A DNA stretch of 64,000 bases from DASRDR01 sp963812945 [NCBI: uncultured Candidatus Rokubacteria bacterium] (GTDB taxonomy: Bacteria > Methylomirabilota > Methylomirabilia > Rokubacteriales): positions 434,001-498,000 of the forward strand of contig CAWEXD010000010.1 in the NCBI GenBank assembly GCA_963812945.1, written 5' to 3'. Shown here one piece after another: positions 1-64,000 of this stretch; the stretch's first letter is position 1; the number at the start of each line of letters is the position of its first letter. The notes below the pieces were generated by a model. It did not search any database. It was not told the origin of the DNA and worked only from the letters and a program-made list of their open reading frames with translations. The translations under genes and the position numbers were made by a program.

Positions 1-942
1 GGGGAGCTCGTATCCCGGGACGCGGTCGAGCGTGCGCTGGCCACGCGTCTCGTCGAACGCGGCATCGTCGAAAACAAGTGTGAAGGTGGGCAGCGGCCCG
101 ACGAGCTTCCGGGCGAGGCTCACCACGGCGCTCGAATCGATCCCGCCGCTCAGCCAGGCGCCGACCGGCACGTCGGCGCGAAGGTGAAGACGCACGGTCT
201 CCTCGAGCTTGTCCCGCAGGCGCTCGGCCCACCCACGGGCGCTGACGCGATCCTCGCCGACCGCGACGTCGCCGTACCGCCAGTATCGGCGCCGGGTGAC
301 GTGCCCCCCCTCGTAGAGCAGCCACTCGCCCGCTCCCAGGCGGCGCACGGCGCGGAGCAGGGTCCGCGGATCCGGCACGAAGCCGAAAACGAAGAGGTCG
401 TCGAGGGCCCGCACGTCCAGGTCCCTCGCCGTCCGGCCGGCGGCGAGGATGGCTTTGATCTCCGAGCCGAAGAAGAGCCCCTCGGTCGTCAGGGCATAGT
501 GAAGCGGCTTGATGCCGAGGCGATCGCGCACCAGCCAGAGGCGGCGGCGCGCGCTGTCCCAGAGCGCGAAGGCGAACATCCCGCGCAGGCGCCCGACGCT
601 CTCGAGCCCGAGCTCCTCGTACAGATGGACGATGACCTCGACGTCCGAGGTCGAGCGGAAGCGGTGCCCTCTGGCCGTCAGCTCGGCCCGGAGCTCCGCG
701 TGGTTGTAGATCTCGCCGTTGCAGACCACCGCCACGGTCCCGTCCTCGTTCTCCATGGGCCGTGACCCGGTCACGAGGTCGATGACGGCGAGGCGCCGAA
801 TGCCCAAGGCCACGCCCGGGCCGACGTGGCAGCCCTCCCCGTCGGGCCCGCGGTGGCGGAGCGTCGCGGCCATGGACTCGACGAGCGCGGCATCGCCCGG
901 GCGACCCCCATCCGCCCAGGCCACCCCGGCGATGCCGCACAT
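1..942 (-). CDS. asnB: Asparagine synthase (glutamine-hydrolysing), 5' part only
   Basis: The gene runs off the left edge, so only the first 314 codons are present. It should make asparagine from aspartate, ATP and glutamine in the cytoplasm. The protein begins MCGIAGVAW, giving the catalytic Cys2 of a class II glutamine amidotransferase. It continues with RHRGPDG, NGEIYN and SDVEVIVHLYEE, all hallmarks of the glutaminase domain. Near residue 270 it enters the synthetase domain with the PP-loop motif LSGGIDSS. The start is fixed by the catalytic Cys and by a GGGAGGGGAGC ribosome site just upstream. Many relatives of this subfamily sit in exopolysaccharide or exosortase loci rather than serving general asparagine supply. 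The neighbours to the left, which would decide this, are outside the window. Confidence 0.95.
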   Translation of the reverse strand, partial: MCGIAGVAWADGGRPGDAALVESMAATLRHRGPDGEGCHVGPGVALGIRRLAVIDLVTGSRPMENEDGTVAVVCNGEIYNHAELRAELTARGHRFRSTSDVEVIVHLYEELGLESVGRLRGMFAFALWDSARRRLWLVRDRLGIKPLHYALTTEGLFFGSEIKAILAAGRTARDLDVRALDDLFVFGFVPDPRTLLRAVRRLGAGEWLLYEGGHVTRRRYWRYGDVAVGEDRVSARGWAERLRDKLEETVRLHLRADVPVGAWLSGGIDSSAVVSLARKLVGPLPTFTLVFDDAAFDETRGQRTLDRVPGYELP

Positions 943-1156
943 GGCGCCCGCTCCCCTCCCACGACCCGCCGAGCCGTCAGCGGGTCTGCCGGTCCTCTTG
1001 CGTCCGCCTCGGGCCTTGGAGCCCGTGACCGAGAACCCGGGCGGCCCCTCCTCTACCAGTTCCGACGCCGGCGGCGCCCGGGGCCGACCGCGTTGCGGCG
1101 GGACCGCTGGAGTCGCTCGCTCTAGCACCAGACGACGCCTCGGGTAGGATAGAACC

Positions 1157-1819
1157 GTGGATTTCGTCCTCAGATATGCCGCTGAATTTTACATCCCGCC
1201 GATCCTCGATCTCATCGCCATCATTCTCTTCGCCATTACGGGTGCGCTGAGCGCCGCAAGGCGCGGCTACGATTGGATCGGCGCCGTGTCGATCGCGCTC
1301 GCCACCGGATGCGGCGGGGGGCTCATCCGCGATATCCTCCTGAACGTTCGCCCGGTGTTCCTCGAGCACGAGGCGTACATCTGGGCGGTCCTCGCCGCCG
1401 TGCTCCTGAGCGTCTACGTGTTCCCGCTCGTTTCGCGAATGCGTTGGATCTTTCTCGTGGCGGATTCGCTCGGACTTGCGATGTATGCGGTGATCGGCAC
1501 GCAGAAGTCGTTGAATGCCGGGCTGGGGATCTCCGCCGCCATCCTCATCGGCACCCTCAACGCGATCGGCGGCGCGCTGATCCGGGATATTCTCACCCGA
1601 GAGGAAGCGAGCCTGCTGAAGCCGGGGCAATGGAACGCGGGGATTGCGCTCGGCGGCAGTGTGCTCTTCTGTCTTCTGAGCCGTCTCTTGCGCGTGCCCC
1701 CCGCCGTCGCCGGGACCCTCGTCGTTCTGGTTGCCTTCACCGCGAGAATTCTCGCGCACCGCTACGATCTTCAGACCCGGGCGGTCAGGCCCGTGGGGTT
1801 CGATCCGCGTCGGTCCTAG
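1157..1819 (+). CDS. TRIC-type cation channel / YadS (UPF0126) family membrane protein
   Basis: A 220-residue, very hydrophobic protein with about seven membrane helices arranged as two similar halves. Each half carries the glycine-rich signature GGGLIRDIL (near 55) or GGALIRDIL (near 138), typical of the bacterial homologues of trimeric intracellular cation channels. The likely role is a homotrimeric potassium-permeable channel in the inner membrane, a function known for a few family members only. The GTG start follows a GGTAGGAT stretch. The gene stands alone between an asparagine synthetase and the convergent DUF2207 gene. Family assignment is firm; the physiological role is inferred. Confidence 0.9.
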   Translation: MDFVLRYAAEFYIPPILDLIAIILFAITGALSAARRGYDWIGAVSIALATGCGGGLIRDILLNVRPVFLEHEAYIWAVLAAVLLSVYVFPLVSRMRWIFLVADSLGLAMYAVIGTQKSLNAGLGISAAILIGTLNAIGGALIRDILTREEASLLKPGQWNAGIALGGSVLFCLLSRLLRVPPAVAGTLVVLVAFTARILAHRYDLQTRAVRPVGFDPRRS

Positions 1820-1907
1820 CAACCGCGGCCGGCCCGGTTCCGGTCCGGCCCACGCCGTCCTCGCTCGTTCGCCGGCTCGGGCCCTCGCCGGCCCAGGCGG
1901 GGCTCCT

Positions 1908-3668
1908 TCATCGGCCTCCGCCGCCGCCCCCGCCTCCCCCTCCGCCCGACGACCCTCCGCCACCTCTCCCACTCGACGAGCCGGGCGGGCTCGACGACGA
2001 CGCGATCTGCGAGCTCAGGCTGCTGCCGACGGCTCGCGTCAGATTGCCAAGATTCGAGGTCCCGCTGCCCCGGTACCAGGCGATGCCGGCGGTGGCGGCC
2101 GCGACGGCGGCGGCCCCGGCGGCTGCCGTGAACTTCTTCGTCCAGGCGTCCTCGACCTCCAGCGCCACCGCGTACGGGAGCAGCGTCTCGTAGCGCTTGG
2201 CGTCCACCGCCGGCGCGGCGCCCGGCCCGGGCAGCCGCTCGAGCTCGGCCTGCTCGGCCACGCTCAGGTAGAGCTTCAGCCCCTCGATCTGGTCGAGCAG
2301 CGCCCGGCCGTCCTTCGTCGGCGCGCGCACGAGGCGGCTGAACTGGCTGATCGTCGCCACCATCACGACCAGCACCACCACGATCGCCACGATGCCCGTC
2401 CCGTCCGAGAGAAAGAACGCGAGGAGCGCGGTCCCCACGGCGATCAGGAGCGCGATCGTCACGCTCCTGGCGTTGCGCCGGAAGTAGCGCGGCTGGAGCT
2501 CCTTCTCGAGTGCGCTCGTATGCGCCCGATGCGCACCGGAAATCGTGGTGGCGTTGGCCTTCTTGAGCTCGATGCGCGTCGCGCCGCCAGGGAACAGGCT
2601 GTCGAGGAGCTTCCGCTGGCCGGGGTCCGCCGGCGGCGTCGACTTTGCGCCGGTCCGCTCCAGTCCCCAGCCGTCGCTGAGCCATCCATCCTCGTGGTGG
2701 ATGCGGAGGTGCCCCGCCACCGCCATCGCCAGCACGTCGGCCGAGAAGCAGCGCGTGTCGTATCCCATCCGGCGCACGAAGCGCAGACCCGCCGGCCCGT
2801 GCCCCTCGGGCGGCTCGTACCGCGGGATGATCACGCCCTGCCGGGGATCTCGGCCGACCATGCGCCAGCGCCACACGCAGAAGGCCAGGAGCCCCACGAG
2901 GCCCGCCAGCGCGACGAGCACGCCGCGGTTGTCGGCCAGCAGCCACCAGAGACGCTGGCCCCGGCCGGGTTCCGGAACGATTCCCTTCGGAAAGCTGAGG
3001 ACGATCGTGAGCCCTTCGTTGGGCGCGAGCGGCGAGGTCAGGCGCCAGCGCGCCAGCCCGGCCTCGGGCAAGTCGGCCGCGTAGGCCTGACCCTGCGCCC
3101 CCTGCGGTCCGGTGTAGCCCTCGGCACGCATCTCCCCGACCGGCACCGCCCTGGGGAGGCGTACGGTGACCTGGCCCCGGTCGATCGGGAAGATCCAGCC
3201 GGTGCCGATGGCGTTCCAGTAGAGCTCGTCGTGGTCCGAGAAGAAGCCGAGCTGGCGCGTCGTGCGATAGCGGAGCGTGAACGTGTAGTCGGCGGGCACC
3301 CGCAGGAAGTCGTCGTTGCCCGTATTGATCCGGATGCCGTTGGCCACGGACTCGGTGAAGTGCGGCTCCGGCTGGCCATTGCGCCGCACGTCCAAGAGCT
3401 CGAACCCGGCGACGACCCGGTTGCCGTATCGATCCCGGTAGCGGGTCGGGAAGTCGCGATAGATGCCGCGGCGGATCCGGCTCCCCTCGGCCCGTACGCT
3501 GATCTGCTCGGTCACGTCCAGGCTGCCGTCGGCCTTGACCTCGACGGCGATGTCGTAGGCGCGGATGCGCTCCTGGGCCGCCGCCGGGAGCGCCGCCAGC
3601 ACGCTCGCCCACCCCAGCAGGAGACCGCCGACGATGCCGCGGGGGATCGCGAGCGCTCGGTATCTCAT
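1908..3668 (-). CDS. DUF2207 domain membrane protein with glycine-rich tail
   Basis: A 586-residue protein starting with a signal peptide (AALPAAAQ cleavage region). A DUF2207 beta-rich domain follows (IRAYDIAVEVKADGSLDVTE, then RIRRGIYRDFP). There is one membrane helix near residue 245 and a pair of helices near 405-440. The C-terminus is low complexity, with SSSSPPGSSSGRGGGG followed by a nearly pure glycine run. DUF2207 proteins are of unknown function and are commonly encoded beside LemA, as here: the upstream LemA gene overlaps this start by 4 nt (ATGA). The pair probably forms a membrane-associated complex involved in envelope maintenance; that is inference from gene pairing. The glycine tail is characteristic of the family. 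Confidence 0.88.
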   Translation of the reverse strand: MRYRALAIPRGIVGGLLLGWASVLAALPAAAQERIRAYDIAVEVKADGSLDVTEQISVRAEGSRIRRGIYRDFPTRYRDRYGNRVVAGFELLDVRRNGQPEPHFTESVANGIRINTGNDDFLRVPADYTFTLRYRTTRQLGFFSDHDELYWNAIGTGWIFPIDRGQVTVRLPRAVPVGEMRAEGYTGPQGAQGQAYAADLPEAGLARWRLTSPLAPNEGLTIVLSFPKGIVPEPGRGQRLWWLLADNRGVLVALAGLVGLLAFCVWRWRMVGRDPRQGVIIPRYEPPEGHGPAGLRFVRRMGYDTRCFSADVLAMAVAGHLRIHHEDGWLSDGWGLERTGAKSTPPADPGQRKLLDSLFPGGATRIELKKANATTISGAHRAHTSALEKELQPRYFRRNARSVTIALLIAVGTALLAFFLSDGTGIVAIVVVLVVMVATISQFSRLVRAPTKDGRALLDQIEGLKLYLSVAEQAELERLPGPGAAPAVDAKRYETLLPYAVALEVEDAWTKKFTAAAGAAAVAAATAGIAWYRGSGTSNLGNLTRAVGSSLSSQIASSSSPPGSSSGRGGGGSSGGGGGGGGGGGR

Positions 3669-4216
3669 CGAGAGAACTCCACCGGTACGGCCTGACGCTC
3701 CTCTTCGCTGGCCTGGAAGAGCTCGGCCGGGCCGAATCCGAACATGCGGGCCACCAGGAGATCCGGAATGCGCTGGATGCCGTTGTGATAGTCGCGCACC
3801 GACCCGTTGTAGAACCGGCGGGCGTACTGCAGGTGGTCCTCGATCTCGACGAGATCGCGCTGGAGCTGGAGGAATGTCTCGTTCGCCTTGAGGTTGGGAT
3901 ACGCCTCCTGCAGCACGATGATCCGGGCCAGCGCCTGCTGCAGGGCCGACTCCACCTCGCCCAGCCGGGACGGGCTCCGGAGGGCCACCGCCTGCGTCCG
4001 CAGCTCGGTGACCCGCTCGAGCGCGCCGCGCTCGTGGGCCGCGTAACCGGTGACGGTGGCCACGAGGTCGGGCACCAGGTCGTGGCGGCGCTTGAGCTGC
4101 ACGTCGATGTCGGCCCAGGCCGACCGCACCTGGTTGCGCAGCCGCACGAGTCGGTTGAACACGAACACGGCCCAGGCCAGGATCGCCAGAGCGACCAGGA
4201 GCCAGACGACGGTCAT
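3665..4216 (-). CDS. lemA: LemA family protein
   Basis: LemA-type protein of 183 residues with a single N-terminal membrane helix (VVWLLVALAILAWAVFVFN). The cytoplasmic four-helix-bundle region carries the family landmarks RRHDLVPDLV, ALQQALARIIVLQEAYPNLKA and the C-terminal RRFYNGSVRDYHN. The start is placed at the second in-frame methionine, which directly precedes the membrane helix and follows GGTGG. An upstream ATG at 4252 would add 12 poorly hydrophobic residues. It overlaps the DUF2207 gene by 4 nt, so the two are translationally coupled. LemA proteins have no established biochemical role. Confidence 0.92.
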   Translation of the reverse strand: MTVVWLLVALAILAWAVFVFNRLVRLRNQVRSAWADIDVQLKRRHDLVPDLVATVTGYAAHERGALERVTELRTQAVALRSPSRLGEVESALQQALARIIVLQEAYPNLKANETFLQLQRDLVEIEDHLQYARRFYNGSVRDYHNGIQRIPDLLVARMFGFGPAELFQASEEERQAVPVEFSR

Positions 4217-4876
4217 CGGACCACCGTTGCGCCGGACGGAGAACGGGACCATGCGTCCATGCTCGCTGCCCGCCGTAATCTATTCACGACGCGGCCGGAA
4301 TGCAAACGCCGATCGGGGCGCGCTCGGTGGCGGACCGGCTGGAGAGCGGTCGACGGGCGCCTGGCCGGCTCGGGTCGAGCCGGTATCGCTGCGAGCGGGG
4401 CGTGCGCGGGTCGTCGCGGGTTACCGCCAACCGGCGTGGCCGCGCGGCTGAAGAGCTGTCACGATTCGCCGGCTCGCGCGCCCGTCAAGCGACCATCGGT
4501 ATCCAGAGATCCGGGGACCGTTACCGCCTCCGCCACGTGGCCGTGAGTACATCCGGGTGCGTTGGAACCAGGCTGGAACCAAGACGGTTTCAGTATCCCT
4601 ACGACCGCGCGTCGATCCTCGTGCGGACGACCGGCTCTTGCTCATCGTGGGTACAAGCGGCAAGATCGTTGACGCTGGCGACCTTGGTCAATGACACCGG
4701 AAGGAGGAGCGCGGGATCATCATGGGCTGGCAAGTCAACTGTGGCGTTCGACCGGCGGCGGCGCGCCCGGCGTGGGCTCCGGGCCGCTTGCGGGACGCCT
4801 TGGGGCCGGCAATGAGCCGTATCGGCAAACCCCGGCTGTCCATCCCACGTCCATCGCTCTCCCAGGAGGGGTGCCC
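4217..4876. other. Gene-free stretch with a GGAACC doublet
   Basis: No convincing reading frame lies between LemA and the small conserved gene. The one structured item is a direct doublet, GGAACC at 4564-4569 and 4575-4580. The same doublet occurs just before the hairpin of repeat copy G near 34613-34630. It may be the remnant of a repeat copy whose tRNA-like part has been lost. Confidence 0.4.
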
Positions 4877-5155
4877 ATGCCAAGATTTCTCATCGAGGTT
4901 CCCCACGAGGCCGAGAAGATCGCGTGCGCGCGGGCGGTTCGGCTTCTTCTGCAGACCGGCTCCCACTACCTAACGCACGCGGACTTCGGTTGCCGCGACG
5001 GCGATCATCGCGGATGGATCATCGTCGACGTCGATAGCAGGGTTGAAGCGCGGAACACGCTGCCGCCAGGTTCCCGTGCGCAGGCGCGGATCGTCGGCCT
5101 GAACAAGTTTTCGCTTGAAGAGATCGATGAGCTTCTGAAACAGCACGGGGGGTGA
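4877..5155 (+). CDS. Small conserved hypothetical protein (92 aa)
   Basis: The ATG follows a textbook ribosome site (AGGAGGGGTGCCC). The product starts MPRFLIEVPHEAEKIACARA and contains the motifs SHYLTHADFGCRDGDH, WIIVDVDS and RSQA-like RAQARIVGLNKFSLEEI. The alternation of beta strands and helices suggests a compact ferredoxin-like alpha/beta fold with no signal peptide. I recognise it as a recurrent conserved small protein of soil bacteria but know no function. A longer in-frame opening at 4691 is rejected because the ribosome site and the conserved sequence both begin here. Confidence 0.75.
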   Translation: MPRFLIEVPHEAEKIACARAVRLLLQTGSHYLTHADFGCRDGDHRGWIIVDVDSRVEARNTLPPGSRAQARIVGLNKFSLEEIDELLKQHGG

Positions 5156-5204
5156 ACGCCTTTATCTGGCCCGGCGGGAGACCCCGCGAGTTCGGCTCTG
5201 GTGG

Positions 5205-5292
5205 CCTCCTTGGCACGACCGCTACGCCGGAGCCCCCACCGACGCCGATTCGGCTCCTCGAGGTGACCCCAGAGTGAGCCTCGCACGCTTAC
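5205..5292. repeat. 88-bp block duplicated at 8391-8477
   Basis: This block (from CCTTGGCACGACCGCTACGC to GAGCCTCGCACGCTTA) recurs almost unchanged at 8391-8477, about 94% identical by eye and in the same orientation. In both places it lies immediately left of a copy of the main repeat family (copies A and B). It therefore marks an A/B subfamily with a longer left flank. I see no coding signal in it. Confidence 0.8.
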
Positions 5293-5300
5293 CGGATGCG

Positions 5301-5450
5301 TACTGGATGCTAGCTCTGGGACCGAGCTCCCACACACTCGGGCCACCTAACCGCACGGCTTCGCAGCGCGACTACCTGGGCGCGGGTGCGCTTGGATGCG
5401 GCTGAGTTCGGAGGAGTTTGGCACTGACCCGTCACCGAGATTCTGCTGCC
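5301..5450 (-). repeat. tRNA-Lys-half repeat family, copy A (tRNA-like part missing)
   Basis: Contains the conserved outer half of the family: CGAGCTCCCACACACTCG, a diverged middle, then GAGTTCGGAGGAGTTTGGCA and GTCACCGAGATTCTGCTGCC on the plus strand. The tRNA-like T-arm and hairpin present in other copies are absent and replaced by unrelated bases. The last 20 bases match the same position in copy J, so the conserved unit extends past GTCACCGAG in these two. Orientation is given as the strand on which the tRNA-like part would read 5' to 3'. Confidence 0.75.
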
Positions 5451-5545
5451 GGACACCAGGTTCCCGGGGCTGATGGGCCGCCCAGACCTGGACGCCATTC
5501 GGCGCCACTCGGTTGCCCCCGGACTTGCCGGGCTGCGGCCCGGTA

Positions 5546-6184
5546 CTATGCGGTCCCGGGCCGGCTGGTTGGGTTGAGCGCCTTGAAGACGAACGCCGCC
5601 GCGGCCCCTCCCAGCAGTTCCGCAACGATGTAGAGCCACAAGTTGGACCACCGGAGCAAGCCCCGAATCGTGGCGCCGATGGCGACGGCCGGGTTGAAGG
5701 CCGCTCCCGACACCTGGCCGACGGCGAAGGCGCCAGCCAGGACCGTGAAGCCGATAGCAAGACCGAAGTAGGAATTCCTGTCTGTTGCGTCGGCCGTGGC
5801 CACGTTCAACACGACGTACACCAGCGCAAACGTGAAAAGGAACTCGGCCAGAAACACCCCTAATACGGGGGCATGGAATGGATTCACCGGCGCGCCCCGA
5901 AGGGCGAAGCCGACGATCCAGGCCGCACCGGCCGCACCGAGCAGTTGCGCCCCCCAGTATGGCAGCACGTCCGAGGCAGGACACCGCCCCCGCAGGAATA
6001 CCCCGAGCGTGACGGCCGGGTTGTAGTGGGCGCCCGAGATGTGGCCGCCCGCGTAGATCATCGCCATCAGCACGGCCCCGATGGCCAGCGGAGCAATCAC
6101 GCCCGGAGCCGCGGCGAGCCCCGTGCAGCCGATTGTCAATACGAGAAAGAACGTCCCGATGAATTCCGCGGCGTATCGGCGCAT
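5546..6184 (-). CDS. MIP family aquaporin (AqpZ-like)
   Basis: A 212-residue major intrinsic protein with six membrane helices and two half-helix NPA loops: SGAHYNPAVTLG near residue 53 and SGAAFNPAVAIG near residue 168. It should be a water or small-solute channel in the inner membrane. The start MRRYAAEFIGTFFLV is typical for the family. Oddly, the second NPA box is followed by Val (NPAV) where almost all aquaporins have the selectivity-filter Arg (NPAR). The ar/R constriction is therefore altered and substrates other than water are possible. The gene stands alone between repeat copy A and the patatin gene. Confidence 0.93.
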   Translation of the reverse strand: MRRYAAEFIGTFFLVLTIGCTGLAAAPGVIAPLAIGAVLMAMIYAGGHISGAHYNPAVTLGVFLRGRCPASDVLPYWGAQLLGAAGAAWIVGFALRGAPVNPFHAPVLGVFLAEFLFTFALVYVVLNVATADATDRNSYFGLAIGFTVLAGAFAVGQVSGAAFNPAVAIGATIRGLLRWSNLWLYIVAELLGGAAAAFVFKALNPTSRPGTA

Positions 6185-6298
6185 GGCGCGTCCTTTCGTC
6201 TGATTGTCGGGCCTTAGCGTGACGCGGCACGCAACACGTCGACGAGCATCGGTATCGGCCCGCCAGCTAGAAACGGAGCGAGCATTGCGACGGGGCCC

Positions 6299-7735
6299 TC
6301 ACCGGCGCTCCAGGAATTCCACGATCCGCGCCCGGTGCTTCTCGACCGCCTTCTGGGCGGCCTGGATCATGAGCGCGCCGTGACACGGCGCCATCCGGAA
6401 CAGGGTGGGCACCCCGCTCACTTCCTGCTTGAGGACCTCCGCCTTCACGTCGGCCGGAAACTTGTCGCGACACTCCGCGGGCAGCTCCGCGAAGCCGCCC
6501 CAGTCCACCTGGGTGTGGCCGAGCACCTCGATGCGCAGGTGTCCGAAGTCCGGCAGCACGACGTCTTGGGTCCGGAGCGCATCCCACAGCATGAGCTGGT
6601 AGGCGTTGGCGCGCTGCTCCATGATGCCAACGATCCTCCCCGGATCCCGCCTGAACACCTGGAACCCTTTTCGGCCACTGTCCAGGACGCTCTTGTTCGC
6701 GTTGAAGGGAAACGCCGCATCGATGACGATGATCAACCCTCGCTTGGATGAGCCGCGGGGGATCTTCTTCAGGAACAGCGTGGTGAGCGATTCGGTACCG
6801 AGATTGTCGAACAGACCGCCGTCGCCCACGTGCTGGTACGGTGCCCGACCGGCGACGCTGTAAGTGACCGGGCCAACGACCGGGGGGAATGATGCCGAGG
6901 ACACGACCCCGAGGGACAGCTTGAGGTCCCGATGGTCGGCGCGGATGTCCTCGAAGGTCAGGGGGAGAAACTGGCTCTTCGCCGCCTCCAGGTTCTGCCG
7001 GATGATCGCGGTGCCTTGACGGGCGCTCGGATTCGCACGCGCTCGCCCCTCGAGCTCCTCGAGCAGCGTGTCGACGAACTCGTATTTGAAGTCCGCCGCG
7101 GGCAGCGTCGTAAACGCGAAGCGCTGGCCGGAATTGTAGGAGGTCCCGTTGAGAATGATCCGCGGGCTGTCGCCCCGCTTCTCGCGGGCGTGCAGATCGG
7201 CGAACGTCATCCCATTGAGGAACCGTCCGTCCCACACGTCCGCCAGCGAGTAGGCGAGCTTCGTGGGATTGAAGGCTCGAAAGAGCAGGAGCTGCCTGGC
7301 GGCGGCGGGCAACTCGAAATCCTCCTGCATGGCCGCCTTGTAGTCCTTGAAGAATGACTCGTAGACCGGCGACAGCCTCCCCGCGGTCAGCATCGGCTCC
7401 GAGCGCGGCGGCTTGCGGGCAGCGAAGTAGCCGGTCGCCAGGCTCCCGCCCGACACGCTCGAGATGTACTGGACCATATCGAGCACGCTCCGCTGGCCGC
7501 CCACGTGATTGACCGGCGTTCGCGCCAGCGCTTCCAGGACACCGGCGGCGAACGTGGCGGCCCGGCTGCCGCCCCCCGAGATCGCCAGACCCACGAGCAA
7601 GTCCGGGTCCGCCTCCGGAATCGGCTCGAATGCGGGCGTGGCCGCGAGTGATGGCAGGTCCGTGACCTTGGCAAAGCATCCGGTGAGAAGCGTCACCAGA
7701 AGGAGTGCGCGGCATATGGCCCCGCGCGCGTTCAT
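6299..7735 (-). CDS. Patatin-like phospholipase, lipoprotein
   Basis: Predicted acyl hydrolase of the patatin family, anchored as a lipoprotein. From the chosen start it reads MNARGAICRALLLVTLLTGC, a lipobox with Cys20. Patatin landmarks follow: oxyanion motif SGGGSRA (near 53), nucleophile elbow SVSGGS (near 93; the first G of GxSxG is Ser) and the DG dyad in GDGGLFDN (near 290). Probable role is phospholipid or lipid-ester hydrolysis at the outer membrane or periplasm. The frame stays open to an ATG at 7906 with a good AGGAGAGGGAG site, which would add 57 residues before the signal. The lipobox and GGAGGCG upstream favour 7735. The gene is monocistronic by spacing. Confidence 0.88.
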   Translation of the reverse strand: MNARGAICRALLLVTLLTGCFAKVTDLPSLAATPAFEPIPEADPDLLVGLAISGGGSRAATFAAGVLEALARTPVNHVGGQRSVLDMVQYISSVSGGSLATGYFAARKPPRSEPMLTAGRLSPVYESFFKDYKAAMQEDFELPAAARQLLLFRAFNPTKLAYSLADVWDGRFLNGMTFADLHAREKRGDSPRIILNGTSYNSGQRFAFTTLPAADFKYEFVDTLLEELEGRARANPSARQGTAIIRQNLEAAKSQFLPLTFEDIRADHRDLKLSLGVVSSASFPPVVGPVTYSVAGRAPYQHVGDGGLFDNLGTESLTTLFLKKIPRGSSKRGLIIVIDAAFPFNANKSVLDSGRKGFQVFRRDPGRIVGIMEQRANAYQLMLWDALRTQDVVLPDFGHLRIEVLGHTQVDWGGFAELPAECRDKFPADVKAEVLKQEVSGVPTLFRMAPCHGALMIQAAQKAVEKHRARIVEFLERR

Positions 7736-8176
7736 GGCTGGCGCCTCCGTGTCGCCGGCCATCCACGACGATTCGCTGGAAGCCGGCTGGGGTCGACGAT
7801 CCGCCACAATCCGATGGAGACCGGGTGTGGTCGAGGCCCAGGATGATTCGGTGAAGCCCGCGCGCGTGGACGGCCTGGACACGTCGCAGTGCTCCGTGAG
7901 CGCCATCTCCCTCTCCTGCTGTTGCTAAGCCGACCCGGTCCGGCCGGGGGGGCGGTACGTCCGCATTGCATGGGGGCGTCCTGCGCCCACGCCGTGTCCA
8001 AGTCCCGACGCGGACACGCGGTGTGGCGCTGACGCGCGCTCCGCGCTGATAGCGAGATCCACGCCAACCTCGTCGGTCGGGGCCGAGCGCTGCGGAGCGC
8101 GCCCGTTCCGGCTTTGTGGCCGCGCACTTCGTGGGTGGAGCGGCGCGCGCCGGCTGCTACTGGCCGCTCGAGGAGG

Positions 8177-8297
8177 TGCACTGTAAAAGGGGCAGTCCAC
8201 GCCGGCCAACCGCCAGGATCCCCTCGAACACTTGGAATATCGCTGAGTTGCGGGCGCTGCACACCGGACTGTGCACACTGCACTGTGGGGTGTGCAC
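8177..8297 (+). repeat. TGCACA-rich repeat, copy 1
   Basis: About 120 bp that begins GTGCACTGTAAAA and ends in a cluster of TGCACA/TGTGCA words (GCTGCACACCGGACTGTGCA, then CTGCACTGTGGGGTGTGCAC). It aligns, in inverted orientation, with 13763-13896. The best-conserved core is ATCGCTGAGTT followed by GCTGCACACC and ACTGTGCA. Several overlapping short palindromes suggest protein-binding sites or small hairpins. No function is recognised. Confidence 0.7.
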
Positions 8298-8390
8298 CGG
8301 CGCGCGGAGGGGACGCCGAGGTGGACAGGCCCGGGCCCGATCGACGAACCCCCTGAGGTCGGCTACTGCGGCCCTGCGGCCTCGGCGCAC

Positions 8391-8630
8391 GTCCTTGGCA
8401 CGACCGCTACGCTGGAGCCCGCACACGACGCCGATTCGGCTCCTCGAGGTGCCCCCAGATTGAGCCTCGCACGCTTAAATCGAACCTTCAACCTACTGAT
8501 CTGGAACCGAGCTCCCACGCACTTCGACGATCTTAGGCGTATGCATTTCCTGCGAAGCCGCCTGAGCGATGTTCGGCTGAGTGCTGGGGAGTTCGGTGGA
8601 CTTTGGCACTGCCATGTCACCGACACTCCG
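8391..8630 (-). repeat. tRNA-Lys-half repeat family, copy B with 88-bp left block
   Basis: Starts with the 88-bp block shared with copy A. It then shows a shortened tRNA-like segment (TCGAACCTTCAACCTACTGA at 8479-8498) without the acceptor end or hairpin. The conserved outer half follows: CGAGCTCCCACGCACTTCGA, CATTTCCTGCGAAGCCGCCT, GAGTTCGGTGGACTTTGGCA and CATGTCACCGACACTCC. Confidence 0.8.
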
Positions 8631-8793
8631 GAGGTCACGGGGCCCGGACGCAAGGAACGCCGGAGCGGTTGAACGGCAGGATCGCCCGCAGGGGGGCGCC
8701 GCTCCATCGGTCGCGAGTCGATCCAGAGGGTGGGGACCGTCACCGCCGCCGCCATGCGGCCGTGAGCGGTCCCCGCCCTTCCGTACTGAGCTG

Positions 8794-9291
8794 CTACTTG
8801 TTGCGCGGGTCGTCCTTCGGATCGACGTACGTCACGTCGAATGGGCCGGCGCCATTGATCTGGACGATCGTCTCCCCCTCGACCCAGGCGTAGTGCGGCA
8901 TCCCGGCCGGGAGGTGCACGAAGCTCGCCGGCGGCAGGTACGGGCTCGCCGCGCGAGCCAGCTTTTCACCGGACGCGACCGCGAACCGCCCCGCGATCAC
9001 GGTGACGAGCTCGTCCTTCGAATGGCGGTGCGGCGGCACGGCGTAGCCGTTGGGGAACTTCAAGCGGAGCACGAACGGCCCCTCCTTGGCCGGGTTGCCC
9101 AGGAGGACGGCCGCTTGCGCTCCCGGCGGCAGGGAGGGCGGGGCGGGGCCCCACGCGACGGCGTCGGCGGCCACCACCGTGTGATGCAGCACGGCGGCGT
9201 GCGGCGACGGCGCGAGGGCCAGCGTGGCGCCGAGGCCGAGCGCCGCGGCGGTCAGGCTGATCACTGCGAGAGAACGTCCTGCATGGCTCAT
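8794..9291 (-). CDS. Secreted cupin-domain protein
   Basis: A 165-residue protein with an N-terminal signal sequence (LAVISLTAAALGLGATLALA) and a single cupin barrel. The cupin metal motif is recognisable as PPHRHSKDELVTVIAGRFAV (two His and a Glu). Motif 2 is weaker (HLPAGMPHYAWVEG). Close relatives are small exported cupins of unknown substrate. The gene follows the methyltransferase on the same strand after 40 nt, so the two are probably co-transcribed. Function beyond a metal-binding beta barrel cannot be assigned. Confidence 0.85.
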   Translation of the reverse strand: MSHAGRSLAVISLTAAALGLGATLALAPSPHAAVLHHTVVAADAVAWGPAPPSLPPGAQAAVLLGNPAKEGPFVLRLKFPNGYAVPPHRHSKDELVTVIAGRFAVASGEKLARAASPYLPPASFVHLPAGMPHYAWVEGETIVQINGAGPFDVTYVDPKDDPRNK

Positions 9292-9331
9292 GACTCTGTC
9301 CTTTCCCGTGGGCTCAGGTGGCCCACACTCG

Positions 9332-10183
9332 TCAGTCTCTGGTGACGACGACCTCGAGGTACTCGGCGGGTACGACCATGGAGCCGTCCCGCGCGCGGTT
9401 GAACCGCTCGACCAGGGCGATCAGGTCGCGCTCGAGCTCGGCTCGCGATGCGGGCTCGAGCGCGGCGAAGGCCTTGAGGACCGGGCCGTAGTAGTTCCGG
9501 AAGACCTCCAGCCAGTGCGCCGGCGAGCGGTAGCGAAACACGAAGTGCCGTGGCGAGGTCGCGATCGAGGCCCCGTGGAGCCCGAACAGCTCGGCGATCC
9601 GCGCCCGGGTGCCCCAGAGCGCCGGCGACCGGGCGCCCGGAGGCGGCGGGAGGTGGCGGCCGATGGTCTTGAACACCTGACCGATGAAGCCCTCGGGCGT
9701 CCAGTTGGCGAGCCCGATCTTTCCGCCGGACTTCACGACGCGGAGCATTTCGCTCGCCGCCGTTTCCTGGTCGGGGGTGAACATCACCCCGAAGGTCGAC
9801 ACGACGACGTCGAAGCTCTCGCTCGGGAACGGAAGCGCCTCGGCGTCGGCCTCGCGGAACTCGATGTCAAGCCGTTCGGCGGCGGCTCGCTCGCGGGCGC
9901 GATCGAGCAGCTCGGGCACGTAGTCGGAGGCGACCACCTGGCACCATCGGCGCGCGGCCGCCAGCGAGACGTTCCCGTTGCCGGCCGCGACGTCCAGGAC
10001 CTTCTGTCCCGCGCGGATGTCGAGGGCCTCGCACAGCTCCTCGCCGACGATCTGCAGGGTCGTCCCGACGATGGCATAATCGCCCGAGGACCAGGCGGCC
10101 CGCTGGCGCGTCTTGAGCGCCTGGAGGTCGGCTTGGCCGGCGGGCTCGCGGGTTCGGGTCATGGGTACGGTGCTTGCGTCCAT
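9332..10183 (-). CDS. Class I SAM-dependent methyltransferase
   Basis: A 283-residue soluble methyltransferase of the UbiE/MenG-like type. Motif I (KVLDVAAGNGNVSL, residues 61-74) binds SAM. The acidic residue of motif II lies in VVASDY, motif III is visible as DVVVSTFGVMF, and a post-motif region reads KIGLANWTPEGF. The substrate is unknown; the WTPEGFIGQ segment is common in small-molecule C- or O-methyltransferases. The start follows AGGAGAGATGAC. It heads a probable operon with the secreted cupin and is divergent from a BTAD-type regulator whose start is 113 bp away, which suggests that regulator controls it. Confidence 0.9.
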   Translation of the reverse strand: MDASTVPMTRTREPAGQADLQALKTRQRAAWSSGDYAIVGTTLQIVGEELCEALDIRAGQKVLDVAAGNGNVSLAAARRWCQVVASDYVPELLDRARERAAAERLDIEFREADAEALPFPSESFDVVVSTFGVMFTPDQETAASEMLRVVKSGGKIGLANWTPEGFIGQVFKTIGRHLPPPPGARSPALWGTRARIAELFGLHGASIATSPRHFVFRYRSPAHWLEVFRNYYGPVLKAFAALEPASRAELERDLIALVERFNRARDGSMVVPAEYLEVVVTRD

Positions 10184-10296
10184 GTCATCTCTCCTCGTCG
10201 TCCTTCGATGCTTCGTTTCGCATCGGCCACGGCGGTCATCCGGGCCGCGCTCCGTGTGCGGCTCGTGACCGTCGATTGCGAGCGTAGCGTCCCGCC
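10184..10296. promoter_or_regulatory. Divergent intergenic region between methyltransferase and BTAD regulator
   Basis: This 113-bp gap separates two outward-reading genes and must hold both promoters. I see no unambiguous -35/-10 pair. Direct GTGGGAGCC/GTGGTAGCC/GTGGGAATT steps occur at the start of the regulator gene and could belong to its coding sequence or to an operator. Confidence 0.4.
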
Positions 10297-12345
10297 GTGG
10301 GAGCCACCGTGGTAGCCGCCGTGGGAATTCCCGAGGAGTTCGCCGGGCTGGGCCGGCCCGGCCAGCCCCCCGCGATCCACGTTCGGATGCTCGGGCGCCT
10401 GACGGTCTGGCGGCGGGGCGCCCCCCTGGCGCTGCCGGCCTCCCGCAAGGTGCGGGCGCTCTTCGCCTACCTGGCCCTGGCGCCGCGGCCCGTGACGCGG
10501 GGCCAGCTGTGCGAGCTCCTCTGGGAGGTTCCGAACGACCCGCGTGGCGAGCTCCGGTGGTCTCTCAGCAAGGTCCGGCGCCTCGTCGACGAGCGTGGCC
10601 GCCGGCGCGTCCAGACCCGCGCGGACACCGTTTGGCTGGACCTGTCGGACTGCCTCGTCGACGCGATCGAGGTGGCCCGCGCGACCGGCGAGGGCATCGA
10701 GACGCTCCCGGCGGGCCGGCAGCGCGCGCTGGCCGCGCTGTTCGGCGGCGACTTCCTGGAAGGCCTGGCCATCGGCCGCAGCCCCGCCTTCGACGGGTGG
10801 CTCACGGCCCAGCGCCGCCGATTCCGCGGCTGCCACGCGGCCCTGCTGGAGCACCTCGTCAAGCGCGTGCCCGACGACGAGGCGTTCCCATACCTGGAGC
10901 ACTGGCTCCAGCTGGCGCCCTTCGATCCGCGCGTCCACGACCTCCTGCTGAGCGCCTTCGCCCGGCGCGGCCAGATCCGGGAAGGCGAGGAGCACCTGGC
11001 CGCGACCGCCCGGCTGTTCGAGGGCGAAGGCCTCGACGCGGCGCCGCTGCGCGACGCCTGGCAGTCGGCGAGGGCGCGCGCCGCCTCCACGCCGGAGATC
11101 CGGGTCTCCGCTCCGTGGATGCCCGCCGCTGGCAGCGACGCCGTCATCATCCCGGCGGCTCGCCGCGCCTCCATCGCGGTGATGCCGTTCGTCGACCGGT
11201 CCGCCACCGCCGACACCCGCGGCGGGCCCGCCGACGCGCTCGCCCACGACGTGATCACCCGGCTCGCGAAGCTGCGCATCCTGTTCGTCATCGCCGAGGG
11301 GACCGTGTTCGCCTTGCACGAGCGCCGCGTCGGTCCCGAGGAAGCCGGCCGGATGCTGAACGTCGACTACGTCGTGAGCGGCACCCTCCGGCGCGACGGC
11401 AAGCAGCTCGCGGTGACGGTCGAGCTGACCGAGACGCGGACCGCCCGGATCGTGTGGGCGGAGGGCCTGAAGCACAAGCTGGACGATGCGTTCCTCGTGA
11501 TCGAGAAGATCGGCAACCGGATCGTCGCCACCGTCGCGAGCGAGATCGAGACGATCGAGCGCAACCGCGCCATCCTACGGCCGCCGAGCTCGCTGGACGC
11601 GTGGGAGGCGCATCACCGGGGCTTGTGGCACATGTACCGGTTCAGCAAGGCCGACAACGAGCGCGCCCGGCACTTCTTCGGGACGGCGGTGCGCCTCGAC
11701 CCGACCTTCGCCCGCGCCTACGCCGGCCTGTCCTTCACGCACTTCCAGACCGCGTTCCAGGGCTGGGCGAAGCGCGGGCCGGCGGTGGACCGGGCCTTCG
11801 AGGCCGCCACGCAAGGCCTCATGGCCGACGACCGCGACCCCGCCGCCCACTGGGCCATGGGCCGGGCGCTCTGGCTGCGCGGCCAGGACGACCAGTCCGT
11901 CGTCGAGCTCGAGCGGGCCATCGACCTCAGCCCCAATTTCGCCCTGGGCCACTACACGCTGGCGTTCGTCAACTCGCAGACGGGCGACCCGAAGGCCGCC
12001 ATCTCCTCCTCCGACTACTCGCGCCGACTGAGCCCGTTCGACCCCCTCCTGTTCGGCATGCTGGGCGCGCGCGCCATGGCGCTCGTCCGGCTCGGCCGGC
12101 TCGAGGAAGCCGCCGACTGGGCCGTCAAGGCCGCCTGCCGCCCCAACGCGCATCCGCACATCCTCGCGATCGCCGCCTTCAGCCTGGCGCTGTCGGGGTC
12201 GCTCGACGAGGCGCGCAAGTGGGCCACCGCGCTGCGCCGCGCGCATCCCGGCTACGGCATCGCCGACTTCCTCGGTGCCTTTCGGTTCGACCCGCCCGGC
12301 GCGGCGCTGTTTCGCAAAGGGGCCAGGCGTCTCGGGTTGGCGTGA
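10297..12345 (+). CDS. BTAD (SARP-like) regulator with TolB-like and TPR regions
   Basis: A 682-residue regulator. Residues 30-110 form a winged-helix DNA-binding domain of the OmpR/SARP type (RMLGRLTVWRRG, KVRALFAYLAL, RWSLSKVRRLVDE). Residues 115-265 match the bacterial transcriptional activator (BTAD) helical domain. Residues 290-410 resemble the TolB/FlgO-like segment common in cyclase and Lon-type regulators (ASIAVMPFVDRS, LNVDYVVSGTLRRDGKQLAV). The C-terminal half is TPR repeats with NPNFALGHYTLA-like units. It is cytoplasmic and probably activates the divergent methyltransferase-cupin operon. The GTG start is uncertain by a few codons. No effector domain is evident. Confidence 0.88.
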   Translation: MGATVVAAVGIPEEFAGLGRPGQPPAIHVRMLGRLTVWRRGAPLALPASRKVRALFAYLALAPRPVTRGQLCELLWEVPNDPRGELRWSLSKVRRLVDERGRRRVQTRADTVWLDLSDCLVDAIEVARATGEGIETLPAGRQRALAALFGGDFLEGLAIGRSPAFDGWLTAQRRRFRGCHAALLEHLVKRVPDDEAFPYLEHWLQLAPFDPRVHDLLLSAFARRGQIREGEEHLAATARLFEGEGLDAAPLRDAWQSARARAASTPEIRVSAPWMPAAGSDAVIIPAARRASIAVMPFVDRSATADTRGGPADALAHDVITRLAKLRILFVIAEGTVFALHERRVGPEEAGRMLNVDYVVSGTLRRDGKQLAVTVELTETRTARIVWAEGLKHKLDDAFLVIEKIGNRIVATVASEIETIERNRAILRPPSSLDAWEAHHRGLWHMYRFSKADNERARHFFGTAVRLDPTFARAYAGLSFTHFQTAFQGWAKRGPAVDRAFEAATQGLMADDRDPAAHWAMGRALWLRGQDDQSVVELERAIDLSPNFALGHYTLAFVNSQTGDPKAAISSSDYSRRLSPFDPLLFGMLGARAMALVRLGRLEEAADWAVKAACRPNAHPHILAIAAFSLALSGSLDEARKWATALRRAHPGYGIADFLGAFRFDPPGAALFRKGARRLGLA

Positions 12346-12524
12346 CGAGCGCGGGGGAATCGAGGGCGGACCGCCTCGCAGACCTGGTGCGCTTCGTCAG
12401 CGCATCCCGCTGAGACCGGCCGGCCGGCGGCCTGAAGCGCTCCTTCGCGCCGTCGGGGACGAACACGGGACGAGGGGCACCCTGGGGAGCGTCGACCGTG
12501 TCGCCAGGGCCCGGGGGACCGCTT

Positions 12525-12992
12525 TCAGCGCAGCGACTCCCCCAGGAGCTTGGCGAGATCCCCGCCACCAGTCTTGCCGACGTAGTTGGTCAGCACGGGC
12601 ACCGCCTTCTTGACCGCGTCGCCCTTGAGCCCGAGCTTCCTGAACGACTGTGCGACACCGGCCAGGTCCCCGACGCCCTCCTTGCCCACTGCCTGGCCGA
12701 GCGCTCCGGCGCCGGCCGCCTTGGCGTCGAGAGCGGGGGCCGCAGCGAGCAGTTGGTCCATGTCGGGAACGGCGCTGGCGACCTTGCCGAAGTTCTCGGG
12801 CGCCATCCGGGTCTTGGCCAGGCGGAAGAGCGACCCCGCCGCACCCTCGGCCTGCTTCGTCGTGCTGCCCAACTCCTTGGCGAGCAGGCTCGCAAGCTCG
12901 GAACTGGTCTTCCCGGCCGGCGCCTGTGCCAGCGCAGACCCCGGGGCCACGAATGCTGCCACGATCAGGACCCAGCCGACAGCTCGATTCAT
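12525..12992 (-). CDS. DUF2780 domain exported protein
   Basis: A 155-residue protein with a signal peptide (MNRAVGWVLIVAAFVAPGSA, cleaved near ALAQA) followed by a helical domain of the DUF2780/VcgC type. Motifs: ELASLLAKELGSTTKQAEGA, LAGVAQSFRKLGL and VLTNYVGKTGGGDLAKLL. It should be periplasmic. The start is at the second possible ATG, because GGAGGACGGCG precedes it and the longer upstream frame has no signal. The function of the family is unknown. It is convergent with the BTAD regulator. Confidence 0.82.
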   Translation of the reverse strand: MNRAVGWVLIVAAFVAPGSALAQAPAGKTSSELASLLAKELGSTTKQAEGAAGSLFRLAKTRMAPENFGKVASAVPDMDQLLAAAPALDAKAAGAGALGQAVGKEGVGDLAGVAQSFRKLGLKGDAVKKAVPVLTNYVGKTGGGDLAKLLGESLR

Positions 12993-13402
12993 CGCCGTCC
13001 TCCCTCTTGCCGCTTGGCCACGGATCTTCGCGGACAGACCGACGTGCACACGGCCTGAGATTCGGGAAACCCCTCGGGGTTTCAGCGTGCACCGCCCGGA
13101 TGCGAACAGCAGCAGGAGCTCCATGCAGACCCGCGTTCCTTGACGACCGTCTTCCTACAAGGATCGCCTTGGCACTCACGCAGAAGTATACATGCCGGTC
13201 AGATGGATGTGGCAGCGCTCCGGGTGGTCACCGGTGCGGCGTATTGCGAATGACATGACGCTCCGGCCGCGGCCAGGTCCTCCAGGACTTCATGACGGCG
13301 GCGGAGACCCCGCCGACCCGGCTCGACGCCCATGGCCGCCCCGTGTAACCGAAACTGCCGCCATCACTCTCGACGCCGTTCGCGTACGAGGGCCATCGAG
13401 TG

Positions 13403-13580
13403 GGTGAGCCGTGAAGGAATCGAACCTTCAACTTACTGATCAAGAGGTGGTCCCAGGACCGAACTCCCACGCACTCAGGTCACCTAGTCGTGCGGACTTG
13501 ACGCAGGATCGCCTGATCGATGGTCGTCTGAGTGCGGAGGAGTTCGGTGGAGTTTGGCACTGGCATGCCACCGAGGATTC
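13403..13580 (-). repeat. tRNA-Lys-half repeat family, copy C
   Basis: Carries GGTGAGCCGTGAAGGAATCG and CAACTTACTGATCAAGAGG (minus strand: anticodon-loop-like CTCTTGA, T-arm GAAGG-TTCGATT-CCTTC, acceptor ACGGCTC, ACC). The outer half follows: CGAACTCCCACGCACTCAGG, GAGTTCGGTGGAGTTTGGCA and CATGCCACCGAGGATTCG. There is no GC hairpin left of it, unlike copies G to M. Confidence 0.85.
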
Positions 13581-13762
13581 GGGCGCGGCCCATGCCGCCT
13601 TCGAGCGGGAATCGGCGGGCAGAAGGCCCTTCTCGGTTGTGTCCCCAGGGAACCCGAGGTCGTCCGCTACCCCATCGTGCTTGAGGCCGACGCGCTCATC
13701 GACGACGGCTCCCGCCCCCGCGCGGCCCCATCCCTCCCGACCGTCGCTTTCGGATCGTCTGC

Positions 13763-13896
13763 GTCGCCCTGGACTGCACAGTACACAGTGCAGCCTGCAC
13801 AGTGTGGTGTGCAGCGTCGTGGAACTCAGCGATTCTTGGACGGTTCGAGTCGATTCGGGCGCCACCTGGGCAGTCGATTGCCCTGTTTTCTGTGCA
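13763..13896 (-). repeat. TGCACA-rich repeat, copy 2 (inverted relative to copy 1)
   Basis: The reverse complement reads GTGCACAGAAAACAGGGCA at its start, AGAATCGCTGAGTTCC in the middle and GCTGCACACCACACTGTGCA near its end. This matches the repeat at 8177-8297 over its whole length with substitutions. Both copies lie within a few hundred bases of a main-family repeat (copies B and C). Confidence 0.7.
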
Positions 13897-14511
13897 CACC
13901 CCCCCGACAGGCCCGCCCGGTGCATGGCACGGGACATGGCACCGAAGTGCGCAGGGCAGCAGCCAGAACCGGCACCGTTCAAGCCACCATGTGGCGCTTG
14001 GCGTGGATCTCGCTTCCCGACATGGGTCGAGCCCCGGCCATGTCTCACCGAAGTTCTCGACGCCGTGGCGTGTGGTCGGACTCGAGCTGGGAGCGGCCGG
14101 CGGGCCGGGCCGTAGCCGAGATCCGAACTGCCAGCGAGTCGGGCGGCCGACCGTCCAGACCCGTCCCCGAGCCTCTCCGTTTGGAGTGTCCGGCGTGGTC
14201 ACCAGAATGGTCAGACGGGCACGATTACCTTGGCTGCACGTCGCCAGCTGGGGGGTACCCACGGTCCGGTGCGGGTACCCGAACGGGACCTCGACGGAGT
14301 CCAGAGCGCTCTGCCCGTACGCGTTGGGCGCGGGGTCCTCGCGAGCGTCGGGCGCCTGACAGGGCCCGGCCGCCCCCCTTAAGCTCTGACCCCTTCGTCC
14401 CGTGGAGAGAAGATCGTCTCGCACGCCGAGCTATCTGGGGACCCTCGCTGGCGCATCGTAGGTTCTCAGACCTTCACCTTCACCGAGCAGACGGCAACAC
14501 GGGAGGTGCTC

Positions 14512-15216
14512 ATGGCGACAGTAGGAGCTGAGTGGATCAACAACTTCCCCGACCCCTGCGACCAGAACGAGCTGTCCTACTGCGACGAAACCTCCGAAGG
14601 GTTTCTCAACGGCATGGTTTCACGAGGCCACACGCAGCTGTTCAACTGGGGCAACGGCAACGCGTGGGAACAGGACTTTCGCGACCCCGCGTTCGGAGGC
14701 GACGACACGAACTGGGCCGACAAGGTCGACTTCGTGCACTTCTCGTCGCACGGGTCGACCAGCTCCGCCAACGTGTTCTCCGGGTTCTTCGGGGGTCAGG
14801 TCGATGCGTGTACCTGGAAGTCGAACAAAGCGCGATTCGGCAACAACCAGCTCGAATATCTCTGCATCGACGCCTGCAACAGCCTGGAGCTGACACTCGA
14901 CATCATCGCCACCTGGCACGGCAGCTTCCACCGCATGCGGATGATTCTGGCCTTCACCGACCTGGTGTCCGACTCCTGGTGGACCGATGATCGCGGCTAC
15001 CGTTTCGCGCGCAGGGCGGGGAACGGCGAGCGTCTCACGAACGCTTGGCTGGACGAGTGTTACTCGTACTGGGCCGACGACAACCCGGCCACAATGGCGG
15101 CGGGGCGCACCCAGAGCGATGCGATCAGCCGGCGCGACAACGAGCGCCTTGGAGCCGGGTTCAGCGACATTCCCCACGGCGAAGTCGCCTGGTACGCCTG
15201 GCGCTGGAGATCCTAG
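14512..15216 (+). CDS. DUF6345 family protein, possible caspase-fold peptidase
   Basis: A 234-residue protein with no signal peptide. It shows the DUF6345 pattern FNWGNGNAWEQDFRDP (near 44), WADKVDFVHFSSHGS (near 71) and QLEYLCIDACNSLEL (near 116). A His-Gly after one hydrophobic strand and an Asp-Ala-Cys after another is the arrangement of the catalytic His/Cys dyad in caspase-like (clan CD) peptidases. A proteolytic role is therefore plausible but is my inference. The ATG is preceded by GGGAGGTGCTC. It is the first gene of a likely three-gene operon. Base composition is slightly lower in GC than its neighbours. Confidence 0.75.
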   Translation: MATVGAEWINNFPDPCDQNELSYCDETSEGFLNGMVSRGHTQLFNWGNGNAWEQDFRDPAFGGDDTNWADKVDFVHFSSHGSTSSANVFSGFFGGQVDACTWKSNKARFGNNQLEYLCIDACNSLELTLDIIATWHGSFHRMRMILAFTDLVSDSWWTDDRGYRFARRAGNGERLTNAWLDECYSYWADDNPATMAAGRTQSDAISRRDNERLGAGFSDIPHGEVAWYAWRWRS

Positions 15217-15323
15217 TGTCACCTCCGGCATCCATGGGGCCAGCTCCTCTGCGTTCCCCTGCTGGGCCGACCCTCTCGGATTCCGGGTAACGCTGAACGA
15301 AGCACCCGAAGGAGGTTGCTCCG

Positions 15324-16193
15324 ATGGCGATCACGTTCGAAGCTGACTTGCCTCGCAACATTCCCACGAGCGCCACGGTATACAAGCTCGGTAAGCCCGC
15401 CGTATCGACCGCGCAGCTCGCCAAGACCGCCAAGCGCCTGGGCCTGAAAGGCAACGGGCATGACTTCATCATGGCGCAGGACTCGCTCGCCTACGTCGAG
15501 GGACGCTGGCAGCTCGAGATCCAGCGCGTCTCGGGTGCGCTCAGGTATACGCACCTCGACAAGTACGGTGTGCAGACAGACAAGGCATTCGAGCTACCGG
15601 ACCAACGCGCAGCGAGTGTGGCCAGTCGATTCCTCGCGACCTCGGGGCTCTTCCCCAAGGGGTCCGCGAAGCTCCGAGGGGTCACGCACATGCGAGGCGC
15701 CAGCGCCAGCCTTGCCTCCAAGAGAATCACCGAACAGGTGCTGGATGCGGGCGTGGTGTACGGACGGACCGTTGAAGGCCTGCCCGTAGATGGCCCGGGC
15801 GGCTTTGCAATGGTGAACATCGATCCCGAGGCCGCGGTCGTCGGAATGCGCTGTGTCTGGCGGCCACTGGGGGCGCGACTGGCCACGGTCAAGATCAAGC
15901 CCCCTGACGGTGCGCTTGAAGAACTACGGAAGCGAGCCGGCGAGTTCAGAGGTGACACGACCGTCGTCAAGTCGACGTTCGGTTACTTCGAGCTTGGCGC
16001 GAGCGACCAGCAAACCGTGCTCGAGCCGGCCTACGCGTTCGTCCTCGTCGTGCGTGATGGTGAGGTCGCGATGAAATCCGCCTACGTCGTGCACGCCGGT
16101 GAGAGAGCCTACGGTAGACTCATGGGTAAGAAGCGCTTTGCGGCGGTCAAACCGCAGAAGCTTCGGAAGAGGGATGCAGCTCGAAGAGACTGA
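15324..16193 (+). CDS. Hypothetical protein resembling the N-terminal region of DUF6345 proteins
   Basis: A 289-residue soluble protein behind a strong GAAGGAGG ribosome site. Features seen: a short N-terminal strand region (ATVYKLGKPAVSTAQLA), a helix (AKTAKRLGLKG), a YTHLDKYGVQ segment, VVYGRTVEGLPVDGPGGFAM (near 152) and EAAVVGMRCVWRPLG. The stretch GR-(T/E)-(V/L)-(E/D)-GLPV-x-GPG recalls the region that precedes the catalytic part in longer DUF6345 proteins. It probably works with the upstream gene, 107 nt away. If so, the two halves are split and encoded in reversed order here. No enzymatic motif is visible. Confidence 0.55.
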   Translation: MAITFEADLPRNIPTSATVYKLGKPAVSTAQLAKTAKRLGLKGNGHDFIMAQDSLAYVEGRWQLEIQRVSGALRYTHLDKYGVQTDKAFELPDQRAASVASRFLATSGLFPKGSAKLRGVTHMRGASASLASKRITEQVLDAGVVYGRTVEGLPVDGPGGFAMVNIDPEAAVVGMRCVWRPLGARLATVKIKPPDGALEELRKRAGEFRGDTTVVKSTFGYFELGASDQQTVLEPAYAFVLVVRDGEVAMKSAYVVHAGERAYGRLMGKKRFAAVKPQKLRKRDAARRD

Positions 16194-16644
16194 ACGGCGG
16201 ATGCGGCCGGGGGGTTGGACGGCCCGGCCGCTCCTTGCCCACGACGAGTCGCTGTCGGCGCGTCTGCAGGACGATGCCCACCGGCTGAAGCGGATGGGCA
16301 CGACCGGGTCGGTCCTGGGCGGAAGGCTGGCGGAGCTACTGGCGGGCGCTTCGGCCAGCGACTGGTTCCGGCCGCGCGGGCAGGGAGACTTCGAGGTGGA
16401 ACTGCACCGGCGGCGCGGCTTCGTCACGTGCCCCTGGGCGCCTGAAGAATACGCCAAGTGCGTCGTTGGCGAGGGATCGCGGGCGACTGCCAACGAGTTC
16501 GTGGTGCGCAACCGCAAGTCGCGCCGCCGGCTTGCGGGCTTCGAGATCAGCGCCCACCTCATCCGCGATCACGCCTTTTTCGGCGGCGTCGGCACGGCGT
16601 TCAGGATCGAGCCCGAAGATCTGGCCGCCTTGCTCACCCCATAG
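16174..16644 (+). CDS. Unrecognised protein, third gene of the DUF6345 cluster
   Basis: A 156-residue soluble protein starting MQLEETERRMRPGGWT, with a GAAGAGGG ribosome site inside the end of the previous gene (20-nt overlap). It contains an acidic/basic helical N-terminus, then DFEVELHRRRGFVTCPWAPE, a pair of cysteines about 12 residues apart and ISAHLIRDHAFFGGVGTAFR. I recognise no family. The overlap implies translational coupling with the DUF6345-like partner. The frame could be read from an upstream ATG at 16099, but that would overlap the neighbour by 95 nt. Confidence 0.5.
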   Translation: MQLEETERRMRPGGWTARPLLAHDESLSARLQDDAHRLKRMGTTGSVLGGRLAELLAGASASDWFRPRGQGDFEVELHRRRGFVTCPWAPEEYAKCVVGEGSRATANEFVVRNRKSRRRLAGFEISAHLIRDHAFFGGVGTAFRIEPEDLAALLTP

Positions 16645-17045
16645 GGGCGAAGATCTCGGGCTCGTCGCGCATCAAGCTCCGAGCCGCTCGGGACTGCAGG
16701 TCGGCGGACGAGGCGGGCAAGATCCTCGTCGACGAGTTCAAGGCGACGTATCCCAGTTGGGCGCAGCCGGCGAGGGTGCAGGGCGGGGTGGCCGCGGTCT
16801 ACCGAGAACTGCCGTAGCCCGAGGTCCAGACCGACGTCCCGCGGCCTCCCCACGATCAACTCGTCCCCGGGGCGTCAACCTGGTGCCGAAACTGGCGCAC
16901 CGGCGCGACGGAGCTTTGACCTGGGCCGTCGACCGTGCCGGGCTGCCTTGCGCCCCTCCCAGGCATGGCGACCGATCCTGACCCATCAGATCCGACGCGT
17001 CAGGGCAAGTCGTGGGCAAGTCACAGCGGGGGATGGTAGTCAAGA
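16645..17045. other. Gap holding a possible start-less coding fragment
   Basis: Between 16635 and 16817 (plus strand) a frame reads RIKLRAARDCRSADEAGKIL then VDEFKATYPSWAQPARVQGG before a stop. It has no ATG, GTG or TTG of its own and is out of frame with the preceding gene. It could be a frameshifted tail of that gene or chance. The remaining sequence shows nothing. Confidence 0.3.
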
Positions 17046-18476
17046 TCAGAATTGATGGCCCAGTAGCATGTAGAAAATATTGCCTTCGCTCGACCGGCCG
17101 AAATCGAAGCTCACGATGGTCGAGAGATTCCACGCCAGGCGGAAGCCGATTCCACCGTCGAACTTCCAATTCTCAAGGGTCGTGTCGCCTATCGAATCGA
17201 AGACGCGGCCGGCATCGACGAACGGCACGAGCATGAACCGGAGATGTTGATTCCACAGCACCCTTTCGCCGAAGCTCCACCTCAATTCGACATTCGCATA
17301 CGCGGCGGCGCGGCCAACGAACCGATCCGTGATGAATCCGCGCAGAGTGGCGTGGCCGCCCAGACCATCGGCGTCGCCGTCGGTGAATGGAATGACCGGA
17401 GCAGAGTAGAAGGGTACGTCGCCGAATTGCATGACGTAGGTCACACGCCCGGCCAGAATGAGGCGTCCGGAATCGCCGAGGAAATTATGGTATCCGCGCG
17501 CGTTGAGGGTGACTTGCTGATAGTTGAACGCCGATCCCAGTGCTTCACTCGACACACGGCCCACGGCCTGAAGCATGACTCCCGAAGCCGGATCCGGCTC
17601 GAAGTCACGTGAATCAAAGGTCAAGCCAAGCTTCAGCGCGTTGTCCCAGCCACCGCGAAAGCCGGCTATCTTGCCGGCCTGGTGGTCGGTGAAAAGGCGG
17701 GTAGGCTGCATGGTCGCCCCGTTGATGGTGTCGCCGGTGTAGTCCTTCACGTCCACGTACGTAATCTGCAATCCCAGTAGCGGTCGGAGCCAGCCACCCC
17801 AGAAGTCCCGCTCTACAGTCACCAGCGCACCGGCCTCTGTCTTGCGGTAGTCGTTGTAGCGGGCCCAGGTTTGACCTCCGACGTCCTGATTCAGCGCGTC
17901 CTCGTATTCGTCCCAATCGTCGTATCGCTTGGATGAGCCGGGAAACGTCAGGGGACCGAGGGTCGATGCGCCGATACCCAAATAGTTCTCGAACCTGTTT
18001 CGCTCGAAGACGCCCGCCCCGCGAATGCGCCATGGAGAGTCGACAACGTTCGGCCCGTCGTATCCAATGATCACACTGGTCGAGCCGCCGGTGCTGTCGG
18101 TTGCCGCCACGGCAATGCGCTGGCGGTAAGGCGTGTAGCGAAAGAAGGGGCTATCGGCGGGGCCATTGTCGAACCACTGCACTGCGGCACCGTACGTGAC
18201 TCCGGTCTCCGGACTCCAGCCGAATGCCGGAAAACCGGTAAAGTATCGGTTTTCTCGCTTGTCCTTGAGGAGTAGATCCGGCAGGGGAGCTCTGTTGGCG
18301 AGAAAGGCGGGTGGTGGGAGCACTGGCGGAAGATCTGTCGCTTGCTCCGCAGGCGGATCCATTTCTTGTGCCGCGGCACCTGGCAGTCCATGCAGAGCAG
18401 ACAGGGCCACGCCGAGCGCCAGAACTCCTATGCGCACTCGGTCCAGCTCAGCGCGTCCGAAGATCGGCTCTTCCAT
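17046..18476 (-). CDS. BamA/D15-type outer membrane beta-barrel protein (DUF5982-like N-terminus)
   Basis: A 476-residue protein with an N-terminal signal (LALGVALSALHGLPGAAAQ). A short conserved lead-in follows (KRENRYFTGFPAFGWSPETG), then a 16-strand-type barrel ending in Phe (FYMLLGHQF), the outer-membrane assembly signal. Late barrel motifs of the Omp85 superfamily are visible: GGHATLRGFITDRFVGRAAA, VELRWSFGE and FVDAGRVFD. No POTRA domains are present, so it is not BamA itself but a stand-alone D15-type barrel. The role could be lipid or protein transfer across the outer membrane, or a channel. Alternate starts exist inside the first 14 codons. Confidence 0.85.
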   Translation of the reverse strand: MEEPIFGRAELDRVRIGVLALGVALSALHGLPGAAAQEMDPPAEQATDLPPVLPPPAFLANRAPLPDLLLKDKRENRYFTGFPAFGWSPETGVTYGAAVQWFDNGPADSPFFRYTPYRQRIAVAATDSTGGSTSVIIGYDGPNVVDSPWRIRGAGVFERNRFENYLGIGASTLGPLTFPGSSKRYDDWDEYEDALNQDVGGQTWARYNDYRKTEAGALVTVERDFWGGWLRPLLGLQITYVDVKDYTGDTINGATMQPTRLFTDHQAGKIAGFRGGWDNALKLGLTFDSRDFEPDPASGVMLQAVGRVSSEALGSAFNYQQVTLNARGYHNFLGDSGRLILAGRVTYVMQFGDVPFYSAPVIPFTDGDADGLGGHATLRGFITDRFVGRAAAYANVELRWSFGERVLWNQHLRFMLVPFVDAGRVFDSIGDTTLENWKFDGGIGFRLAWNLSTIVSFDFGRSSEGNIFYMLLGHQF

Positions 18477-18803
18477 CGGGCTGGGACACGTCTCGGGCCG
18501 GCGTCGTCCTGCTAGCCGTCACGCGAATCCAGGCGTGGACCGGGCTCACGCCGCGCGCACCGAGCCGGCCGTCCGACCCGTTCCGAGTGCGTGTCCGACG
18601 TCGCGGTGCCACCGTCGGAACGGCCGCTCGCCCAGACCCCACGTCGGGGCTGACCCAGTTGACCGGGCCGCCGCGCCCTCACCATCACTTCCAGGCGCCT
18701 TGACGGCGTGTTCGCATCCGTCAACCCAGGAATTTCCGCATCCGGCCAGATCGGATCTCGGCACATGCCTGCCGAGCAGATGTACCACGCAGCCACGGAC
18801 GCG
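18477..18803. other. Gap between two barrel genes
   Basis: 327 bases with no supported gene or repeat. It should include the promoter of the BamA-type gene (minus strand). Confidence 0.4.
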
Positions 18804-19724
18804 TCAGAAGTAGAAGTTGAACCCCAGGAACGGCCCGTTCATCGATAGATCCGCATCGAGCGTGCTGGCGCCACTGCCCTTCTCGATGTCGACGTGCATG
18901 TAGCGCCATCCCGCAAAGACGGACGCGACGTCGGTGAAGCGCCAGTTGAGCCCCGCGACGAGGTTGTACGTGAGCCGGCTCTGGCTGTCCGAGATCCCGA
19001 AGCCCGCCACGTCGCCCCGGAACCAGAGCACCACCGTGTCGGTGACGTGGCAGGCAATGCGTCCGCCGACCATGGGGTCGACCAGGGTCGCGCTTCGCTT
19101 GCGCAGCTGTGCTCCGATGGAGAGCTCTGTGTTGAAGTGCATCAGCCGCCCGCCGGCCAGCGCCTCGAGGGTGATCCGGCCCGTGCGACCGACCGGGAGG
19201 GTGGCGAGCCGATAGGTCCCGCCGAGCTCGACGAGCACCTCCTGGAGGTCCACCTCCGTCGGAACGCCGGTGCCCGTCGTCTCGTCCTTCTCGAGCTTGA
19301 AATAGAGCACGTCGAGCAGGAGAGTCCACTGTCGCCAGGTGGCCTCGAAGTGGGTCGTGAAGCCGAATCTGAGATCGTCGACGATGTCCGGGAAGTCGAG
19401 CGTGGCGGACCGGCTGAGATTGCCCACGGTGAGGTCGATCTCGGTGCGCGGCGTCCAAAGGGAGGGCGCGACCGTGAACTGCCACCCGCCGGTGGACGTG
19501 TCCGTCGAGGAGCCGCCCGCTTGGGCGATCAGCACGGATCCCGGCGTCAGGCCCGCGACGACGCGCTGGGCCGCCACGGATCCGGCGTCGCGTCCGGTGG
19601 TTGACCCGTGCAGCCCGCCCTGGCGGCCGTGCGTCCACGGTTCATCCGCATGGCCCAGCCACGGGAGTAGCGCCAGGACTGTGGTCACCAGGCCCCGGCT
19701 GGGAACGTAGGACGTACTCACCAC
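18804..19724 (-). CDS. Outer membrane beta-barrel protein, small
   Basis: About 306 residues. A signal peptide (GLVTTVLALLPWLGHA) is followed by an exported linker and a barrel starting at GWQFTVAPSLWTPRTEIDLT. Alternating amphipathic strands are clear (FGFTTHFEATWRQWTLLLDV, LEALAGGRLMHFN, LTYNLVAGLNWRFTDVASVF). The C-terminus ends GFNFYF with terminal Phe. It resembles uncharacterised OmpW/OmpA-type barrels whose substrates are unknown. I chose the GTG pair at 19724 because GGACCAGGAAAC precedes it and it places the signal peptide near the N-terminus. Confidence 0.8.
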   Translation of the reverse strand: MVSTSYVPSRGLVTTVLALLPWLGHADEPWTHGRQGGLHGSTTGRDAGSVAAQRVVAGLTPGSVLIAQAGGSSTDTSTGGWQFTVAPSLWTPRTEIDLTVGNLSRSATLDFPDIVDDLRFGFTTHFEATWRQWTLLLDVLYFKLEKDETTGTGVPTEVDLQEVLVELGGTYRLATLPVGRTGRITLEALAGGRLMHFNTELSIGAQLRKRSATLVDPMVGGRIACHVTDTVVLWFRGDVAGFGISDSQSRLTYNLVAGLNWRFTDVASVFAGWRYMHVDIEKGSGASTLDADLSMNGPFLGFNFYF

Positions 19725-20261
19725 GTTTCCTGGTCCCCTTCCTCCGCCCCTCGTCCCGTCCGCTCGCCGATCGGCGCCATGCCCGGAGGGTAGCGCGTGG
19801 CGAGCCGTGACGACAACGGCGCAGGGGGGGAGCTCGGAACCCACCCCGCCAGGCCGAAGAACGGGGACGACAGCACCGCGTGGTGCTCGCCATCGCGCGC
19901 GAAGTCAGGCGCCGCTGACGAGGCGGCCCTCGGCGTCGCGGTCGACCAGGTCCAGCGGGCTGACCAGCCCCCGAGTTCGCAGCGGTTCCTGGAAAGTGAG
20001 ATTGGCCGCCGATCCTCAGCGAATCTTCAGATTGCCCATACAGGATAGCCGCGGGGTAGTCCGCCACGGGCGCCTACCGCGGGAGAAAGGGTATGGTGGG
20101 CACCTGCCCCGGACGGAGCGCGCAGCGAGGAAGGCGAAGCTGACCCTCGGCTCCTGACCGGGTGGAGCGGCTCAGATGGACGCCGACGAACGGCGCGGGG
20201 AGTGGCGCCGCCCAAGCCTGGATTCCTCGAGAGATTGTCCCAAGGAGTCGGGAGGGAGCGC
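19725..20261. other. 537-bp divergent intergenic region
   Basis: Lies between the barrel gene (minus) and the GT39 gene (plus). It is GC-rich, with no recognisable motif, repeat or small gene that I can support. Both promoters should be here. Confidence 0.4.
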
Positions 20262-22091
20262 ATGGGTGACCAGCGGGAGGGCGCCGCCGCACGTGCGAGG
20301 GCATCCGCGCCCGAAGCGGCGCGAGACCGCGTCCCGTCGACCGGCCGGTTCCGTCGGGACGGCCCGGTCACGTGGACGACGCTGCTCTCTACGCGCGCCT
20401 GGTTGTGGCTCGCGATTCCCGCTCTGTGGGCCCTAACGTACCTGCCAAACCTCGGCGTGCGTCCCCTGCGTCTGGAGGAGGGACGCCGCGCGGCGCCGGC
20501 GCGCGCGATGCTCGACAGCAGGGACTACACCGTCCCGATCCTCTACGGCCGGCCGTATCTCAACAAGCCCCCGGGGTTCTTCTGGGCGGTGGCCGGGATC
20601 GGGGCGCTCCGGGGGGACGTTGACGAGTGGGCGGCGCGCCTTCCCTCGGCGCTGGCCGCCCTGGGCGGCGCCCTTCTCGTCGGGACCTTTGCGCGCCGTG
20701 CCCTCTCGCCACTGACCCGCCACTTGGCGGCGCTCCTCTTCCTCTCCGCGTTCGTCACGCTGGAGAAAGGCACGCTCGGGGAGATCGACGGGCCATTCTC
20801 GATGCTCGTGTTCGCGGCCCTGGCGGCGTGGTGGGCCGGCACCGGTCCCGGGCGTCGAGCCCAATGGGGCTGGCTGGCCGCGGGGATCCTGCTCGGGCTC
20901 GCCATCCTCGTCAAGGGCCCGGCGGCCCTGGTTCTCTTCTACGCGCCGGTCCTCTCCTTCCTGGCGTGGGAGCGCGACTGGCGTCGGCTGGCGCATCCCG
21001 CCCACGCCCTGGGGCTGGCGCTGGCCATCCTGCCGGGGCTCCTATGGGCGTGGCGCCTGGCCGCCCAGCTCGACTGGGGCCAGGTCGTCGACACATGGGT
21101 CAGGGAGCTGATCCGGGCCGGCGCGACCGGGGAGTCTCTCCTCTACCGCCATCTCCTGCACCTCGTCCGGTTCCCTGTGGATGTGTTGCTGATGCTTCTG
21201 CCGTGGGGGCCCGTGGCGGTGATCGCCGTGCTTCGCGCGTTCCGTGAGGACCAGGGACCCGGGGGACGCGTCAGCCGCTGGCTCACCTGCGTAGTCCTCG
21301 CCCCGGTCATCTTCTTCTGGCTGTATCCGGAGGCCCGGGCGCGATACGTGTTGGTCGTCTCTTATGCGGTAGGCGTCCTTGCCGCGATGGTCGCTGCCGC
21401 GGCCGGCCAGCCCGGAAGACTGGTGGCGCTCGCCGTCCGCGCGGTCGAGCGACTGGGTCCTGCGGTGCCGCTCGTGCTGGGGGCCGCGGGTCTCGTCGCC
21501 ACCGAAGTGCTGACGCCAGGCGCACGGGACGTCGCGCTCGTGGGTCTGCTCGTAGGTATCGCCGCCTCCGTGGCGCTATACCTCCTCAACCGCGCGCCCG
21601 CCGCGGCCAACCGCCCGGTCTCGGCGCTGGCCACCCTCGCCGTCGTGATTCTCCTCGCCTGGTTCGAGGCGGCGCTCGTCCTCCGTCCGTGGCAGGCGGA
21701 GCGGGATCCGCCGCGTGTGGCGTGGCGGACGGTGAGCCCGCACGTGGCGCCCGAGCAGCCCCAGTACGCCCGGGTCCGCTATCACAATGTCCTGTTCTAT
21801 TTCGCTCGCGATCTCAAACTCCTCGGGCCGAGGGAGTACGGCCGGCTGCCGCGTGGGGTCCCGGTCACGCTCTTCGTGAAGCGCGCCGAGTTCGATCGAT
21901 TGCGCACGCATCCAGGGTTCCGTGTCCGGGAGCTCGCCGACAACCCGGCGCGCGCCCACAAGCCCTCACGCACGTTGGTCGTCGCCGAGGTGGTCCGCGA
22001 GATGGATGCTCCAGACTTCGTCGGGGACAGCGAGCCCGACGAGGTCGGGGTCGGAGAGTTGGACGCCCGAGCGCCCCGTGGCCGATCTTGA
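20262..22091 (+). CDS. Glycosyltransferase family 39 (ArnT-like) membrane protein
   Basis: A 609-residue integral membrane protein with about a dozen helices. After the first helix, the periplasmic loop reads RPLRLEEGRRAAPARAMLDS then YTVPILYGRPYLNKPPGFFW. This matches the GT39/ArnT signature in which an acidic pair precedes R-x-x-x-A and NKPP. The usual Asp-Glu is Glu-Glu here. It should transfer a sugar from a polyprenyl-phosphate donor to lipid A, protein or another envelope acceptor. The start with GGGAGGGAGCGC upstream was preferred over an ATG 60 nt earlier. The C-terminal soluble tail contains the LFVKRAEFDRLRTHPGF region. Single gene, no other glycan genes nearby. Confidence 0.87.
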   Translation: MGDQREGAAARARASAPEAARDRVPSTGRFRRDGPVTWTTLLSTRAWLWLAIPALWALTYLPNLGVRPLRLEEGRRAAPARAMLDSRDYTVPILYGRPYLNKPPGFFWAVAGIGALRGDVDEWAARLPSALAALGGALLVGTFARRALSPLTRHLAALLFLSAFVTLEKGTLGEIDGPFSMLVFAALAAWWAGTGPGRRAQWGWLAAGILLGLAILVKGPAALVLFYAPVLSFLAWERDWRRLAHPAHALGLALAILPGLLWAWRLAAQLDWGQVVDTWVRELIRAGATGESLLYRHLLHLVRFPVDVLLMLLPWGPVAVIAVLRAFREDQGPGGRVSRWLTCVVLAPVIFFWLYPEARARYVLVVSYAVGVLAAMVAAAAGQPGRLVALAVRAVERLGPAVPLVLGAAGLVATEVLTPGARDVALVGLLVGIAASVALYLLNRAPAAANRPVSALATLAVVILLAWFEAALVLRPWQAERDPPRVAWRTVSPHVAPEQPQYARVRYHNVLFYFARDLKLLGPREYGRLPRGVPVTLFVKRAEFDRLRTHPGFRVRELADNPARAHKPSRTLVVAEVVREMDAPDFVGDSEPDEVGVGELDARAPRGRS

Positions 22092-22202
22092 CGGCCGGTC
22101 CGGCCGCCCGGTAGGGGTGCCGGCCCGCGCGGCGCGGCCTTGCTCGACCAAGCCGCGACGCACTGGAACCAGATTCGCGGTGACGGGCCTGGCGGCAGGC
22201 GA

Positions 22203-23366
22203 CTACTTGCGCTTGAAGGCGGGCATCACCTGTACCGAGAAGCGCTCGAGCTGCTCCAGGATCACGGCCTGGGGCGTGCCCACGGGCTGGCCGACGTTGA
22301 CGACCTCGAGGCCGGGATACTTGTGCTGGAGCTCCATCAACCGCTCGGTGATCTGCTCGGGGGGACCGATCAGCCACGTGCCGGCCTTGATCGCGTGACG
22401 CAGCGTGGGCAAGTTGGCCTGACGCCAGCCCTGCGGGTCCGCCACCGCTTCGATCTGTTCGGGGGTGAGGCCGGGCACGAAGCCGAGGGGCGCGAACATC
22501 TTGATGTTTTCCTCGAAGAAAGGCGTGGCCTCCTCAATGCCCTGCTCGACGCTGTCGGCGATGTGGAACGAGAAGCCGATGCAGAGGCCTGCACCCAGCC
22601 CCCCCTCTCGCCCCGCCCGGGCGCGCGCCTCGCGGAAGGCGTGGACGACTTTCTCCTGCGCCCCGCCTGGCGCCGCGCCCCCGCCGATGATCCCCCGGAT
22701 GTCGTGCTTGGCCATAAAGTCCAGGGCCCGCGGGCTCGCGCTGACCACCGGCTGCCAGCACTCGACAGGCAGCGTCTTCGGGCGCGGCACCAGCGTGATC
22801 TCCCGAAGCTCGTAGCCCCGGTAGGGCACGGCGGGCGGGATGGTGTAGTGCTTGCCCTGATGCGAGAAGGAGCGCTCGTTGAACGACTTGAAGATCAGCT
22901 CCACCTGCTCCTCGAACAGCTCGCGGTTCGCGTCCTGGTCGAGCATGGGCGCCCCGAACGTCTCCACCTCACGGGTGTGGTAGCCACGGCCGACGCCGAA
23001 CACGACGCGACCGTCCGTCAGCCAGTCGACGGTGGCATAGTCCTCGGCTAGCCGCAGTGGGTGCCACATCGGCGCGATGTTGAAACCACAGCCGATCTTG
23101 ATGTTGCGGGTGATGTGGCAGAGGTGGAGGGCCAGCATCGGAATGTTGGGGATGCACTCATAGCCTTCCCGCTGGAAGTGGTGCTCGGCCAGCCAGAAGG
23201 TGTCGTAGCCGGTCCGGTCCATCAGGCGAGCGATGGCCTCGCTCTTGGCAAAGACCGTGGCCAGGGCGTCGTCGGAGAGCCAGCGATCGTTGGCGGGTGT
23301 TCCGTCGAACCCCTCGTTGTCGAGATCAACGTGCCCCGCGAACAGGCTTCCAAACCTGCTGATCAT
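22203..23366 (-). CDS. LLM class flavin-dependent oxidoreductase
   Basis: A 387-residue luciferase-like monooxygenase, cytoplasmic. It uses reduced FMN or F420-type cofactor on an unknown substrate. Landmarks: DTFWLAEHHFQREGYE (near 58), a beta-barrel region with IKIGCGFNIAPMWHPLRLAE and DWLTDGRVVFGVGRGYHTRE, and a C-terminal WLIGPPEQITERLMEL. The start MISRFGSLFAGHVDLD follows GGGAGGAG; an upstream in-frame start adds 12 residues and is less likely. It is the last gene before repeat copy D and is not clearly in an operon. Confidence 0.92.
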   Translation of the reverse strand: MISRFGSLFAGHVDLDNEGFDGTPANDRWLSDDALATVFAKSEAIARLMDRTGYDTFWLAEHHFQREGYECIPNIPMLALHLCHITRNIKIGCGFNIAPMWHPLRLAEDYATVDWLTDGRVVFGVGRGYHTREVETFGAPMLDQDANRELFEEQVELIFKSFNERSFSHQGKHYTIPPAVPYRGYELREITLVPRPKTLPVECWQPVVSASPRALDFMAKHDIRGIIGGGAAPGGAQEKVVHAFREARARAGREGGLGAGLCIGFSFHIADSVEQGIEEATPFFEENIKMFAPLGFVPGLTPEQIEAVADPQGWRQANLPTLRHAIKAGTWLIGPPEQITERLMELQHKYPGLEVVNVGQPVGTPQAVILEQLERFSVQVMPAFKRK

Positions 23367-23478
23367 GCTCGAACTCCTCCCTGAACCACCTCGGAAGACC
23401 ACGGATCCGGCTGAAGGCCATCATATCAATGAGTTACATGGAGAGCTTGGCCAGGTATGGTCTCGACAGGACGGAGAG

Positions 23479-23640
23479 TTACAAGGGCGAGGGGTCCAGG
23501 ACCCCCCGCCCGATTGGTGCCATCTAACCGCACGAATTCTCTGTGTGGCCGCCTGACCGACGGTCGTCTGGGTGCGGGTGAGTTCGGTGCTGGCATGTCA
23601 CCGAGATTCGAGCTTCTGAATAGGGAAGGACCGGCGGCTC
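23479..23640 (-). repeat. tRNA-Lys-half repeat family, copy D (subfamily D/E)
   Basis: Left end reads AAGGGCGAGGGGTCCAGGAC, as in copy E. The outer half follows (CTAACCGCACGAATTCTCTG, GCGGGTGAGTTCGGTG, CATGTCACCGAGATTCGAGC). The GGAGTTTGGCA segment is deleted and there is no tRNA-like part. The right edge continues as GAATAGGGAAGGACCGGCGG, which is similar to what follows copy L (GAATAGGAAGCGACCGGCGC), so both may border the same lost gene. Confidence 0.75.
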
Positions 23641-23742
23641 CCACGATCCCGGTCCGATAGACCGTGCGCGCAGGCTGGGGCCAACATGCTCCCGGCAAGA
23701 GCTCGCGCGTTCGTGGAGCGGGCGAGGGTGCGCCGGGTTGCG

Positions 23743-24756
23743 TCAGCGCCCGTGCACCCGGCTCGCCTTGTCCAGGACGTCCTTCGGGATCGTGAGCCCC
23801 GCCGCGGTCGCCGACGCCACGTTGACCTGGAGGTCGAACATGCGAGGTCGGATCGGGGCGAGCTTCGCCGGATCCGCCCCGAGTAGGATGGGCGCCGCCA
23901 ACTGGGTGGCCCAGAGCATGCCCTGCGCGTGCTGGTCGGCTGCTAGGGACGCCACCGCGCCGCGCGCCGGCGCCTGGGGGTCCATGGAGAAGATCGGCAG
24001 CTTGCCGTCCTGCGCCGTCTTGACCACGGCCTCGAACGCCGAGGCGACGGTGTTGTCCTGACCTAGGACGAAGGCATCGACCTTGCCGAGGAGCGACTCG
24101 GCCGTCGTCTTGACGTCCGCGCTGCCCGCCACCGTCGCCTCCATCCACTTGATCCCACGCCGCTCCGCCTCGGCTTTGGCCTGGCGGTTGATCGTCACCG
24201 AGTTCGACTCGGAGGCGTTGTAGATGGCGCCGGCAGTCTTGAGACCCGGCTGGATCCGGAGGAACAGGTCGAACAACTCGGCGATCGGGAGTGGGTTGTA
24301 GAGGCCCGTCACGTTGGTCCCCGACGGCCGCTCGACGCTCTCCAGGATGCCCGCCGAGACCGGGTCCGTCACGCAGCCGAATGCGACGGGGATCTTCCCG
24401 CCCTTGGCGACTCGCACCGTGGCCTGAGCATTCGGCGTAGTGCAGGGCGCGAGAAGGTCCACCGCGTCGGCCACGAACTTCTCCGCGATGTTGCGCGCGT
24501 TGCCGACGTCCCCCTGCGCGTTTTGATAGAGGAAGACCAGGTTCTTCCCCTCCTCGAACCCGGCCTGCTTCAGGCCGTCCACGAAGCCCCGGCGGGTCTC
24601 GTTGAGCGCGGGATGGTCCACGATCTGGGAGAAACCGACCTTGTAGACCCGGCCGGGCTGCGGGCCCGCCGCCTGGCCGAAGGCGGGGGGGACGGCGAGC
24701 GCGAGCACCGCCGACAACGTCCACGGGAGCGTGACTGTCCTCGTCCACGATCGCAT
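23743..24756 (-). CDS. ABC transporter substrate-binding protein (ABC_sub_bind family)
   Basis: A 337-residue exported binding protein: signal peptide (LSAVLALAVPPAFGQAAG), then a two-lobed periplasmic fold with VYKVGFSQIVDHPALNETRR, PVAFGCVTDPVSAGILES and GTNVTGLYNPLPIAELFDLF. The C-terminus has LTIPKDVLDKA, typical of the TrpX/ABC_sub_bind (PF04392) group. It is the last gene of a permease-ATPase-binding protein operon (13 and 13 nt gaps), so this is a complete importer. Relatives import aromatic or branched amino acids, but the ligand here is not determinable. Confidence 0.92.
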   Translation of the reverse strand: MRSWTRTVTLPWTLSAVLALAVPPAFGQAAGPQPGRVYKVGFSQIVDHPALNETRRGFVDGLKQAGFEEGKNLVFLYQNAQGDVGNARNIAEKFVADAVDLLAPCTTPNAQATVRVAKGGKIPVAFGCVTDPVSAGILESVERPSGTNVTGLYNPLPIAELFDLFLRIQPGLKTAGAIYNASESNSVTINRQAKAEAERRGIKWMEATVAGSADVKTTAESLLGKVDAFVLGQDNTVASAFEAVVKTAQDGKLPIFSMDPQAPARGAVASLAADQHAQGMLWATQLAAPILLGADPAKLAPIRPRMFDLQVNVASATAAGLTIPKDVLDKASRVHGR

Positions 24757-24769
24757 CCGACTCTCCTCC

Positions 24770-25567
24770 TCAGCGTGTGAGCAGCATCCGGTCGACCGAG
24801 AGCTCTGCCCCGCTCGCTTCGTAGAACTTCGACACCAGGGTCGACGCGGTCAGACGTGTCTTGTCGTCGCCCGCGACGTCGAGGATCACCCGGCCCTCGT
24901 GCATCATCACCAGCCGGGTCCCCCACCGCATCGCCTCGTGCATGTTGTGGGTCACCATCAGGGTCGTGAGGCGGCCCTCGGCGACCAGTCGCGCCGTCAG
25001 CTGCATGACCGCCTCCGCCGTCCGGGGGTCGAGGCTCGCGAGGTGCTCGTCGAGCAGGAGCACCTTCGGCTGTCCCAGGGTCGCCATCAGGAGCGCGAGG
25101 GCCTGGCGCTGGCCGCCCGAGAGGGTCCCGACCCGGACGCCGAGACGTCCCTCGAGACCGAGCCCCACGTCGGCGAGTCGCTGGCGAAACGCCATCCGGC
25201 GCGGCTCGGTGACCGCGCGACGCAGTCCCCGCGACTGACCGCGGCAGGCGGCCATGGCCAGGTTTTCCTCGATGGTCATCCCGGCACACGTGCTCTCCTG
25301 CGGGTCCTGCGCGATGCGCCCGACCGCCCGCGCCCGGACGTGGGCCGCCTCGCGCGTCACGTCGCGGCCGTCGAGCTCCACGCGCCCGGCGTCGGGGGTG
25401 ACGAGTCCGACCACCGTCTTGAGGAGCGTCGACTTCCCCGCCCCGTTGGAGCCGATGAGCGTCACGAACTCCCCCGCGCGAACCTCCACGTTGATCCCGG
25501 CGAGCGCCGTCACCTCACTCGGCGTGCCTCGGCCATAGGTCTTCGTGACACCGCCCAGCCGCAGCAC
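24770..25567 (-). CDS. ABC transporter ATP-binding protein
   Basis: A 265-residue ATPase. Walker A is GSNGAGKSTLLKTVVGL (near 38-54), the Q-loop is RIAQDPQEST, the ABC signature is LSGGQRQALALLMA (near 148) and Walker B is VLLLDEHLASLDP. The H-loop is TLMVTHNMHEA. It powers the importer formed with the permease and binding protein on either side. Gaps of 13 nt to both neighbours support one transcript. The ATPase type fits amino-acid or TrpY-like systems. Confidence 0.94.
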   Translation of the reverse strand: MLRLGGVTKTYGRGTPSEVTALAGINVEVRAGEFVTLIGSNGAGKSTLLKTVVGLVTPDAGRVELDGRDVTREAAHVRARAVGRIAQDPQESTCAGMTIEENLAMAACRGQSRGLRRAVTEPRRMAFRQRLADVGLGLEGRLGVRVGTLSGGQRQALALLMATLGQPKVLLLDEHLASLDPRTAEAVMQLTARLVAEGRLTTLMVTHNMHEAMRWGTRLVMMHEGRVILDVAGDDKTRLTASTLVSKFYEASGAELSVDRMLLTR

Positions 25568-25580
25568 GGCCCTCTCCCCC

Positions 25581-26504
25581 CTACCCGCTCGCCACCGTGA
25601 AGCGGAGCCGCGGAAGCATGAGGGCGAGGAGCAGCAGGGCCGCAGTGATCAGGCGGAGATCCGTCGGCTGGAGCCCGATCCGGAGGGCGAGGGCCACCAG
25701 GAAGCGGTAGATCACGACCCCCACGATCGCGGCCACGATCCACCAGCCGACAGTGCGATCGCCGAAGAGCGCCTCGCCGATGAGGACGGCCGCCGCGCCC
25801 GTCACCAGCACCCCGATTCCCATCCCGATGTCGGCGAACCCGTGGTTCTGGGCGACCAGCGCGCCCGAGAGCGCGATCACCGCGTTGGAAATGGCGAGCC
25901 CCAGGATCTTCGTCCGGTCCGTGTCGACCCCGAGACCCCGGATCATCGCCTCGTTCTCGCCGGTGGCCCGAACCGCGAGCCCGAGGTCCGTCCGGAAGAA
26001 GGCGCCGAGCGCGCAGGCGACCGCGACCAGGGCCACGAGCAGCACGAGGATGGTCGCGAGCGGGCCGGCGCGGAGCGGGAGGCCGAGCGTGGCCAGCCCG
26101 GCGACGGCGTCGTCGAACACGGAGCCGGTCGCGAGGAGCGGAGTGTTCGAGCGGCCCATGACGCGCAGGTTCACCGAGTAGATCGCGGTCATCACGATGA
26201 TGCCCGCGATGATGTTGTTGATCCGGAGCTTGGTGTGGACGAGCCCGGTGATCGCGCCCGCCGCGGCCCCGGCTAGCGCGGCGAGGCCGGTCGCCACGAA
26301 GGGGTTGACGCGCCCGACGAGCAGCGCCGCCACCACCGCCCCGCCGAGCGGATAGCTCCCCTCGGCCGTGAGATCGGGGAACCGGAAGAACCGAAAGGAG
26401 ATGAGCACCCCGAGACCGAGGAACGCGAAGAGACACCCTTGCTCGAGCATGTTGACCACGAGCGAGGAGACCTGCGGCGAGCTCAGCCAGTCGATGATCG
26501 TCAA
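25581..26504 (-). CDS. ABC transporter permease (BPD_transp_2 family)
   Basis: A 307-residue permease with about eight to nine membrane helices and the motif FFRFPDLTAEGSYPLGGAVV (near 39). That motif is characteristic of the TrpY/LivH-like permeases that pair with ABC_sub_bind binding proteins. A later segment, NAVIALSGALVAQNHGFADI then GMGIGVLVTGAAAVLIGEAL, is the coupling region contacting the ATPase. It is the first gene of the operon and divergent from the UbiD-family gene. Confidence 0.93.
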   Translation of the reverse strand: MTIIDWLSSPQVSSLVVNMLEQGCLFAFLGLGVLISFRFFRFPDLTAEGSYPLGGAVVAALLVGRVNPFVATGLAALAGAAAGAITGLVHTKLRINNIIAGIIVMTAIYSVNLRVMGRSNTPLLATGSVFDDAVAGLATLGLPLRAGPLATILVLLVALVAVACALGAFFRTDLGLAVRATGENEAMIRGLGVDTDRTKILGLAISNAVIALSGALVAQNHGFADIGMGIGVLVTGAAAVLIGEALFGDRTVGWWIVAAIVGVVIYRFLVALALRIGLQPTDLRLITAALLLLALMLPRLRFTVASG

Positions 26505-26681
26505 CTCCTCCCGAGCGTCACTGCCAGCGGGTCACATCGGAGGCGCGCTGCTCGAGCAGCGGGAAATGCCGACGCGCATGCGGCGGCAGTATACTGGCGA
26601 CGTTCCGACGAAGGCAACCAGCTTCCGGGTCCGGGCCCCGGAGGGGCGAGCGCCGGGCCATCCGCATTGTCGAGGAGGCTC

Positions 26682-28007
26682 ATGCCGGCCGATCTCCGCG
26701 CGTTCCTCGACGTCCTCGACCGGCACGGCCGGCTCGTCCGGCTGTCAAGAACGGTCCATCCCCATACCGAGCTCGGCGCGCTCGTGATCGAGGCGGAGCG
26801 GCGCGGCCAGGCCGTCCTGTTCGAATCGGTCGAGGGCTCGGCGACGCGGGTGGTCGCCAACGTCGTGGGCGACCGGACGATGCTGGCCCTCGCCCTCGGC
26901 GTCGAGCCGGGCGCGGCCGTCCCGGCGTTCCTCGAGCGGAGCCGCCGCCGGATCCCGCCGGCGCTCGTGGGCAAGGCGCCGGCCCAGGACATCGTCCAGA
27001 CCGGCGACGAGGTGGATGTCCGGCGCCTCCCTCTCGTCGTGCTCTCCGAGCACGACGCGGCGCCCTACTCGACCGCCGGGCTCGTGATCGCGAAGGATCC
27101 CGACACGGGCATCCGCAACGTGTCGTTCAACCGCATGATGCTGAGGAGCCGGGACGAGTTTGGGATCCGCATGATGGCGCCCCAGCACCTCGGGCAGATG
27201 TACGACCGCGCCGCGGCGCGGGGCCGCGCCTTGCCGGTCGCGGTCGCGATCGGCAATCATCCGGCCGAGCTCGTCGCCGGGGCCACGACCATCGCCTACG
27301 GCGACGATGAGCTCTCCCTCGCCGGTGCGCTCCACGGGGAGCCGCTCGAGATCGCCCGGGGCGTGACCGTGGACGTGGAGGTGCCGGCCCGCGCCGAGAT
27401 CGTGCTCGAGGGGGAGATCCTCCGGGGCGTGCTCGAGCCGGAGGGCCCGTTCGGCGACTTCATGCAGTTCTACATCCCGGTCATGCCGAACCACGTGATG
27501 CGGGTGACCGCCGTCACGCACCGGCGCGATCCGATCTTCCAGACCATGCACGCCGGCCAGGCCGAGGACACGACGCTCCTGGCCATCTCGCGCGAGGCGC
27601 AGCTCTACGAGGCGATCGCCGCCGTCGGCGTCGACGTCCGGGAGGTGAGTCTCACGCCGACCATCCTCGGCGGCGCCATCGCGATCCGGAAGCGCTTCGA
27701 GGGCGAGCCGACACAGGTGATGGCCGCCGCCTTCGGTCGCTACCGGTGGCTCAAGGTCTGCGTGGTCGTCGACGACGATGTGGACGTGTTCGATACGCGC
27801 GACGTGGCCTGGGCGGTCGCGACCCGGGCGCGACTCGCCTCGGGCCTCCTCCACGTGCCCGGCGCGCCCGGCTTCCCCCGGGACCCTCACGGAATGCACG
27901 CCGGCAAGCTCGGGATCGACGCCACGATCCCATTCGGCACGTGGGCCGAGCACGCGCGGAAGCGCGCGCCCGGGCTCGGGCGCGTCCGCCTCGACGAGTT
28001 CCGGTAG
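26682..28007 (+). CDS. UbiD family decarboxylase
   Basis: A 441-residue cytoplasmic protein of the UbiD superfamily, which (de)carboxylates unsaturated or aromatic acids with prenylated FMN. Motifs: TAGLVIAKDPDTGIRNVSFN (near 127), a metal/cofactor-binding region PVAVAIGNHPAELVAGATT, the catalytic Glu region LEPEGPFGDFMQFY (near 250) and HAGQAEDTTLLAI. The ATG is preceded by GAGGAGGCTC; the frame extends upstream to 26439 but that part is low quality. It starts right after the divergent ABC operon, which may import its substrate. No UbiX partner is present. Confidence 0.92.
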   Translation: MPADLRAFLDVLDRHGRLVRLSRTVHPHTELGALVIEAERRGQAVLFESVEGSATRVVANVVGDRTMLALALGVEPGAAVPAFLERSRRRIPPALVGKAPAQDIVQTGDEVDVRRLPLVVLSEHDAAPYSTAGLVIAKDPDTGIRNVSFNRMMLRSRDEFGIRMMAPQHLGQMYDRAAARGRALPVAVAIGNHPAELVAGATTIAYGDDELSLAGALHGEPLEIARGVTVDVEVPARAEIVLEGEILRGVLEPEGPFGDFMQFYIPVMPNHVMRVTAVTHRRDPIFQTMHAGQAEDTTLLAISREAQLYEAIAAVGVDVREVSLTPTILGGAIAIRKRFEGEPTQVMAAAFGRYRWLKVCVVVDDDVDVFDTRDVAWAVATRARLASGLLHVPGAPGFPRDPHGMHAGKLGIDATIPFGTWAEHARKRAPGLGRVRLDEFR

Positions 28008-28697
28008 GGGCGGCCTGCGGGTGGCGCGGGTCGGCTAGGTCAGCGCCCGCATGGGCAGCAGCGCGTCGCACCGGATCGTAGCGGCGTAGGTCCCGTCGCG
28101 CACGCGAGAGGCTAGGGCTCGGAGGCTGAAAAGCCGAAAGGGCGAGGGGTTCAGGACCCCTCGCTAACCGCACGAATTCCCTGCGCGGCCGCCTGACCGA
28201 TGGTCGTCTGGGTGCGGGTGAGTTCGGCGGCGTTTGGCACTGGCATGTCACCGAGATTTGGCGCGTCGTGAGGCCCGACACCGCCGTCCGACTAGGGAAC
28301 GACTAGAAGACGGGGAGGGGTGACCTAGCGAGGTAGCTACTTCATACAAGAAATGGCAAGGCACATGCCGGCCCTGGTCCTCCCGGTCCAAAGTGCGGGT
28401 CGCTACAGGACAACCTCCCCCAACGGGCGCCAGATCGAATCTAGTGAGCTAGCGGTCCGTGGTTCCCGCTAGGTCGACGCATGGCGGCGCCCGTGCACGA
28501 CAACGCAAAGGCCCGGCGTTACTTCGCCACCCTGGCGGCGCCTTCCTCCGGCACGTCGGCCTCGGCTTCGACCGCCTGCCCTCCGCCTCCGCGCGCGATG
28601 CCGAGCGGTGACCGGCGCCGTGGCGCTCCCCTCTCCCACCGGTCCAGGCGCTCGGCTCACGGTGACCGGACGCCGCCCGACATGGTATAAGGCCGGG
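28008..28697. other. 690-bp gene-free region containing repeat copy E
   Basis: Apart from copy E (28135-28258) no feature is recognised. The sequence around 28310-28450 is of lower GC and shows short AT-rich words that could be the promoter of the PaaK-like gene. Confidence 0.4.
28135..28258 (-). repeat. tRNA-Lys-half repeat family, copy E (subfamily D/E)
   Basis: In place of the tRNA-like part there is a different perfect hairpin, GAGGGGT-TCAGG-ACCCCTC at 28144-28162. The conserved outer half follows: CTAACCGCACGAATTCCCTG, GCGGGTGAGTTCGGCGGCGT, TTGGCACTGGCATGTCACCG. Orientation is the same as all other copies. Confidence 0.8.
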
Positions 28698-30410
28698 ATG
28701 CTCAGCGCTTCGAGCCGTCCCGGCGCGACGCCAAGGGCCGGAGCGGTAGAGACCGCGACGAGGCCGCGCGTCGGACGCGACCCCCGGAAGGCGCGAACGC
28801 ATGCCGGCTGGTCGACGCTCTCGCTCGCCGACGTCCTGGCCGGCGTCGGTGTCCTGCGGAGGCTGCCTGCGTTTCTCCGCAACCCGCTGACTCTGGACGG
28901 CGCCCGCGCCGCCCTGCGCGTGCAGCTCGCACACCGTGAGACCGCCTTCCTGACTCACGTCCGGCAGGGGATCTTCGAGAGCCCCGCCAGCCCCTACCAT
29001 CCGCTCCTGGTTCGCGCGGGTTGCGCGTACGGCGACCTGGAGCGCGCGGTGCGGCGTGACGGCGTGGATGACGCGCTCCACGCCCTCTTTCGCGCGGGGG
29101 TGTACCTCAGCGTGTCCGAGTTCAAAGGCAGGCAGCCCGTGCGGCGCGGGGCGACCGTGGTCGACGTGGATCCCTCGCGGCTCACGAACCCCGGCTCGGC
29201 TCGCCACGTGCCCCTACAGACCAGCGGTAGCCGGAGCAACCGGACTCCAGTCGTGCTCGACCTGGCCTTCATTCGCGAATGCGCGGGCGCCGTCTTGCTG
29301 TGGCTCCACGCGCGCGGCGCTGTGGACTCCGTCAAGGCGCACTGGCAGGTGCCGGGGAGCGGCAGCATCGCGCGCCTCCTCGAGTACGCCGCCTTCTCGC
29401 CCCCGGTGCGATGGTTCTCACCGCTCGAGCCGACGGCGGCCGCCCTTCCGGCGCTGCACCGGTGGAGCGGCACGGCGCTCCGCTGGGGAAGCCGGCTGGG
29501 CGGCGTTCCCCTGCCGGGTGTCGAGTACGTCCCCTTCGACGATCCGGCGCCCATCGTGGAGTGGCTGGCGGCCGTGATCCGCGCCGGCCGCACCCCGCAC
29601 CTCCACACCTGGCCCAGCTCCGCCGGGCGTCTGGCCCAGATGGCGGCCGCCTCGGGTGTCGACATCGCCGGCACCCAGTTCACGGTGTCGGGTGAGCCCA
29701 TCACCGAGGCCAAGGTCGCGGTCCTGCGGCGGGCCGGAGCGCAGGCATGGCCGCGGTACGGCAGCGTGGAGGTGAGCGGCATCGGCGTGGGATGCGCCGC
29801 GCCGGCGCACTGCGACGACGTCCATCTGCTTCACGATGGCCTCGCCATGATCCAGCCCGGCGCCGGACACGAGCTGAGCGGATTGCCCGCCGACGCCCTG
29901 CTCGTGTCCTCGCTCCGGCCGACTGCCCCGATTGTGCTGCTGAACGTGTCCCTCGGTGACCGGGCCACCCTCGATTCCCGGGCTTGCGGGTGTCCGCTGG
30001 AGGCGCTCGGGTGGACGACGCACCTGCACACGGTCCGAAGCTACGAGAAGCTCACCGCGGGCGGGATGACCTTCCTCGACGCGGACGTGATCCGCATCCT
30101 CGAGGCGGTGCTCCCCTCCCGGTTCGGCGGTGCGCCGACCGACTACCAGCTGGTGGAGGACGAGGCCGCGACCGGTGCGCCCAGTCTGCGCCTCCTCGTC
30201 CGCCCCGAGGTGGGGCCGGTCGATCCCGGCGCCCTGATCGAGGCTTTCCTCGATGCCCTCGCCGAGGAGTCGCCGGCGGCCCGCGTGATGGCCGCCCAGT
30301 GGCGCGAGGCCGGGATCGTGCGCGTCGATCGACGCGCCCCGGTCACGACTGCCTCGGGGAAGATCCTGCACCTGGTCGCCGCATCGACAACGCGAAGCAC
30401 CACTTCGTGA
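28698..30410 (+). CDS. PaaK-like (phenylacetate-CoA ligase/F390 synthetase family) adenylating protein
   Basis: About 570 residues. The middle and C-terminal parts resemble the AMP-binding enzymes of the PaaK type: TQFTVSGEPITEAKVAVLRR and WPRYGSVEVSGIGVGC (near 350-375), and the C-terminal domain MTFLDADVIRILEAVLPSRF then YQLVEDEAATGAPSLRLLVR. The N-terminal third (RETAFLTHVRQGIFESPASP YHPLL) also matches such proteins. Predicted chemistry is acyl-adenylate formation on an unknown acid, possibly without CoA. The start at the ATG near AAGGCCGGG is preferred over 28608. It is followed by gene debris, and no obvious carrier protein or reductase partner is adjacent. Confidence 0.75.
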   Translation: MLSASSRPGATPRAGAVETATRPRVGRDPRKARTHAGWSTLSLADVLAGVGVLRRLPAFLRNPLTLDGARAALRVQLAHRETAFLTHVRQGIFESPASPYHPLLVRAGCAYGDLERAVRRDGVDDALHALFRAGVYLSVSEFKGRQPVRRGATVVDVDPSRLTNPGSARHVPLQTSGSRSNRTPVVLDLAFIRECAGAVLLWLHARGAVDSVKAHWQVPGSGSIARLLEYAAFSPPVRWFSPLEPTAAALPALHRWSGTALRWGSRLGGVPLPGVEYVPFDDPAPIVEWLAAVIRAGRTPHLHTWPSSAGRLAQMAAASGVDIAGTQFTVSGEPITEAKVAVLRRAGAQAWPRYGSVEVSGIGVGCAAPAHCDDVHLLHDGLAMIQPGAGHELSGLPADALLVSSLRPTAPIVLLNVSLGDRATLDSRACGCPLEALGWTTHLHTVRSYEKLTAGGMTFLDADVIRILEAVLPSRFGGAPTDYQLVEDEAATGAPSLRLLVRPEVGPVDPGALIEAFLDALAEESPAARVMAAQWREAGIVRVDRRAPVTTASGKILHLVAASTTRSTTS

Positions 30411-30428
30411 CGTGACCGATTCCTCTCG

Positions 30429-30720
30429 GCGCACCCGGCCCCGGAGGAACCATGGCCACGGGTCGGGCATTGCGCCGGTCGAGACGTGGACCAGCGCCGG
30501 CGCCCCGGCGTTGAATGCCTCGTCGAGCCGCGCGCGGAGCTCGTCCGGCCCGTCGGCGTGGAGGCCCAGCGCGCCGAACGCGCGCGCGTAGGCGACGAAG
30601 TCGGGGTTGCGCAGGGTCGAGGCGATCGCGCGGGCCTTACCGAACCGTTGCTCCTGGATCCGCTTGACGTTGCCGTAGGCGCCGTCGTCGAACACGCAGC
30701 AGACGATAGGGATCTCGTGC
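30429..30720 (-). pseudogene. C-terminal fragment of a thiamine-pyrophosphate enzyme
   Basis: Read on the minus strand: HEIPIVCCVFDDGAYGNVKR, then NPDFVAYARAFGALGLHADG and a terminal PWPWFLRGRVR. This is the end of the TPP-binding domain of acetolactate synthase/benzoylformate decarboxylase-like enzymes (DDGAYGN is the metal-binding region). About the first 450 residues are missing. The upstream end is joined directly to a broken sigma-54 activator fragment, so the piece is a relic of deletion. Confidence 0.75.
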
Positions 30721-30845
30721 TAGACGGCAGAAGAGATCTGCCCGAAAGGAGCCGGCCGCAACGGCCCCCTCAGGTCCCGGTTCGTCGCCGCCAGGACCCG
30801 CACGTCCACGGGGATCGGCTGATTGCTACCGACAGGCCGACCCAG
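30721..30845 (-). pseudogene. Fragment of a sigma-54-dependent AAA+ activator (NtrC type)
   Basis: On the minus strand one frame reads PVGSNQPIPVDVRVLAATNR DL, the conserved sensor-I region of NtrC-like AAA+ domains. A frame change then leads to GSFRADLFCRL, equal to the expected FRxDLYYRL motif. Both ends of the gene are missing and a frameshift lies inside 40 codons. It abuts the TPP-enzyme fragment within a few bases. Confidence 0.7.
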
Positions 30846-30911
30846 ACCAAGTCCTTCACCGGGTTTCGCTCGCTCTCCTTTAGGCCTTCTGCGGAACGTC
30901 GGTGAGACGGT

Positions 30912-31901
30912 TCAGCCCCGGGATCGAAAGCGCGGCATGATCTCGCTGGCGAACCGTTCAAGCTGATCGAGATCGTCCTCCAGCGTCATGAGGACGAAAT
31001 ACTGGAATCCGGTTCGCTCCAGGTCCGCGATCCGCTCCAGGATCTCCGCCGTTGTTCCGAAGAGGTAGGACCGCTGGAGGTCCTCAAACGATCGGTGCGT
31101 GCCCATGACTCGCGCGAATGGCTGCCGTTGCTGACGCACCGCTTCGCCGTGATCGTTCGTATCCACGAGGTGGAGACAGTTGTAGTGCCCGTACCGGAGG
31201 GTGTCGGGGTCGCGGCCCTTCCGCTCCAGGTATGCGCGAATCGTGTGCAGGTCCTGAGTGACCATCTCAGGGCTAGCATCGGCACGGGCCAGCCAACCGT
31301 CGGCGGTCGCGATTCGCTCGAGCACCGGGGTCGCCATGTAGGGCTTGTCGGGCGACGAGCGGCCCTCGAGCTTCGATCCGCCGGCGACCCAGAGCTCCGG
31401 AAATCGCGGCGGGCGGGGCATGATCGTGGCGTGCGCAAACTGGTAGAACCGACCGTCGAACGTGACGTCGGATTCGGTGAGCAGACGGCGCAACGCCGCG
31501 AGGATCTCGTCCGTCCGGGCGCCCCGTTCCGCGAGCGGCAGACCGAGCGACTCGAACTCGTACCGGTCCCAGCCGGGAGCGACGCCGAGGACGAAGCGGC
31601 CCTGCGAGAGCGAGGACAGCGTCTGAATCTGGCGGGCGAGCGTGAGCGGGTGGTAGTAGGGGAGCACGAGCACGCCCGTGGCGAGACGAATGCGGGTTGT
31701 TACGCTCGCGGCATACGTCAGACAGAGCAGCGGGGACATCCAGGCGGTGCCATAGTGCCCCGCGACCACGAAATGTTCGCTGACCCAAAGGGCATCGAAG
31801 CCGAGCGCTTCGGCGCGCTGGGCGAAGTCGCGGATGCGAGTAACCTGATCAGACGCGAGGTCCGGCCAGGCGTACGTCGGCAGGTAGACGCCGAACTCCA
31901 C
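30912..31901 (-). CDS. LLM class flavin-dependent oxidoreductase
   Basis: A 329-residue luciferase-like oxidoreductase, second of the window and only distantly similar to the one at 22.2-23.4 kb. Landmarks: VEFGVYLPTYAWPDLASDQV at the N-terminus, GFDALWVSEHFVVAGHY, IRLATGVLVLPYYHPLTLAR and SQGRFVLGVAPGWDRYEFES. The GTG start has AAGGAGACCGAA in front. The frame is open far upstream, into repeat copy F, but that part is non-coding in character. Cofactor could be FMN or F420 and the substrate is unknown. Confidence 0.9.
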   Translation of the reverse strand: MEFGVYLPTYAWPDLASDQVTRIRDFAQRAEALGFDALWVSEHFVVAGHYGTAWMSPLLCLTYAASVTTRIRLATGVLVLPYYHPLTLARQIQTLSSLSQGRFVLGVAPGWDRYEFESLGLPLAERGARTDEILAALRRLLTESDVTFDGRFYQFAHATIMPRPPRFPELWVAGGSKLEGRSSPDKPYMATPVLERIATADGWLARADASPEMVTQDLHTIRAYLERKGRDPDTLRYGHYNCLHLVDTNDHGEAVRQQRQPFARVMGTHRSFEDLQRSYLFGTTAEILERIADLERTGFQYFVLMTLEDDLDQLERFASEIMPRFRSRG

Positions 31902-32149
31902 TTCGGTCTCCTTCTTGATGAACGGGTGGGTCAGAACCGGCCGGTGACCGAACGCCCCAAGCACGAGGGTTACCGCATCGGAGCCATGGGGCGCAAGAGG
32001 GCCGAGGCCGGCGTCGCCGTGGGGGCGGGGCCGACGCGGAGCGGGGTCGGCCGGGGAAGGGCCGGTTTCGGGGGATGCTCGGGTATGGGCCGGCCCGCAA
32101 TCGTCGATCCTGGAATCGCTGGGACGCTTGCCGAGCCGGGGTGCTCGGC
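31902..32149. other. Short gap upstream of the second LLM gene
   Basis: 248 bases. No gene is supported, although the LLM frame stays open through it. The AT-poor sequence gives no clear promoter. Confidence 0.3.
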
Positions 32150-32266
32150 TCATGCGTCGCTCCGCTCGTCGTGAAGTCGGGTCCGCCGGCTCCGGGGGCC
32201 GCAGGTCAAGACGTGGGCGTGGTGCAGCAGCCGATCCAGGAAGGCGGCGACGGCGGCGGTGTCGCC
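32150..32266 (-). pseudogene. istB: C-terminal remnant of an IS21-type IstB helper ATPase
   Basis: The minus strand encodes GDTAAVAAFLDRLLHHAHVL then TCGPRSRRTR and a stop 8 codons later. It matches the conserved tail of IstB-like transposition helper proteins (FLDRLLHHAHV). Only 38 codons remain. The fragment begins exactly where the T-arm of repeat copy F ends, so the junction is a recombination scar between the repeat and an IS21-like element. Confidence 0.7.
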
Positions 32267-32300
32267 GAAGGAATCGAACCTTCAATCTACTGATTGAGAG
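32267..32300 (-). repeat. tRNA-Lys-half repeat family, copy F (T-arm only)
   Basis: Only GAAGGAATCGAACCTTCAAT and CTACTGATTGAGAG remain. On the minus strand this is the anticodon-loop-like CTCTCAA, the 3' stem and a perfect T-arm GAAGG-TTCGATT-CCTTC. The acceptor end is replaced by an istB remnant and the outer half is absent. Confidence 0.75.
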
Positions 32301-32331
32301 ACCGCCGAGGGGCGGGACCCGCCGCCGGCCG

Positions 32332-33063
32332 TCAGCCCTCGATCGCGTCGGCCAGCGCCCGCAGCAGCGCGCCCCCGTCCCCCCGCCAGGCGCTACCGTG
32401 CATGCACGCCAGCGTGGTGGGCGCCAGGGCGGCCAGGCGCTCGAGGTGCCGGCGGCTGTCCGGGGTGTGCGCGTAGTAGTCCATGGGCTTCCGGAAGGCC
32501 TCGCTGGGGCCGAGGACGTCGGCCTCGGTCAGCGCCGGGAGCCCGCCCCCGCCCTGGGTGAACAGGTCCCCGCAGAGGAGCGTCCGGGTGTGCGCCTCGT
32601 GAAGGAAGCCGCAGTCCCAGCCGTGGGGCACGTGCGGGGCGTCGAGCCAGGTCACCCGCCGGATCCCCAGCGCCAGCGTCTCGCCGTCGGCCAGCACCCG
32701 GGGCGGCCGGTCGGCCAGGTCGCCGATCGAGACCATCGCCGCCACCTGCCCGCACAGGGGCGCGGCGTGCGGGGCGGCCGCCAGCCAGTGGTTCAGCGCG
32801 CCGCACTCGTCGGCCTCGACGTGGGAGAAGCCGATCCACCGCAGCCGCTCGACCGGCAGCACTCGGGCGACGGCGTCCCGCACCTCGGGGAAGAGGCCGC
32901 GGGGCCCGGTGTGGAAGAGGAGCGGGTCGTCGTCGACCACCAGGTACTGGTTGAAGGTGAACCCCGCCGTGTCGAAGTCGACCGGCACGGGGGTGCTGAT
33001 CCGGTAGATGCCGCTCGCGATCTCGTGGACGTTGGTGCGGGCTCCAGGGCCGGGGGTGGTCAT
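32332..33063 (-). CDS. MBL-fold metallo-hydrolase, flavodiiron/ODP-like
   Basis: A 243-residue metallo-beta-lactamase-fold protein, cytoplasmic. The metal motif is FSHVEADECGALNHWL (near 83), with HxExD instead of the classical HxHxDH. This is the diiron type seen in flavodiiron proteins and oxygen-binding ODPs. Further ligands are plausible in VPHGWDCGFLHEAHTRTLLC GDLF and LACMHGSAWRGDG. It may bind oxygen or nitric oxide, acting as sensor or reductase, but there is no flavodoxin domain. The start MTTPGPG has AGAAGGAGAGCCCG upstream. It is divergent from the sigma/anti-sigma pair 186 bp away. Confidence 0.88.
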   Translation of the reverse strand: MTTPGPGARTNVHEIASGIYRISTPVPVDFDTAGFTFNQYLVVDDDPLLFHTGPRGLFPEVRDAVARVLPVERLRWIGFSHVEADECGALNHWLAAAPHAAPLCGQVAAMVSIGDLADRPPRVLADGETLALGIRRVTWLDAPHVPHGWDCGFLHEAHTRTLLCGDLFTQGGGGLPALTEADVLGPSEAFRKPMDYYAHTPDSRRHLERLAALAPTTLACMHGSAWRGDGGALLRALADAIEG

Positions 33064-33248
33064 CGGGCTCTCCTTCTCTTCTCTGTGTGCGGTTCGGTTC
33101 GCGTCCGGTTCGGTGCTCTGGCCGGGTGTGTCGCCCGGGGGCCGCCCGTTACGCCGGCGGGTACACCGGCGCGCCGCGCGGGCAGCTCCGTAACGGCCGG
33201 CCGGCTCGCGACACCTCCGGGCGTGGAGGGGCATGCTACCGTGACGGC

Positions 33249-33839
33249 GTGCTCGAGCAACGGGAGGAGCCCGCGGAGTCCGCGGCCGACGACGCGGAGC
33301 TGGCCCGCCGGATCGCCGCGGGACGTCCCGGGGAGGCCGGGGCGGCCAGTGAGGCCGAGGCGGAGCTGGCCCGGCGCTTCGCGCCCCGCATCCGGCTCTT
33401 CGGCCTGCGCCGGCTGCGCAATCCGGCCGCGGCTCAGGACTTGGTCCAGGAGGTGCTGGTGACGACCCTCGAGGCGCTGCGGGCCGGCCGGGTCCACGAG
33501 CCGGAGCGGCTGGCCTCGTTCATCCTCGGCACCTGCCGGATGACGGTCGCCAACCAGCACCGGGGTGCGCAGCGGCAAGCACGGCTCCTTGCCCAGTTCG
33601 CCCGGGACCTCGAGCCGGAGCCGGACCGGCCCGACGGCGCGACCCTCGACCGCGACCGGCTCGCCGACTGTCTCGCGGAGCTGCCCGCCCGCGACCGGAC
33701 CGTGGTCGCGCTGACCTTCTACGCCGAAAGCAGCGCGGAGGCGATCGCCGCGGAGCTGGAGACCTCGGCCGGCCACGTCCGGGTGCTCCGCCACCGGGCG
33801 CTGGCCCGGCTCCACGACTGCCTGGAGGGCCCCCGATGA
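33249..33839 (+). CDS. RNA polymerase sigma factor (sigma-70/ECF type)
   Basis: A 196-residue ECF sigma factor. Region 2 is visible as FAPRIRLFGLRRLRNPAAAQ DLVQEVLVTTLEALR, with the usual D-L-V-Q-E-V. Region 4 is LPARDRTVVALTFYAESSAE AIAAELETSAGHVRVLRHRA. It directs polymerase to a small set of envelope or stress promoters. The GTG start has no strong ribosome site but begins the conserved reading; upstream frame content is poor. The stop overlaps the ATG of the anti-sigma gene (ATGA), so the two are coupled. Confidence 0.88.
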   Translation: MLEQREEPAESAADDAELARRIAAGRPGEAGAASEAEAELARRFAPRIRLFGLRRLRNPAAAQDLVQEVLVTTLEALRAGRVHEPERLASFILGTCRMTVANQHRGAQRQARLLAQFARDLEPEPDRPDGATLDRDRLADCLAELPARDRTVVALTFYAESSAEAIAAELETSAGHVRVLRHRALARLHDCLEGPR

Positions 33840-34435
33840 GCGCGGGACGCGCGGAGCGCGCGTGCCCGGCGCCCCGGCCCCTGGCGACGCTGGTCGACCA
33901 CTGGGCGGGCGAGCTGGCCCCGGCGGACGAGGCGGCGGTCGAGGAGCATCTCATTGCGTGCGGGGCGTGCGCGGAGCGGGCCGCGTGGCTCGGCCGGCTC
34001 GCCGCGGCGACCCGGGAGCTGATCGCCCGCGGCCGGGTGCCGCTGGTGCTCACGCCGGCCCTCCTGGCGCGCCTCGAGCGGGACGGCGTGCGCATCCGGC
34101 GCCACGTCGTCGAGGCCGGCGGCCAGACCCGCTGCACGGCCGGGCCGGACGACGACCTGATCGCCGTGACGCTCCGCGCCCCGCTGCGCGCCGGCGAGCG
34201 GGTCGACCTCGTCTACCTCGAGGCGCCGGCGGGCCTCGACCTCGGTGCGCGCTGGACCGACGTCCCGGTCGACGTCGCGCGCGGCGAGGTGGTGTTCGTG
34301 GAGTCGGGCGCCGCGATCCGCCCCCTGCCGGCCGGCCGGGCGCGGCTCGGCCTCCTCGGCGTCGGCCCGGCCGGCGAGCGGACGATCGGCGAGTTCACCC
34401 TCCTCCACACGCCCTGGGCGGGCGCCGCCCCCTGA
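33836..34435 (+). CDS. Anti-sigma factor with zinc-finger (zf-HC2) domain
   Basis: A 199-residue protein overlapping the sigma gene by 4 nt. The N-terminus has the HC2 zinc-finger pattern: LVDHWAGELAPADEAAVEEH LIACGACAERAAW, i.e. H-x3-C-x2-C. The rest has beta-rich repeats (RVDLVYLEAPAGLDLGARWT, RGEVVFVESGAAIRPLPAG) and no membrane helix, so it is a soluble, possibly redox- or metal-sensing anti-sigma. It should bind and hold the upstream sigma factor until a signal arrives. The flanking MBL diiron protein could supply an oxygen or NO signal; that is speculation. Confidence 0.85.
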   Translation: MSAGRAERACPAPRPLATLVDHWAGELAPADEAAVEEHLIACGACAERAAWLGRLAAATRELIARGRVPLVLTPALLARLERDGVRIRRHVVEAGGQTRCTAGPDDDLIAVTLRAPLRAGERVDLVYLEAPAGLDLGARWTDVPVDVARGEVVFVESGAAIRPLPAGRARLGLLGVGPAGERTIGEFTLLHTPWAGAAP

Positions 34436-35224
34436 CGCGCCCGGAGATCGCGTCACTTCGGGGTCGTCGTCCGTCCCATCCGCGCCTGTGCCGTGATCCG
34501 CTCGAGCGCCGCTTTGAACCCCTGGGGGGTGCCGCTGGACCCGGCGGCGCGGCCCTGTCCCTTCCGCGCCGTGAAGTGAACTGCCCTCGCCTCACTGCGC
34601 CTTCGCGTGAGTTGGAACCAGGCTGGAACCGAACGAATCGGGGGCGGCGCCGCCCACCGATCGAATGGTGAGCCGTGAAGGAATCGAACCTTCAACCTAC
34701 TGATTAAGAGGTGGTTCCGGGCCCGAACTCCCGCGCACTCAGGAGAGCTAAGACCACGAATCTTCTGCGCGGCCGCGTGATGGATGTTCGCCTGCGTGTG
34801 GTGGAGTTCGGTGGAGTTTGGCACCGGTGCGTCACCGAGCCCTCGGTGGATGATACGCCGGCAGGGATCGAACCGGCCCGCTCCGGCTTCGTCGGGTCGG
34901 CCTGCCGCGCGCGAGAGTCCGGCCACCCTGGGAATGCGCCCGCCGCTGGCTAACGGCAGGATCGGGGAGAGGGCGGGAAACAGGCTTTGTGCCCCGCCTA
35001 GGATCGCGCGACGCCAGCACGAAAGAACTATGCCTCACACCGGGGCTCTACTCGCCCTGGTCCACTCGAGACGGTCGGTCTCGTACTCGCAGTCAGCGCA
35101 CATCCAGATTGGCCCTGTGCGATGATCGAAGAAGGCCGCCGACCTGGCTGGACGCGCACGGCTGGTGCGTAGATGGGCCGCCCTACGCTTGCTCGGGGTG
35201 CCCCCTGTGGACGTGGAGGACGCC
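34436..35224. other. 790-bp gap carrying repeat copy G
   Basis: Holds copy G (34612-34840). Right of it, GATACGCCGGCAGGGATCGA at 34851-34870 reads like the T-arm and acceptor of another tRNA on the minus strand, but no stem with a 5' half can be formed. A small minus-strand frame near 35035-35226 encodes IWMCADCEYETDRLEW with a CxxC; it is not supported by a ribosome site or known family. Confidence 0.4.
34612..34840 (-). repeat. tRNA-Lys-half repeat family, copy G (complete)
   Basis: Left to right: GGAACC doublet (TTGGAACCAGGCTGGAACC), an imperfect GC hairpin (GAATCGGGGGCGGCGCCGCC CACCGATCG), the tRNA-like part GGTGAGCCGTGAAGGAATCG to CTGATTAAGAGG, CACTCAGGAGAGCTAAG, CGAATCTTCTGCGCGGCCGC, GATGTTCGCCTGCGTGTGGT, GAGTTCGGTGGAGTTTGGCA and GTCACCGAG. 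With H, I, J, L and M it is one of the complete copies. Confidence 0.9.
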
Positions 35225-35935
35225 ATGCGACTCGACGGACTGACGGACCGCCCGCGAAGGATGCGCCGCCCTCCATGGCACGTGATGGGAGGAATCGTTC
35301 TCGCTTACTTGGTAGCTGGGGCCCTCGTCTCGGGATGTGCCACGTCCATCCAGTTGGGAAAGGTCTTGCTGACAGACTCGTTCGACAATCCCGCCGCAGG
35401 TCGGTTGTCGAGCCAATCGGATTCTCCCGCTGTCGAGCAAGGCTACATCGGGGGTGAGTACCAGGTGCGGCTATCGTCCTCCGCCAAGCCCCTTCTGGCG
35501 GTAGGCGCTAACTCCGTGTTCGCCAACCTCCAGGTGGCCGTCGATGCTCGCCTAGCGGAAGGCACCGAGGGCCGTTCGATTGGCGTAGCCTGTCGCATGA
35601 ACCCGAAAGACGGTACGGCTCAGTTCTATGCCCTTCTCGCGGTTCCGGCGACGGGGCGGTTCGCACTGAGCAATTTCGATGGCTATCGGTGGTTCCATCT
35701 GGTCCCATTCCAATTCTCGGAAGCCATCCGACGTGGGAACGCGTCGAACCATCTTGAACTCACCTGCGTTGGGTCTACCATCATTGCCCGGATCAACGGA
35801 ACCGAGGTCGCGTCGGCTCAGGACAGCACCTACGACAGCGGCTATGTGGCGGTCGTGGTCGAGCGCGACGAAGGCATTCCCCTCGAGGCCCGCTTCGATA
35901 ACCTAGTCGTGAGGGAAGCACGACGATCACCATGA
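35225..35935 (+). CDS. Lipoprotein with concanavalin/LamG-like (DUF1080-like) domain
   Basis: A 236-residue lipoprotein: cytoplasmic start, then GGIVLAYLVAGALVSGCATS with the lipobox Cys. The mature part is beta-rich and reads as a jelly-roll fold: LLTDSFDNPAAGRL near its start, YQVRLSSSAK, NLQVAVDARLAEG, RSIGVACRMNP, FYALLAVPATGRFALSNFDG and VAVVVERDEGIPLEARFDNL VV. This fold binds carbohydrate in many proteins. ATG follows GTGGAGGACGCC. The ligand is unknown. The next gene, a peptidase, is 58 nt downstream on the same strand. Confidence 0.82.
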   Translation: MRLDGLTDRPRRMRRPPWHVMGGIVLAYLVAGALVSGCATSIQLGKVLLTDSFDNPAAGRLSSQSDSPAVEQGYIGGEYQVRLSSSAKPLLAVGANSVFANLQVAVDARLAEGTEGRSIGVACRMNPKDGTAQFYALLAVPATGRFALSNFDGYRWFHLVPFQFSEAIRRGNASNHLELTCVGSTIIARINGTEVASAQDSTYDSGYVAVVVERDEGIPLEARFDNLVVREARRSP

Positions 35936-35993
35936 TCAATCCCAAGGGGAAGACGGGGGGGTCATCGGCGGGATCCCCGGGCTCCTGCGCCAG

Positions 35994-37022
35994 ATGGCCG
36001 ACACGGGCAAGCTAATTAGCGCCGTGAGGAGTCAGTCGCCGGTGCCCACCGACTCGCTCCGCGTCGATGTCGCGGCGATCGCCCGGCCCGAGGGCCGGAT
36101 GGTCGGTAGCGGGGGCCATACGCGGGCGCGCCACTACCTCGAGCAACGTCTCGGCGAGCTGGGCCTCGTGCCGTATCGCGGAGGGACCTTCGCGCTCTCG
36201 TATCGACACTCACGCGGCGGTGTCGAGTCTCACAACTTGGTCGGGGTGATCCCCGGCACCGACCGCAGCTTGCCGCCCCTGATCATCGGGGCGCACTACG
36301 ACAGCGTCATCGCCGCCCCCAGTGCCGACGACAACGCGGCGGCGGTCGCCATCGCGCTGTCCTCGGCGGCGGCACTCGGCGCCACCCCACGGGCGCGCGA
36401 TATCGTCATCGCGCTGTTCGATGCCGAGGAGCCGCCGTACTTCCTGGGTCCCGACATGGGCTCGGTCCGTTTCTGCGCGAGCCAGGCCGATGCCCGGGGC
36501 TTTCACGCCGCGCTCGTGATGGATCTGGTTGGGCACGACTTTGTGCTGCCGCTACCGGACCTCGCCAATCTGCTCGTGGCCGTCGGTATCGAAAGCTCGG
36601 GCGCGCTGCCCGGCCTGGTCGATGCCACCCCGAGACCGGCCGCGCTGCCACTGGTGGTCGCGCAGAATGACGTCGTCGGTGACGTGAGCGACCATCATGC
36701 CTTTCGCCTGCGCGGCGTGCCGTACCTGTTCCTGACCTGTGGTCGCTGGGCCCACTACCACCAGGAGACCGACACGCCCGACCGACTGGCGTGGGACAAG
36801 ATGGCCCTGATCCGCGACTACGTGGTCTCGCTCGCCGGCGCCATGGCCGACGACGCCCTCGCCGTGCCGCCCGTGGACACGACGGCCATGGAGATTCGCT
36901 ATCTGGAGTCCACGCTCGGGCCGATGCTGGCCATGGTGCTCACGCAGCTGAGGATAAGCGCCCTGAAGACGCGTGCCGACCTGCAGCGCCTGGCCGTCGG
37001 TCTCCAGGCGCTCGGGGTGTGA
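35994..37022 (+). CDS. M28 family zinc aminopeptidase
   Basis: A 342-residue M28 (PgpA/aminopeptidase Y-like) peptidase without a signal peptide. Zinc ligands and active site are recognisable: IIGAHYDSVIAAPSADDNAA A (His and Asp of the bridging site), ALFDAEEPPYF (Glu-Glu, base and ligand), VMDLVGHDFVLP (Asp) and HYHQETDTPDRLAW (His). It should remove N-terminal residues from peptides in the cytoplasm, or in the periplasm if exported by another route. It sits 58 nt after the lipoprotein and may be co-transcribed. Confidence 0.9.
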   Translation: MADTGKLISAVRSQSPVPTDSLRVDVAAIARPEGRMVGSGGHTRARHYLEQRLGELGLVPYRGGTFALSYRHSRGGVESHNLVGVIPGTDRSLPPLIIGAHYDSVIAAPSADDNAAAVAIALSSAAALGATPRARDIVIALFDAEEPPYFLGPDMGSVRFCASQADARGFHAALVMDLVGHDFVLPLPDLANLLVAVGIESSGALPGLVDATPRPAALPLVVAQNDVVGDVSDHHAFRLRGVPYLFLTCGRWAHYHQETDTPDRLAWDKMALIRDYVVSLAGAMADDALAVPPVDTTAMEIRYLESTLGPMLAMVLTQLRISALKTRADLQRLAVGLQALGV

Positions 37023-37886
37023 AGGCCAGCGCGCCACTCGGGCCACCCCCGCCTCAGCGAATCGCGGCGAGCTCGTGCGCCTCCCGTTTCCAGGCCCCGG
37101 TCGATCTGCGCCGTGACATCGAACGCATCGTCGATCAGCCCCCCAGCTCGCCATCCACGCCCACGTCCAGCGCGCTTCGTGCTCGGGATGGGGCCGGCTC
37201 CTTCACCTGGATGCGACTACTGATGGCGGGATGGGCTGCGACTGCTTGCCCGAATAAACGAATCGGGGGGCGTCGCCGCCCCCCGATCGAGTGGTGAGCC
37301 GTGAAGGAATCGAACCTTCAACCTACTGATTAAGAGGTGGTTCTGGGACCGAACTCCTCCGCACTCAGGAGAGCTAAGGCCACGAATCTTCTGCGCGGCA
37401 GCGTGATGGATGTTCGCCTGCGTGTGGTGGAGTTCGGTGGAGTTTGGCACTGGCATGTCACCGAGACTTGAGCCTCGCTAGGGCAGGCACCGCCTCACTG
37501 AATCACTTCGTCAGCACGTGCCAAGAGCGACGGCACCAGTGTCAGCCCCGGGCCTTGGCACCGCATCGACCCGAGCGCTTGCGATCCCCGCAAAGGCATT
37601 GCCGAAGTCGTCACGACTCCGCACGGCGATGTCGGGGTTGAAGGCGCGTCGCTCGGCTATCGATAGACGGGGAAGGTTGGCGCCTATACACCGGGCCGTT
37701 CGCGCGGGCGCCGGGCGTAGGCGTCGAAGCGAAGGCCGTGAGCCACGCCTGGACGGAGAGCGCGTCCGTCGAGGCGAGAGCGCGCTGGCGTTGCCCGCGA
37801 GGAGTCTCCGCCAGGCCGACTACGACGTCCCGATCCGTGGTAGCCCCGTCGTCGACGGAGCGCGCGTCTCGGCGTTCCCGGCAAGC
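37023..37886. other. 860-bp gap carrying repeat copy H
   Basis: Copy H occupies 37256-37467. Right of it, 37528-37670 has an open plus-strand frame (HRIDPSACDPRKGIAEVVTT then a stop) without start or known family, possibly a gene relic. Nothing else is recognised. Confidence 0.4.
37256..37467 (-). repeat. tRNA-Lys-half repeat family, copy H (complete)
   Basis: Perfect GC hairpin GATCGGGGGG-(CGGCGACG)-CCCCCCGATT read on the minus strand after the ACCA end; tRNA-like part with anticodon loop CTCTTAA and T-arm GAAGG-TTCGATT-CCTTC; outer half ending GGTGGAGTTTGGCACTGGCA TGTCACCGAG. The bases after the end, ACTTGAGCCTCGC, match the end of the 88-bp block of copies A and B. Confidence 0.9.
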
Positions 37887-39890
37887 TCAGTCATCGTCAC
37901 CGCCATCGTCGGCGTCGATTCGGAGCATCCCGGCGTTGCCGAGGTAGAGCCGGCCAGGGCGACGTGGATCGACCACGAGTGTACCTTGGCCAGCCTCGAC
38001 GCCCGAACGCCGGAGCGCCTCGCCGGTATCGACCGGCTTCCAGCTGGAGGCACCGTCGTCGCTCGAGAAGAGGCCGCCGCCGCGCAGCCAGACGTAGAGC
38101 GTGCCGCGCGCGTCCTGCGCGAGGCCGTGCACCCCCGCGCCGGACAGGCCTTGGCTGGCCGGCGCGAAGGTGTGCCCGCCATCCCGCGAGCGCAGCACCT
38201 GTCCGAAGCTCTCCCCAGCGTAGATCACTTCCGTGTTGCGACGATCCACGGCCAGCGCGCTGAAGGTGCCGGGTTGCCCGAGATCCAGCAGCGTCTGTCC
38301 GCCGTCGGTCGACTTGAACAGCCCGCCGCTGAAGACGTAGTCGCCGACATAGAGGACGTCGGGGTCGGTCGGATCGACGGCGATCGCGCCGAACGGCGCG
38401 CTCGAGAGACGCGCGAAGGTCCGGCCCGCGTCGTCCGAGCGGTAGAGCCCGACGCCGGACGACACCAGGTAAACACGCGAGGCCGTCGCAAAAGCCATCC
38501 GTGTTAGGAAGGAAAATTGGGTCGGTGAATCGGGCAGCTCCGCCAATGTCCAGCTACGCCCACCGTTGTCGGTTCGAAACAGGCCCTGCCCGATAGTCGC
38601 GACCAGGACCACGTTCGCCTCGCTAGGAGAGCCCGCCACCGCGGCGGTGCCGGGGCCAAAGCTCAGGTCGATGAGAGGCGTGTTGCCGATCGGGCGGTAG
38701 ATCCGCCCTCGGATCTGTCGGAAGATCCCCTGCGTATTGACGACACCGACCAGCAGCTTGCCGTCGGCGTCGAAGGCCAGATCGTTCACCGCGGAGGCGC
38801 GGAAGCCATCCAGCAGCGAACCGAACGTCTGACCGCCGTCGTCGGTGCGGAACGGCCCGCCCTGCGTGTTGAGGTAGACGGAGCCGCGCGCGTCCACGCC
38901 GATCTCACCGACGGGGGAAGCCCCGGTGAAGCGCGGATCGTTCGAGGCGGGCAAGAGCGTGAAGCTCAGGCCGCCGTCGGTGGAGACGTGCAGCAGCCCA
39001 TCACTCGTATAGATGCGGGATGGGTCGATCGGGTGAAATTCAAGAGTGAAGAAGGCCGACAGGCCGCTCACCGGGACGTAGGACGCCCCTCCATCCGCCG
39101 ACCGGAAGGTCCCGGTCGGCTGGAACGCCTCATCGAGGGTCGTGACAAAGATCAGGCGCCCGTCGGGACTGGCGTCGAAGTTACCTACGAAACCTGGAGG
39201 GGTCGGCACCCAGGGGAAGCTGTCGCCGCCATCGGTCGAGGCGTACAGGCGGCCCTGGTCGAAATCAACGAAGTAGACGATTCCACGCACTACCCGCACG
39301 AATCCGAAAGACACCAAAGGCACGACGACCTGCTGGAAGGTGCGCCCGCCATCGGTCGACTTCCAAACCTCGGTGATGAAGTCGTCGAAGTTGATGCCGG
39401 AAACGTAGACGCTGCGGGGGTCCTCCGGGTCGACGTCGCAACTGGCGAAGCCGGACCCGGTGAAGACCGAAGCCCGGCGGGTCCACGTCTTGCCGAAGTC
39501 GTCGCTGGAGAACAGACCGTTGAAGGGCGAGAGATCGCTGCCCAGGCCGACCAGAGCGTAGACGACGCGGGGCTTCGAACGCGCCTGGCAGACGAAATCG
39601 GAATATGGCGCGACGCCGTTCGGCCCGACGAGGCCCTGCATGCTGCGCTGCCAGCCCTCGCCACGGTGCTCGGACCGGAAGATGCCGGCCCGGCCTGTGG
39701 TCACGAGAACTTTGTCGCCGTGGAAGAGGAACCTTTCCAGACCGCTGCAGCAGAGGATGCCATCCTCAGGCCCTGCTTCGCGCGTCCGGCGATCGCCGTC
39801 TTCGGCCGACGCCGACAGGCTGAGAGCGAGCGATAAAACAGCAGCCAGACCGGTCACGAGGGTCGTTCGCTTCGGCGGGCAGGCCGTCAT
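37887..39890 (-). CDS. Exported beta-propeller protein with sialidase/BNR-like repeats
   Basis: A 667-residue secreted protein: signal peptide (LVTGLAAVLSLALSLSASA), then about ten blades with the sialidase-type SxDxGxTW-like motif, for example SSDDFGKTWTRR, KSTDGGRTFQQ, RTDDGGQTFGS, RTDNGGRSWTL, RSDDAGRTFAR and KSTDGGQTLLD. Sortilin/Vps10- and YCF48-like propellers share this. Catalytic sialidase residues are not evident, so a structural or binding role is likelier. The start at 39890 has AAGGAGG 9 nt upstream. The protein ends DADDGGDDD. It is divergent from a LuxR-type regulator. Confidence 0.87.
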   Translation of the reverse strand: MTACPPKRTTLVTGLAAVLSLALSLSASAEDGDRRTREAGPEDGILCCSGLERFLFHGDKVLVTTGRAGIFRSEHRGEGWQRSMQGLVGPNGVAPYSDFVCQARSKPRVVYALVGLGSDLSPFNGLFSSDDFGKTWTRRASVFTGSGFASCDVDPEDPRSVYVSGINFDDFITEVWKSTDGGRTFQQVVVPLVSFGFVRVVRGIVYFVDFDQGRLYASTDGGDSFPWVPTPPGFVGNFDASPDGRLIFVTTLDEAFQPTGTFRSADGGASYVPVSGLSAFFTLEFHPIDPSRIYTSDGLLHVSTDGGLSFTLLPASNDPRFTGASPVGEIGVDARGSVYLNTQGGPFRTDDGGQTFGSLLDGFRASAVNDLAFDADGKLLVGVVNTQGIFRQIRGRIYRPIGNTPLIDLSFGPGTAAVAGSPSEANVVLVATIGQGLFRTDNGGRSWTLAELPDSPTQFSFLTRMAFATASRVYLVSSGVGLYRSDDAGRTFARLSSAPFGAIAVDPTDPDVLYVGDYVFSGGLFKSTDGGQTLLDLGQPGTFSALAVDRRNTEVIYAGESFGQVLRSRDGGHTFAPASQGLSGAGVHGLAQDARGTLYVWLRGGGLFSSDDGASSWKPVDTGEALRRSGVEAGQGTLVVDPRRPGRLYLGNAGMLRIDADDGGDDD

Positions 39891-40151
39891 GATCGCGAAC
39901 CTCCTTGTTTGCTGGAACGCCTCGCCGCCCTCGTGTCGCCACCACGCCGGCTCTCGCTCGCGTATCACGGGCCCCTCGTTTCACGGGCCCGCCGGCGCGC
40001 GGCGATCGACGCCTTTCATGGAACCTCCCTTCGGCGTGCCTTGACGCCGCGCACGGCGTGCGGGACCATGCTCCTCAGGATCCAAAGGATGTCTCCAGGC
40101 TAGTCGTGGGTATGCACCCGCGGCAATTCCTCTAAATAGAGGAATGGGGCC

Positions 40152-40943
40152 ATGGCGAAATCGGACCTCTTGCGGCTTCAGGACGTGCGCGACGCTTACC
40201 GACTGATCGGGGAGTGCCGCGACCTGGGGAGCGATCCGGCCCTCTGGCATCGCCGGATGCTCGAGGGAGTGTGCCAGCTTGTCGGGGCCCCGGCGGCGGC
40301 CGGCGGTGAGGGGCGATGGATCCGGCCGCACCGTGCCGTCGAGCCACTCTCTGCATTTGACGCTGGCCTGGATTCCCGCGGCCACGAGGTGTTCGCGGCC
40401 TACATGCGGGAGTTGGGTCCTGCCGGCGATCCGATCTTCCGCACGCTACAGCACAGGCTCGGCCCACTCGTCACCCACACCCGGCGGCAACTCGTCTCCG
40501 ACGCCGTGTGGTACGGGTCGGTCTCTTTCAACGAGTATCACCGCGTGATCCACATCGACGATCAACTCACGTCGGTGTATCAGACCTCCAGGGAAGGGGC
40601 CATCAGCGTGGTGGCCCTCCACCGGGCCTCCGGCGACCGGGCTTTCTCGCCGCGCGAGCAGCGGGTGCTGAAGCTCTTTCACGAGGAGCTCGGCCCGCTG
40701 ATCGGCCGATCACTGGTCAGCGCCACCGAGCAGAGCCCGGAAAAGCTTTCCCCGCGGCTCCGACAGACGCTCGCGTGCCTAGTGGAGGGCGACAGCGAGA
40801 AGCAGATCGCCGCGCGTCTCGGCGTGAGCCACGCCACGGCCCATCAGTACGTGACCGCCCTGTATCGCCGCTTCCGCGTCCGGAGCCGCGGCCAACTCAT
40901 GGCCGTTGTGATGAAGCGCATGGGGCGAGGGCTCCGGGGATAG
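40152..40943 (+). CDS. LuxR-family transcriptional regulator
   Basis: A 263-residue regulator. The C-terminal 65 residues form the LuxR/NarL helix-turn-helix (LSPRLRQTLACLVEGDSEKQ IAARLGVSHATAHQYVTALY). The N-terminal 190 residues look like a PAS/GAF-type or LuxR autoinducer-like sensor (FAAYMRELGPAGDPIFR, HRVIHIDDQLTSVYQTSREG). It should activate a nearby gene, perhaps the divergent exported propeller protein. The start follows GAGGAATGGGGCC. Its signal is unknown. Confidence 0.9.
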   Translation: MAKSDLLRLQDVRDAYRLIGECRDLGSDPALWHRRMLEGVCQLVGAPAAAGGEGRWIRPHRAVEPLSAFDAGLDSRGHEVFAAYMRELGPAGDPIFRTLQHRLGPLVTHTRRQLVSDAVWYGSVSFNEYHRVIHIDDQLTSVYQTSREGAISVVALHRASGDRAFSPREQRVLKLFHEELGPLIGRSLVSATEQSPEKLSPRLRQTLACLVEGDSEKQIAARLGVSHATAHQYVTALYRRFRVRSRGQLMAVVMKRMGRGLRG

Positions 40944-41029
40944 CTCCCACGCGGAGCGTGAGCCGCGGCCGCCGCGACCCGGCCGGCTCCTCACGCCCCG
41001 GATCACCCGCCCGGCCCCTCGTCCAGAAA

Positions 41030-41240
41030 AACGAATCGGGGGGCGGCGCCGCCCCCCGATCGAATGGTGGCCGTGAAGGAATCGAACCTTCAACCTACTG
41101 ATTAAGAGGTGGTCGCGGACCCGAAACTCCTACGCACTCAGGAGAGCTAAGACCACGAATCTTCGGCGCGGCCGCGTGATGGATGTTCGCCTACGTGCGG
41201 TGGAGTTCGGTGGAGTTTGGCACTGGCATGTCACCGACAT
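41030..41240 (-). repeat. tRNA-Lys-half repeat family, copy I (complete)
   Basis: Same order as copy H: CCAGAAAAACGAATC, perfect GC hairpin GGGGGGCGGCGCCGCCCCCC, a slightly shortened GGTGGCC-GTGAAGGAATCG, CTGATTAAGAGG, CGCACTCAGGAGAGCTAAG, CGAATCTTCGGCGCGGCCGC, then GAGTTCGGTGGAGTTTGGCA and CATGTCACCGACATTCTGCT. The 3' edge after CACCGACATTCTGCTGC is followed by a transposase relic. Confidence 0.9.
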
Positions 41241-41261
41241 TCTGCTGCGCCCTGTGCCGGC

Positions 41262-41372
41262 TCGCACCGGATTGTGGGCGCGGTGACCGAACCCCACGCC
41301 GTGCGGCGCCTCCTCGTCCCGCTCGGCCTGGCCGCCGAGCCACCGCCCGGCCGCCCCGACCCCGCTGGGTGA
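41262..41372 (+). pseudogene. C-terminal remnant of an IS91/IS801-like transposase
   Basis: The plus strand reads SHRIVGAVTEPHAVRRLLVP then LGLAAEPPPGRPDPAG and a stop. That matches the tail of transposases with an N-terminal zinc ribbon, in which a (M)RI(I/V)xxVTEPxAVRRIL segment precedes LGLxxEPPP. Only about 36 codons remain, starting 20 bp after repeat copy I ends. It is another mobile-element scrap at a repeat border. Confidence 0.55.
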
Positions 41373-41466
41373 CCCGAGTGCGATCCGCCGCCCTTGAAAG
41401 GTCGTCGACATGATCTCGGCCGGCCCCTCGGATCGCGGGCGCGCTCCGGCGCGAGAGGCGCGGCCG

Positions 41467-42051
41467 TCACGGCTCTCGGAGAAGCCGCCGGAAGGTCAGG
41501 CTGATGCGCTCGCGTTCGATGCCAGGCTGCCGGGGCACGCCGTGGACGTAGTGCCGCTGGCAGGTCCCGCCCATCACGAGCAGGGCGCCGTGGCCGAGCT
41601 CGAGGTCGTGCCGACCGTGGTCTCTTCGTCGGCGCGGCTTGACGACGAGACGCCGGGGGGCGCCGAGGGAGACGATGGCCACCAGCGGGTCGGGTCCCAG
41701 CTCCGGCTCGTCATCGGCGTGCAGCCCCATGCTGTCATTACCGCTCCGGTACCGATTCAGAAGGACGTGGTTGAACACGCCGCCGGTCTGGGCGCGCACT
41801 CGCGCGAGGAGTCCAGTCGCCGTGGGCGTGAACGCCCGCGGCTCGAGGGTCTGTCCCGAGTATCGGTACCCGAGGTCGCCGGCCCAGGCGATCAGGCGGG
41901 GTTGCAGGACCCGCCGCCCGAAGAGCACGATCTCCCGCTGCTCCCAGGTCAGCTCGTCGCGCAACGCCGCCAGCGCGTGGTCTGCCTCGCCGGGCGCGAG
42001 CCACGTGGCGTCGAAGTCGAGCCAGGCGCCATCCGCGAGGGGAATTCGCAA
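41467..42051 (-). CDS. alkB: AlkB-type alpha-ketoglutarate-dependent dioxygenase
   Basis: A 194-residue AlkB homologue that oxidatively demethylates 1-methyladenine and 3-methylcytosine in DNA or RNA. Iron and 2-oxoglutarate residues are visible: LHADDEPELG (HxD, near 116), RHYVHGVPR (distal His) and RISLTFR (2-oxoglutarate-binding Arg). FNHVLLNRYRSGNDSMGLH is the usual substrate-loop region. It is the downstream gene of a two-gene block with a broken Ada/dioxygenase chimera 34 nt upstream. An adaptive-response operon (Ada, second dioxygenase, AlkB) probably once stood here. Confidence 0.93.
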   Translation of the reverse strand: MRIPLADGAWLDFDATWLAPGEADHALAALRDELTWEQREIVLFGRRVLQPRLIAWAGDLGYRYSGQTLEPRAFTPTATGLLARVRAQTGGVFNHVLLNRYRSGNDSMGLHADDEPELGPDPLVAIVSLGAPRRLVVKPRRRRDHGRHDLELGHGALLVMGGTCQRHYVHGVPRQPGIERERISLTFRRLLREP

Positions 42052-42085
42052 GGAGGATTCCGACGTCGTCGCCTGGCTGGCCGGT

Positions 42086-42517
42086 TCACTCTGCGTCGTG
42101 GAAGATGATACCGGCCGCGTGGCGGTGGCCGGAGCGGACGCGGCTCACGCCGTGGCGCACGTTGCCGCGATAGGCGCCGCGCGCGCCCGGCACCGGCCGG
42201 TGACGCACAGGAAAGACCACGGCGTCACCCTGATCGAGCGGGACCACCTCGACCCGCGATTGTCGGCGCGGCCGCTGCTCGACCAGCACGAACTCCCCGC
42301 CCGTGAAGTCCCGGTCCGGCGCCGAGAGCAGCACGGTGACCTGAAGGGGAAACACGTGCTCGCCGTAGAGGTCGCCGGTCGTCCGGACGGCGTAGAAGAA
42401 CGCGCCGTCGGCTCGGCGATCCCGCCGCTGGACGGCCCGCCAGCAATCCTCGTTGTCGGCGAACGCGGGCCGGATGGACTCGTCTCGGATTGCCACTAGC
42501 CTCATGATGCCACTCAT
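42086..42517 (-). pseudogene. Ada N-terminal fragment fused to a truncated 2OG-Fe(II) dioxygenase
   Basis: The frame is open for 143 codons but chimeric. Residues about 24-48 (CWRAVQRRDRRADGAFFYAV RTTG) are the beginning of the Ada methyl-acceptor domain, which should continue into the zinc Cys motif. Instead residue 49 onward (DLYGEHVFPLQVTVLLSAP, GGEFVLVEQRPR, NVRHGVSRVRSGHRHAAGII F) is the second half of a 2OG-Fe(II) oxygenase related to prolyl hydroxylases. The fusion keeps the Asp of the oxygenase HxD iron motif but replaces its His with Thr. All Ada cysteines after the first are lost. It is almost certainly inactive in both roles. Confidence 0.75.
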
Positions 42518-42706
42518 TTTCGGGGCCCCTGGACTCTACGGGGCCGCCACTGGGGTGATCGTCGGGGAGACGCCACGCGCAGGCACTCCGGTCCTTGCGG
42601 TCGAATCCGGGGAGGCTCACGGAAGCCGCGGCCCCGGAGTTCGCGCGCAAGAAACGGATGGCCCGGAGGGCGGCAACCGCCGTACGATCGAGCAGGGGAG
42701 AGGTGC

Positions 42707-43144
42707 GTGATCCGGTTCCTCTTGCGTCGGGTTCTGTTCACCGCGGGACGAAGACCTCGCGGTCGGCGGACGCCTTTGCCCCCGGCAGGTGACGCTGGCC
42801 GCGGGCGCCGCCGACTGACCGCGCTGGCGGCCCTGACCGCCGGAGTGCTGCTGAGCGCCCCCGCCGCCACGCAGGAACCACCCGTCCTGACAGAGACCCG
42901 TGGAGATGTGGTCGGTCATATCGTCATCTGGGGATATCCCGGGGCGGGCTCCTCGCCGGCGGTGGCTGCCGTCCGTGCACCGGTCATCGGCAGCATCAAG
43001 GGGCCACAGATCCAGCTCACGTGGACCATGCCCCAGCAGGGTCAGGCCTCGGCTGAGCTTGTGCTCCTGTCGCCGGACCGGCTGTTCGGGCTCGGGGCAG
43101 TGGGCTCGACGACCACAGGGTTCGGGCTCCACCGCGCCCGGTAG
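42707..43144 (+). CDS. Hypothetical secreted protein
   Basis: A 145-residue protein of unknown family. A long basic N-terminus (residues 1-37) precedes a hydrophobic export segment (LTALAALTAGVLLSAPAAT). The mature part has short strands: GDVVGHIVIWGYPGAG, AVRAPVIGSIKGPQIQLTW and SAELVLLSPDRLFGLGAVG. The GTG start follows GGGGAGAGGTGC. It might be an unrecognised periplasmic beta-sandwich protein. The basic leader suggests the true start may be internal. Confidence 0.45.
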   Translation: MIRFLLRRVLFTAGRRPRGRRTPLPPAGDAGRGRRRLTALAALTAGVLLSAPAATQEPPVLTETRGDVVGHIVIWGYPGAGSSPAVAAVRAPVIGSIKGPQIQLTWTMPQQGQASAELVLLSPDRLFGLGAVGSTTTGFGLHRAR

Positions 43145-43490
43145 GCCGGATCGCCCGCCGGGCGGCCGGCGATCCGGCGATCCGGGACCCAAACCTACTG
43201 ATGCGCCAGAAAAACGAGTCGGGGGGCGTCGCCGCCCCCCGATCAAGTGGTGAGCCGTGAAAGAATCGGACCTTCAACCTACTGATTAAGAGGTGGTCCC
43301 GGGACCGAACTCCTACGCACGCAGACGATCTAAGCGTACGTATTTCCTGCGAAGCCGCCTGACCGATGTTCGCCTGCGTGCGGTGGAGTTCGGTGGAGTT
43401 TGGCACTGGCATGTCACCGAGATTCTGCTGCCACGCACCGAGTCCCGGGGACCACGGGGCGCCCCCGGTTGAGTGTTCAGTCGGGACCCT
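43145..43490. other. Gap carrying repeat copy J
   Basis: Consists almost wholly of repeat copy J (43210-43432). It lies between two convergent genes, so no promoter is expected. Confidence 0.5.
43210..43432 (-). repeat. tRNA-Lys-half repeat family, copy J (complete)
   Basis: CCAGAAAAACGAGTC, perfect GC hairpin, GGTGAGCCGTGAAAGAATCG (T-arm with one change, GAATCGGACC), CTGATTAAGAGG, CGAACTCCTACGCACGCAGA, CGTACGTATTTCCTGCGAAG CCGCCTGACC, GATGTTCGCCTGCGTGCGGT, GAGTTCGGTGGAGTTTGGCA and CATGTCACCGAGATTCTGCT GCC. The middle block TATTTCCTGCGAAGCCGCCT is shared with copy B rather than with G-I, L and M, so J is a mosaic. Confidence 0.9.
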
Positions 43491-46400
43491 TCACGGTGGG
43501 TTTCCATGGGGCGACTCCAGCGCCGTCTCCGCCTTCTCCAGCCAGAAGGTCATGCCCATCTCACGGTACATCGTCGTCGCCGTGCGCTGATACTCCCGCG
43601 CCTGCTCGCGCTTGCCCGTGTGCGCGTAGAGCGTGCCGAGGCCGAGGTGGCAGTGGGCGACCAGCGGGCGCATGCCGAGCTCGCCCGCGAGTGCCAGGGC
43701 CTCGCGGTAGTACCCTTCAGCATCCTCAGCACCGCCGGTCGACGCGACGTCACCGGTCAGGCGGAGAGCGTGCGCCTCGCTGCCCCGAGCGCCCAGCCGG
43801 CGGCTGAGCGTCAGCGCCTCTCGGGCGTGGCTCCTGGCATCGTCGAGGCGCCCGACCGAGAGGTAGGTCATTCCCGCGTACAGAAGAATGCGCGCCGGCC
43901 GGTTGTGAACCTGGCGCCGGCGGAACTCCTCGACGGCGCCCGCCACCAGCGGGAGCGCCTCGTCCGCGCGGCCGGCGAGGGCATAGGCGGCGCCGAGAGT
44001 CGCGGCGACGAGCGGTGTCCCGATGAGGAACTGCCATGTTCGGCAGAGGTCGTGGCCCCGCTCGAGGACCCGGGTCGCGCGCGGGAGGTCCCCGCGACTG
44101 AGGTGGGCGCGCCCGAGATCGAGCAACCCGAAGTGCAGTGTGAAGGGGTGATCGGCCGCTTCAGCGATCCGCACAGCGGCCTCGGCGTGCCCGATGGCCT
44201 CGTCGAACCGGCCGAGCTCGGAGAGCACATCGGCGAGATAGGCCCCCGAGAGCGCCGACTGGATGGCGGGTGCCCCAAAGCGCTCAGCGCGCAGGTCGCC
44301 CTCGAGCGCCACGTTCCGCTCGAGCAAGGAAACCGCCTGGCCGAACTCGCCCCTGGCAACGTGCGCAAAGCCCAGAAAGGACGTGGCGACCACCTCGATC
44401 GCACGATCGCCGAGGGTTCCCGCGATACTCAGGGCCTCCTGCCCGAATCTGACGGCCTCGTCGTAGTCGCCAGCCAACAGGCACTGGATCACCATGAAGG
44501 TGGCGATCCGCGCGAGCCGGCGTTGGTCGCCGAGCGTCCGGGCGAGCCTCTCGGCTTCGTGGAGGTGCTCCCCCGTGCGCGCCGCATCGCCGAGCGGCTG
44601 GAACGCATTCCGGAGGTCGATGCGGAGGTCGATCGTCAGCTCGGTCCGCTCCCGGGTCTCGGGGATCCGGCGGAGGGCCCCGAGGGCCTGCTCCAGGTGG
44701 GGGATGGCCTCGCGGTAAGCCCCACGCGCCATGGCCCGGAGCCCCGCCTGGCGGAGATACGTCACGGCCTTCTCCCACAGCTCCCCGCGCAGGGCGTGGT
44801 GAGCCAGTCGCTCGGCCTGCTCGGCGACGCGCTCGGTCGAGAGCCGCTCGATCGCCTCCGTGATGCGGGCGTGGAGCGCGCGCTGCCGGTCGTGGAGCAG
44901 CCCCTGGGACGCCACCTCATGCGTGAGCGCGTGCTTGAACGTGTACTCGAGGTCCGGAAAAAGGCGGGTCTCGTAGAGGAACTCCGCGGCCTGGAGGCGA
45001 GTCAGCTCGGCGCGCACCTCGGGCTCCGGCGCGTCGGCAATGGCCAAGAGGAGCGGCATCGGCACGTCCTTGCCGATGACCGCGGCGGCCTGGAGCAGTC
45101 GCTTGGCCTCGGACCCCAGGCGGTCGATGCGCGCGGCCAGGATGGCCTGAACAGTCGCGGGGATCGTCAGCTGCTCGACGGGCCGGGTGAGCCGGTAGGC
45201 GCCGCGCTCGCCGGCCAGGGCCCCCGTCTCTACCAGGGCTCGCACACTCTCCTCGAGGAAGAGGGGATTCGCGTCCGTCCGCTCGACCAGGAGCCGCTTG
45301 AGCGGGCCGAGCGCTGCGTCAGGGCCGAGGAGCGCCTCGAGCAGCTCGTCGGCGCTCTCGGGCGGCAGGGGATCGATCCGGAGCTGGCGGTAGTAGGTCT
45401 TGCCGCCCCAGACGTGCCGGTACTCGGGACGGTAGTTGACGAGGAGCAGGAGGCGCGCCGCCGGCAGGCTCTCGACGAGGCTATCGAGTAAGGCCTGCGT
45501 CTCGCCGTCGATCCAGTGGAGGTCCTCGCCGACCACCACCAGCGGCTGGACCTCGCTCTCGCGCAGCAGCAGGCGCTTGACTGCGTCGAGCGTCTGCTGG
45601 CGCCGCTGGAGGGGATCGAGGGCCTGCCAGGACACCTTGTCCACCGGCACGTCCAGGAGCGCCAGGAGAGCGGGCACGGCGGGCGCGAGCGCCGCGGCGA
45701 GCGTCAGGACCTTCCCGGTGACCTTCTCCCGGATCTTCCGCGGGTCGTCTCGACCCTCGATCGCGAAGTAGCCGCGGAGCAGCTCGATCACGGGCAGGTA
45801 GGCGGTGGCCTTGCCGTAGGAGACCGAGGCGGACTGCACGATGAGCCAGCCGTGCACGCGGTGAGAATGCGTGAGCTCCCAGAAGAGCCGCGACTTGCCC
45901 ACGCCCGGCTCCCCGACGACGGCGACGATCTGGCCGTGCCCCAGGCTGGCCCGGTCGAGGGCGTCGCGGAGCTGCTCCAGCTCCGCGGTCCGGCCGACGA
46001 AGCGCGTGAGCCCCCGCCGCGCCGCGGCCTCGAGGCGGGTGCGGGCGGCGCCCGCCCCCACGAGCTCGAACACCTCGACCGGCTCGGCGAGCCCCTTGAT
46101 CGGCACCGGGCCGAGCGGGGTGACCTGGACGAAGCCTTCGGCCAGGTGCAGCGTCCCGGCGGTGAGCCGGATGCTGCCGGGCGCTGCGAGCTGCTCCATG
46201 CGGGCCGCCAGGTGCGTGGTCTGGCCCACGGCAGTGTAGTCCATGCGAAGATCGCCCCCGATCGAGCGCACGACGACGTCTCCGGAGTTCACGCCGACTC
46301 TGATCTGCACCTCCACGCCCTGGGCGCGGCGCAGCTCATCCGAGTAGCGCCGCACGGCGTCCTGCATCCTGAGCGCGGCGTAGCAGGCGCGCAGGGCATG

Positions 46401-46865
46401 GTCCTCGTGGGCGAGCGGCGCGCCGAAGAGCGCCATGATCCCGTCGCCCATGACCTGATTGACGGTGCCCTCGTAGTGATGGACCGCCTCCATCATCCGC
46501 TCGAGCACCGGGTCCAGGAGCTTGCGCGCCTCTTCGGGATCACGATCGGCGAGCAGCTCCATCGAGCCCTTGACGTCGGCGAAGAGGACCGTGACCTCCT
46601 TGCGCTCGCCCTCGAGGGCGCTCTTCGAGGTGAGGATCTTCTCGGCGAGGTGTTTCGGGGCGTAGCTCTCGGGCGAGGCAAAGCGTGGAGTCGCGGTCGG
46701 TTGGGCCTGAGTGCCCGCAAGAGGCGCCCCGCAGCTATCGCAGAACTTGCTTCCGGCCCCCACCATGCCGCCGCAGCCGGAACAGACGACAGCAAACGTC
46801 GCGCCGCATTCTCGGCAGAATCGCGCCCCGTCGCGGTTCTCCGCCTGGCACCGGGGACACATCAT
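43491..46865 (-). CDS. Adenylate/guanylate cyclase-AAA-TPR regulator with zinc ribbons
   Basis: A 1124-residue cytoplasmic protein. Residues 3-20 and 28-45 are two zinc ribbons (CPRCQAENRDGARFCREC and CSGCGGMVGAGSKFCDSC). Residues 88-265 form a class III nucleotide cyclase domain with FADVKGSMELLADRDPEEA and MGDGIMALFGAP metal-binding Asps. Then an AAA/NTPase domain with Walker A GEPGVGKS (318-325) and Walker B ending in VVVGEDLHWIDGETQALLD. The last 500 residues are TPR repeats. It probably makes cAMP or acts as an ATP-driven signal switch. It has no membrane segment and is a single gene. Its partner is unknown. Confidence 0.92.
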   Translation of the reverse strand: MMCPRCQAENRDGARFCRECGATFAVVCSGCGGMVGAGSKFCDSCGAPLAGTQAQPTATPRFASPESYAPKHLAEKILTSKSALEGERKEVTVLFADVKGSMELLADRDPEEARKLLDPVLERMMEAVHHYEGTVNQVMGDGIMALFGAPLAHEDHALRACYAALRMQDAVRRYSDELRRAQGVEVQIRVGVNSGDVVVRSIGGDLRMDYTAVGQTTHLAARMEQLAAPGSIRLTAGTLHLAEGFVQVTPLGPVPIKGLAEPVEVFELVGAGAARTRLEAAARRGLTRFVGRTAELEQLRDALDRASLGHGQIVAVVGEPGVGKSRLFWELTHSHRVHGWLIVQSASVSYGKATAYLPVIELLRGYFAIEGRDDPRKIREKVTGKVLTLAAALAPAVPALLALLDVPVDKVSWQALDPLQRRQQTLDAVKRLLLRESEVQPLVVVGEDLHWIDGETQALLDSLVESLPAARLLLLVNYRPEYRHVWGGKTYYRQLRIDPLPPESADELLEALLGPDAALGPLKRLLVERTDANPLFLEESVRALVETGALAGERGAYRLTRPVEQLTIPATVQAILAARIDRLGSEAKRLLQAAAVIGKDVPMPLLLAIADAPEPEVRAELTRLQAAEFLYETRLFPDLEYTFKHALTHEVASQGLLHDRQRALHARITEAIERLSTERVAEQAERLAHHALRGELWEKAVTYLRQAGLRAMARGAYREAIPHLEQALGALRRIPETRERTELTIDLRIDLRNAFQPLGDAARTGEHLHEAERLARTLGDQRRLARIATFMVIQCLLAGDYDEAVRFGQEALSIAGTLGDRAIEVVATSFLGFAHVARGEFGQAVSLLERNVALEGDLRAERFGAPAIQSALSGAYLADVLSELGRFDEAIGHAEAAVRIAEAADHPFTLHFGLLDLGRAHLSRGDLPRATRVLERGHDLCRTWQFLIGTPLVAATLGAAYALAGRADEALPLVAGAVEEFRRRQVHNRPARILLYAGMTYLSVGRLDDARSHAREALTLSRRLGARGSEAHALRLTGDVASTGGAEDAEGYYREALALAGELGMRPLVAHCHLGLGTLYAHTGKREQAREYQRTATTMYREMGMTFWLEKAETALESPHGNPP

Positions 46866-47515
46866 CGCGGGCGCCCTCCGACTTGTGAAAGCCGAACCGG
46901 ACTCGGGCGGGTGATGAGTGGAGCGAGCTTAGTCGGAGGCTCGCTGGGGGTCAAGGATCGCCGATGCAGCGTGGAACGAGACAGCGGGGTTCACGGGTGT
47001 TTGTGTAGATCCCGGGCTCGCGTTTTGGGTCGGTTATCCAAGCCTCAATGGGCGGCGGTAAGGCTTGTGGTCGCCGGGGGGACGAGCCGCACCCTTTCGC
47101 CCGGAAAAGCGAATCGGGGGGCGTCGCCGCCCCCCGATCGAGTGGTGAGCCGTGAAGGAATCGAACCTTCAACTTACTGATTAAGAGTTCTCCCCGAACC
47201 GAACTGCCCGAATCCAGGAGCACCTATCCGCCTGAGATGATTCACCTCTCCGAGCAGCGATGGGCCGCATCGATGCTCCTAATGCGGAATGGTGTGGTAG
47301 CAGGGTGGTAGCAGACTCGCGACCTTTGCTCATCGCCGGGTCAAGTCCAGAGACTGCGGGATAAACGGAGTGGCGCCGCACTCGGTGTTACAACTCGCCA
47401 GATGGAGAATCTGACGCGTCGGCTCCCAGAATCGGCCGCCGGCGTCGAGCCAGCCGGGCACGGAGTCACATATCCAAAACAATCCGACCGCGACACACGG
47501 GACCCCCGATCAATC
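46866..47515. other. 650-bp region carrying repeat copy K
   Basis: Contains copy K (47104-47220) and a GGTAGCAG doublet at 47296-47313 that elsewhere sits next to the hairpin of copies L and M. No gene is supported. The cyclase promoter should lie within its first 200 bp. Confidence 0.45.
47104..47220 (-). repeat. tRNA-Lys-half repeat family, copy K (left half)
   Basis: GAAAAGCGAATCGGGGGGCG, perfect hairpin, GGTGAGCCGTGAAGGAATCG, CAACTTACTGATTAAGAG, then quick divergence (TTCTCCCCGAACCGAACTGC CC). The outer half is missing. Seventy bases further right is a GGTAGCAG doublet. Confidence 0.85.
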
Positions 47516-47911
47516 CTACGGCGCGAACGTGGACCGAACCTGGATGCCCCAGTGGCCATCGATTTTCGTAACAATCCACAGGGTCGGGTGGGAGACATAT
47601 CGTTGCCCGTTCGCCTGGTACCGGCTAAAGACTACCAGCGCGTGCACCTTGCCGGGACTGCTCTGCACGAATGTCAAGGAGTCCAAGGCAGTGTGGTGCC
47701 AGTCGTCTTCAAGAGGCGTGGGATCTCCGGTCCACTCGTTCGCGGACGGTATGATCACCGTGCGCGAGCCCGTGACGCGGATATGCGGAAAATTGACGAC
47801 CCCCAGCAGCCCTCGGACGTCGCGGCGGCTGAACAGCGGGAAAAACGCTTCGATCACCTTCCGCGCCTCGTCTTCACTGCCCGGGTCTCTGGGATGCGTC
47901 GCTTGCATCAT
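47516..47911 (-). CDS. NTF2/SnoaL-like protein
   Basis: A 131-residue small alpha/beta protein. The motif EARKVIEAFFPLFSRRDVRG LL at the N-terminus is the first helix of an NTF2-like fold. FPHIRVTGSRTVIIPSA, LEDDWHHTALDSLTFVQSSP and HPTLWIVTKIDGHWGIQVRS TF complete the curved sheet. Such proteins are dimeric ligand-binding proteins or enzymes, and the substrate is unknown. The start is at the first ATG of a TTG...ATG-ATG cluster, with a weak ribosome site. The GC content is below its neighbours. Confidence 0.72.
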   Translation of the reverse strand: MMQATHPRDPGSEDEARKVIEAFFPLFSRRDVRGLLGVVNFPHIRVTGSRTVIIPSANEWTGDPTPLEDDWHHTALDSLTFVQSSPGKVHALVVFSRYQANGQRYVSHPTLWIVTKIDGHWGIQVRSTFAP

Positions 47912-48009
47912 CGACGTCAAATCACTCTGCCCACCTCAGGTCCGGAACGTAGGAACTCCTGGCAACGTTTCTCGCTCCCCGGCGCCAAGCAGCCAGGTGC
48001 GCTGTTCCA

Positions 48010-49008
48010 CTATTGGATCACCTCATCCGCCCGCGCGAGCACCGAGGGCGGGATCGTCAGGCCGAGGGCCTTCGCGGTCTTCAGGTTGATGACGAACTCG
48101 AACTTGGTGGGTTGCTCAACAGGCAGGTCGGCGGGTTTAGCGCCTTTGAGGATTCTGTCCACGTAGGTCGCGCTGCGTCGAAACAGGTCGGCAATGTTGG
48201 CTCCGTAAGCCATGAGCCCACCGAGTTCCGCATACTCCCTGGCGTTAAACATCGTCGGCAGTTGGTGCTTCGCGGCGAGGTTGACGATACGTCTTCGCTC
48301 GGTGAAGAACATCGAACTCTGGAAGATGAGCAAGGCCCCGGGGTGCTCCCGCGTCATGGCGGAGAAGGCGCTGTCGAGTTGATCCGCGCCGTCTACTCGT
48401 ACGAGTGGAGCCTCCATTCGCAACGTCCGGGCTGCGGCCGCCGCTGCATTCAACATGTTGCTCGTCGTGGCCTCGCTCAAAGCGCCAGGGTGCCAGAGGA
48501 TCGCGACCCGAGTCAGGCCTGGAAGCGCGACCTTCAGCAGGTCCAGGCGCTTGGCCGTGAGTTCCGGGCCGAGACTTGTCATCCCGGTGATGTTCCCTCC
48601 CGGTCGCGCGAGGCTGGCCACGAGTCCGTCGGCAACGGGATCCCCCATAACTGGCACGACGATTGGGATCGTACGCGTCGCTTGCTGCGCCGCTCGGGCA
48701 TGCGGCGTAGCCCCGGCGAGGATCAGGTCGACATTGAGCCGAACGAGATCATGTGCCAGACTTGGGAACCGCTCCTGCTTTCCATCTGCCGATCTGTATT
48801 CGATGACCAGATTGCGACCCTCGACATAGCCTAAGTCGCGTAGGCCTCGCCAGAAGGGATCGACTACACCCCTAAACTCAGGTGACCCAATTGACCCCGT
48901 CGCCAAGAAGCCGATTCGAGCCATTGTCGTCGGTTGCTGCGCATATGCCGCGAGCGACTTGGCGAGAACCGTGAGCCCGATCGTGGTGATGAAGGCTCGC
49001 CGATCCAC
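48010..49008 (-). CDS. ABC_sub_bind family solute-binding protein (third of three tandem genes)
   Basis: A 332-residue exported binding protein. The N-terminus MDRRAFITTIGLTVLAKSLA AYAQQ resembles a Tat- or Sec-type signal. A two-lobe fold follows (RIGFLATGSIGSPEFRGVVD, VVPVMGDPVADGLVASLARP GGNITG), with the common C-terminus VDRILKGAKPADLPVEQPTK FEFVINLKTAKALGLTIPPS. The GTG start overlaps the stop of the upstream gene by 1 nt (TAGTG), so all three genes are translated from one mRNA. No permease or ATPase is adjacent. It probably serves a shared transporter encoded elsewhere. Confidence 0.9.
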   Translation of the reverse strand: MDRRAFITTIGLTVLAKSLAAYAQQPTTMARIGFLATGSIGSPEFRGVVDPFWRGLRDLGYVEGRNLVIEYRSADGKQERFPSLAHDLVRLNVDLILAGATPHARAAQQATRTIPIVVPVMGDPVADGLVASLARPGGNITGMTSLGPELTAKRLDLLKVALPGLTRVAILWHPGALSEATTSNMLNAAAAAARTLRMEAPLVRVDGADQLDSAFSAMTREHPGALLIFQSSMFFTERRRIVNLAAKHQLPTMFNAREYAELGGLMAYGANIADLFRRSATYVDRILKGAKPADLPVEQPTKFEFVINLKTAKALGLTIPPSVLARADEVIQ

Positions 49009-49985
49009 TATTCGATCACCTGATCCGCCCGCGCCAGCGCCGCCGGGGGGATGGTGAGGCCGAGCGCCTTCGCGGTCTTGAGGTTGATCACGAACTCGTA
49101 CTTCGTGGGCTGCTCGACCGGAATGTCTCCAGGCTTCGTGCCCCTGAGGATCTTGTCGACGAACTTCGCCGCGTTCCGGTACATCTGAGTCTGGATTGGT
49201 CCAAAGCTGAGAAGCCCCCCGGCCTCCACGGCCTCCCGAAAGAAGTGCATCGTGGGGAGGCGGTGCTGCATCGCCAGTTCGGCGAGGCGGGCTCGCTGAG
49301 TGAAGGTGAGCGGATCGCCATACACATGGAGCACATCCGCGCGCCCCCGGACCGCATCTTCGAACGCGCGCGCCAGGTCGGAGGCGTCTCGCGCCTCGAC
49401 AAGTTGGAGCGTCACCCCCAGGGTACGTGCCGCTGCCTCTGTCTGGGGGAGGGTCCATGCGTGCATGCGGTTGGTCGGATTCATGAGGATCCCGATGCGT
49501 GAGGCTCGGGGCACGGCCTCCTTGATGACTTGCAGCTGCTTCGCCGCGAACGCCTCCCACTCGATGGTGGCCAGACCCGTGACGTTGCCGCCCGGCCGAG
49601 CCAGGCTGGCGACGAGACCCATCCCGATGGGGTCTGCGACGGCCACGAACACGATGGGGACGGTCGTGGTGGCGGCCTTTGCCGCAAGGCTCGCACTAAC
49701 CGAGTTGGCGACGATCAGCTGCACATCGAGACGGAGCAGGTCAGCGACGAGGGCCGGCAGCCGATCCGCCTTCCCCTCGGAGAACCGGCGCTCGATGGTC
49801 AGGTTCTGGCCCTCGACGTAGCCGTGCTCGCGCAGACCGTCCAGGAAGGCGTCCCCGAGCGGGTAGCGCGGGGCCGGGAGGTCGAGGGTCCCGATGCGGT
49901 AGACCTTCCCCGGCTGCTGCGCGTGGACGGCGAGCGGCGCGGCGAGGAGGGCCAGGGAGCCAACGACAAAGGCGCGCCGGTCCAC
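49008..49985 (-). CDS. ABC_sub_bind family solute-binding protein (second of three tandem genes)
   Basis: A 325-residue exported protein starting MDRRAFVVGSLALLAAPLAV HAQQP. The body includes RIGTLDLPAPRYPLGDAFLD and VPIVFVAVADPIGMGLVASL, and it ends with the tail VDKILRGTKPGDIPVEQPTK YEFVINLKTAKALG. It overlaps the gene before and the gene after by single-base TAGTG junctions. Apart from the C-terminal 50 residues and the LARPGGNVTG box it is only moderately similar to its neighbours, so it likely has a different ligand. Confidence 0.9.
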   Translation of the reverse strand: MDRRAFVVGSLALLAAPLAVHAQQPGKVYRIGTLDLPAPRYPLGDAFLDGLREHGYVEGQNLTIERRFSEGKADRLPALVADLLRLDVQLIVANSVSASLAAKAATTTVPIVFVAVADPIGMGLVASLARPGGNVTGLATIEWEAFAAKQLQVIKEAVPRASRIGILMNPTNRMHAWTLPQTEAAARTLGVTLQLVEARDASDLARAFEDAVRGRADVLHVYGDPLTFTQRARLAELAMQHRLPTMHFFREAVEAGGLLSFGPIQTQMYRNAAKFVDKILRGTKPGDIPVEQPTKYEFVINLKTAKALGLTIPPAALARADQVIE

Positions 49986-50971
49986 TATTGGATCACCTCA
50001 TCCGCCCGTGCGAGCACCGACGGCGGGATCGTCAGGCCGAGCGCCTTCGCGGTCTTGAGGTTCACCACCAAATCGAATTTCGTGGGCTGCTCGATGGGCA
50101 GGTCGCCGGGCTTGGCGCCCTTGAGGATCCGGTCGACGTAGGTCGCAGCACGCCGATTCAAGTCGGAGAGATCCACGCCGTAGGACATGAGGCCCCCCGC
50201 GTCCACGAACGTCCTGTACGGGTAGATTGCGGGGAGCCGGTTTGCCGCCGCGAAGGCAACGATCCGGCCTCGGTTGTCATTGACCAAGGGATCGAGTATG
50301 ACCAAGAGAGCCGGGACGCGTTCGTTCTTCATCGTGGCGAATGCGTCATCGAATTCTTTCGGCTCTCGTACCTGCACGACGCGAAGCCGCAGTCCGAGCG
50401 CGCGAGCCGCGAGTTCGGTCTCCCTCAAGAGGTGAGTCGTCGGCGGATTCGCGGGATTGGCGAGCACCGCCACATGGCTGACTGTCGGGAATGCCTCTTT
50501 GAGTAGCTCCAGCTGTTTGCCGCTGATCGCCAACGTCGGGGTCAGGCTCAGCCCCGTGACGTTCCCTCCCGGCCGAGCCAGGCTGGCGACGAGTCCCGAT
50601 CCCACGGGATCGCCACTTGTCACGAGGATGATGGGAATCCTGCTCGTCGCATTTCTTGCCGCCAAGGCGGCCGGCGTGTTCGATGCAACAATGACGTCAA
50701 CCGTGAGATGGACCAGTTCGGCCGCGAGAGCAGGGAGGCGGTCGAACTGCCCGTCGGCCCACCGGTATTCGATCAGGATGTTCCGTCCCTCGACGTGACC
50801 GAGCTCGCGCAATCCTTGCCGAAAGGCTTCGACCCCTCCTGTGACGCTCGCCGCGGAGTTGGCGCTCAGATACGCGACCCTGGGCACCTTCCCCGGCTGC
50901 TGCGCGTGGACGGCGAGCGGCGCGGCGAGGAGGGCCAGGGCCAGCCTGAGCACGAGCACCCGCAATCTCAT
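49985..50971 (-). CDS. ABC_sub_bind family solute-binding protein (first of three tandem genes)
   Basis: A 328-residue binding protein with a signal peptide (LRLALALLAAPLAVHAQQPG). Lobe motifs are VEGRNILIEYRWADGQFDRL, IPIILVTSGDPVGSGLVASL and the tail VDRILKGAKPGDLPIEQPTK FDLVVNLKTAKALG. GGAAAGGAGTACCC lies before the ATG. It heads the tandem set. The N-terminal segment LLAAPLAVHAQQPGK is identical in the second gene, so gene conversion or recent duplication has occurred at both ends of these genes. Confidence 0.9.
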   Translation of the reverse strand: MRLRVLVLRLALALLAAPLAVHAQQPGKVPRVAYLSANSAASVTGGVEAFRQGLRELGHVEGRNILIEYRWADGQFDRLPALAAELVHLTVDVIVASNTPAALAARNATSRIPIILVTSGDPVGSGLVASLARPGGNVTGLSLTPTLAISGKQLELLKEAFPTVSHVAVLANPANPPTTHLLRETELAARALGLRLRVVQVREPKEFDDAFATMKNERVPALLVILDPLVNDNRGRIVAFAAANRLPAIYPYRTFVDAGGLMSYGVDLSDLNRRAATYVDRILKGAKPGDLPIEQPTKFDLVVNLKTAKALGLTIPPSVLARADEVIQ

Positions 50972-51487
50972 GGGTACTCCTTTCCAGGACGCGGCTGAAG
51001 GGCCGCCCGCCCGACCCTACCAGAGAGGCGGCCCCTGGCGCCAGACGCGCTCGCCCAACTGGACTCACTCTGGACCGGAGATCCGGTGCTAGGGGTGGGT
51101 CTCTGCCCCCAGGATCGCGTCTCATCGCCTGGCAAAGGGTAGGGCTTCGCCGGAGTCGACGCGCACGATCCTACACGGCCGGAACTGCTCTGGAGGCCGG
51201 GTTGTGACGGACAGAGGGCCGGGTGGAGTCCTCCCCACTTCGCTAGACAGACGGGGACGCTCGTGCGCCGGTCGGCTGTGTCACTTCTGTGCCAGAACCA
51301 TCGAGCGGGGAGGGGGACCATCGGTCTCGACGCCCATCGCCGAGCGCCCCGAAGTCTCGATGATGGCGACGATCATGACCGATGGAGACCCGTGGTCTCC
51401 CCCCGGGCGCCCAACTCAAAATCTGATGCGCTTCGTCTCGTGAGAGGGAGGGTCGACTCCTCGGAGCTTCAGCGAACCTTCTAATTC

Positions 51488-51750
51488 CTAGCAGGACGGT
51501 AGCAAAGTGGTAGCAGAGACAGGATCAGGGGGTGCCGGTTGTCCGGCAACCCCCTGATTTGAATGGTGAGCCGTGAAGGAATCGAACCTTCAACCTACTG
51601 ATTAAGAGGTGGTTCCGGGACCGAACTCCCACGCACTCAGGAGAACTAAGGCCACGAATCTTCTGCGCGGCCGCGTGATGGATGTTCGCCGGCGTGCGGT
51701 GGAGTTCGGTGGAGTTTGGCACTGACATGTCACCGAGGATTCGAACCTCA
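51488..51750 (-). repeat. tRNA-Lys-half repeat family, copy L (complete, second hairpin type)
   Basis: Left to right: TAGCAGGACGGTAGCAAAGT GGTAGCAG; a hairpin of different sequence (ATCAGGGGGTGCCGG-TTGT-CCGGCAACCCCCTGAT); GGTGAGCCGTGAAGGAATCG; CTGATTAAGAGG; CGCACTCAGGAGAACTAAG; CGAATCTTCTGCGCGGCCGC; GAGTTCGGTGGAGTTTGGCA; CATGTCACCGAGGATTCGAA CC. The last piece itself resembles a T-arm (GAGG-TTCGAAT-CCTC) on the minus strand. Confidence 0.9.
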
Positions 51751-51752
51751 GA

Positions 51753-51887
51753 ATAGGAAGCGACCGGCGCCTCTTCCGGCTGGTCGCCGAGGTGCTCCAC
51801 GCGACCGAGGCCGGGGTCTTCCACCCGAACCCCGGTTGGCACTGCAAAGGACTGCCCGTTCCGGAGCCGCTGCTGGGCGTGGGGTGA
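51753..51887 (+). pseudogene. C-terminal remnant of a PD-(D/E)XK (RecB-like) nuclease
   Basis: The plus strand reads SDRRLFRLVAEVLHATEAGV FHPNPGWHCK, then, after a one-base frame change, DCPFRSRCWAW. This is the Cys-rich tail (W-x-C-x2-C-x5-C) of RecB-family/Cas4-like nucleases. In the current frame it ends at a TGA. The piece begins two bases after repeat copy L. A shorter similar start follows copy D. Confidence 0.65.
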
Positions 51888-52203
51888 CGGGTCGCATCAT
51901 CCGGGACCCGGCTCCGCCCCGCGGCCCGCTCCTTGACGGTGCGCCCCGCGTCGGCGGAGGATGGCGCGGGGTGAGCCGGCGCTCTGGGTCGCCCCCGCGG
52001 CCTGGGGCCAGAAGGGGCGAGGGGCCCCTCGCCCCGAGTGCTGGGACCAGCCGGGCTCTCGTTCTCGCCGGCCTGGATGACGCCCGTCTGGATGGCGTTG
52101 CAGCAGTTCGCCCACGGTCCAAAGCGCCCCCCGCAACCAACGTCGTCCACCCTCGTCCGCGGGTGCGCGCGATCTTGCTAGCGCGACGCGTTCGTGTTGA
52201 CCC

Positions 52204-53052
52204 TCACGCTGGTGTGCAATGCGGTTCAAGGGGCAGGACGACCCCGGCCGCCTGCCGCGTCAACAGGTGGAGGTAGGTCGAGAGGATGTGCTCGCAGGCG
52301 ATGTCCGTCCTGACGAGGATCTTTGGCGGGACACTCAGGATCACCGGGTTGAGTTCCGTGACCTCGGCGACGTGCTCGTAGAGAGGCGGCAGGGGCAACT
52401 TGGGCACGAGATCCATCCGGTTGGCGATTCGGAACGTTCGGGGAACGACCTGGTTGTATGTACTCGCGAAAGCCGGATCGCCCGTACGCGGGCTTGCGTA
52501 GCTGTAGACCTCAGGATCCCTAAAGCGCGTATTGGCGGCGACATCGACGGCTAAGAGCGTCACCAAGGCCCCACCGAGACTGTGCCCGCAGATCGTGAGT
52601 GACTGGACGGGCCTCCTCCATGAAAGCCCTTCCAGTGATTCCGAGACGGACGGCGAGCCCGGAGCCGCGTCGACAGCGAGGGACATGTACATCGACGTGA
52701 AGCCGTCCTCGGTGTGGCCGGCGCCAGCGAGGAACGGGGTGGCAACGAGGAGAAACCGCCCGTCCTGTAGCCACTCGTGCACGCCCTCGGTGCCACGGAT
52801 GGCGATCAGGGCGTCGCCGGTCGTAGTGTTCTGGAGGATGAGACCGATGGAGACCCGGGCGTCGCCTCGCTGCGGGTTCATGTCCGTCGCCAGGTCGTTC
52901 GCGTAGACGGTCGTGATGACGACGTACGTAGTACTCGCGTCGCCGAGGGTGACGGTGAGAGTCTGGCCGGCCGCGTTGGCGAGCTGGGTAGGGGGAACCT
53001 CGTAGGCTTTTCCGACTACCTGGCCAAAGTGAATCGTCTTGCTCAGGTCCAT
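52204..53052 (-). CDS. Class 3 lipase family protein
   Basis: A 282-residue alpha/beta-hydrolase of the lipase-3 type without a signal peptide. The nucleophile elbow is LTICGHSLGGALVTLLAVD (Ser near 157). The catalytic Asp is likely in RIANRMDLVPKLPLPP and the His near the C-terminus (CEHILSTYLHLL). LIAIRGTEGVHEWLQDGRF is the usual strand before the lid. It likely hydrolyses acyl esters. The ATG follows GAGGGGTCGG. It lies beside an IS remnant and a MACPF gene, so a joint role as membrane-attacking proteins is possible. Confidence 0.9.
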   Translation of the reverse strand: MDLSKTIHFGQVVGKAYEVPPTQLANAAGQTLTVTLGDASTTYVVITTVYANDLATDMNPQRGDARVSIGLILQNTTTGDALIAIRGTEGVHEWLQDGRFLLVATPFLAGAGHTEDGFTSMYMSLAVDAAPGSPSVSESLEGLSWRRPVQSLTICGHSLGGALVTLLAVDVAANTRFRDPEVYSYASPRTGDPAFASTYNQVVPRTFRIANRMDLVPKLPLPPLYEHVAEVTELNPVILSVPPKILVRTDIACEHILSTYLHLLTRQAAGVVLPLEPHCTPA

Positions 53053-53588
53053 CAATCCGACCCCTCCCGTTAGGATGCCCGTGAGTCTATGCGGGCGCGT
53101 GGGAGCCAGTCAACAGAACGATCGACGGGTTCCTGCGCTTCTACAACCACGACCGACCCCATCAGGGCTATCGCCTTCGCGGACAGCCCCCCGCCTCGCT
53201 CTTCTGGGGTGCGGTGCGCGCATGATCTCATCCACCACTCTGGACCGCTCACCGTGTCAACACCTTTGCAGGTCTGGACACCTTAGCGGCGCTGGCCGGA
53301 GCCCGGCGAACGACCCAGTAGAAGCAGGACGGTGCTCGTCGTCGGCGGGCAGATCCGGCTGCGCCGGCTCGATGGGTGGCGCCAAATCCCGGCACTGCTA
53401 TGCGACCACCGACGGCCAGCGGCATGACGTAGCGCGTGCTGGCGCCAGGATCGCGTTCGACGGGCCGACGCGATCCGGACCCTAGCTATGCTGCGACATC
53501 ACCCGCGCACCGGAAGGCGCGCCCCAGCATTTTCCCCATCAAGCGGGACACCACCGATCGTGGCTTGGACCGTCCTGCGCGTGGCTCT
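53053..53588. other. Intergenic region with a transposase relic
   Basis: Contains the IS481-like tail (53103-53225). The remaining bases are high GC with no other feature that I can support. Confidence 0.4.
53103..53225 (+). pseudogene. C-terminal fragment of an IS481/IS3-like DDE transposase
   Basis: The plus strand encodes EPVNRTIDGFLRFYNHDRPH then QGYRLRGQPPASLFWGAVRA and a stop. The FYNxDRPHxGYRLxGxTP block is the signature tail of rve-type (integrase core) transposases. About 40 codons remain. It shows that an insertion sequence different from the intact one at 55.2-56.6 kb once flanked the lipase. Confidence 0.8.
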
Positions 53589-55013
53589 CTAGGTCTTCTT
53601 TACGAGCATCCAATAGCCATCACCCTGTTCTGTGGTCGAGAGAACAAGCGAGAGAACAAGTTGATCGCCGAATAGTGTTTTTACGTCAGGATTTGTTACC
53701 TGCGACGCATGGAGTATTTGATCCGCGAATGCAGGACAGTGACTAAGGATCTGCACGCGTTGACCGTAGCAAAACGGCTTGTAACTCGCGATGGTATCGC
53801 CCAGTATCTTCACCGTCCAGTCGGCCTCGCCTCCCGTGGGAGCTCCCGCGGGAACGTACATGATCGGAACGGAAGCAGCCACAGCCATCGTGCTCCCGAA
53901 CAGGGGGAACGGTCCAGGTGGATCGCGATTGGGTTCGTTCGTCCTCAGTTGCGTAATCTCGCCTGCCCTTACTACATCTCCCACCGCGCCGACTACAAAC
54001 GATAGCGGCACCCTACCCTCCAGCGCCACGGTGGGAAAATTCCAGAAATTCACTTCCCCTTGCATGGTTCCAGCAGCCACGACATAGTGTCCATCCTGGT
54101 CTTTGAGGTAAAACTCATCACCATACCGGACTACGTCCCCAGTAAGGAGATTGGGGTCCGTCCGTCCCCTCATATAGCTTTGCCAGGCCTCTTGAAGCTG
54201 GGCCCGACGCGAGCCGGTCGTCAATTCGTACAGGGGCACCAATCCGCCTTGGTCAAAGTCGGCAATCGACACGTAATTGGGCACGCTGGCGGACCACTTG
54301 TCATACGTAGCCGGGACATCCTGTCCAGTCCCCGTGGCCACTTGCTGGCCCAGAGCGGGATCGCCGCCCACAACGCGAATTGTCTTATTGCTCGCGACCT
54401 GATCAAGGTCACTCTTGGCGATCGTCTCCCCGCCGCCCTTCCCGGGAGTCAGGAACGCATTGAATGCGGCGTCGGCAGTAGCCTTGAAGTCAAAATTTTG
54501 TGTGACCTCGGAAGTATCCACACAGCTTGTATAAGAAACGCGCCCGCCGAGGTAGAACGAATTGAGATAGTGGGTCCCGTACGTCTCGAAGAGTTTGCTA
54601 GGAGGCCAAGTGTCGAGAGCGCTTTTCACATCTGGGTTCAGTTGGGCGCTGTCACCAACGCTCAGGCGGTAGTACGACAGGCAATGGTGGGCCGTCGCGA
54701 ACTGATGATCGGCCTTGTTGAGTACATCGTCGTCGAAGTTGGCCTTCACTTCAGCGGAGAAGCCAGCGTAGGCGCCCCCAAGTGAGATGTTCGTCGAGAG
54801 CGATTCGAAGTATTGACTCTTATCCTCGCCAAAGGCAAACGACCCTTGGTATTCCGGTGTGCGCTGAACGTTCACGTCCTTCAAGTCCGGGAAATCAAAA
54901 TCAAACAAGCTCAACGTGCAGCTCATAGGGCTCGCGTAGAACTGCCACCCCTTATATCCCTTTCCGAGAAAGTTCTGAACACCCGCGATGACCATCTGGG
55001 GATAGTTAGTCAT
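53589..55013 (-). CDS. MACPF (membrane attack complex/perforin) domain protein
   Basis: A 474-residue protein with the MACPF signature YGTHYLNSFYLGG at residues 145-157, preceded by the strand and helix pattern of the domain (SLSTNISLGGAYAGFSAEVK, YYRLSVGD) and followed by the GGG-containing hinge (TPGKGGGETIAKSDLDQVAS). The C-terminal 220 residues look like a beta-trefoil/lectin-type binding domain (DEFYLKDQDGHYVVAAGTMQ, FNFWNFP-like). No signal peptide is seen, as in many bacterial MACPF effectors. It would assemble into pores in target membranes. GC content is visibly below the flanks and an IS element lies next door, which suggests transfer. GGAGGGCTTAG precedes the ATG. Confidence 0.87.
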   Translation of the reverse strand: MTNYPQMVIAGVQNFLGKGYKGWQFYASPMSCTLSLFDFDFPDLKDVNVQRTPEYQGSFAFGEDKSQYFESLSTNISLGGAYAGFSAEVKANFDDDVLNKADHQFATAHHCLSYYRLSVGDSAQLNPDVKSALDTWPPSKLFETYGTHYLNSFYLGGRVSYTSCVDTSEVTQNFDFKATADAAFNAFLTPGKGGGETIAKSDLDQVASNKTIRVVGGDPALGQQVATGTGQDVPATYDKWSASVPNYVSIADFDQGGLVPLYELTTGSRRAQLQEAWQSYMRGRTDPNLLTGDVVRYGDEFYLKDQDGHYVVAAGTMQGEVNFWNFPTVALEGRVPLSFVVGAVGDVVRAGEITQLRTNEPNRDPPGPFPLFGSTMAVAASVPIMYVPAGAPTGGEADWTVKILGDTIASYKPFCYGQRVQILSHCPAFADQILHASQVTNPDVKTLFGDQLVLSLVLSTTEQGDGYWMLVKKT

Positions 55014-55149
55014 CTAAGCCCTCCACGAGCTGTTACGGTCAGTACGCCTCTAGCGGCAGCCGTCGCGGACGCCACGGGGTGAGGCCACGGGAACTGGCTG
55101 GTCGAGACTCTAGGACCGGTCGCGACACCTGTCAATCCCGCGCATCGAA

Positions 55150-56646
55150 TCAAAATTTCGGTTACCGAACGGAGGGGTCTCCATCAAAAGTCACGGTTAC
55201 CAATCCCAGCCAGGAGGTGACCGTGACCCGAGCCAGTCTGCGGGAGTACGCCGCCGTGCAGCGGGAGCGCTACCTGCGCGCCCCGCGGGCGGAGAAGCAC
55301 CGGCTGCTGAACGAGGTGGTCGCGGTCTCGGGCCTCCACCGCAAGGCGGCCATCCGGCTGCTCCGGCGCGCCCCACACCTGGGGGCCTCGCGCCTGCGCG
55401 CCGGCCGGCCGCGCCTCTACGGCCCCGCGGTCGCCGCGGCGGCCCAGCTCCTCTCCGAGGCCACGGGCCACATCGGCCCTCACCGGTGGCATCCCTTTCT
55501 CCCCGAACTGCTCGATCGGCTGACTCGGAGTGGCGACGTGGGGGTCACCCCCGATGTCGACAAGCACCTGCGCCAAGTCAGCCCCGCCACCCTCGCCCGC
55601 CTCTTGGCGCCTTTTCGGCGCACCCTGCCGCACCGGGGCCTCACGACGACCCGCCCCGGCGCCTGGCTCAAGCACCAGATCCCCGTCCGCACCTTCGCCG
55701 AGTGGACCGACGCCCAGCCCGGCTTCCTCGAACTGGACCTGGTCGCCCACTGCGGCCCCACCACCACGGGCTTCTACCTCTACACCCTCTGCGCCGTCGA
55801 TGTCGCGACCACGTGGGTCGACCTCCAAGCCGTCTGGGGCAAGGGCCAGAAACGGGTCGGCACCGCCATCCATCACGTCCGCCAGCGCCTGCCTATGCCC
55901 CTGCGCGGCCTGGACAGCGACAACGGCTCCGAGTTCATCAACCACGACCTGTATGCCTGGTGCCAGCGCGAGAGCATCACCTTCACCCGCAGCCGCCCGT
56001 ATCAGAAGAACGACGGTGCCCACGTCGAGCAGAAGAACGGCGCCATCGTCCGCCCGCTCATCGGCTATGATCGCTACGCCTCCAAGGCCGCCTATGCCCA
56101 GCTCGCTCGCGTGTATGATCTCGCGCGCCTGCACATCAACTTCTTCCAACCGGTCCAGCAGCTCGTGCGCAAGGAGCGCCGCGGCCCGCGCGTGCATCGC
56201 GTGTACGATCGCGCCCGCACCCCGTATCAGCGTCTCGGGGCGACGGGCGTACTCCCCGCCCGTCGGCGGCAGGAGCTCGAGGCGGTGTATCAGCGCCTGA
56301 ACCCGCTGCATCTCCGCCGTCAGCTCGAGACCGCCCTGGAGCGCCTCTGGACCTTGGCGGTCCCGCCCGGGTCGTCCTCACCGGCACCCCGGGAAAACGC
56401 CCAGGGAGGGGGATAGCCGATATGGCCTCGCGCCCAACTCGCGCGCCTACGGGCTCCCAGCGGCCCGCGCGCCTCACCCCGAACCTTGCGAGCGGCCCCG
56501 GCGCGCTCCGGGCGCGCGGCCCGCTCCGCCCGCCGTCACCCGCACGGCCTCACGCTCGCCCCTCACGAGGCCGTGCCGCCGCCTCGCGGCCCCGAGTAAC
56601 CCTGACTTCTGATCTGACAGGTCTCGGAGGGTAACCCTGACTTATG
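55150..56646 (+). mobile_element. Insertion sequence with a DDE (rve) transposase and doubled terminal repeats
   Basis: The element spans the transposase gene and bears imperfect inverted ends. Each end has the 14-base word AAGTCA(C/G)GGTTACC or a close variant twice. Left: AAAATTTCGGTTACCG and AAAGTCACGGTTACC about 35 bp apart. Right (reverse complement): ATAAGTCAGGGTTACC and AGAAGTCAGGGTTACTC about 35 bp apart. GATCAGAAGTCA versus CATCAAAAGTCA also match. The doubled words are probably transposase-binding sites. A target duplication was not identified. Confidence 0.75.
55223..56416 (+). CDS. DDE integrase-core transposase
   Basis: A 397-residue transposase. The GTG start at 55223 follows the perfect ribosome site AGGAGGTGACC. 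An N-terminal helix-turn-helix region (YLRAPRAEKHRLLNEVVAVS GLHRKAAIRLLRRAP) binds the ends. The rve catalytic core has the three acidic residues: Asp in FLELDLVAHCGPTTTG (near 195), Asp in RGLDSDNGSEFINHDL (near 238) and Glu in HVEQKNGAIVRPLIGYDRY (near 275). It moves the element by a cut-and-paste or copy reaction. Reading frame intact; an in-frame GTG far upstream at 55079 is rejected. Confidence 0.9.
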   Translation: MTRASLREYAAVQRERYLRAPRAEKHRLLNEVVAVSGLHRKAAIRLLRRAPHLGASRLRAGRPRLYGPAVAAAAQLLSEATGHIGPHRWHPFLPELLDRLTRSGDVGVTPDVDKHLRQVSPATLARLLAPFRRTLPHRGLTTTRPGAWLKHQIPVRTFAEWTDAQPGFLELDLVAHCGPTTTGFYLYTLCAVDVATTWVDLQAVWGKGQKRVGTAIHHVRQRLPMPLRGLDSDNGSEFINHDLYAWCQRESITFTRSRPYQKNDGAHVEQKNGAIVRPLIGYDRYASKAAYAQLARVYDLARLHINFFQPVQQLVRKERRGPRVHRVYDRARTPYQRLGATGVLPARRRQELEAVYQRLNPLHLRRQLETALERLWTLAVPPGSSSPAPRENAQGGG

Positions 56647-56846
56647 AGTGACCGCGTTCCCGCACAAGTTGCCCCCCTGACCCCGGCATCGGACAGTAGC
56701 GCGGGGCTAGGGTCTGAGCCGGAACGGCCGGCAACCCACCCGGCCGACCCGGCGCAGGATCTAGGATCGCGAGAGAGCGGTCAGGAGTGCTTGAAGGCGA
56801 TCGCACTATACCTCTGTCTGTCCGATCGTGGCGCCAGCGGGCTCCG

Positions 56847-56995
56847 TCAGTGGATCACTTCATCCGCCCGCGCGAGCACGCAGGCCGCCCGCCTCGGTCT
56901 GGCTCCGGAACGTGGAAGACCATGGGGAGCCGATGCTTCAGCGCCAGATCCTGGCGGATCTGGCGGTGCTCCTCCAGGTGGGCGGCGTCGAACAC
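56847..56995 (-). pseudogene. Deletion relic of an ABC_sub_bind solute-binding protein
   Basis: On the minus strand one frame gives HRQIRQDLALKHRLPMVFHV PEP, equal to the LAxKHRLP-M segment before the hinge of these proteins. A few bases later another frame gives VLARADEVIH and a stop, the invariant C-terminus of the tandem binding proteins at 48.0-51.0 kb. About 80 residues between are deleted. The terminal DNA GATCACTTCATCCGCCCGCG CGAGCAC matches the ends of those genes. Confidence 0.7.
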
Positions 56996-57164
56996 CTACG
57001 CCCGATGGCTCCCGATGGGCAACAAGGCGGCGATCGACGGACTGGACGACAAGGGGACCACCCGGAGGGTCAGGGACCAGGGCCACAGTCCCGAGGTCGG
57101 ACCCTAGTCCGGGGCGCCCGACTCCCCGATCTCAGAGCGGTCGGCGAGGGGTGCTCCCGCCCGA

Positions 57165-57412
57165 GTGGTAGCAAAGTGGTAGCAGAAACAGGATCAGGGG
57201 GTGCCGGGTGCCCGGCATCCCCCTGATTTGAATGGTGAGCCGTGAAGGAATCGAACCTTCAACCTACTGATTAAGAGGTGGTTCCCGGGACCGAACTCCT
57301 ACGCACTCAGGAGATCTAAGGCCACGAATCTTCTGCGCGCCGCGTGATGGATGTTCGCCTGCGTGTGGTGGAGTTCGGTGGAGTTTGGCACTGGCATGTC
57401 ACCGGAGATTCG
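57165..57412 (-). repeat. tRNA-Lys-half repeat family, copy M (complete, second hairpin type)
   Basis: GTGGTAGCAAAGTGGTAGCA doublet; hairpin ATCAGGGGGTGCCGG-GTGC-CCGGCATCCCCCTGAT; GGTGAGCCGTGAAGGAATCG; CTGATTAAGAGG; CGAACTCCTACGCACTCAGG; CGAATCTTCTGCGCG; GATGTTCGCCTGCGTGTGGT; GAGTTCGGTGGAGTTTGGCA; CATGTCACCGGAGATTCG. Very similar to copy L (90% or more by eye) across the left arm and hairpin. Confidence 0.9.
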
Positions 57413-57570
57413 TTACCAGCCAGACCTTGGACATGAAGTCCTCCGTTTTGGTATGTGCCCAAGGCTGGCGCCACTCGGGTCACACCGCCAGCCCACGGTG
57501 CTCGAGTTGTGAACGACGACACAGATCGACCGCGGCATCCTACGGATGGACCCATTCAGGTCGTCCAAAC

Positions 57571-58554
57571 CTACATTCGTCGTGCGGTCTTCTTCCTTGG
57601 CCGAGTGGGGTGCGGCCCGCTTGCGCCTTCGACTCCCTGCTCTCGACGATACTGCCCCGGGGAGATCCCCATGACCCGTCGGAATACCTTGCCGAAGGCA
57701 CTGTCGGATTCGTATCCGACCGCGGCGGCAATCGCGGCGAGCTTCACCGCACGGCTCTCCCGCATCATGCTCGCGGCCCGCACCATCCGCCACTGCGTGA
57801 GGTGCTCAAGGGGCGTCTCCCCGACGAGCGCCCGGAATCGCGCGGCGAACGCCGAGCGAGACATCGACACCCTGCGCGCCAGGGTCGGCACGGTCCACCC
57901 GTGTCCGGGCTGGAGATGCATGAGTCGCAAGACCTCGCCGATCTGCGCGTCGCCGAGCGCCCGAAGCCAGCTCGGGCTCCCGTTCAACACCGACGACTGG
58001 ATGCGGCTACGCATGGCTTGAACGAAAAGGACCTCGGCCAGCCGGTCCACGATCGCGACGGATCCGGGCAGGTCCTGCACGGTCTCGGCCGCGATGAACT
58101 GCAACGTGGACTGGAACCACGGCGTCGAGTGCGGCCCGGAGGCGGGCAGATGGATGATCGGTGGGAGGTGCTTGACGAGAAGGTCGCTCTCCGGTGACGC
58201 GAACGTGAAGCACCCGGCGACGACCGACGTCAAGGCGCCGGGACCCCCGTACCGGATGAGCCGCGACTGTTGAAAGGCCCCGGGCGTCGTTACCTCCTGC
58301 ACGGAGCGGACACGGATCCCGGGGTTGTTTCGGAGTGAATAGGTTCGGGGGGCCGGCAGGAAGACGAAGTCACCGCCGACTAGCGGGGTGAGCGGGAGCT
58401 CGTCCACCCCGAGCACGCAGGCGCCGCGGGTGACGATCAGGCAGATGCCTTTGCCGGCGGGGAACTCGAGGCCGAACGGCGCGGTCAGCTCCATCCGGCC
58501 GTAGAGGTGACCCTGCGTCCGGAGCACCGCCATGATCTCAGCGAGAACGTCCAT
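57571..58554 (-). CDS. AraC family transcriptional regulator with cupin domain
   Basis: A 327-residue regulator. Residues 15-190 form a cupin-type (Cupin_6) effector domain (GRMELTAPFGLEFPAGKGIC, GDFVFLPAPRTYSLRNNPG). Residues 205-305 contain the two helix-turn-helix units of AraC (LRLMHLQPGHGWTVPTLARR VSMSRSAFAARFRALVG and AAIAAAVGYESDSAFGKVFR RVMG). It is divergent from the NTF2-SDR pair, 196 bp away, and probably regulates that operon. The last 20 residues are a basic tail. Confidence 0.92.
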   Translation of the reverse strand: MDVLAEIMAVLRTQGHLYGRMELTAPFGLEFPAGKGICLIVTRGACVLGVDELPLTPLVGGDFVFLPAPRTYSLRNNPGIRVRSVQEVTTPGAFQQSRLIRYGGPGALTSVVAGCFTFASPESDLLVKHLPPIIHLPASGPHSTPWFQSTLQFIAAETVQDLPGSVAIVDRLAEVLFVQAMRSRIQSSVLNGSPSWLRALGDAQIGEVLRLMHLQPGHGWTVPTLARRVSMSRSAFAARFRALVGETPLEHLTQWRMVRAASMMRESRAVKLAAIAAAVGYESDSAFGKVFRRVMGISPGQYRREQGVEGASGPHPTRPRKKTARRM

Positions 58555-58750
58555 CTTTCACCTGTCGATCTGGCGTATCGGACCAATAATAGCGCCTTCC
58601 AGACATGAATCGTCCATCACGCGTGGCGTAATCTGCCATCGACGCGGAGCAGCATAGACCGCGACACGCGCGAGGTCCATCCTTCGCCGGCAGGCGACGG
58701 GGCGGCCGAGCCGACGGTCGGCGAAGCGTCCCGACAACCAGGAGGTCCGG

Positions 58751-59080
58751 ATGTCCATGCATCTGCCACGGCCGATCCAGATCTATTTCTCACCAGACAC
58801 GGCCCACGAGACGGACGCCCTTGCCACATGCTTTGCCGTGGACGCCACGGTCCGGGATGAAGGCCGTACGTTCGAGGGTCTGGCTGCCATCACGGCGTGG
58901 AGGACCGAGACAAAGAAGCAATATCGCTACACGGTCGAGCCGGTCGAGGCGGTTCGGCGGGACGGCCAGACCGTCGTCACGGCGAGAGTCTCCGGCGACT
59001 TCCCCGGCAGCCCGGTCACTCTGACGTTCATCTTCAGGCTCAAGCGCGACCACATCACGTCGCTGGAGATCCGGCCATGA
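58751..59080 (+). CDS. NTF2/SnoaL-like protein
   Basis: A 109-residue protein with the SnoaL-like fold: [41 protein letters not shown] is the first helix and strand of the family, and [20 protein letters not shown] the central strands. It is a small dimeric cytoplasmic enzyme or ligand-binding protein of unknown substrate. ATG follows CCAGGAGGTCCGG. It overlaps the downstream SDR gene by 4 nt (ATGA), so the two are an operon. Confidence 0.87.
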
Positions 59081-59858
59081 GCGACCATCTCGAGCTGGAT
59101 GGCCGCCGCGCGCTGGTGACTGGCGGCACCCAGGGGATCGGCCACGCGGTGGCGACGCGGCTGCGCGAGGCCGGGGCGACGGTGCTCACGACCGCCCGCG
59201 CCCGGCACGATGACTCGTCCCCGGAAGATCGGTTCGTGGCGGCGGACCTGAGCACCGCCGACGGCTGCGCCACCGTCGCGGACGTTGTCCGGGAGCGCCT
59301 CGGCGGCATCGACATCATCGTCCATGTCGTTGGCGGCTCTTCGGCGCCTGGAGGCGGATTCGCGGTCCTGAACGATGCCGAGTGGCAGCGCGCGCTCGAT
59401 CTCAACCTCTTTCCGGCGGTCCGGCTCGACCGCGCACTCCTGCCGGCGATGGTGCGCCAGGGCGCGGGCGTCATCGTCCACGTCACGTCGATTCAGCGGC
59501 AGCTGCCGCTGCCCGACGCCACCCTGGCCTATGCCGCGGCGAAGGCGGCGCTCGCCAACTACAGCAAGGGCCTGTCAAAGGAGGTGGCCGCGAAAGGCAT
59601 CCGCGTGGTCCGCGTCTCCCCGGGCTGGGTGGAGACCGACGCGGCCGTTGGCCTGGTCAAGAAGTTGGCGGCGAGCCGGGGGACGGACTACGAGGGGGCC
59701 CGTCAGGCGCTGATGGCGCCCTCGGCGGGATCCCGATCGGGCGGCCGGCAAAGCCGCGGGAGGTCGCGGATCTCATCGCTTTCCTCGTGTCTCCCCGCGC
59801 CGCCGCGATCACCGGCACGGAGTACGTGATCGACGGGGGGACAGTACCGACCGCATGA
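59077..59858 (+). pseudogene. Short-chain dehydrogenase/reductase, frameshifted near the C-terminus
   Basis: An SDR gene of about 260 codons. The first frame gives the NAD(P) site VTGGTQGIG (near 15), [29 protein letters not shown] (the catalytic Ser, Tyr-x3-Lys) and [13 protein letters not shown]. After RQALM (near 59716) the conserved sequence continues only in another frame: [46 protein letters not shown] to the stop at 59858. ATGGCGCCCTC instead of the expected ATGGACGCCCTC implies loss of one A. Either a sequencing error or a recent inactivation; without it the protein would be intact. It would act with the NTF2-like partner. Confidence 0.85.
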
Positions 59859-59883
59859 CGGTGCCGGCCTGAGATGAGGAAAC

Positions 59884-59909
59884 ACGAATCGGGGGGCGTC
59901 GCCGCCCCA
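59884..59909 (-). repeat. tRNA-Lys-half repeat family, copy N (hairpin remnant only)
   Basis: CACGAATCGGGGGGCGTCGC CGCCCC matches the hairpin of copies H, J and K and then stops abruptly before the second stem arm is complete. No tRNA-like or outer half follows. Confidence 0.6.
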
Positions 59910-60220
59910 TGAAGGGAGACAAGAGCTCGCACGGTTCCCCCTTCGCGGCCTCGTTCCCGGTCCGAAGCATCGAGGACGTCCGCCGCCTCGAGCAGACCCC
60001 CTCGAGCAGGCCGTCACGGTGTGCGTGACGTGAGGGCACCAAGGCCTCCGGGGGCGGGTGGCCCGAGGCGCTCGGGCCGGCTGGGGTGACCACGGGCTGA
60101 GCGGGGGGTCCGACCTTCGTGATGGTGTCGAACATCCTGGAGGTTGGGCGCGTCGCGACACACCCCGCGCATGGCGTCGCTCGCTTGACTTGCCCCGACC
60201 CGCTCTCTATCGTGGGGCCC

Positions 60221-60754
60221 ATGTGGGACCCGGGAAGGTGGGCCGGCGTCCGACGCCTCCTGTTCGGCTGGGCCGTCCTCCTCCTCATCCTGCTTGGGAG
60301 GGTGACCTCCGCGGTCGCCGACCACCCGGCGGGGAAGCCAGCGAGCCCGGGTGCTCTCGACACGGCCGCGCCGGGGACGCTCCTGGGCCTCCTGGATTCG
60401 GCGCTCTCGGTCCAGTGGGGATGGGCGCTCCTCGCGATGGGCCTCACCATCGCGGCCGCGTGCGCGCTGCGCCCCCCGCGGCGGCTCGCGGGCGCCCTGA
60501 CACTTCTGGTCGCCGTCTTCGCCTGCGAGACGGCTCTGCACTCCGCGCATCACGTGAACGAGCCGACGCAGGCCGAGCGATGTCCGGTGTCCGCGGCCTC
60601 GCTCCATGTCGCCGGGCTGGAGGCCGGGCTGGCGACGCCGGAGCTGCCGCTCCCGATGCCGATCTCCCACCGTCTCCAGGCCCGCGACGCCCCGCGGCCC
60701 GCGTGGGTGCTGGACGCGTCGTCGGCTCGCGCGCCGCCCGCCCTCCTCGCATAG
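60221..60754 (+). CDS. Membrane protein of unknown function at head of copper cluster
   Basis: About 177 residues, from the ATG at 60221: MWDPGRWAGVRRLLFGWAVL LLIL, a first membrane helix. A linker with an AVADHPAG motif follows, then two further helices around WALLAMGLTIAAACALRPP and LTLLVAVFACETALHSAHHV NEP. ALHSAHH is a His cluster, and a Cys follows in QAERCPVSAASLH. The potential metal ligands and the position just before a Sco gene suggest involvement in copper handling, but the family is not recognised. Upstream ATGs at 60119 and later exist; the leader there is poor. Confidence 0.5.
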   Translation: MWDPGRWAGVRRLLFGWAVLLLILLGRVTSAVADHPAGKPASPGALDTAAPGTLLGLLDSALSVQWGWALLAMGLTIAAACALRPPRRLAGALTLLVAVFACETALHSAHHVNEPTQAERCPVSAASLHVAGLEAGLATPELPLPMPISHRLQARDAPRPAWVLDASSARAPPALLA

Positions 60755-60907
60755 TCTCCTCGCGCTCTTCTCACTGACGCGCGCGGTCCTCTGATCCACG
60801 GCGGTGGCCGTGGCGCCGAGCCCTCCGCGGCGCGTCGCAGTCCCCGCGGTCCGATGCGGGCGATCCGCCCTCGGCCACCGCGAGGCGTCATCGGCGAGGA
60901 ATGTGCC

Positions 60908-61525
60908 GTGAGATGGACGGAGTCGCGTTCCGCATGGTGTCTCGCCTGGCTCGCTGCCGGGTTTCTCTGGAGCGGCCTGGCCGGCACCGGTCCGGTTTCG
61001 GCCGCCCCCACGTTCCGGGGCGGCGTGCTCGAGCCCGCGCACCCGGCGCCGGACTTCGCGCTGACCGCGTCGGATGGATCGACCTTCCGGCTCCGCGACC
61101 AGCGCGGCCGGATAGTGGTGCTGGTCTTTGGCTACACGTTCTGCCCAGATGTCTGCCCGCTGACGCTCTCCGAGATGGTCTTGGTACGGGACGCGCTGGG
61201 TCCTCGGGCGTCGCGCGTCCAGGTCGTCTTCATCACCGTCGACCCCGAGCGGGATACCGCGGAGCGGTTGCGGACCTACGTCGGCGCGTTCGACCGGCGC
61301 TTCGTGGGGCTCACGGGCGACTCCGAGGCGCTCGCTCGGGTGCGGCGGGCCTACGGGGTCGTCGCCGAGAAGCGCACCGTGTCGGGCACCAAGGCCGCGT
61401 ATCTCATCGATCACTCCGCCTTCGTGTACGTCGTCGACCCGGAGGGCCGGCTCCGGCTGATGTTTCCCTTCGGCACGTCGACCGACGACATGGCGCATGA
61501 TCTCCGGATCCTGCTAGGAGGGTAG
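60908..61525 (+). CDS. Sco-family copper/thiol protein for cytochrome oxidase assembly
   Basis: A 205-residue exported protein with the thioredoxin-like Sco fold. It starts MRWTESRSAWCLAWLAAGFL (signal anchor). The copper motif FGYTFCPDVCPLT (CxxxC near 82) and the distal His in AYLIDHSAFVYVVDPEGR are conserved, as is FITVDPERDT. It delivers copper to subunit II of cytochrome c oxidase in the periplasm or acts as a thiol reductase. The GTG start follows GGCGAGGAATG. The PCu(A)C gene begins 6 nt after its stop. Confidence 0.93.
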   Translation: MRWTESRSAWCLAWLAAGFLWSGLAGTGPVSAAPTFRGGVLEPAHPAPDFALTASDGSTFRLRDQRGRIVVLVFGYTFCPDVCPLTLSEMVLVRDALGPRASRVQVVFITVDPERDTAERLRTYVGAFDRRFVGLTGDSEALARVRRAYGVVAEKRTVSGTKAAYLIDHSAFVYVVDPEGRLRLMFPFGTSTDDMAHDLRILLGG

Positions 61526-61531
61526 AGGCGC

Positions 61532-62032
61532 ATGCAGGTGTCCAGGTCGCTGGTCGGTCCTCTGGCCATTCTGCTGGCCGCCACGTGGGGCGGCGTCGCC
61601 GCCGCCCAGTCGTCGCCCGCCGAGGGTGGAGGTTCCACCATTCAGCTCAGCCAGGCATGGGCGCGCCGGGCCCCGATGATGGGCCAGTCGGGATCCGGCC
61701 ACGGACACGGCCAGGGTGGCGGAGCCGGGAACGGGGCCGTCTACGTCCTGATCGAGAACCGCGGGAGCGAGCCCGACGCGCTGCTGGCGGCGACCTCGGA
61801 CGCGGCGGGGACGGTGGAGCTCCACGAGACCCGCCAGGAAGGCGGCGTGATGCGGATGCGTCCCCTGGCCAAGGTGGACGTCCCGCCCGGCGGCCGGATC
61901 GAGATGAAACCGGGCGGCCACCACATCATGCTCCTCGGGCTCACGCGGGACTTGCACGCCGGGGACACGGTCTCGGTGCGGCTCCGGTTCGAGAAGGCCG
62001 GCGAGCGCGTCATCGAGGCGCCGGTCCGGTAG
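61532..62032 (+). CDS. PCu(A)C-type periplasmic copper chaperone
   Basis: A 166-residue exported protein: signal peptide (LVGPLAILLAATWGGVAAAQ), then the DUF461/PCu(A)C domain. Copper ligands are in VELHETRQEGGVMRMRPLAK (H...M...M) and GGHHIMLLGLTRDL. A His/Gly-rich insertion (GQSGSGHGHGQGGGAG) near residue 50 may bind additional copper. Together with Sco it metallates the CuA centre. 6 nt after the Sco gene, 5 nt before the cupredoxin gene. Confidence 0.93.
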   Translation: MQVSRSLVGPLAILLAATWGGVAAAQSSPAEGGGSTIQLSQAWARRAPMMGQSGSGHGHGQGGGAGNGAVYVLIENRGSEPDALLAATSDAAGTVELHETRQEGGVMRMRPLAKVDVPPGGRIEMKPGGHHIMLLGLTRDLHAGDTVSVRLRFEKAGERVIEAPVR

Positions 62033-62037
62033 GGACG

Positions 62038-62472
62038 ATGGCCGGCCGCGGGCGTCGGTGGGAGCTCGTCGCGGCCGTGGTGGCCGGGCTCGTCGCGCTG
62101 GCCACCGCGGGCTGGGGGGCTCTTGCGCCGCTCCCGGCGATGCCCCGCGAGCGCGTGTACGTGATCCCCAAGGGCACCGGTGCGCGCCAGGCGGCTGGCC
62201 AGCCCGTCTCGCCCATTCCGTCGCACATACACCTGTGGATCGGCATCCAGGACGTGCTGGTTCTTCGGAACGAGGACGACGTGCCGCAGGCGTTCGGTCC
62301 GATCCAGCTGCGGCCGGGGCAGACCTACCGGGTGCCGTTCCAGGTGCCCGCGACGTTCGACTTCGCCTGCTCGGTGCACGAGGACGGCCAGGTGGCCATC
62401 GTCGTCGAGCGGGCGCCCGCGCCCGGGTGGGCGCGCCTTCGCTGGCGTCTGCTGACCGTCAGCGAGCGGTGA
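62038..62472 (+). CDS. Membrane-anchored cupredoxin-like protein
   Basis: A 144-residue protein with an N-terminal membrane anchor (LVAAVVAGLVALATAGWGAL) and a cupredoxin-like beta sandwich. The candidate copper ligands are the early SHIHLW and the late FDFACSVHEDGQVAIVV (C-x2-H, Asp) residues. The Met ligand is not clearly placed, so it may not be a classical type 1 blue copper protein. The ATG has GGTAGGGACG upstream. Close spacing puts it in the copper operon. Confidence 0.78.
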   Translation: MAGRGRRWELVAAVVAGLVALATAGWGALAPLPAMPRERVYVIPKGTGARQAAGQPVSPIPSHIHLWIGIQDVLVLRNEDDVPQAFGPIQLRPGQTYRVPFQVPATFDFACSVHEDGQVAIVVERAPAPGWARLRWRLLTVSER

Positions 62473-62497
62473 TGCCGTTCAGCCCAAGGAGGACGAC

Positions 62498-62899
62498 ATG
62501 CACGCGGCAACGAAGGGCATGGTGGTCGGGGCGCTGGGACTCATGGCGGTCGCCATCGCGGGTGCGGACTCGCTCCCCACGCCGCTGAAGCACAAGAAGG
62601 TGGCCCAGCACGGTGAGGTGCTGGTCGGCCCCGCCGGGATGACGCTCTACACGTTCGCCAACGACAAGGAGCCGGGCAAGAGCGCGTGCAACGGGCCGTG
62701 CGCCGAGAACTGGCCGCCGTTCACGCCCGAGGCCAACGCCCCGGCGCCCAAGGCGCCGCTATCCATCGTCACGCGCGACGACGGCTCGAAGCAGTACGCG
62801 TTCAAAGGCAAGCCGCTCTACTACTGGAAGAACGACAAGAAGGCCGGGGACGTCACGGGCCATGGCGTGAACAACGTCTGGGCCGTCGCCAAGAACTAA
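62498..62899 (+). CDS. COG4315 family secreted protein (lipoprotein_15-type repeat)
   Basis: A 133-residue exported protein with signal peptide (KGMVVGALGLMAVAIAGADS) and two copies of the COG4315 repeat: VLVGPAGMTLYTFANDKEPG KSACNGPCAENWPPFTPEA and SKQYAFKGKPLYYWKNDKKA GDVTGHGVNNVWAVAKN. Two Cys (SACNGPC) sit close together and could bind metal. The function is unknown, but family members often appear in copper or cytochrome loci, as here. AAGGAGGACGAC precedes the ATG. Confidence 0.9.
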   Translation: MHAATKGMVVGALGLMAVAIAGADSLPTPLKHKKVAQHGEVLVGPAGMTLYTFANDKEPGKSACNGPCAENWPPFTPEANAPAPKAPLSIVTRDDGSKQYAFKGKPLYYWKNDKKAGDVTGHGVNNVWAVAKN

Positions 62900-63051
62900 G
62901 GAGGGTCCGGGCGCGTGCCCGGTCGATCTCGGTCGGCCGCGAAGCGGGGCGGGGGCCCGTGCGGCGGAGCCCCCGCGTCCGCGCCGGCGGCGTCCCCGAA
63001 TCGACGGCTGCTCGACCGGGGGATGAGATCACCCATGCCGGGGGAGTCCTG

Positions 63052-63489
63052 GTGACCCAGCAAACCCGGTGTCGGGGCTCGACGGAGGGCGTCGCGACTG
63101 CGCGCGCCGGGTCCGCGCGCCATGCCGGCGCGGGGCTGGCGTGCCTCGTGCTTGCGAGTCTCGGTCTCGCGGCCGGACTCGCCTGGGGACACGCGGCCCT
63201 CGTGCGGTCGACGCCCGCACAGCGCGCGGTGATCACCCGCTCGCCCGACCGGGTCCGCCTCTGGTTCAACGAGCCGCTCGAGGCCAAGTTTGCTCGCGTC
63301 TCCGTGTGGGACGGGCAGGCGCGCCAGGTCGACCGGCAGGACATCGTGGTGGGACCGGAGGACCAGAGGGGGCTGTCGGTCGGGGTCCCCGAGCTCGGCC
63401 CCGGCCCGTACACCGTGCGCTACCGCGTGCTGTCCGTCGACGGGCACGTCGTGGAAGGCTCTTTTCGCTTCACGGTGCGCGCGCCGTGA
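63052..63489 (+). CDS. copC: CopC domain copper-binding protein
   Basis: A 145-residue exported protein; after the signal (CLVLASLGLAAGLAWGHAAL) the mature N-terminus carries HAALVRSTPA, the CopC copper-binding His. The conserved late motif VDGHVVEGSFRFTV holds further Cu(II) ligands. SPDRVRLWFNEPLEAKFARV is the usual first strand pair. It should bind Cu(II) in the periplasm. GTG follows GGGGGAGTCCTG. No CopD-like membrane partner is seen within the window. Confidence 0.9.
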   Translation: MTQQTRCRGSTEGVATARAGSARHAGAGLACLVLASLGLAAGLAWGHAALVRSTPAQRAVITRSPDRVRLWFNEPLEAKFARVSVWDGQARQVDRQDIVVGPEDQRGLSVGVPELGPGPYTVRYRVLSVDGHVVEGSFRFTVRAP

Positions 63490-63516
63490 GCCGGTTCCGG
63501 TGGTGGTGGGCGTGGA

Positions 63517-63723
63517 GTGCAGGGGAGACTGTCGCAACCGAGAGCAACGACGTGTCACGGTCCGGAGCGACGCGCTGAGCGAGCGCCGCGCGGGCAACGT
63601 TGGGTCCGGCAACTGATCGAGCTCGTGGCATATCTGGAGACCCTCTCGGGCGAGCAAGAAGGGGGCGCCCCACGGCGCACACGTCGCACCTGGACAAGCA
63701 TCGAGCGGACGGAGTCTACATAG
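63517..63723 (+). other. Doubtful relic of a c-type cytochrome tail
   Basis: The frame contains RQLIELVAYLETLSGEQEGG, resembling the last helix of cytochrome c (QIxxLVAYLxSL), followed by a basic tail. No haem motif is present. It may be a remnant or chance; weak support. Confidence 0.25.
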
Positions 63724-63802
63724 GTGCCGCGTGCTGTGTCTTCACGGCGTCATCGGAGGTAAGTCACCGGAACGGGATGCTTCTGGCGGTACACTGGCCG
63801 GG

Positions 63803-64000
63803 ATGGAGACCCCCGCGGCCCGGCTCTACGAGCTGCGCCTTCTCGGCCTCACCGACGCCCGGCGGCAGGATGCCGTGCTGGCCGTGCTCGGGCAATGGGC
63901 CTCCGCCGCGACGGAGCCGATCCGCGCCCAGGCCCCCGGCCGGCCCGATCTCGTCGTCCGGCTGTCCCTGGAGGACGCGGCCGCGGCGGTGCTCTTGCGA
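63803..64000 (+). CDS. Start of an unrecognised protein, cut by the window edge
   Basis: The frame METPAARLYELRLLGLTDAR RQDAVLAVLGQWASAATEPI runs without a stop for 66 codons to the edge. The gap before it (63490-63802) shows no gene other than the doubtful cytochrome tail. The family is not recognised from this part. The pattern is helical and soluble. Confidence 0.5.
   Translation, partial: METPAARLYELRLLGLTDARRQDAVLAVLGQWASAATEPIRAQAPGRPDLVVRLSLEDAAAAVLLR

What the first reader, a model, noticed from the sequence alone, without database searches (positions are those of the whole stretch)
5301..59909. Dispersed intergenic repeat built on the 3' half of a tRNA-Lys(CUU)-like sequence
Fourteen copies or fragments (A-N) carry, on the minus strand, a leader of about 130 bp and then an anticodon-loop-like CTCTTAA, its 3' stem TCAGT, a perfect T-arm GAAGG-TTCGATT-CCTTC, an acceptor arm ACGGCTC and ACCA, followed by a GC hairpin. 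A 5' tRNA half (GAGCCGT) is not present in any copy. The repeats are intergenic and occur about every 2-10 kb. I know of no named family like this. It looks like a bacterial SINE-like or integration-scar family.
Basis: seen in the sequence. Interest (0 to 1): 0.85.

Follow-up and report, generated by a model that had tools for sequence, protein, structure and literature searches.

The report
Chain of tRNA-Lys integration sites
The repeated sequence is best read as a string of leftover docking sites where mobile DNA pieces inserted one after another using the end of a transfer-RNA gene, an unusually long example of a known way that bacteria stack up foreign genes rather than a new kind of repeat.

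Summary
Fourteen copies or fragments lie at 5.2-59.9 kb, all on the minus strand; none touches a called gene. The tRNA-Lys(CUU) 3' half is recognisable in 10, the 129-bp leader in 11; no 5' half was found. The SINE-like reading fails. The parts are those of a tyrosine-recombinase attachment site: the tRNA half is the core, the leader carries arm-type repeats (CCRAACTCC at -111/-101), and a GC hairpin follows. An IMG/VR contig encoding a phage integrase has the same layout (arms at -138 to -117 and +98). In an Acidobacteria genome an intact tRNA-Lys(CUU), a tyrosine integrase and a displaced half 14 kb away form a classical island. Three window junctions are mosaics that switch type at the tRNA half, as recombination there would give. 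Best reading: tandem site-specific accretion of integrase-less, CIME-like elements carrying 1-7 ordinary genes each, a known kind. About 13 modules with no detected integrase is unusual against the papers I saw. Not seen: the anchor tRNA, the recombinase, the host phylum. The decay gradient fails significance if the most degraded copy is counted.

The parts
57191..57406 (-). junction c57: type-a leader + perfect tRNA-Lys(CUU) 3' half + hairpin b
57166..57184 (-). TGCTACCA arm repeats on the P' side of c57 (+93/+104 from the anticodon loop)
51522..51737 (-). junction c51: type-a leader + perfect half + hairpin b
51498..51515 (-). TGCTACC arm repeats on the P' side of c51 (+93/+104)
47101..47313 (-). 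junction c47: foreign (type-b) leader with TGCTACCA arms at 47295-47313 (-126/-115) + half + hairpin a
43206..43421 (-). junction c43: type-a leader + half (2 changes in the T-arm) + hairpin a
41022..41237 (-). junction c41: type-a leader + half (1-nt loss in the acceptor part) + hairpin a
37250..37465 (-). junction c37: type-a leader (arms -111/-101, inverted copy -21) + perfect half + hairpin a
34624..34839 (-). junction c34: type-a leader + perfect half + hairpin a variant
32254..32300 (-). c32: decayed half only (loop CTCTCAA), no leader
28140..28258 (-). c28: leader fragment + different GC hairpin, no recognisable tRNA half
23490..23606 (-). c23: leader fragment + hairpin like that of c28, no recognisable tRNA half
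13360..13575 (-). c13: diverged leader + half (damaged CCA), no type-a hairpin
8425..8625 (-). c8: leader + decayed half; downstream 52 bp shared with c5
5240..5440 (-). c5: decayed leader, no recognisable half
59876..59925 (-). c59: hairpin a with what looks like a wrecked tRNA-half remnant, no leader
47314..51497 (.). module c51-c47, bounded by TGCTACCA arms at both ends: an element inserted into a type-a site; carries three ABC_sub_bind genes
5441..59875 (.). whole array: 13 intervals of 2.0-9.9 kb, each with 1-7 called genes (38 in all: 15 plus, 23 minus)

Best explanation
The repeats are junctions (attachment sites) of a tandem array of mobile elements that integrated, one after another, into the 3' half of a tRNA-Lys(CUU) gene by tyrosine-recombinase site-specific recombination. 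Crossover lies in the tRNA half (core). The leader is the P arm of one element, with arm-type recombinase-binding repeats. The tRNA half and terminator-like hairpin are the left end of the next element; such elements bring a tRNA end so that the target tRNA gene is restored. Each new arrival goes in at the tRNA-proximal site and pushes older ones away, so distant junctions are most decayed. The modules now hold ordinary cargo genes and no detected integrase, so they are CIME-like (cis-mobilizable) or mobilised in trans. Shown here: anatomy, one orientation, mosaic junctions, the matching layout in an integrase-bearing IMG/VR contig, and a classical island at the same tRNA elsewhere. Inferred: that the arm-like repeats bind a recombinase, the order of arrival, an anchor tRNA-Lys beyond the window, and the missing recombinase.
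For: (1) The half starts at the anticodon loop and ends at CCA; anticodon-centred sites are one of the main classes in Islander (2083 against 1836 of the other class; PMC4383910, passages). (2) L032, an IMG/VR contig, has the same half, a GC hairpin, and AGCTAGCA repeats at -138, -127, -117 and +98, beside an ORF with Phage_integrase (9.5e-19) and Arm-DNA-bind_3 (7.8e-15). Window repeats are at -126/-115 (c47), +93/+104 (c51, c57) and -111/-101 (type a, 6 of the 7 copies checked; -112/-102 in c41). TGCTACCA occurs 5 times in the window, all at these junctions (0.42 expected, 0 of 100 shuffles reached 5). CCRAACTCC occurs 23 times on both strands, 22 inside the units (mean 1.0, largest 3 in 20 shuffles). 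(3) In G001 an intact tRNA-Lys(CTT) at 12870-12945 is followed by a tyrosine integrase at 12956-14488 (Phage_integrase 3.1e-24), and the half recurs at 27118, same contig and strand. (4) Mosaics (8 units): in the hairpin, c57 and c51 match each other at 0.93 but c47, c43, c41, c37, c34 at only 0.51-0.60 (random 43-mers: mean 0.54, largest 0.70); in the leader they match c43, c41, c37, c34 at 0.85-0.95. c47 matches every leader at only 0.57-0.65 (random pairs: mean 0.56, largest 0.66) yet shares the hairpin of c43, c41, c37, c34 at 0.81-0.93. The half is 0.89-1.00 throughout. Joining the left part of c51 to the right part of c47 gives a type-a site: 0.945 to c37 (c51 itself 0.876, c47 itself 0.747); to c34, c41, c43: 0.908, 0.912, 0.876, each above c51 and c47 themselves. 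(5) The two ends of interval c51-c47 are of one type (b) although neither of its two junctions is; four more intervals have a/a ends, which the rival also allows. (6) 13 of 13 firm copies share one orientation while 15 of 38 genes point one way and 23 the other. (7) Decay towards low coordinates: tRNA-half score, rho 0.77, p 0.002 on 13 copies without c59; leader, rho 0.77, p 0.005 on 11 copies. In streptococcal composites the most decayed elements lie farthest from the target gene (PMC7563491, passages).
Against: No tRNA gene in the window, so the anchor is unseen. c59, the copy nearest the presumed tRNA side, is badly decayed; with it the gradient of the half is not significant (rho 0.44, p 0.12, 14 copies). 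No tyrosine integrase among 48 of 49 called genes plus 2 further ORFs, nor in 20 of 104 open gap segments of at least 85 aa; 83 of those segments were not scanned. Interval c57-c51 has ends of different type. Type-a sites show no CCRAACTCC repeat downstream of the hairpin. c5, c8, c13, c23 and c28 do not carry hairpin a. The hairpins of c34 and c47 are not called terminators, and the number of terminator-like sites in 34.5-47.5 kb (4) does not exceed its shuffles (mean 5.4).
Confidence: 0.82

Rival explanations
1. Integron-like cassette system: a recombinase encoded elsewhere in the genome actively excises and inserts 2-10 kb cassettes through the 213-bp site, each cassette carrying one site.
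For: No integrase detected in any module; closely similar complete sites at c34, c37, c41, c43; modules hold mostly unrelated ordinary genes in either orientation.
Against: Differs from the main explanation only in present activity and in one dedicated recombinase, neither seen. Decay of c5, c8, c23, c28 and c32 shows that part of the array is dead. Modules are larger than typical integron cassettes (recalled). The integron core motif GTTRRRY is present on the minus strand in only 2 of 12 units searched.
Confidence: 0.18
2. SINE-like or MITE-like dispersed repeat: a 213-bp unit copied by transposition into intergenic places.
For: Sharp common boundaries at about -129 and +80 to +89 in c34, c37, c41, c43; no unit overlaps a called gene.
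Against: 13 of 13 firm copies in one orientation; no target duplication beyond control in 7 of 7 tested; mosaic junctions c57, c51, c47; an integrase-bearing contig has the same layout.
Confidence: 0.06
3. A structured RNA or regulatory unit (leader + tRNA-like end + terminator) kept for function.
For: Leader arms form a long inverted repeat; hairpins of c37, c41 and c43 look like terminators.
Against: No Rfam match at gathering threshold; 0 of 40 predicted pairs show a two-sided compensatory change in 8 copies; copies decay.
Confidence: 0.03
4. Assembly artefact: a repeat that misjoined unrelated contigs.
For: No whole genome is held for the window, so its source may be a metagenome contig; repeats of about 200 bp can be misjoined (recalled).
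Against: The seven type-a-like leaders differ from each other by 5-27%, and the half with a hairpin recurs in independent records next to integrases. GC in 2-kb windows is 0.63-0.76, which neither helps nor hurts.
Confidence: 0.02

Closest known systems
Cis-mobilizable elements (CIMEs) and tandem site-specific accretion, including at tRNA-Lys(CTT) of Streptococcus agalactiae (PMC7563491, PMC5704250; passages read)
   Same: Elements that keep att sites but lack integrase; composites at the 3' end of a tRNA-Lys(CTT) gene; chimeric att sites between elements; most decayed element farthest from the target gene.
   Different: The S. salivarius composites of PMC7563491 hold two or three elements, and PMC5704250 mentions up to six tandem copies of SGI1; here about 13 different modules. 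No conjugation origin could be shown.
Additive flexible genomic islands (Ca. Methylopumilus fGI-2, PMC10872708; Ca. Actinomarinales, PMC7771536; Alteromonas, PMC4119200; passages read)
   Same: tRNA gene as target for repeated insertion of gene modules; copies of the tRNA end as trace; in Methylopumilus the tRNA is also tRNA-Lys(ctt), with repeats 'in varying frequencies'.
   Different: The passages give repeats of the tRNA end alone (20 bp in Methylopumilus); here the repeat is a 213-bp site with arm-like repeats and a hairpin. How many repeats those islands hold was not in the passages seen.
tRNA-integrated islands as mapped by Islander (PMC4383910; passages read)
   Same: tRNA fragment displaced to the island end, same orientation, anticodon-centred core, tyrosine integrase in the type case.
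   Different: Islander needs an integrase in each array member; its table lists 4 under tandems of three or more (3919 islands in all).
Tycheposons (Prochlorococcus; seen only through passages of PMC10872708 and PMC11389934; the original paper is not held)
   Same: Cargo elements at tRNA genes with tyrosine recombinases.
   Different: Not tested.
Integron cassette arrays (recalled)
   Same: Same-direction recombination sites separating cargo modules.
   Different: The type switch falls in a tRNA half, modules are 2-10 kb with genes on both strands, GTTRRRY in 2 of 12 units only, no integrase seen.

Membership tests
tRNA-integrated genomic island | Displaced 3' tRNA fragment reaching CCA, fragments in one orientation | tested here: met
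   10 of 14 copies carry a recognisable half, all minus strand
tRNA-integrated genomic island | Intact cognate tRNA gene at one end | tested here: inconclusive
   none in the window; the genome is not held
tRNA-integrated genomic island | Tyrosine integrase in the island | tested here: not met
   none among 48 of 49 called genes plus 2 other ORFs nor in 20 of 104 gap segments; the array may continue outside the window
CIME / tandem accretion array | att sites kept on both sides of a module that lacks an integrase | tested here: met
   for c51-c47; also c47-c43, c43-c41, c41-c37, c37-c34
CIME / tandem accretion array | Derivation from an ICE or IME by deletion | tested here: inconclusive
   no relaxase or conjugation family among the Pfam matches; no relative to compare
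CIME / tandem accretion array | Most decayed modules farthest from the target gene | tested here: inconclusive
   rho 0.77 (p 0.002) on 13 copies, 0.44 (p 0.12) on all 14; the tRNA side is inferred
Additive flexible genomic island | Presence/absence variation of modules between strains | not testable with these tools
   no second strain or close relative was reachable
Integron | Recombination site with GTTRRRY core | tested here: not met
   motif on the minus strand in 2 of 12 units; type switch lies in the tRNA half
Integron | IntI integrase at the array's end | tested here: inconclusive
   none in the scanned part of the window; the array's ends may lie outside
SINE / MITE-like dispersed repeat | Target-site duplications and insertion in both orientations | tested here: not met
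   0 of 7 with a duplication beyond control; 13 of 13 firm copies one orientation
Tycheposon | Characteristic tycheposon gene modules | not tested
   original paper not held

The most novel reading that the evidence does not exclude
An integron analogue built on a tRNA gene: one chromosomal tyrosine recombinase of an uncultured bacterium collects and shuffles many 2-10 kb, integrase-free gene modules through a standard 213-bp attachment site whose core is half of tRNA-Lys(CUU).
Probability: 0.15. Interest if true: 0.75.

Novelty: new member of a known kind. Interest (0 to 1): 0.36.

Why it matters
It turns a puzzling 'tRNA-derived repeat' into a readable record of serial integration. About 13 modules at one kind of tRNA site, none with a detected integrase, is more than the two or three elements (or up to six identical copies) reported in the passages I read, so the locus is a good place to ask how integrase-free modules are collected and mobilised. 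It also warns that tRNA-half repeats in draft or metagenomic assemblies should be checked as attachment sites before being called a new repeat family.

Tried and rejected
SINE/MITE: rejected on orientation, lack of target duplication and mosaic junctions. Structured RNA: no Rfam hit at gathering threshold; alignment fold without two-sided compensatory pairs. attC-like reading of the leader's inverted repeat: considered because of GTTRRRY strings in c5 and c23; dropped because the motif is in only 2 of 12 units and the type switch falls in the tRNA half. A leader-like 20-mer in two 81.7-kb viral contigs has no further likeness to the unit and is taken as chance; a longer leader pattern had no viral hit. 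Leader in other genomes: 0 of 396 genomes of the G001 phylum and 1 of 395 of the G002 phylum, a 22-bp match; these phyla need not be the host's and there was no positive control, so this shows little. An exact pattern for the half matched in 13 of 396 genomes of the G001 phylum, at most 2 places in any; the 10 loci returned all hold an intact tRNA-Lys, so most such hits are the gene itself; six window copies fit the same pattern. Placing the host: among listed matches a UbiD protein of the window reached at most 40% identity in 149 genomes of the G001 phylum, so the host is probably not close to those; Rokubacteria untested. tblastn of the G001 integrase against the window gave nothing better than E 0.42, at 51735-51875; the open segment over it has no Pfam match. 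Plasmid collection: one Bacillus record covering 18% of the query.


Full report
Observation. The T-arm motif occurs 9 times on the minus strand and is not expected by chance. Repeat finding, blast within the window and alignment define a unit of about 213 bp: a 129-bp leader, the 45-nt 3' half of tRNA-Lys(CUU) from the anticodon loop to CCA, and a GC hairpin. Its boundaries are sharp in c34, c37, c41 and c43. There are 14 copies or fragments: 8 with leader and half, c47 with a half and another leader, c32 with a half only, c5, c23 and c28 with leader only, and c59 with hairpin only. ARAGORN finds no tRNA, no 5' half was found, and Rfam finds nothing at gathering threshold.

Surroundings. Forty-nine genes were called by a home-made caller; 48 of them, plus two further ORFs, were scanned with Pfam. 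None of the 14 units overlaps a called gene; the 13 intervals are 1,969-9,915 bp long and hold 1-7 genes each, 15 of 38 on the plus and 23 on the minus strand. The cargo is ordinary and mostly unrelated from interval to interval, for example aquaporin and patatin; methyltransferase, cupin and a TPR protein; UbiD and an ABC importer; a sigma factor; an M28 peptidase; a sortilin-like protein and a LuxR regulator; 2OG-Fe(II) oxygenases; an adenylate cyclase-AAA-TPR protein; three ABC_sub_bind proteins; a MACPF protein, a lipase and an rve protein; an AraC regulator and an SDR. Two families recur in more than one interval: luciferase-like monooxygenases and ABC_sub_bind. No tyrosine recombinase was seen, also not in 20 of 104 open gap segments of at least 85 aa.

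Anatomy. The leader has two direct CCRAACTCC repeats 10 bp apart, at -111 and -101 from the anticodon loop, and an inverted copy at -21 (-22 in c57; in c41 the direct pair sits at -112/-102 and the inverted copy is not intact). The motif occurs 23 times in the window, 22 of them in the units. The hairpins of c37, c41 and c43 score as terminators; those of c34 and c47 do not, and the total of such sites in 34.5-47.5 kb (4) is not above shuffles (5.4). A second system is visible at three junctions: TGCTACC(A) repeats at -126/-115 of c47 and at +93/+104 of c51 and c57; TGCTACCA occurs 5 times in the window, all there, with 0.42 expected.

Independent comparison. A scan of the viral collection for the tRNA half gave L032 and L033; both have a tyrosine recombinase near the half. 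In L032 the half is followed by a GC hairpin and flanked by AGCTAGCA repeats at -138, -127, -117 and +98, a layout like that of the window's junctions. A third contig, L003, came from a shorter pattern with the leader's last base in front; the half lies near the end of the contig, and no ORF of 200 aa or more overlaps the 2.2 kb searched beside it. In the Acidobacteria genome G001 an intact tRNA-Lys(CTT) is followed by a tyrosine integrase, and the half recurs 14 kb away. A scan of genome contigs for the half preceded by the leader's last base found two stretches, L001 (the displaced half of G001) and L002; in G002 a displaced half and a tRNA-Lys gene lie on different contigs.

Decisive test inside the window. 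Eight units were split into leader, half and hairpin and compared pairwise. Leaders group c57, c51, c43, c41, c37, c34 (and, more loosely, c13) against c47; hairpins group c57, c51 against c47, c43, c41, c37, c34, with c13 like none; the half is common to all. The type therefore switches at the half. c51 (leader a, hairpin and arms b) and c47 (leader b with arms b, hairpin a) are the two ends of an element inserted into a type-a site: joining their outer parts gives a site 0.945 identical to c37. The ends of c51-c47 agree (b/b) although neither junction is of one type; the four a/a intervals are also allowed by the rival and do not discriminate; c57-c51 has ends of different type and may have lost a junction. 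A repeat that transposes as an intact unit would not give these mosaics.

Order and age. The tRNA half and the leader decay towards low coordinates (rho 0.77 for each, 13 and 11 copies), but the gradient of the half is not significant on all 14 copies (rho 0.44, p 0.12). The tRNA gene would lie beyond the high-coordinate end; it was not seen.

Known kinds. Tandem accretion of integrase-less elements, including at tRNA-Lys(CTT), with the most decayed elements farthest from the target gene, is described for streptococci (PMC7563491 and PMC5704250, passages). Additive islands with recurring tRNA-Lys(ctt) ends are described in Ca. Methylopumilus (PMC10872708, passages), and tRNA-targeted gene cassettes in Ca. 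Actinomarinales and Alteromonas (PMC7771536, PMC4119200, passages). Islander's table lists 4 under tandems of three or more, with 3919 islands in all (PMC4383910, passages), although it requires an integrase in each member. I therefore file this as a long member of a known kind. A search for papers holding Rokubacteria, tRNA, repeats and mobile elements together found none; a broader search listed ten of 152 papers, none of the ten holding the names of that group.

Limits. The host genome is not held, the host phylum is not established, and no strain comparison was possible, so present activity of the sites and the identity of the recombinase remain open.

Noticed in passing
51738-51760 (minus) and about 23607-23630 (minus): Upstream of the unit, c51 and c23 share an extra stretch (CTTCCTATTC..TCGAATC); in c51 it has the shape of a T-arm, possibly the end of another tRNA.
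   Followed up: no
48010-50971: Three tandem paralogous ABC_sub_bind (PF04392) genes fill the module bounded by TGCTACCA arms; a fourth lies at 23743-24708.
   Followed up: partly
55217-56416: A protein with an rve core domain (just below Pfam's cut-off) lies in the interval with mismatched ends (c57-c51), which may have lost a junction.
   Followed up: no
32254-32300: c32 is a half with loop CTCTCAA and a changed acceptor end and no leader: a decayed Lys half or the end of another tRNA.
   Followed up: partly
5240-5291 and 8426-8477: c5 and c8 share a 52-bp downstream stretch (96%) unlike hairpins a and b; c23 and c28 share yet another hairpin: perhaps further, older site types.
   Followed up: no
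L033 (IMG/VR) 9543-12088: A viral contig carries the same tRNA-Lys half 1.3 kb from a tyrosine recombinase gene.
   Followed up: partly
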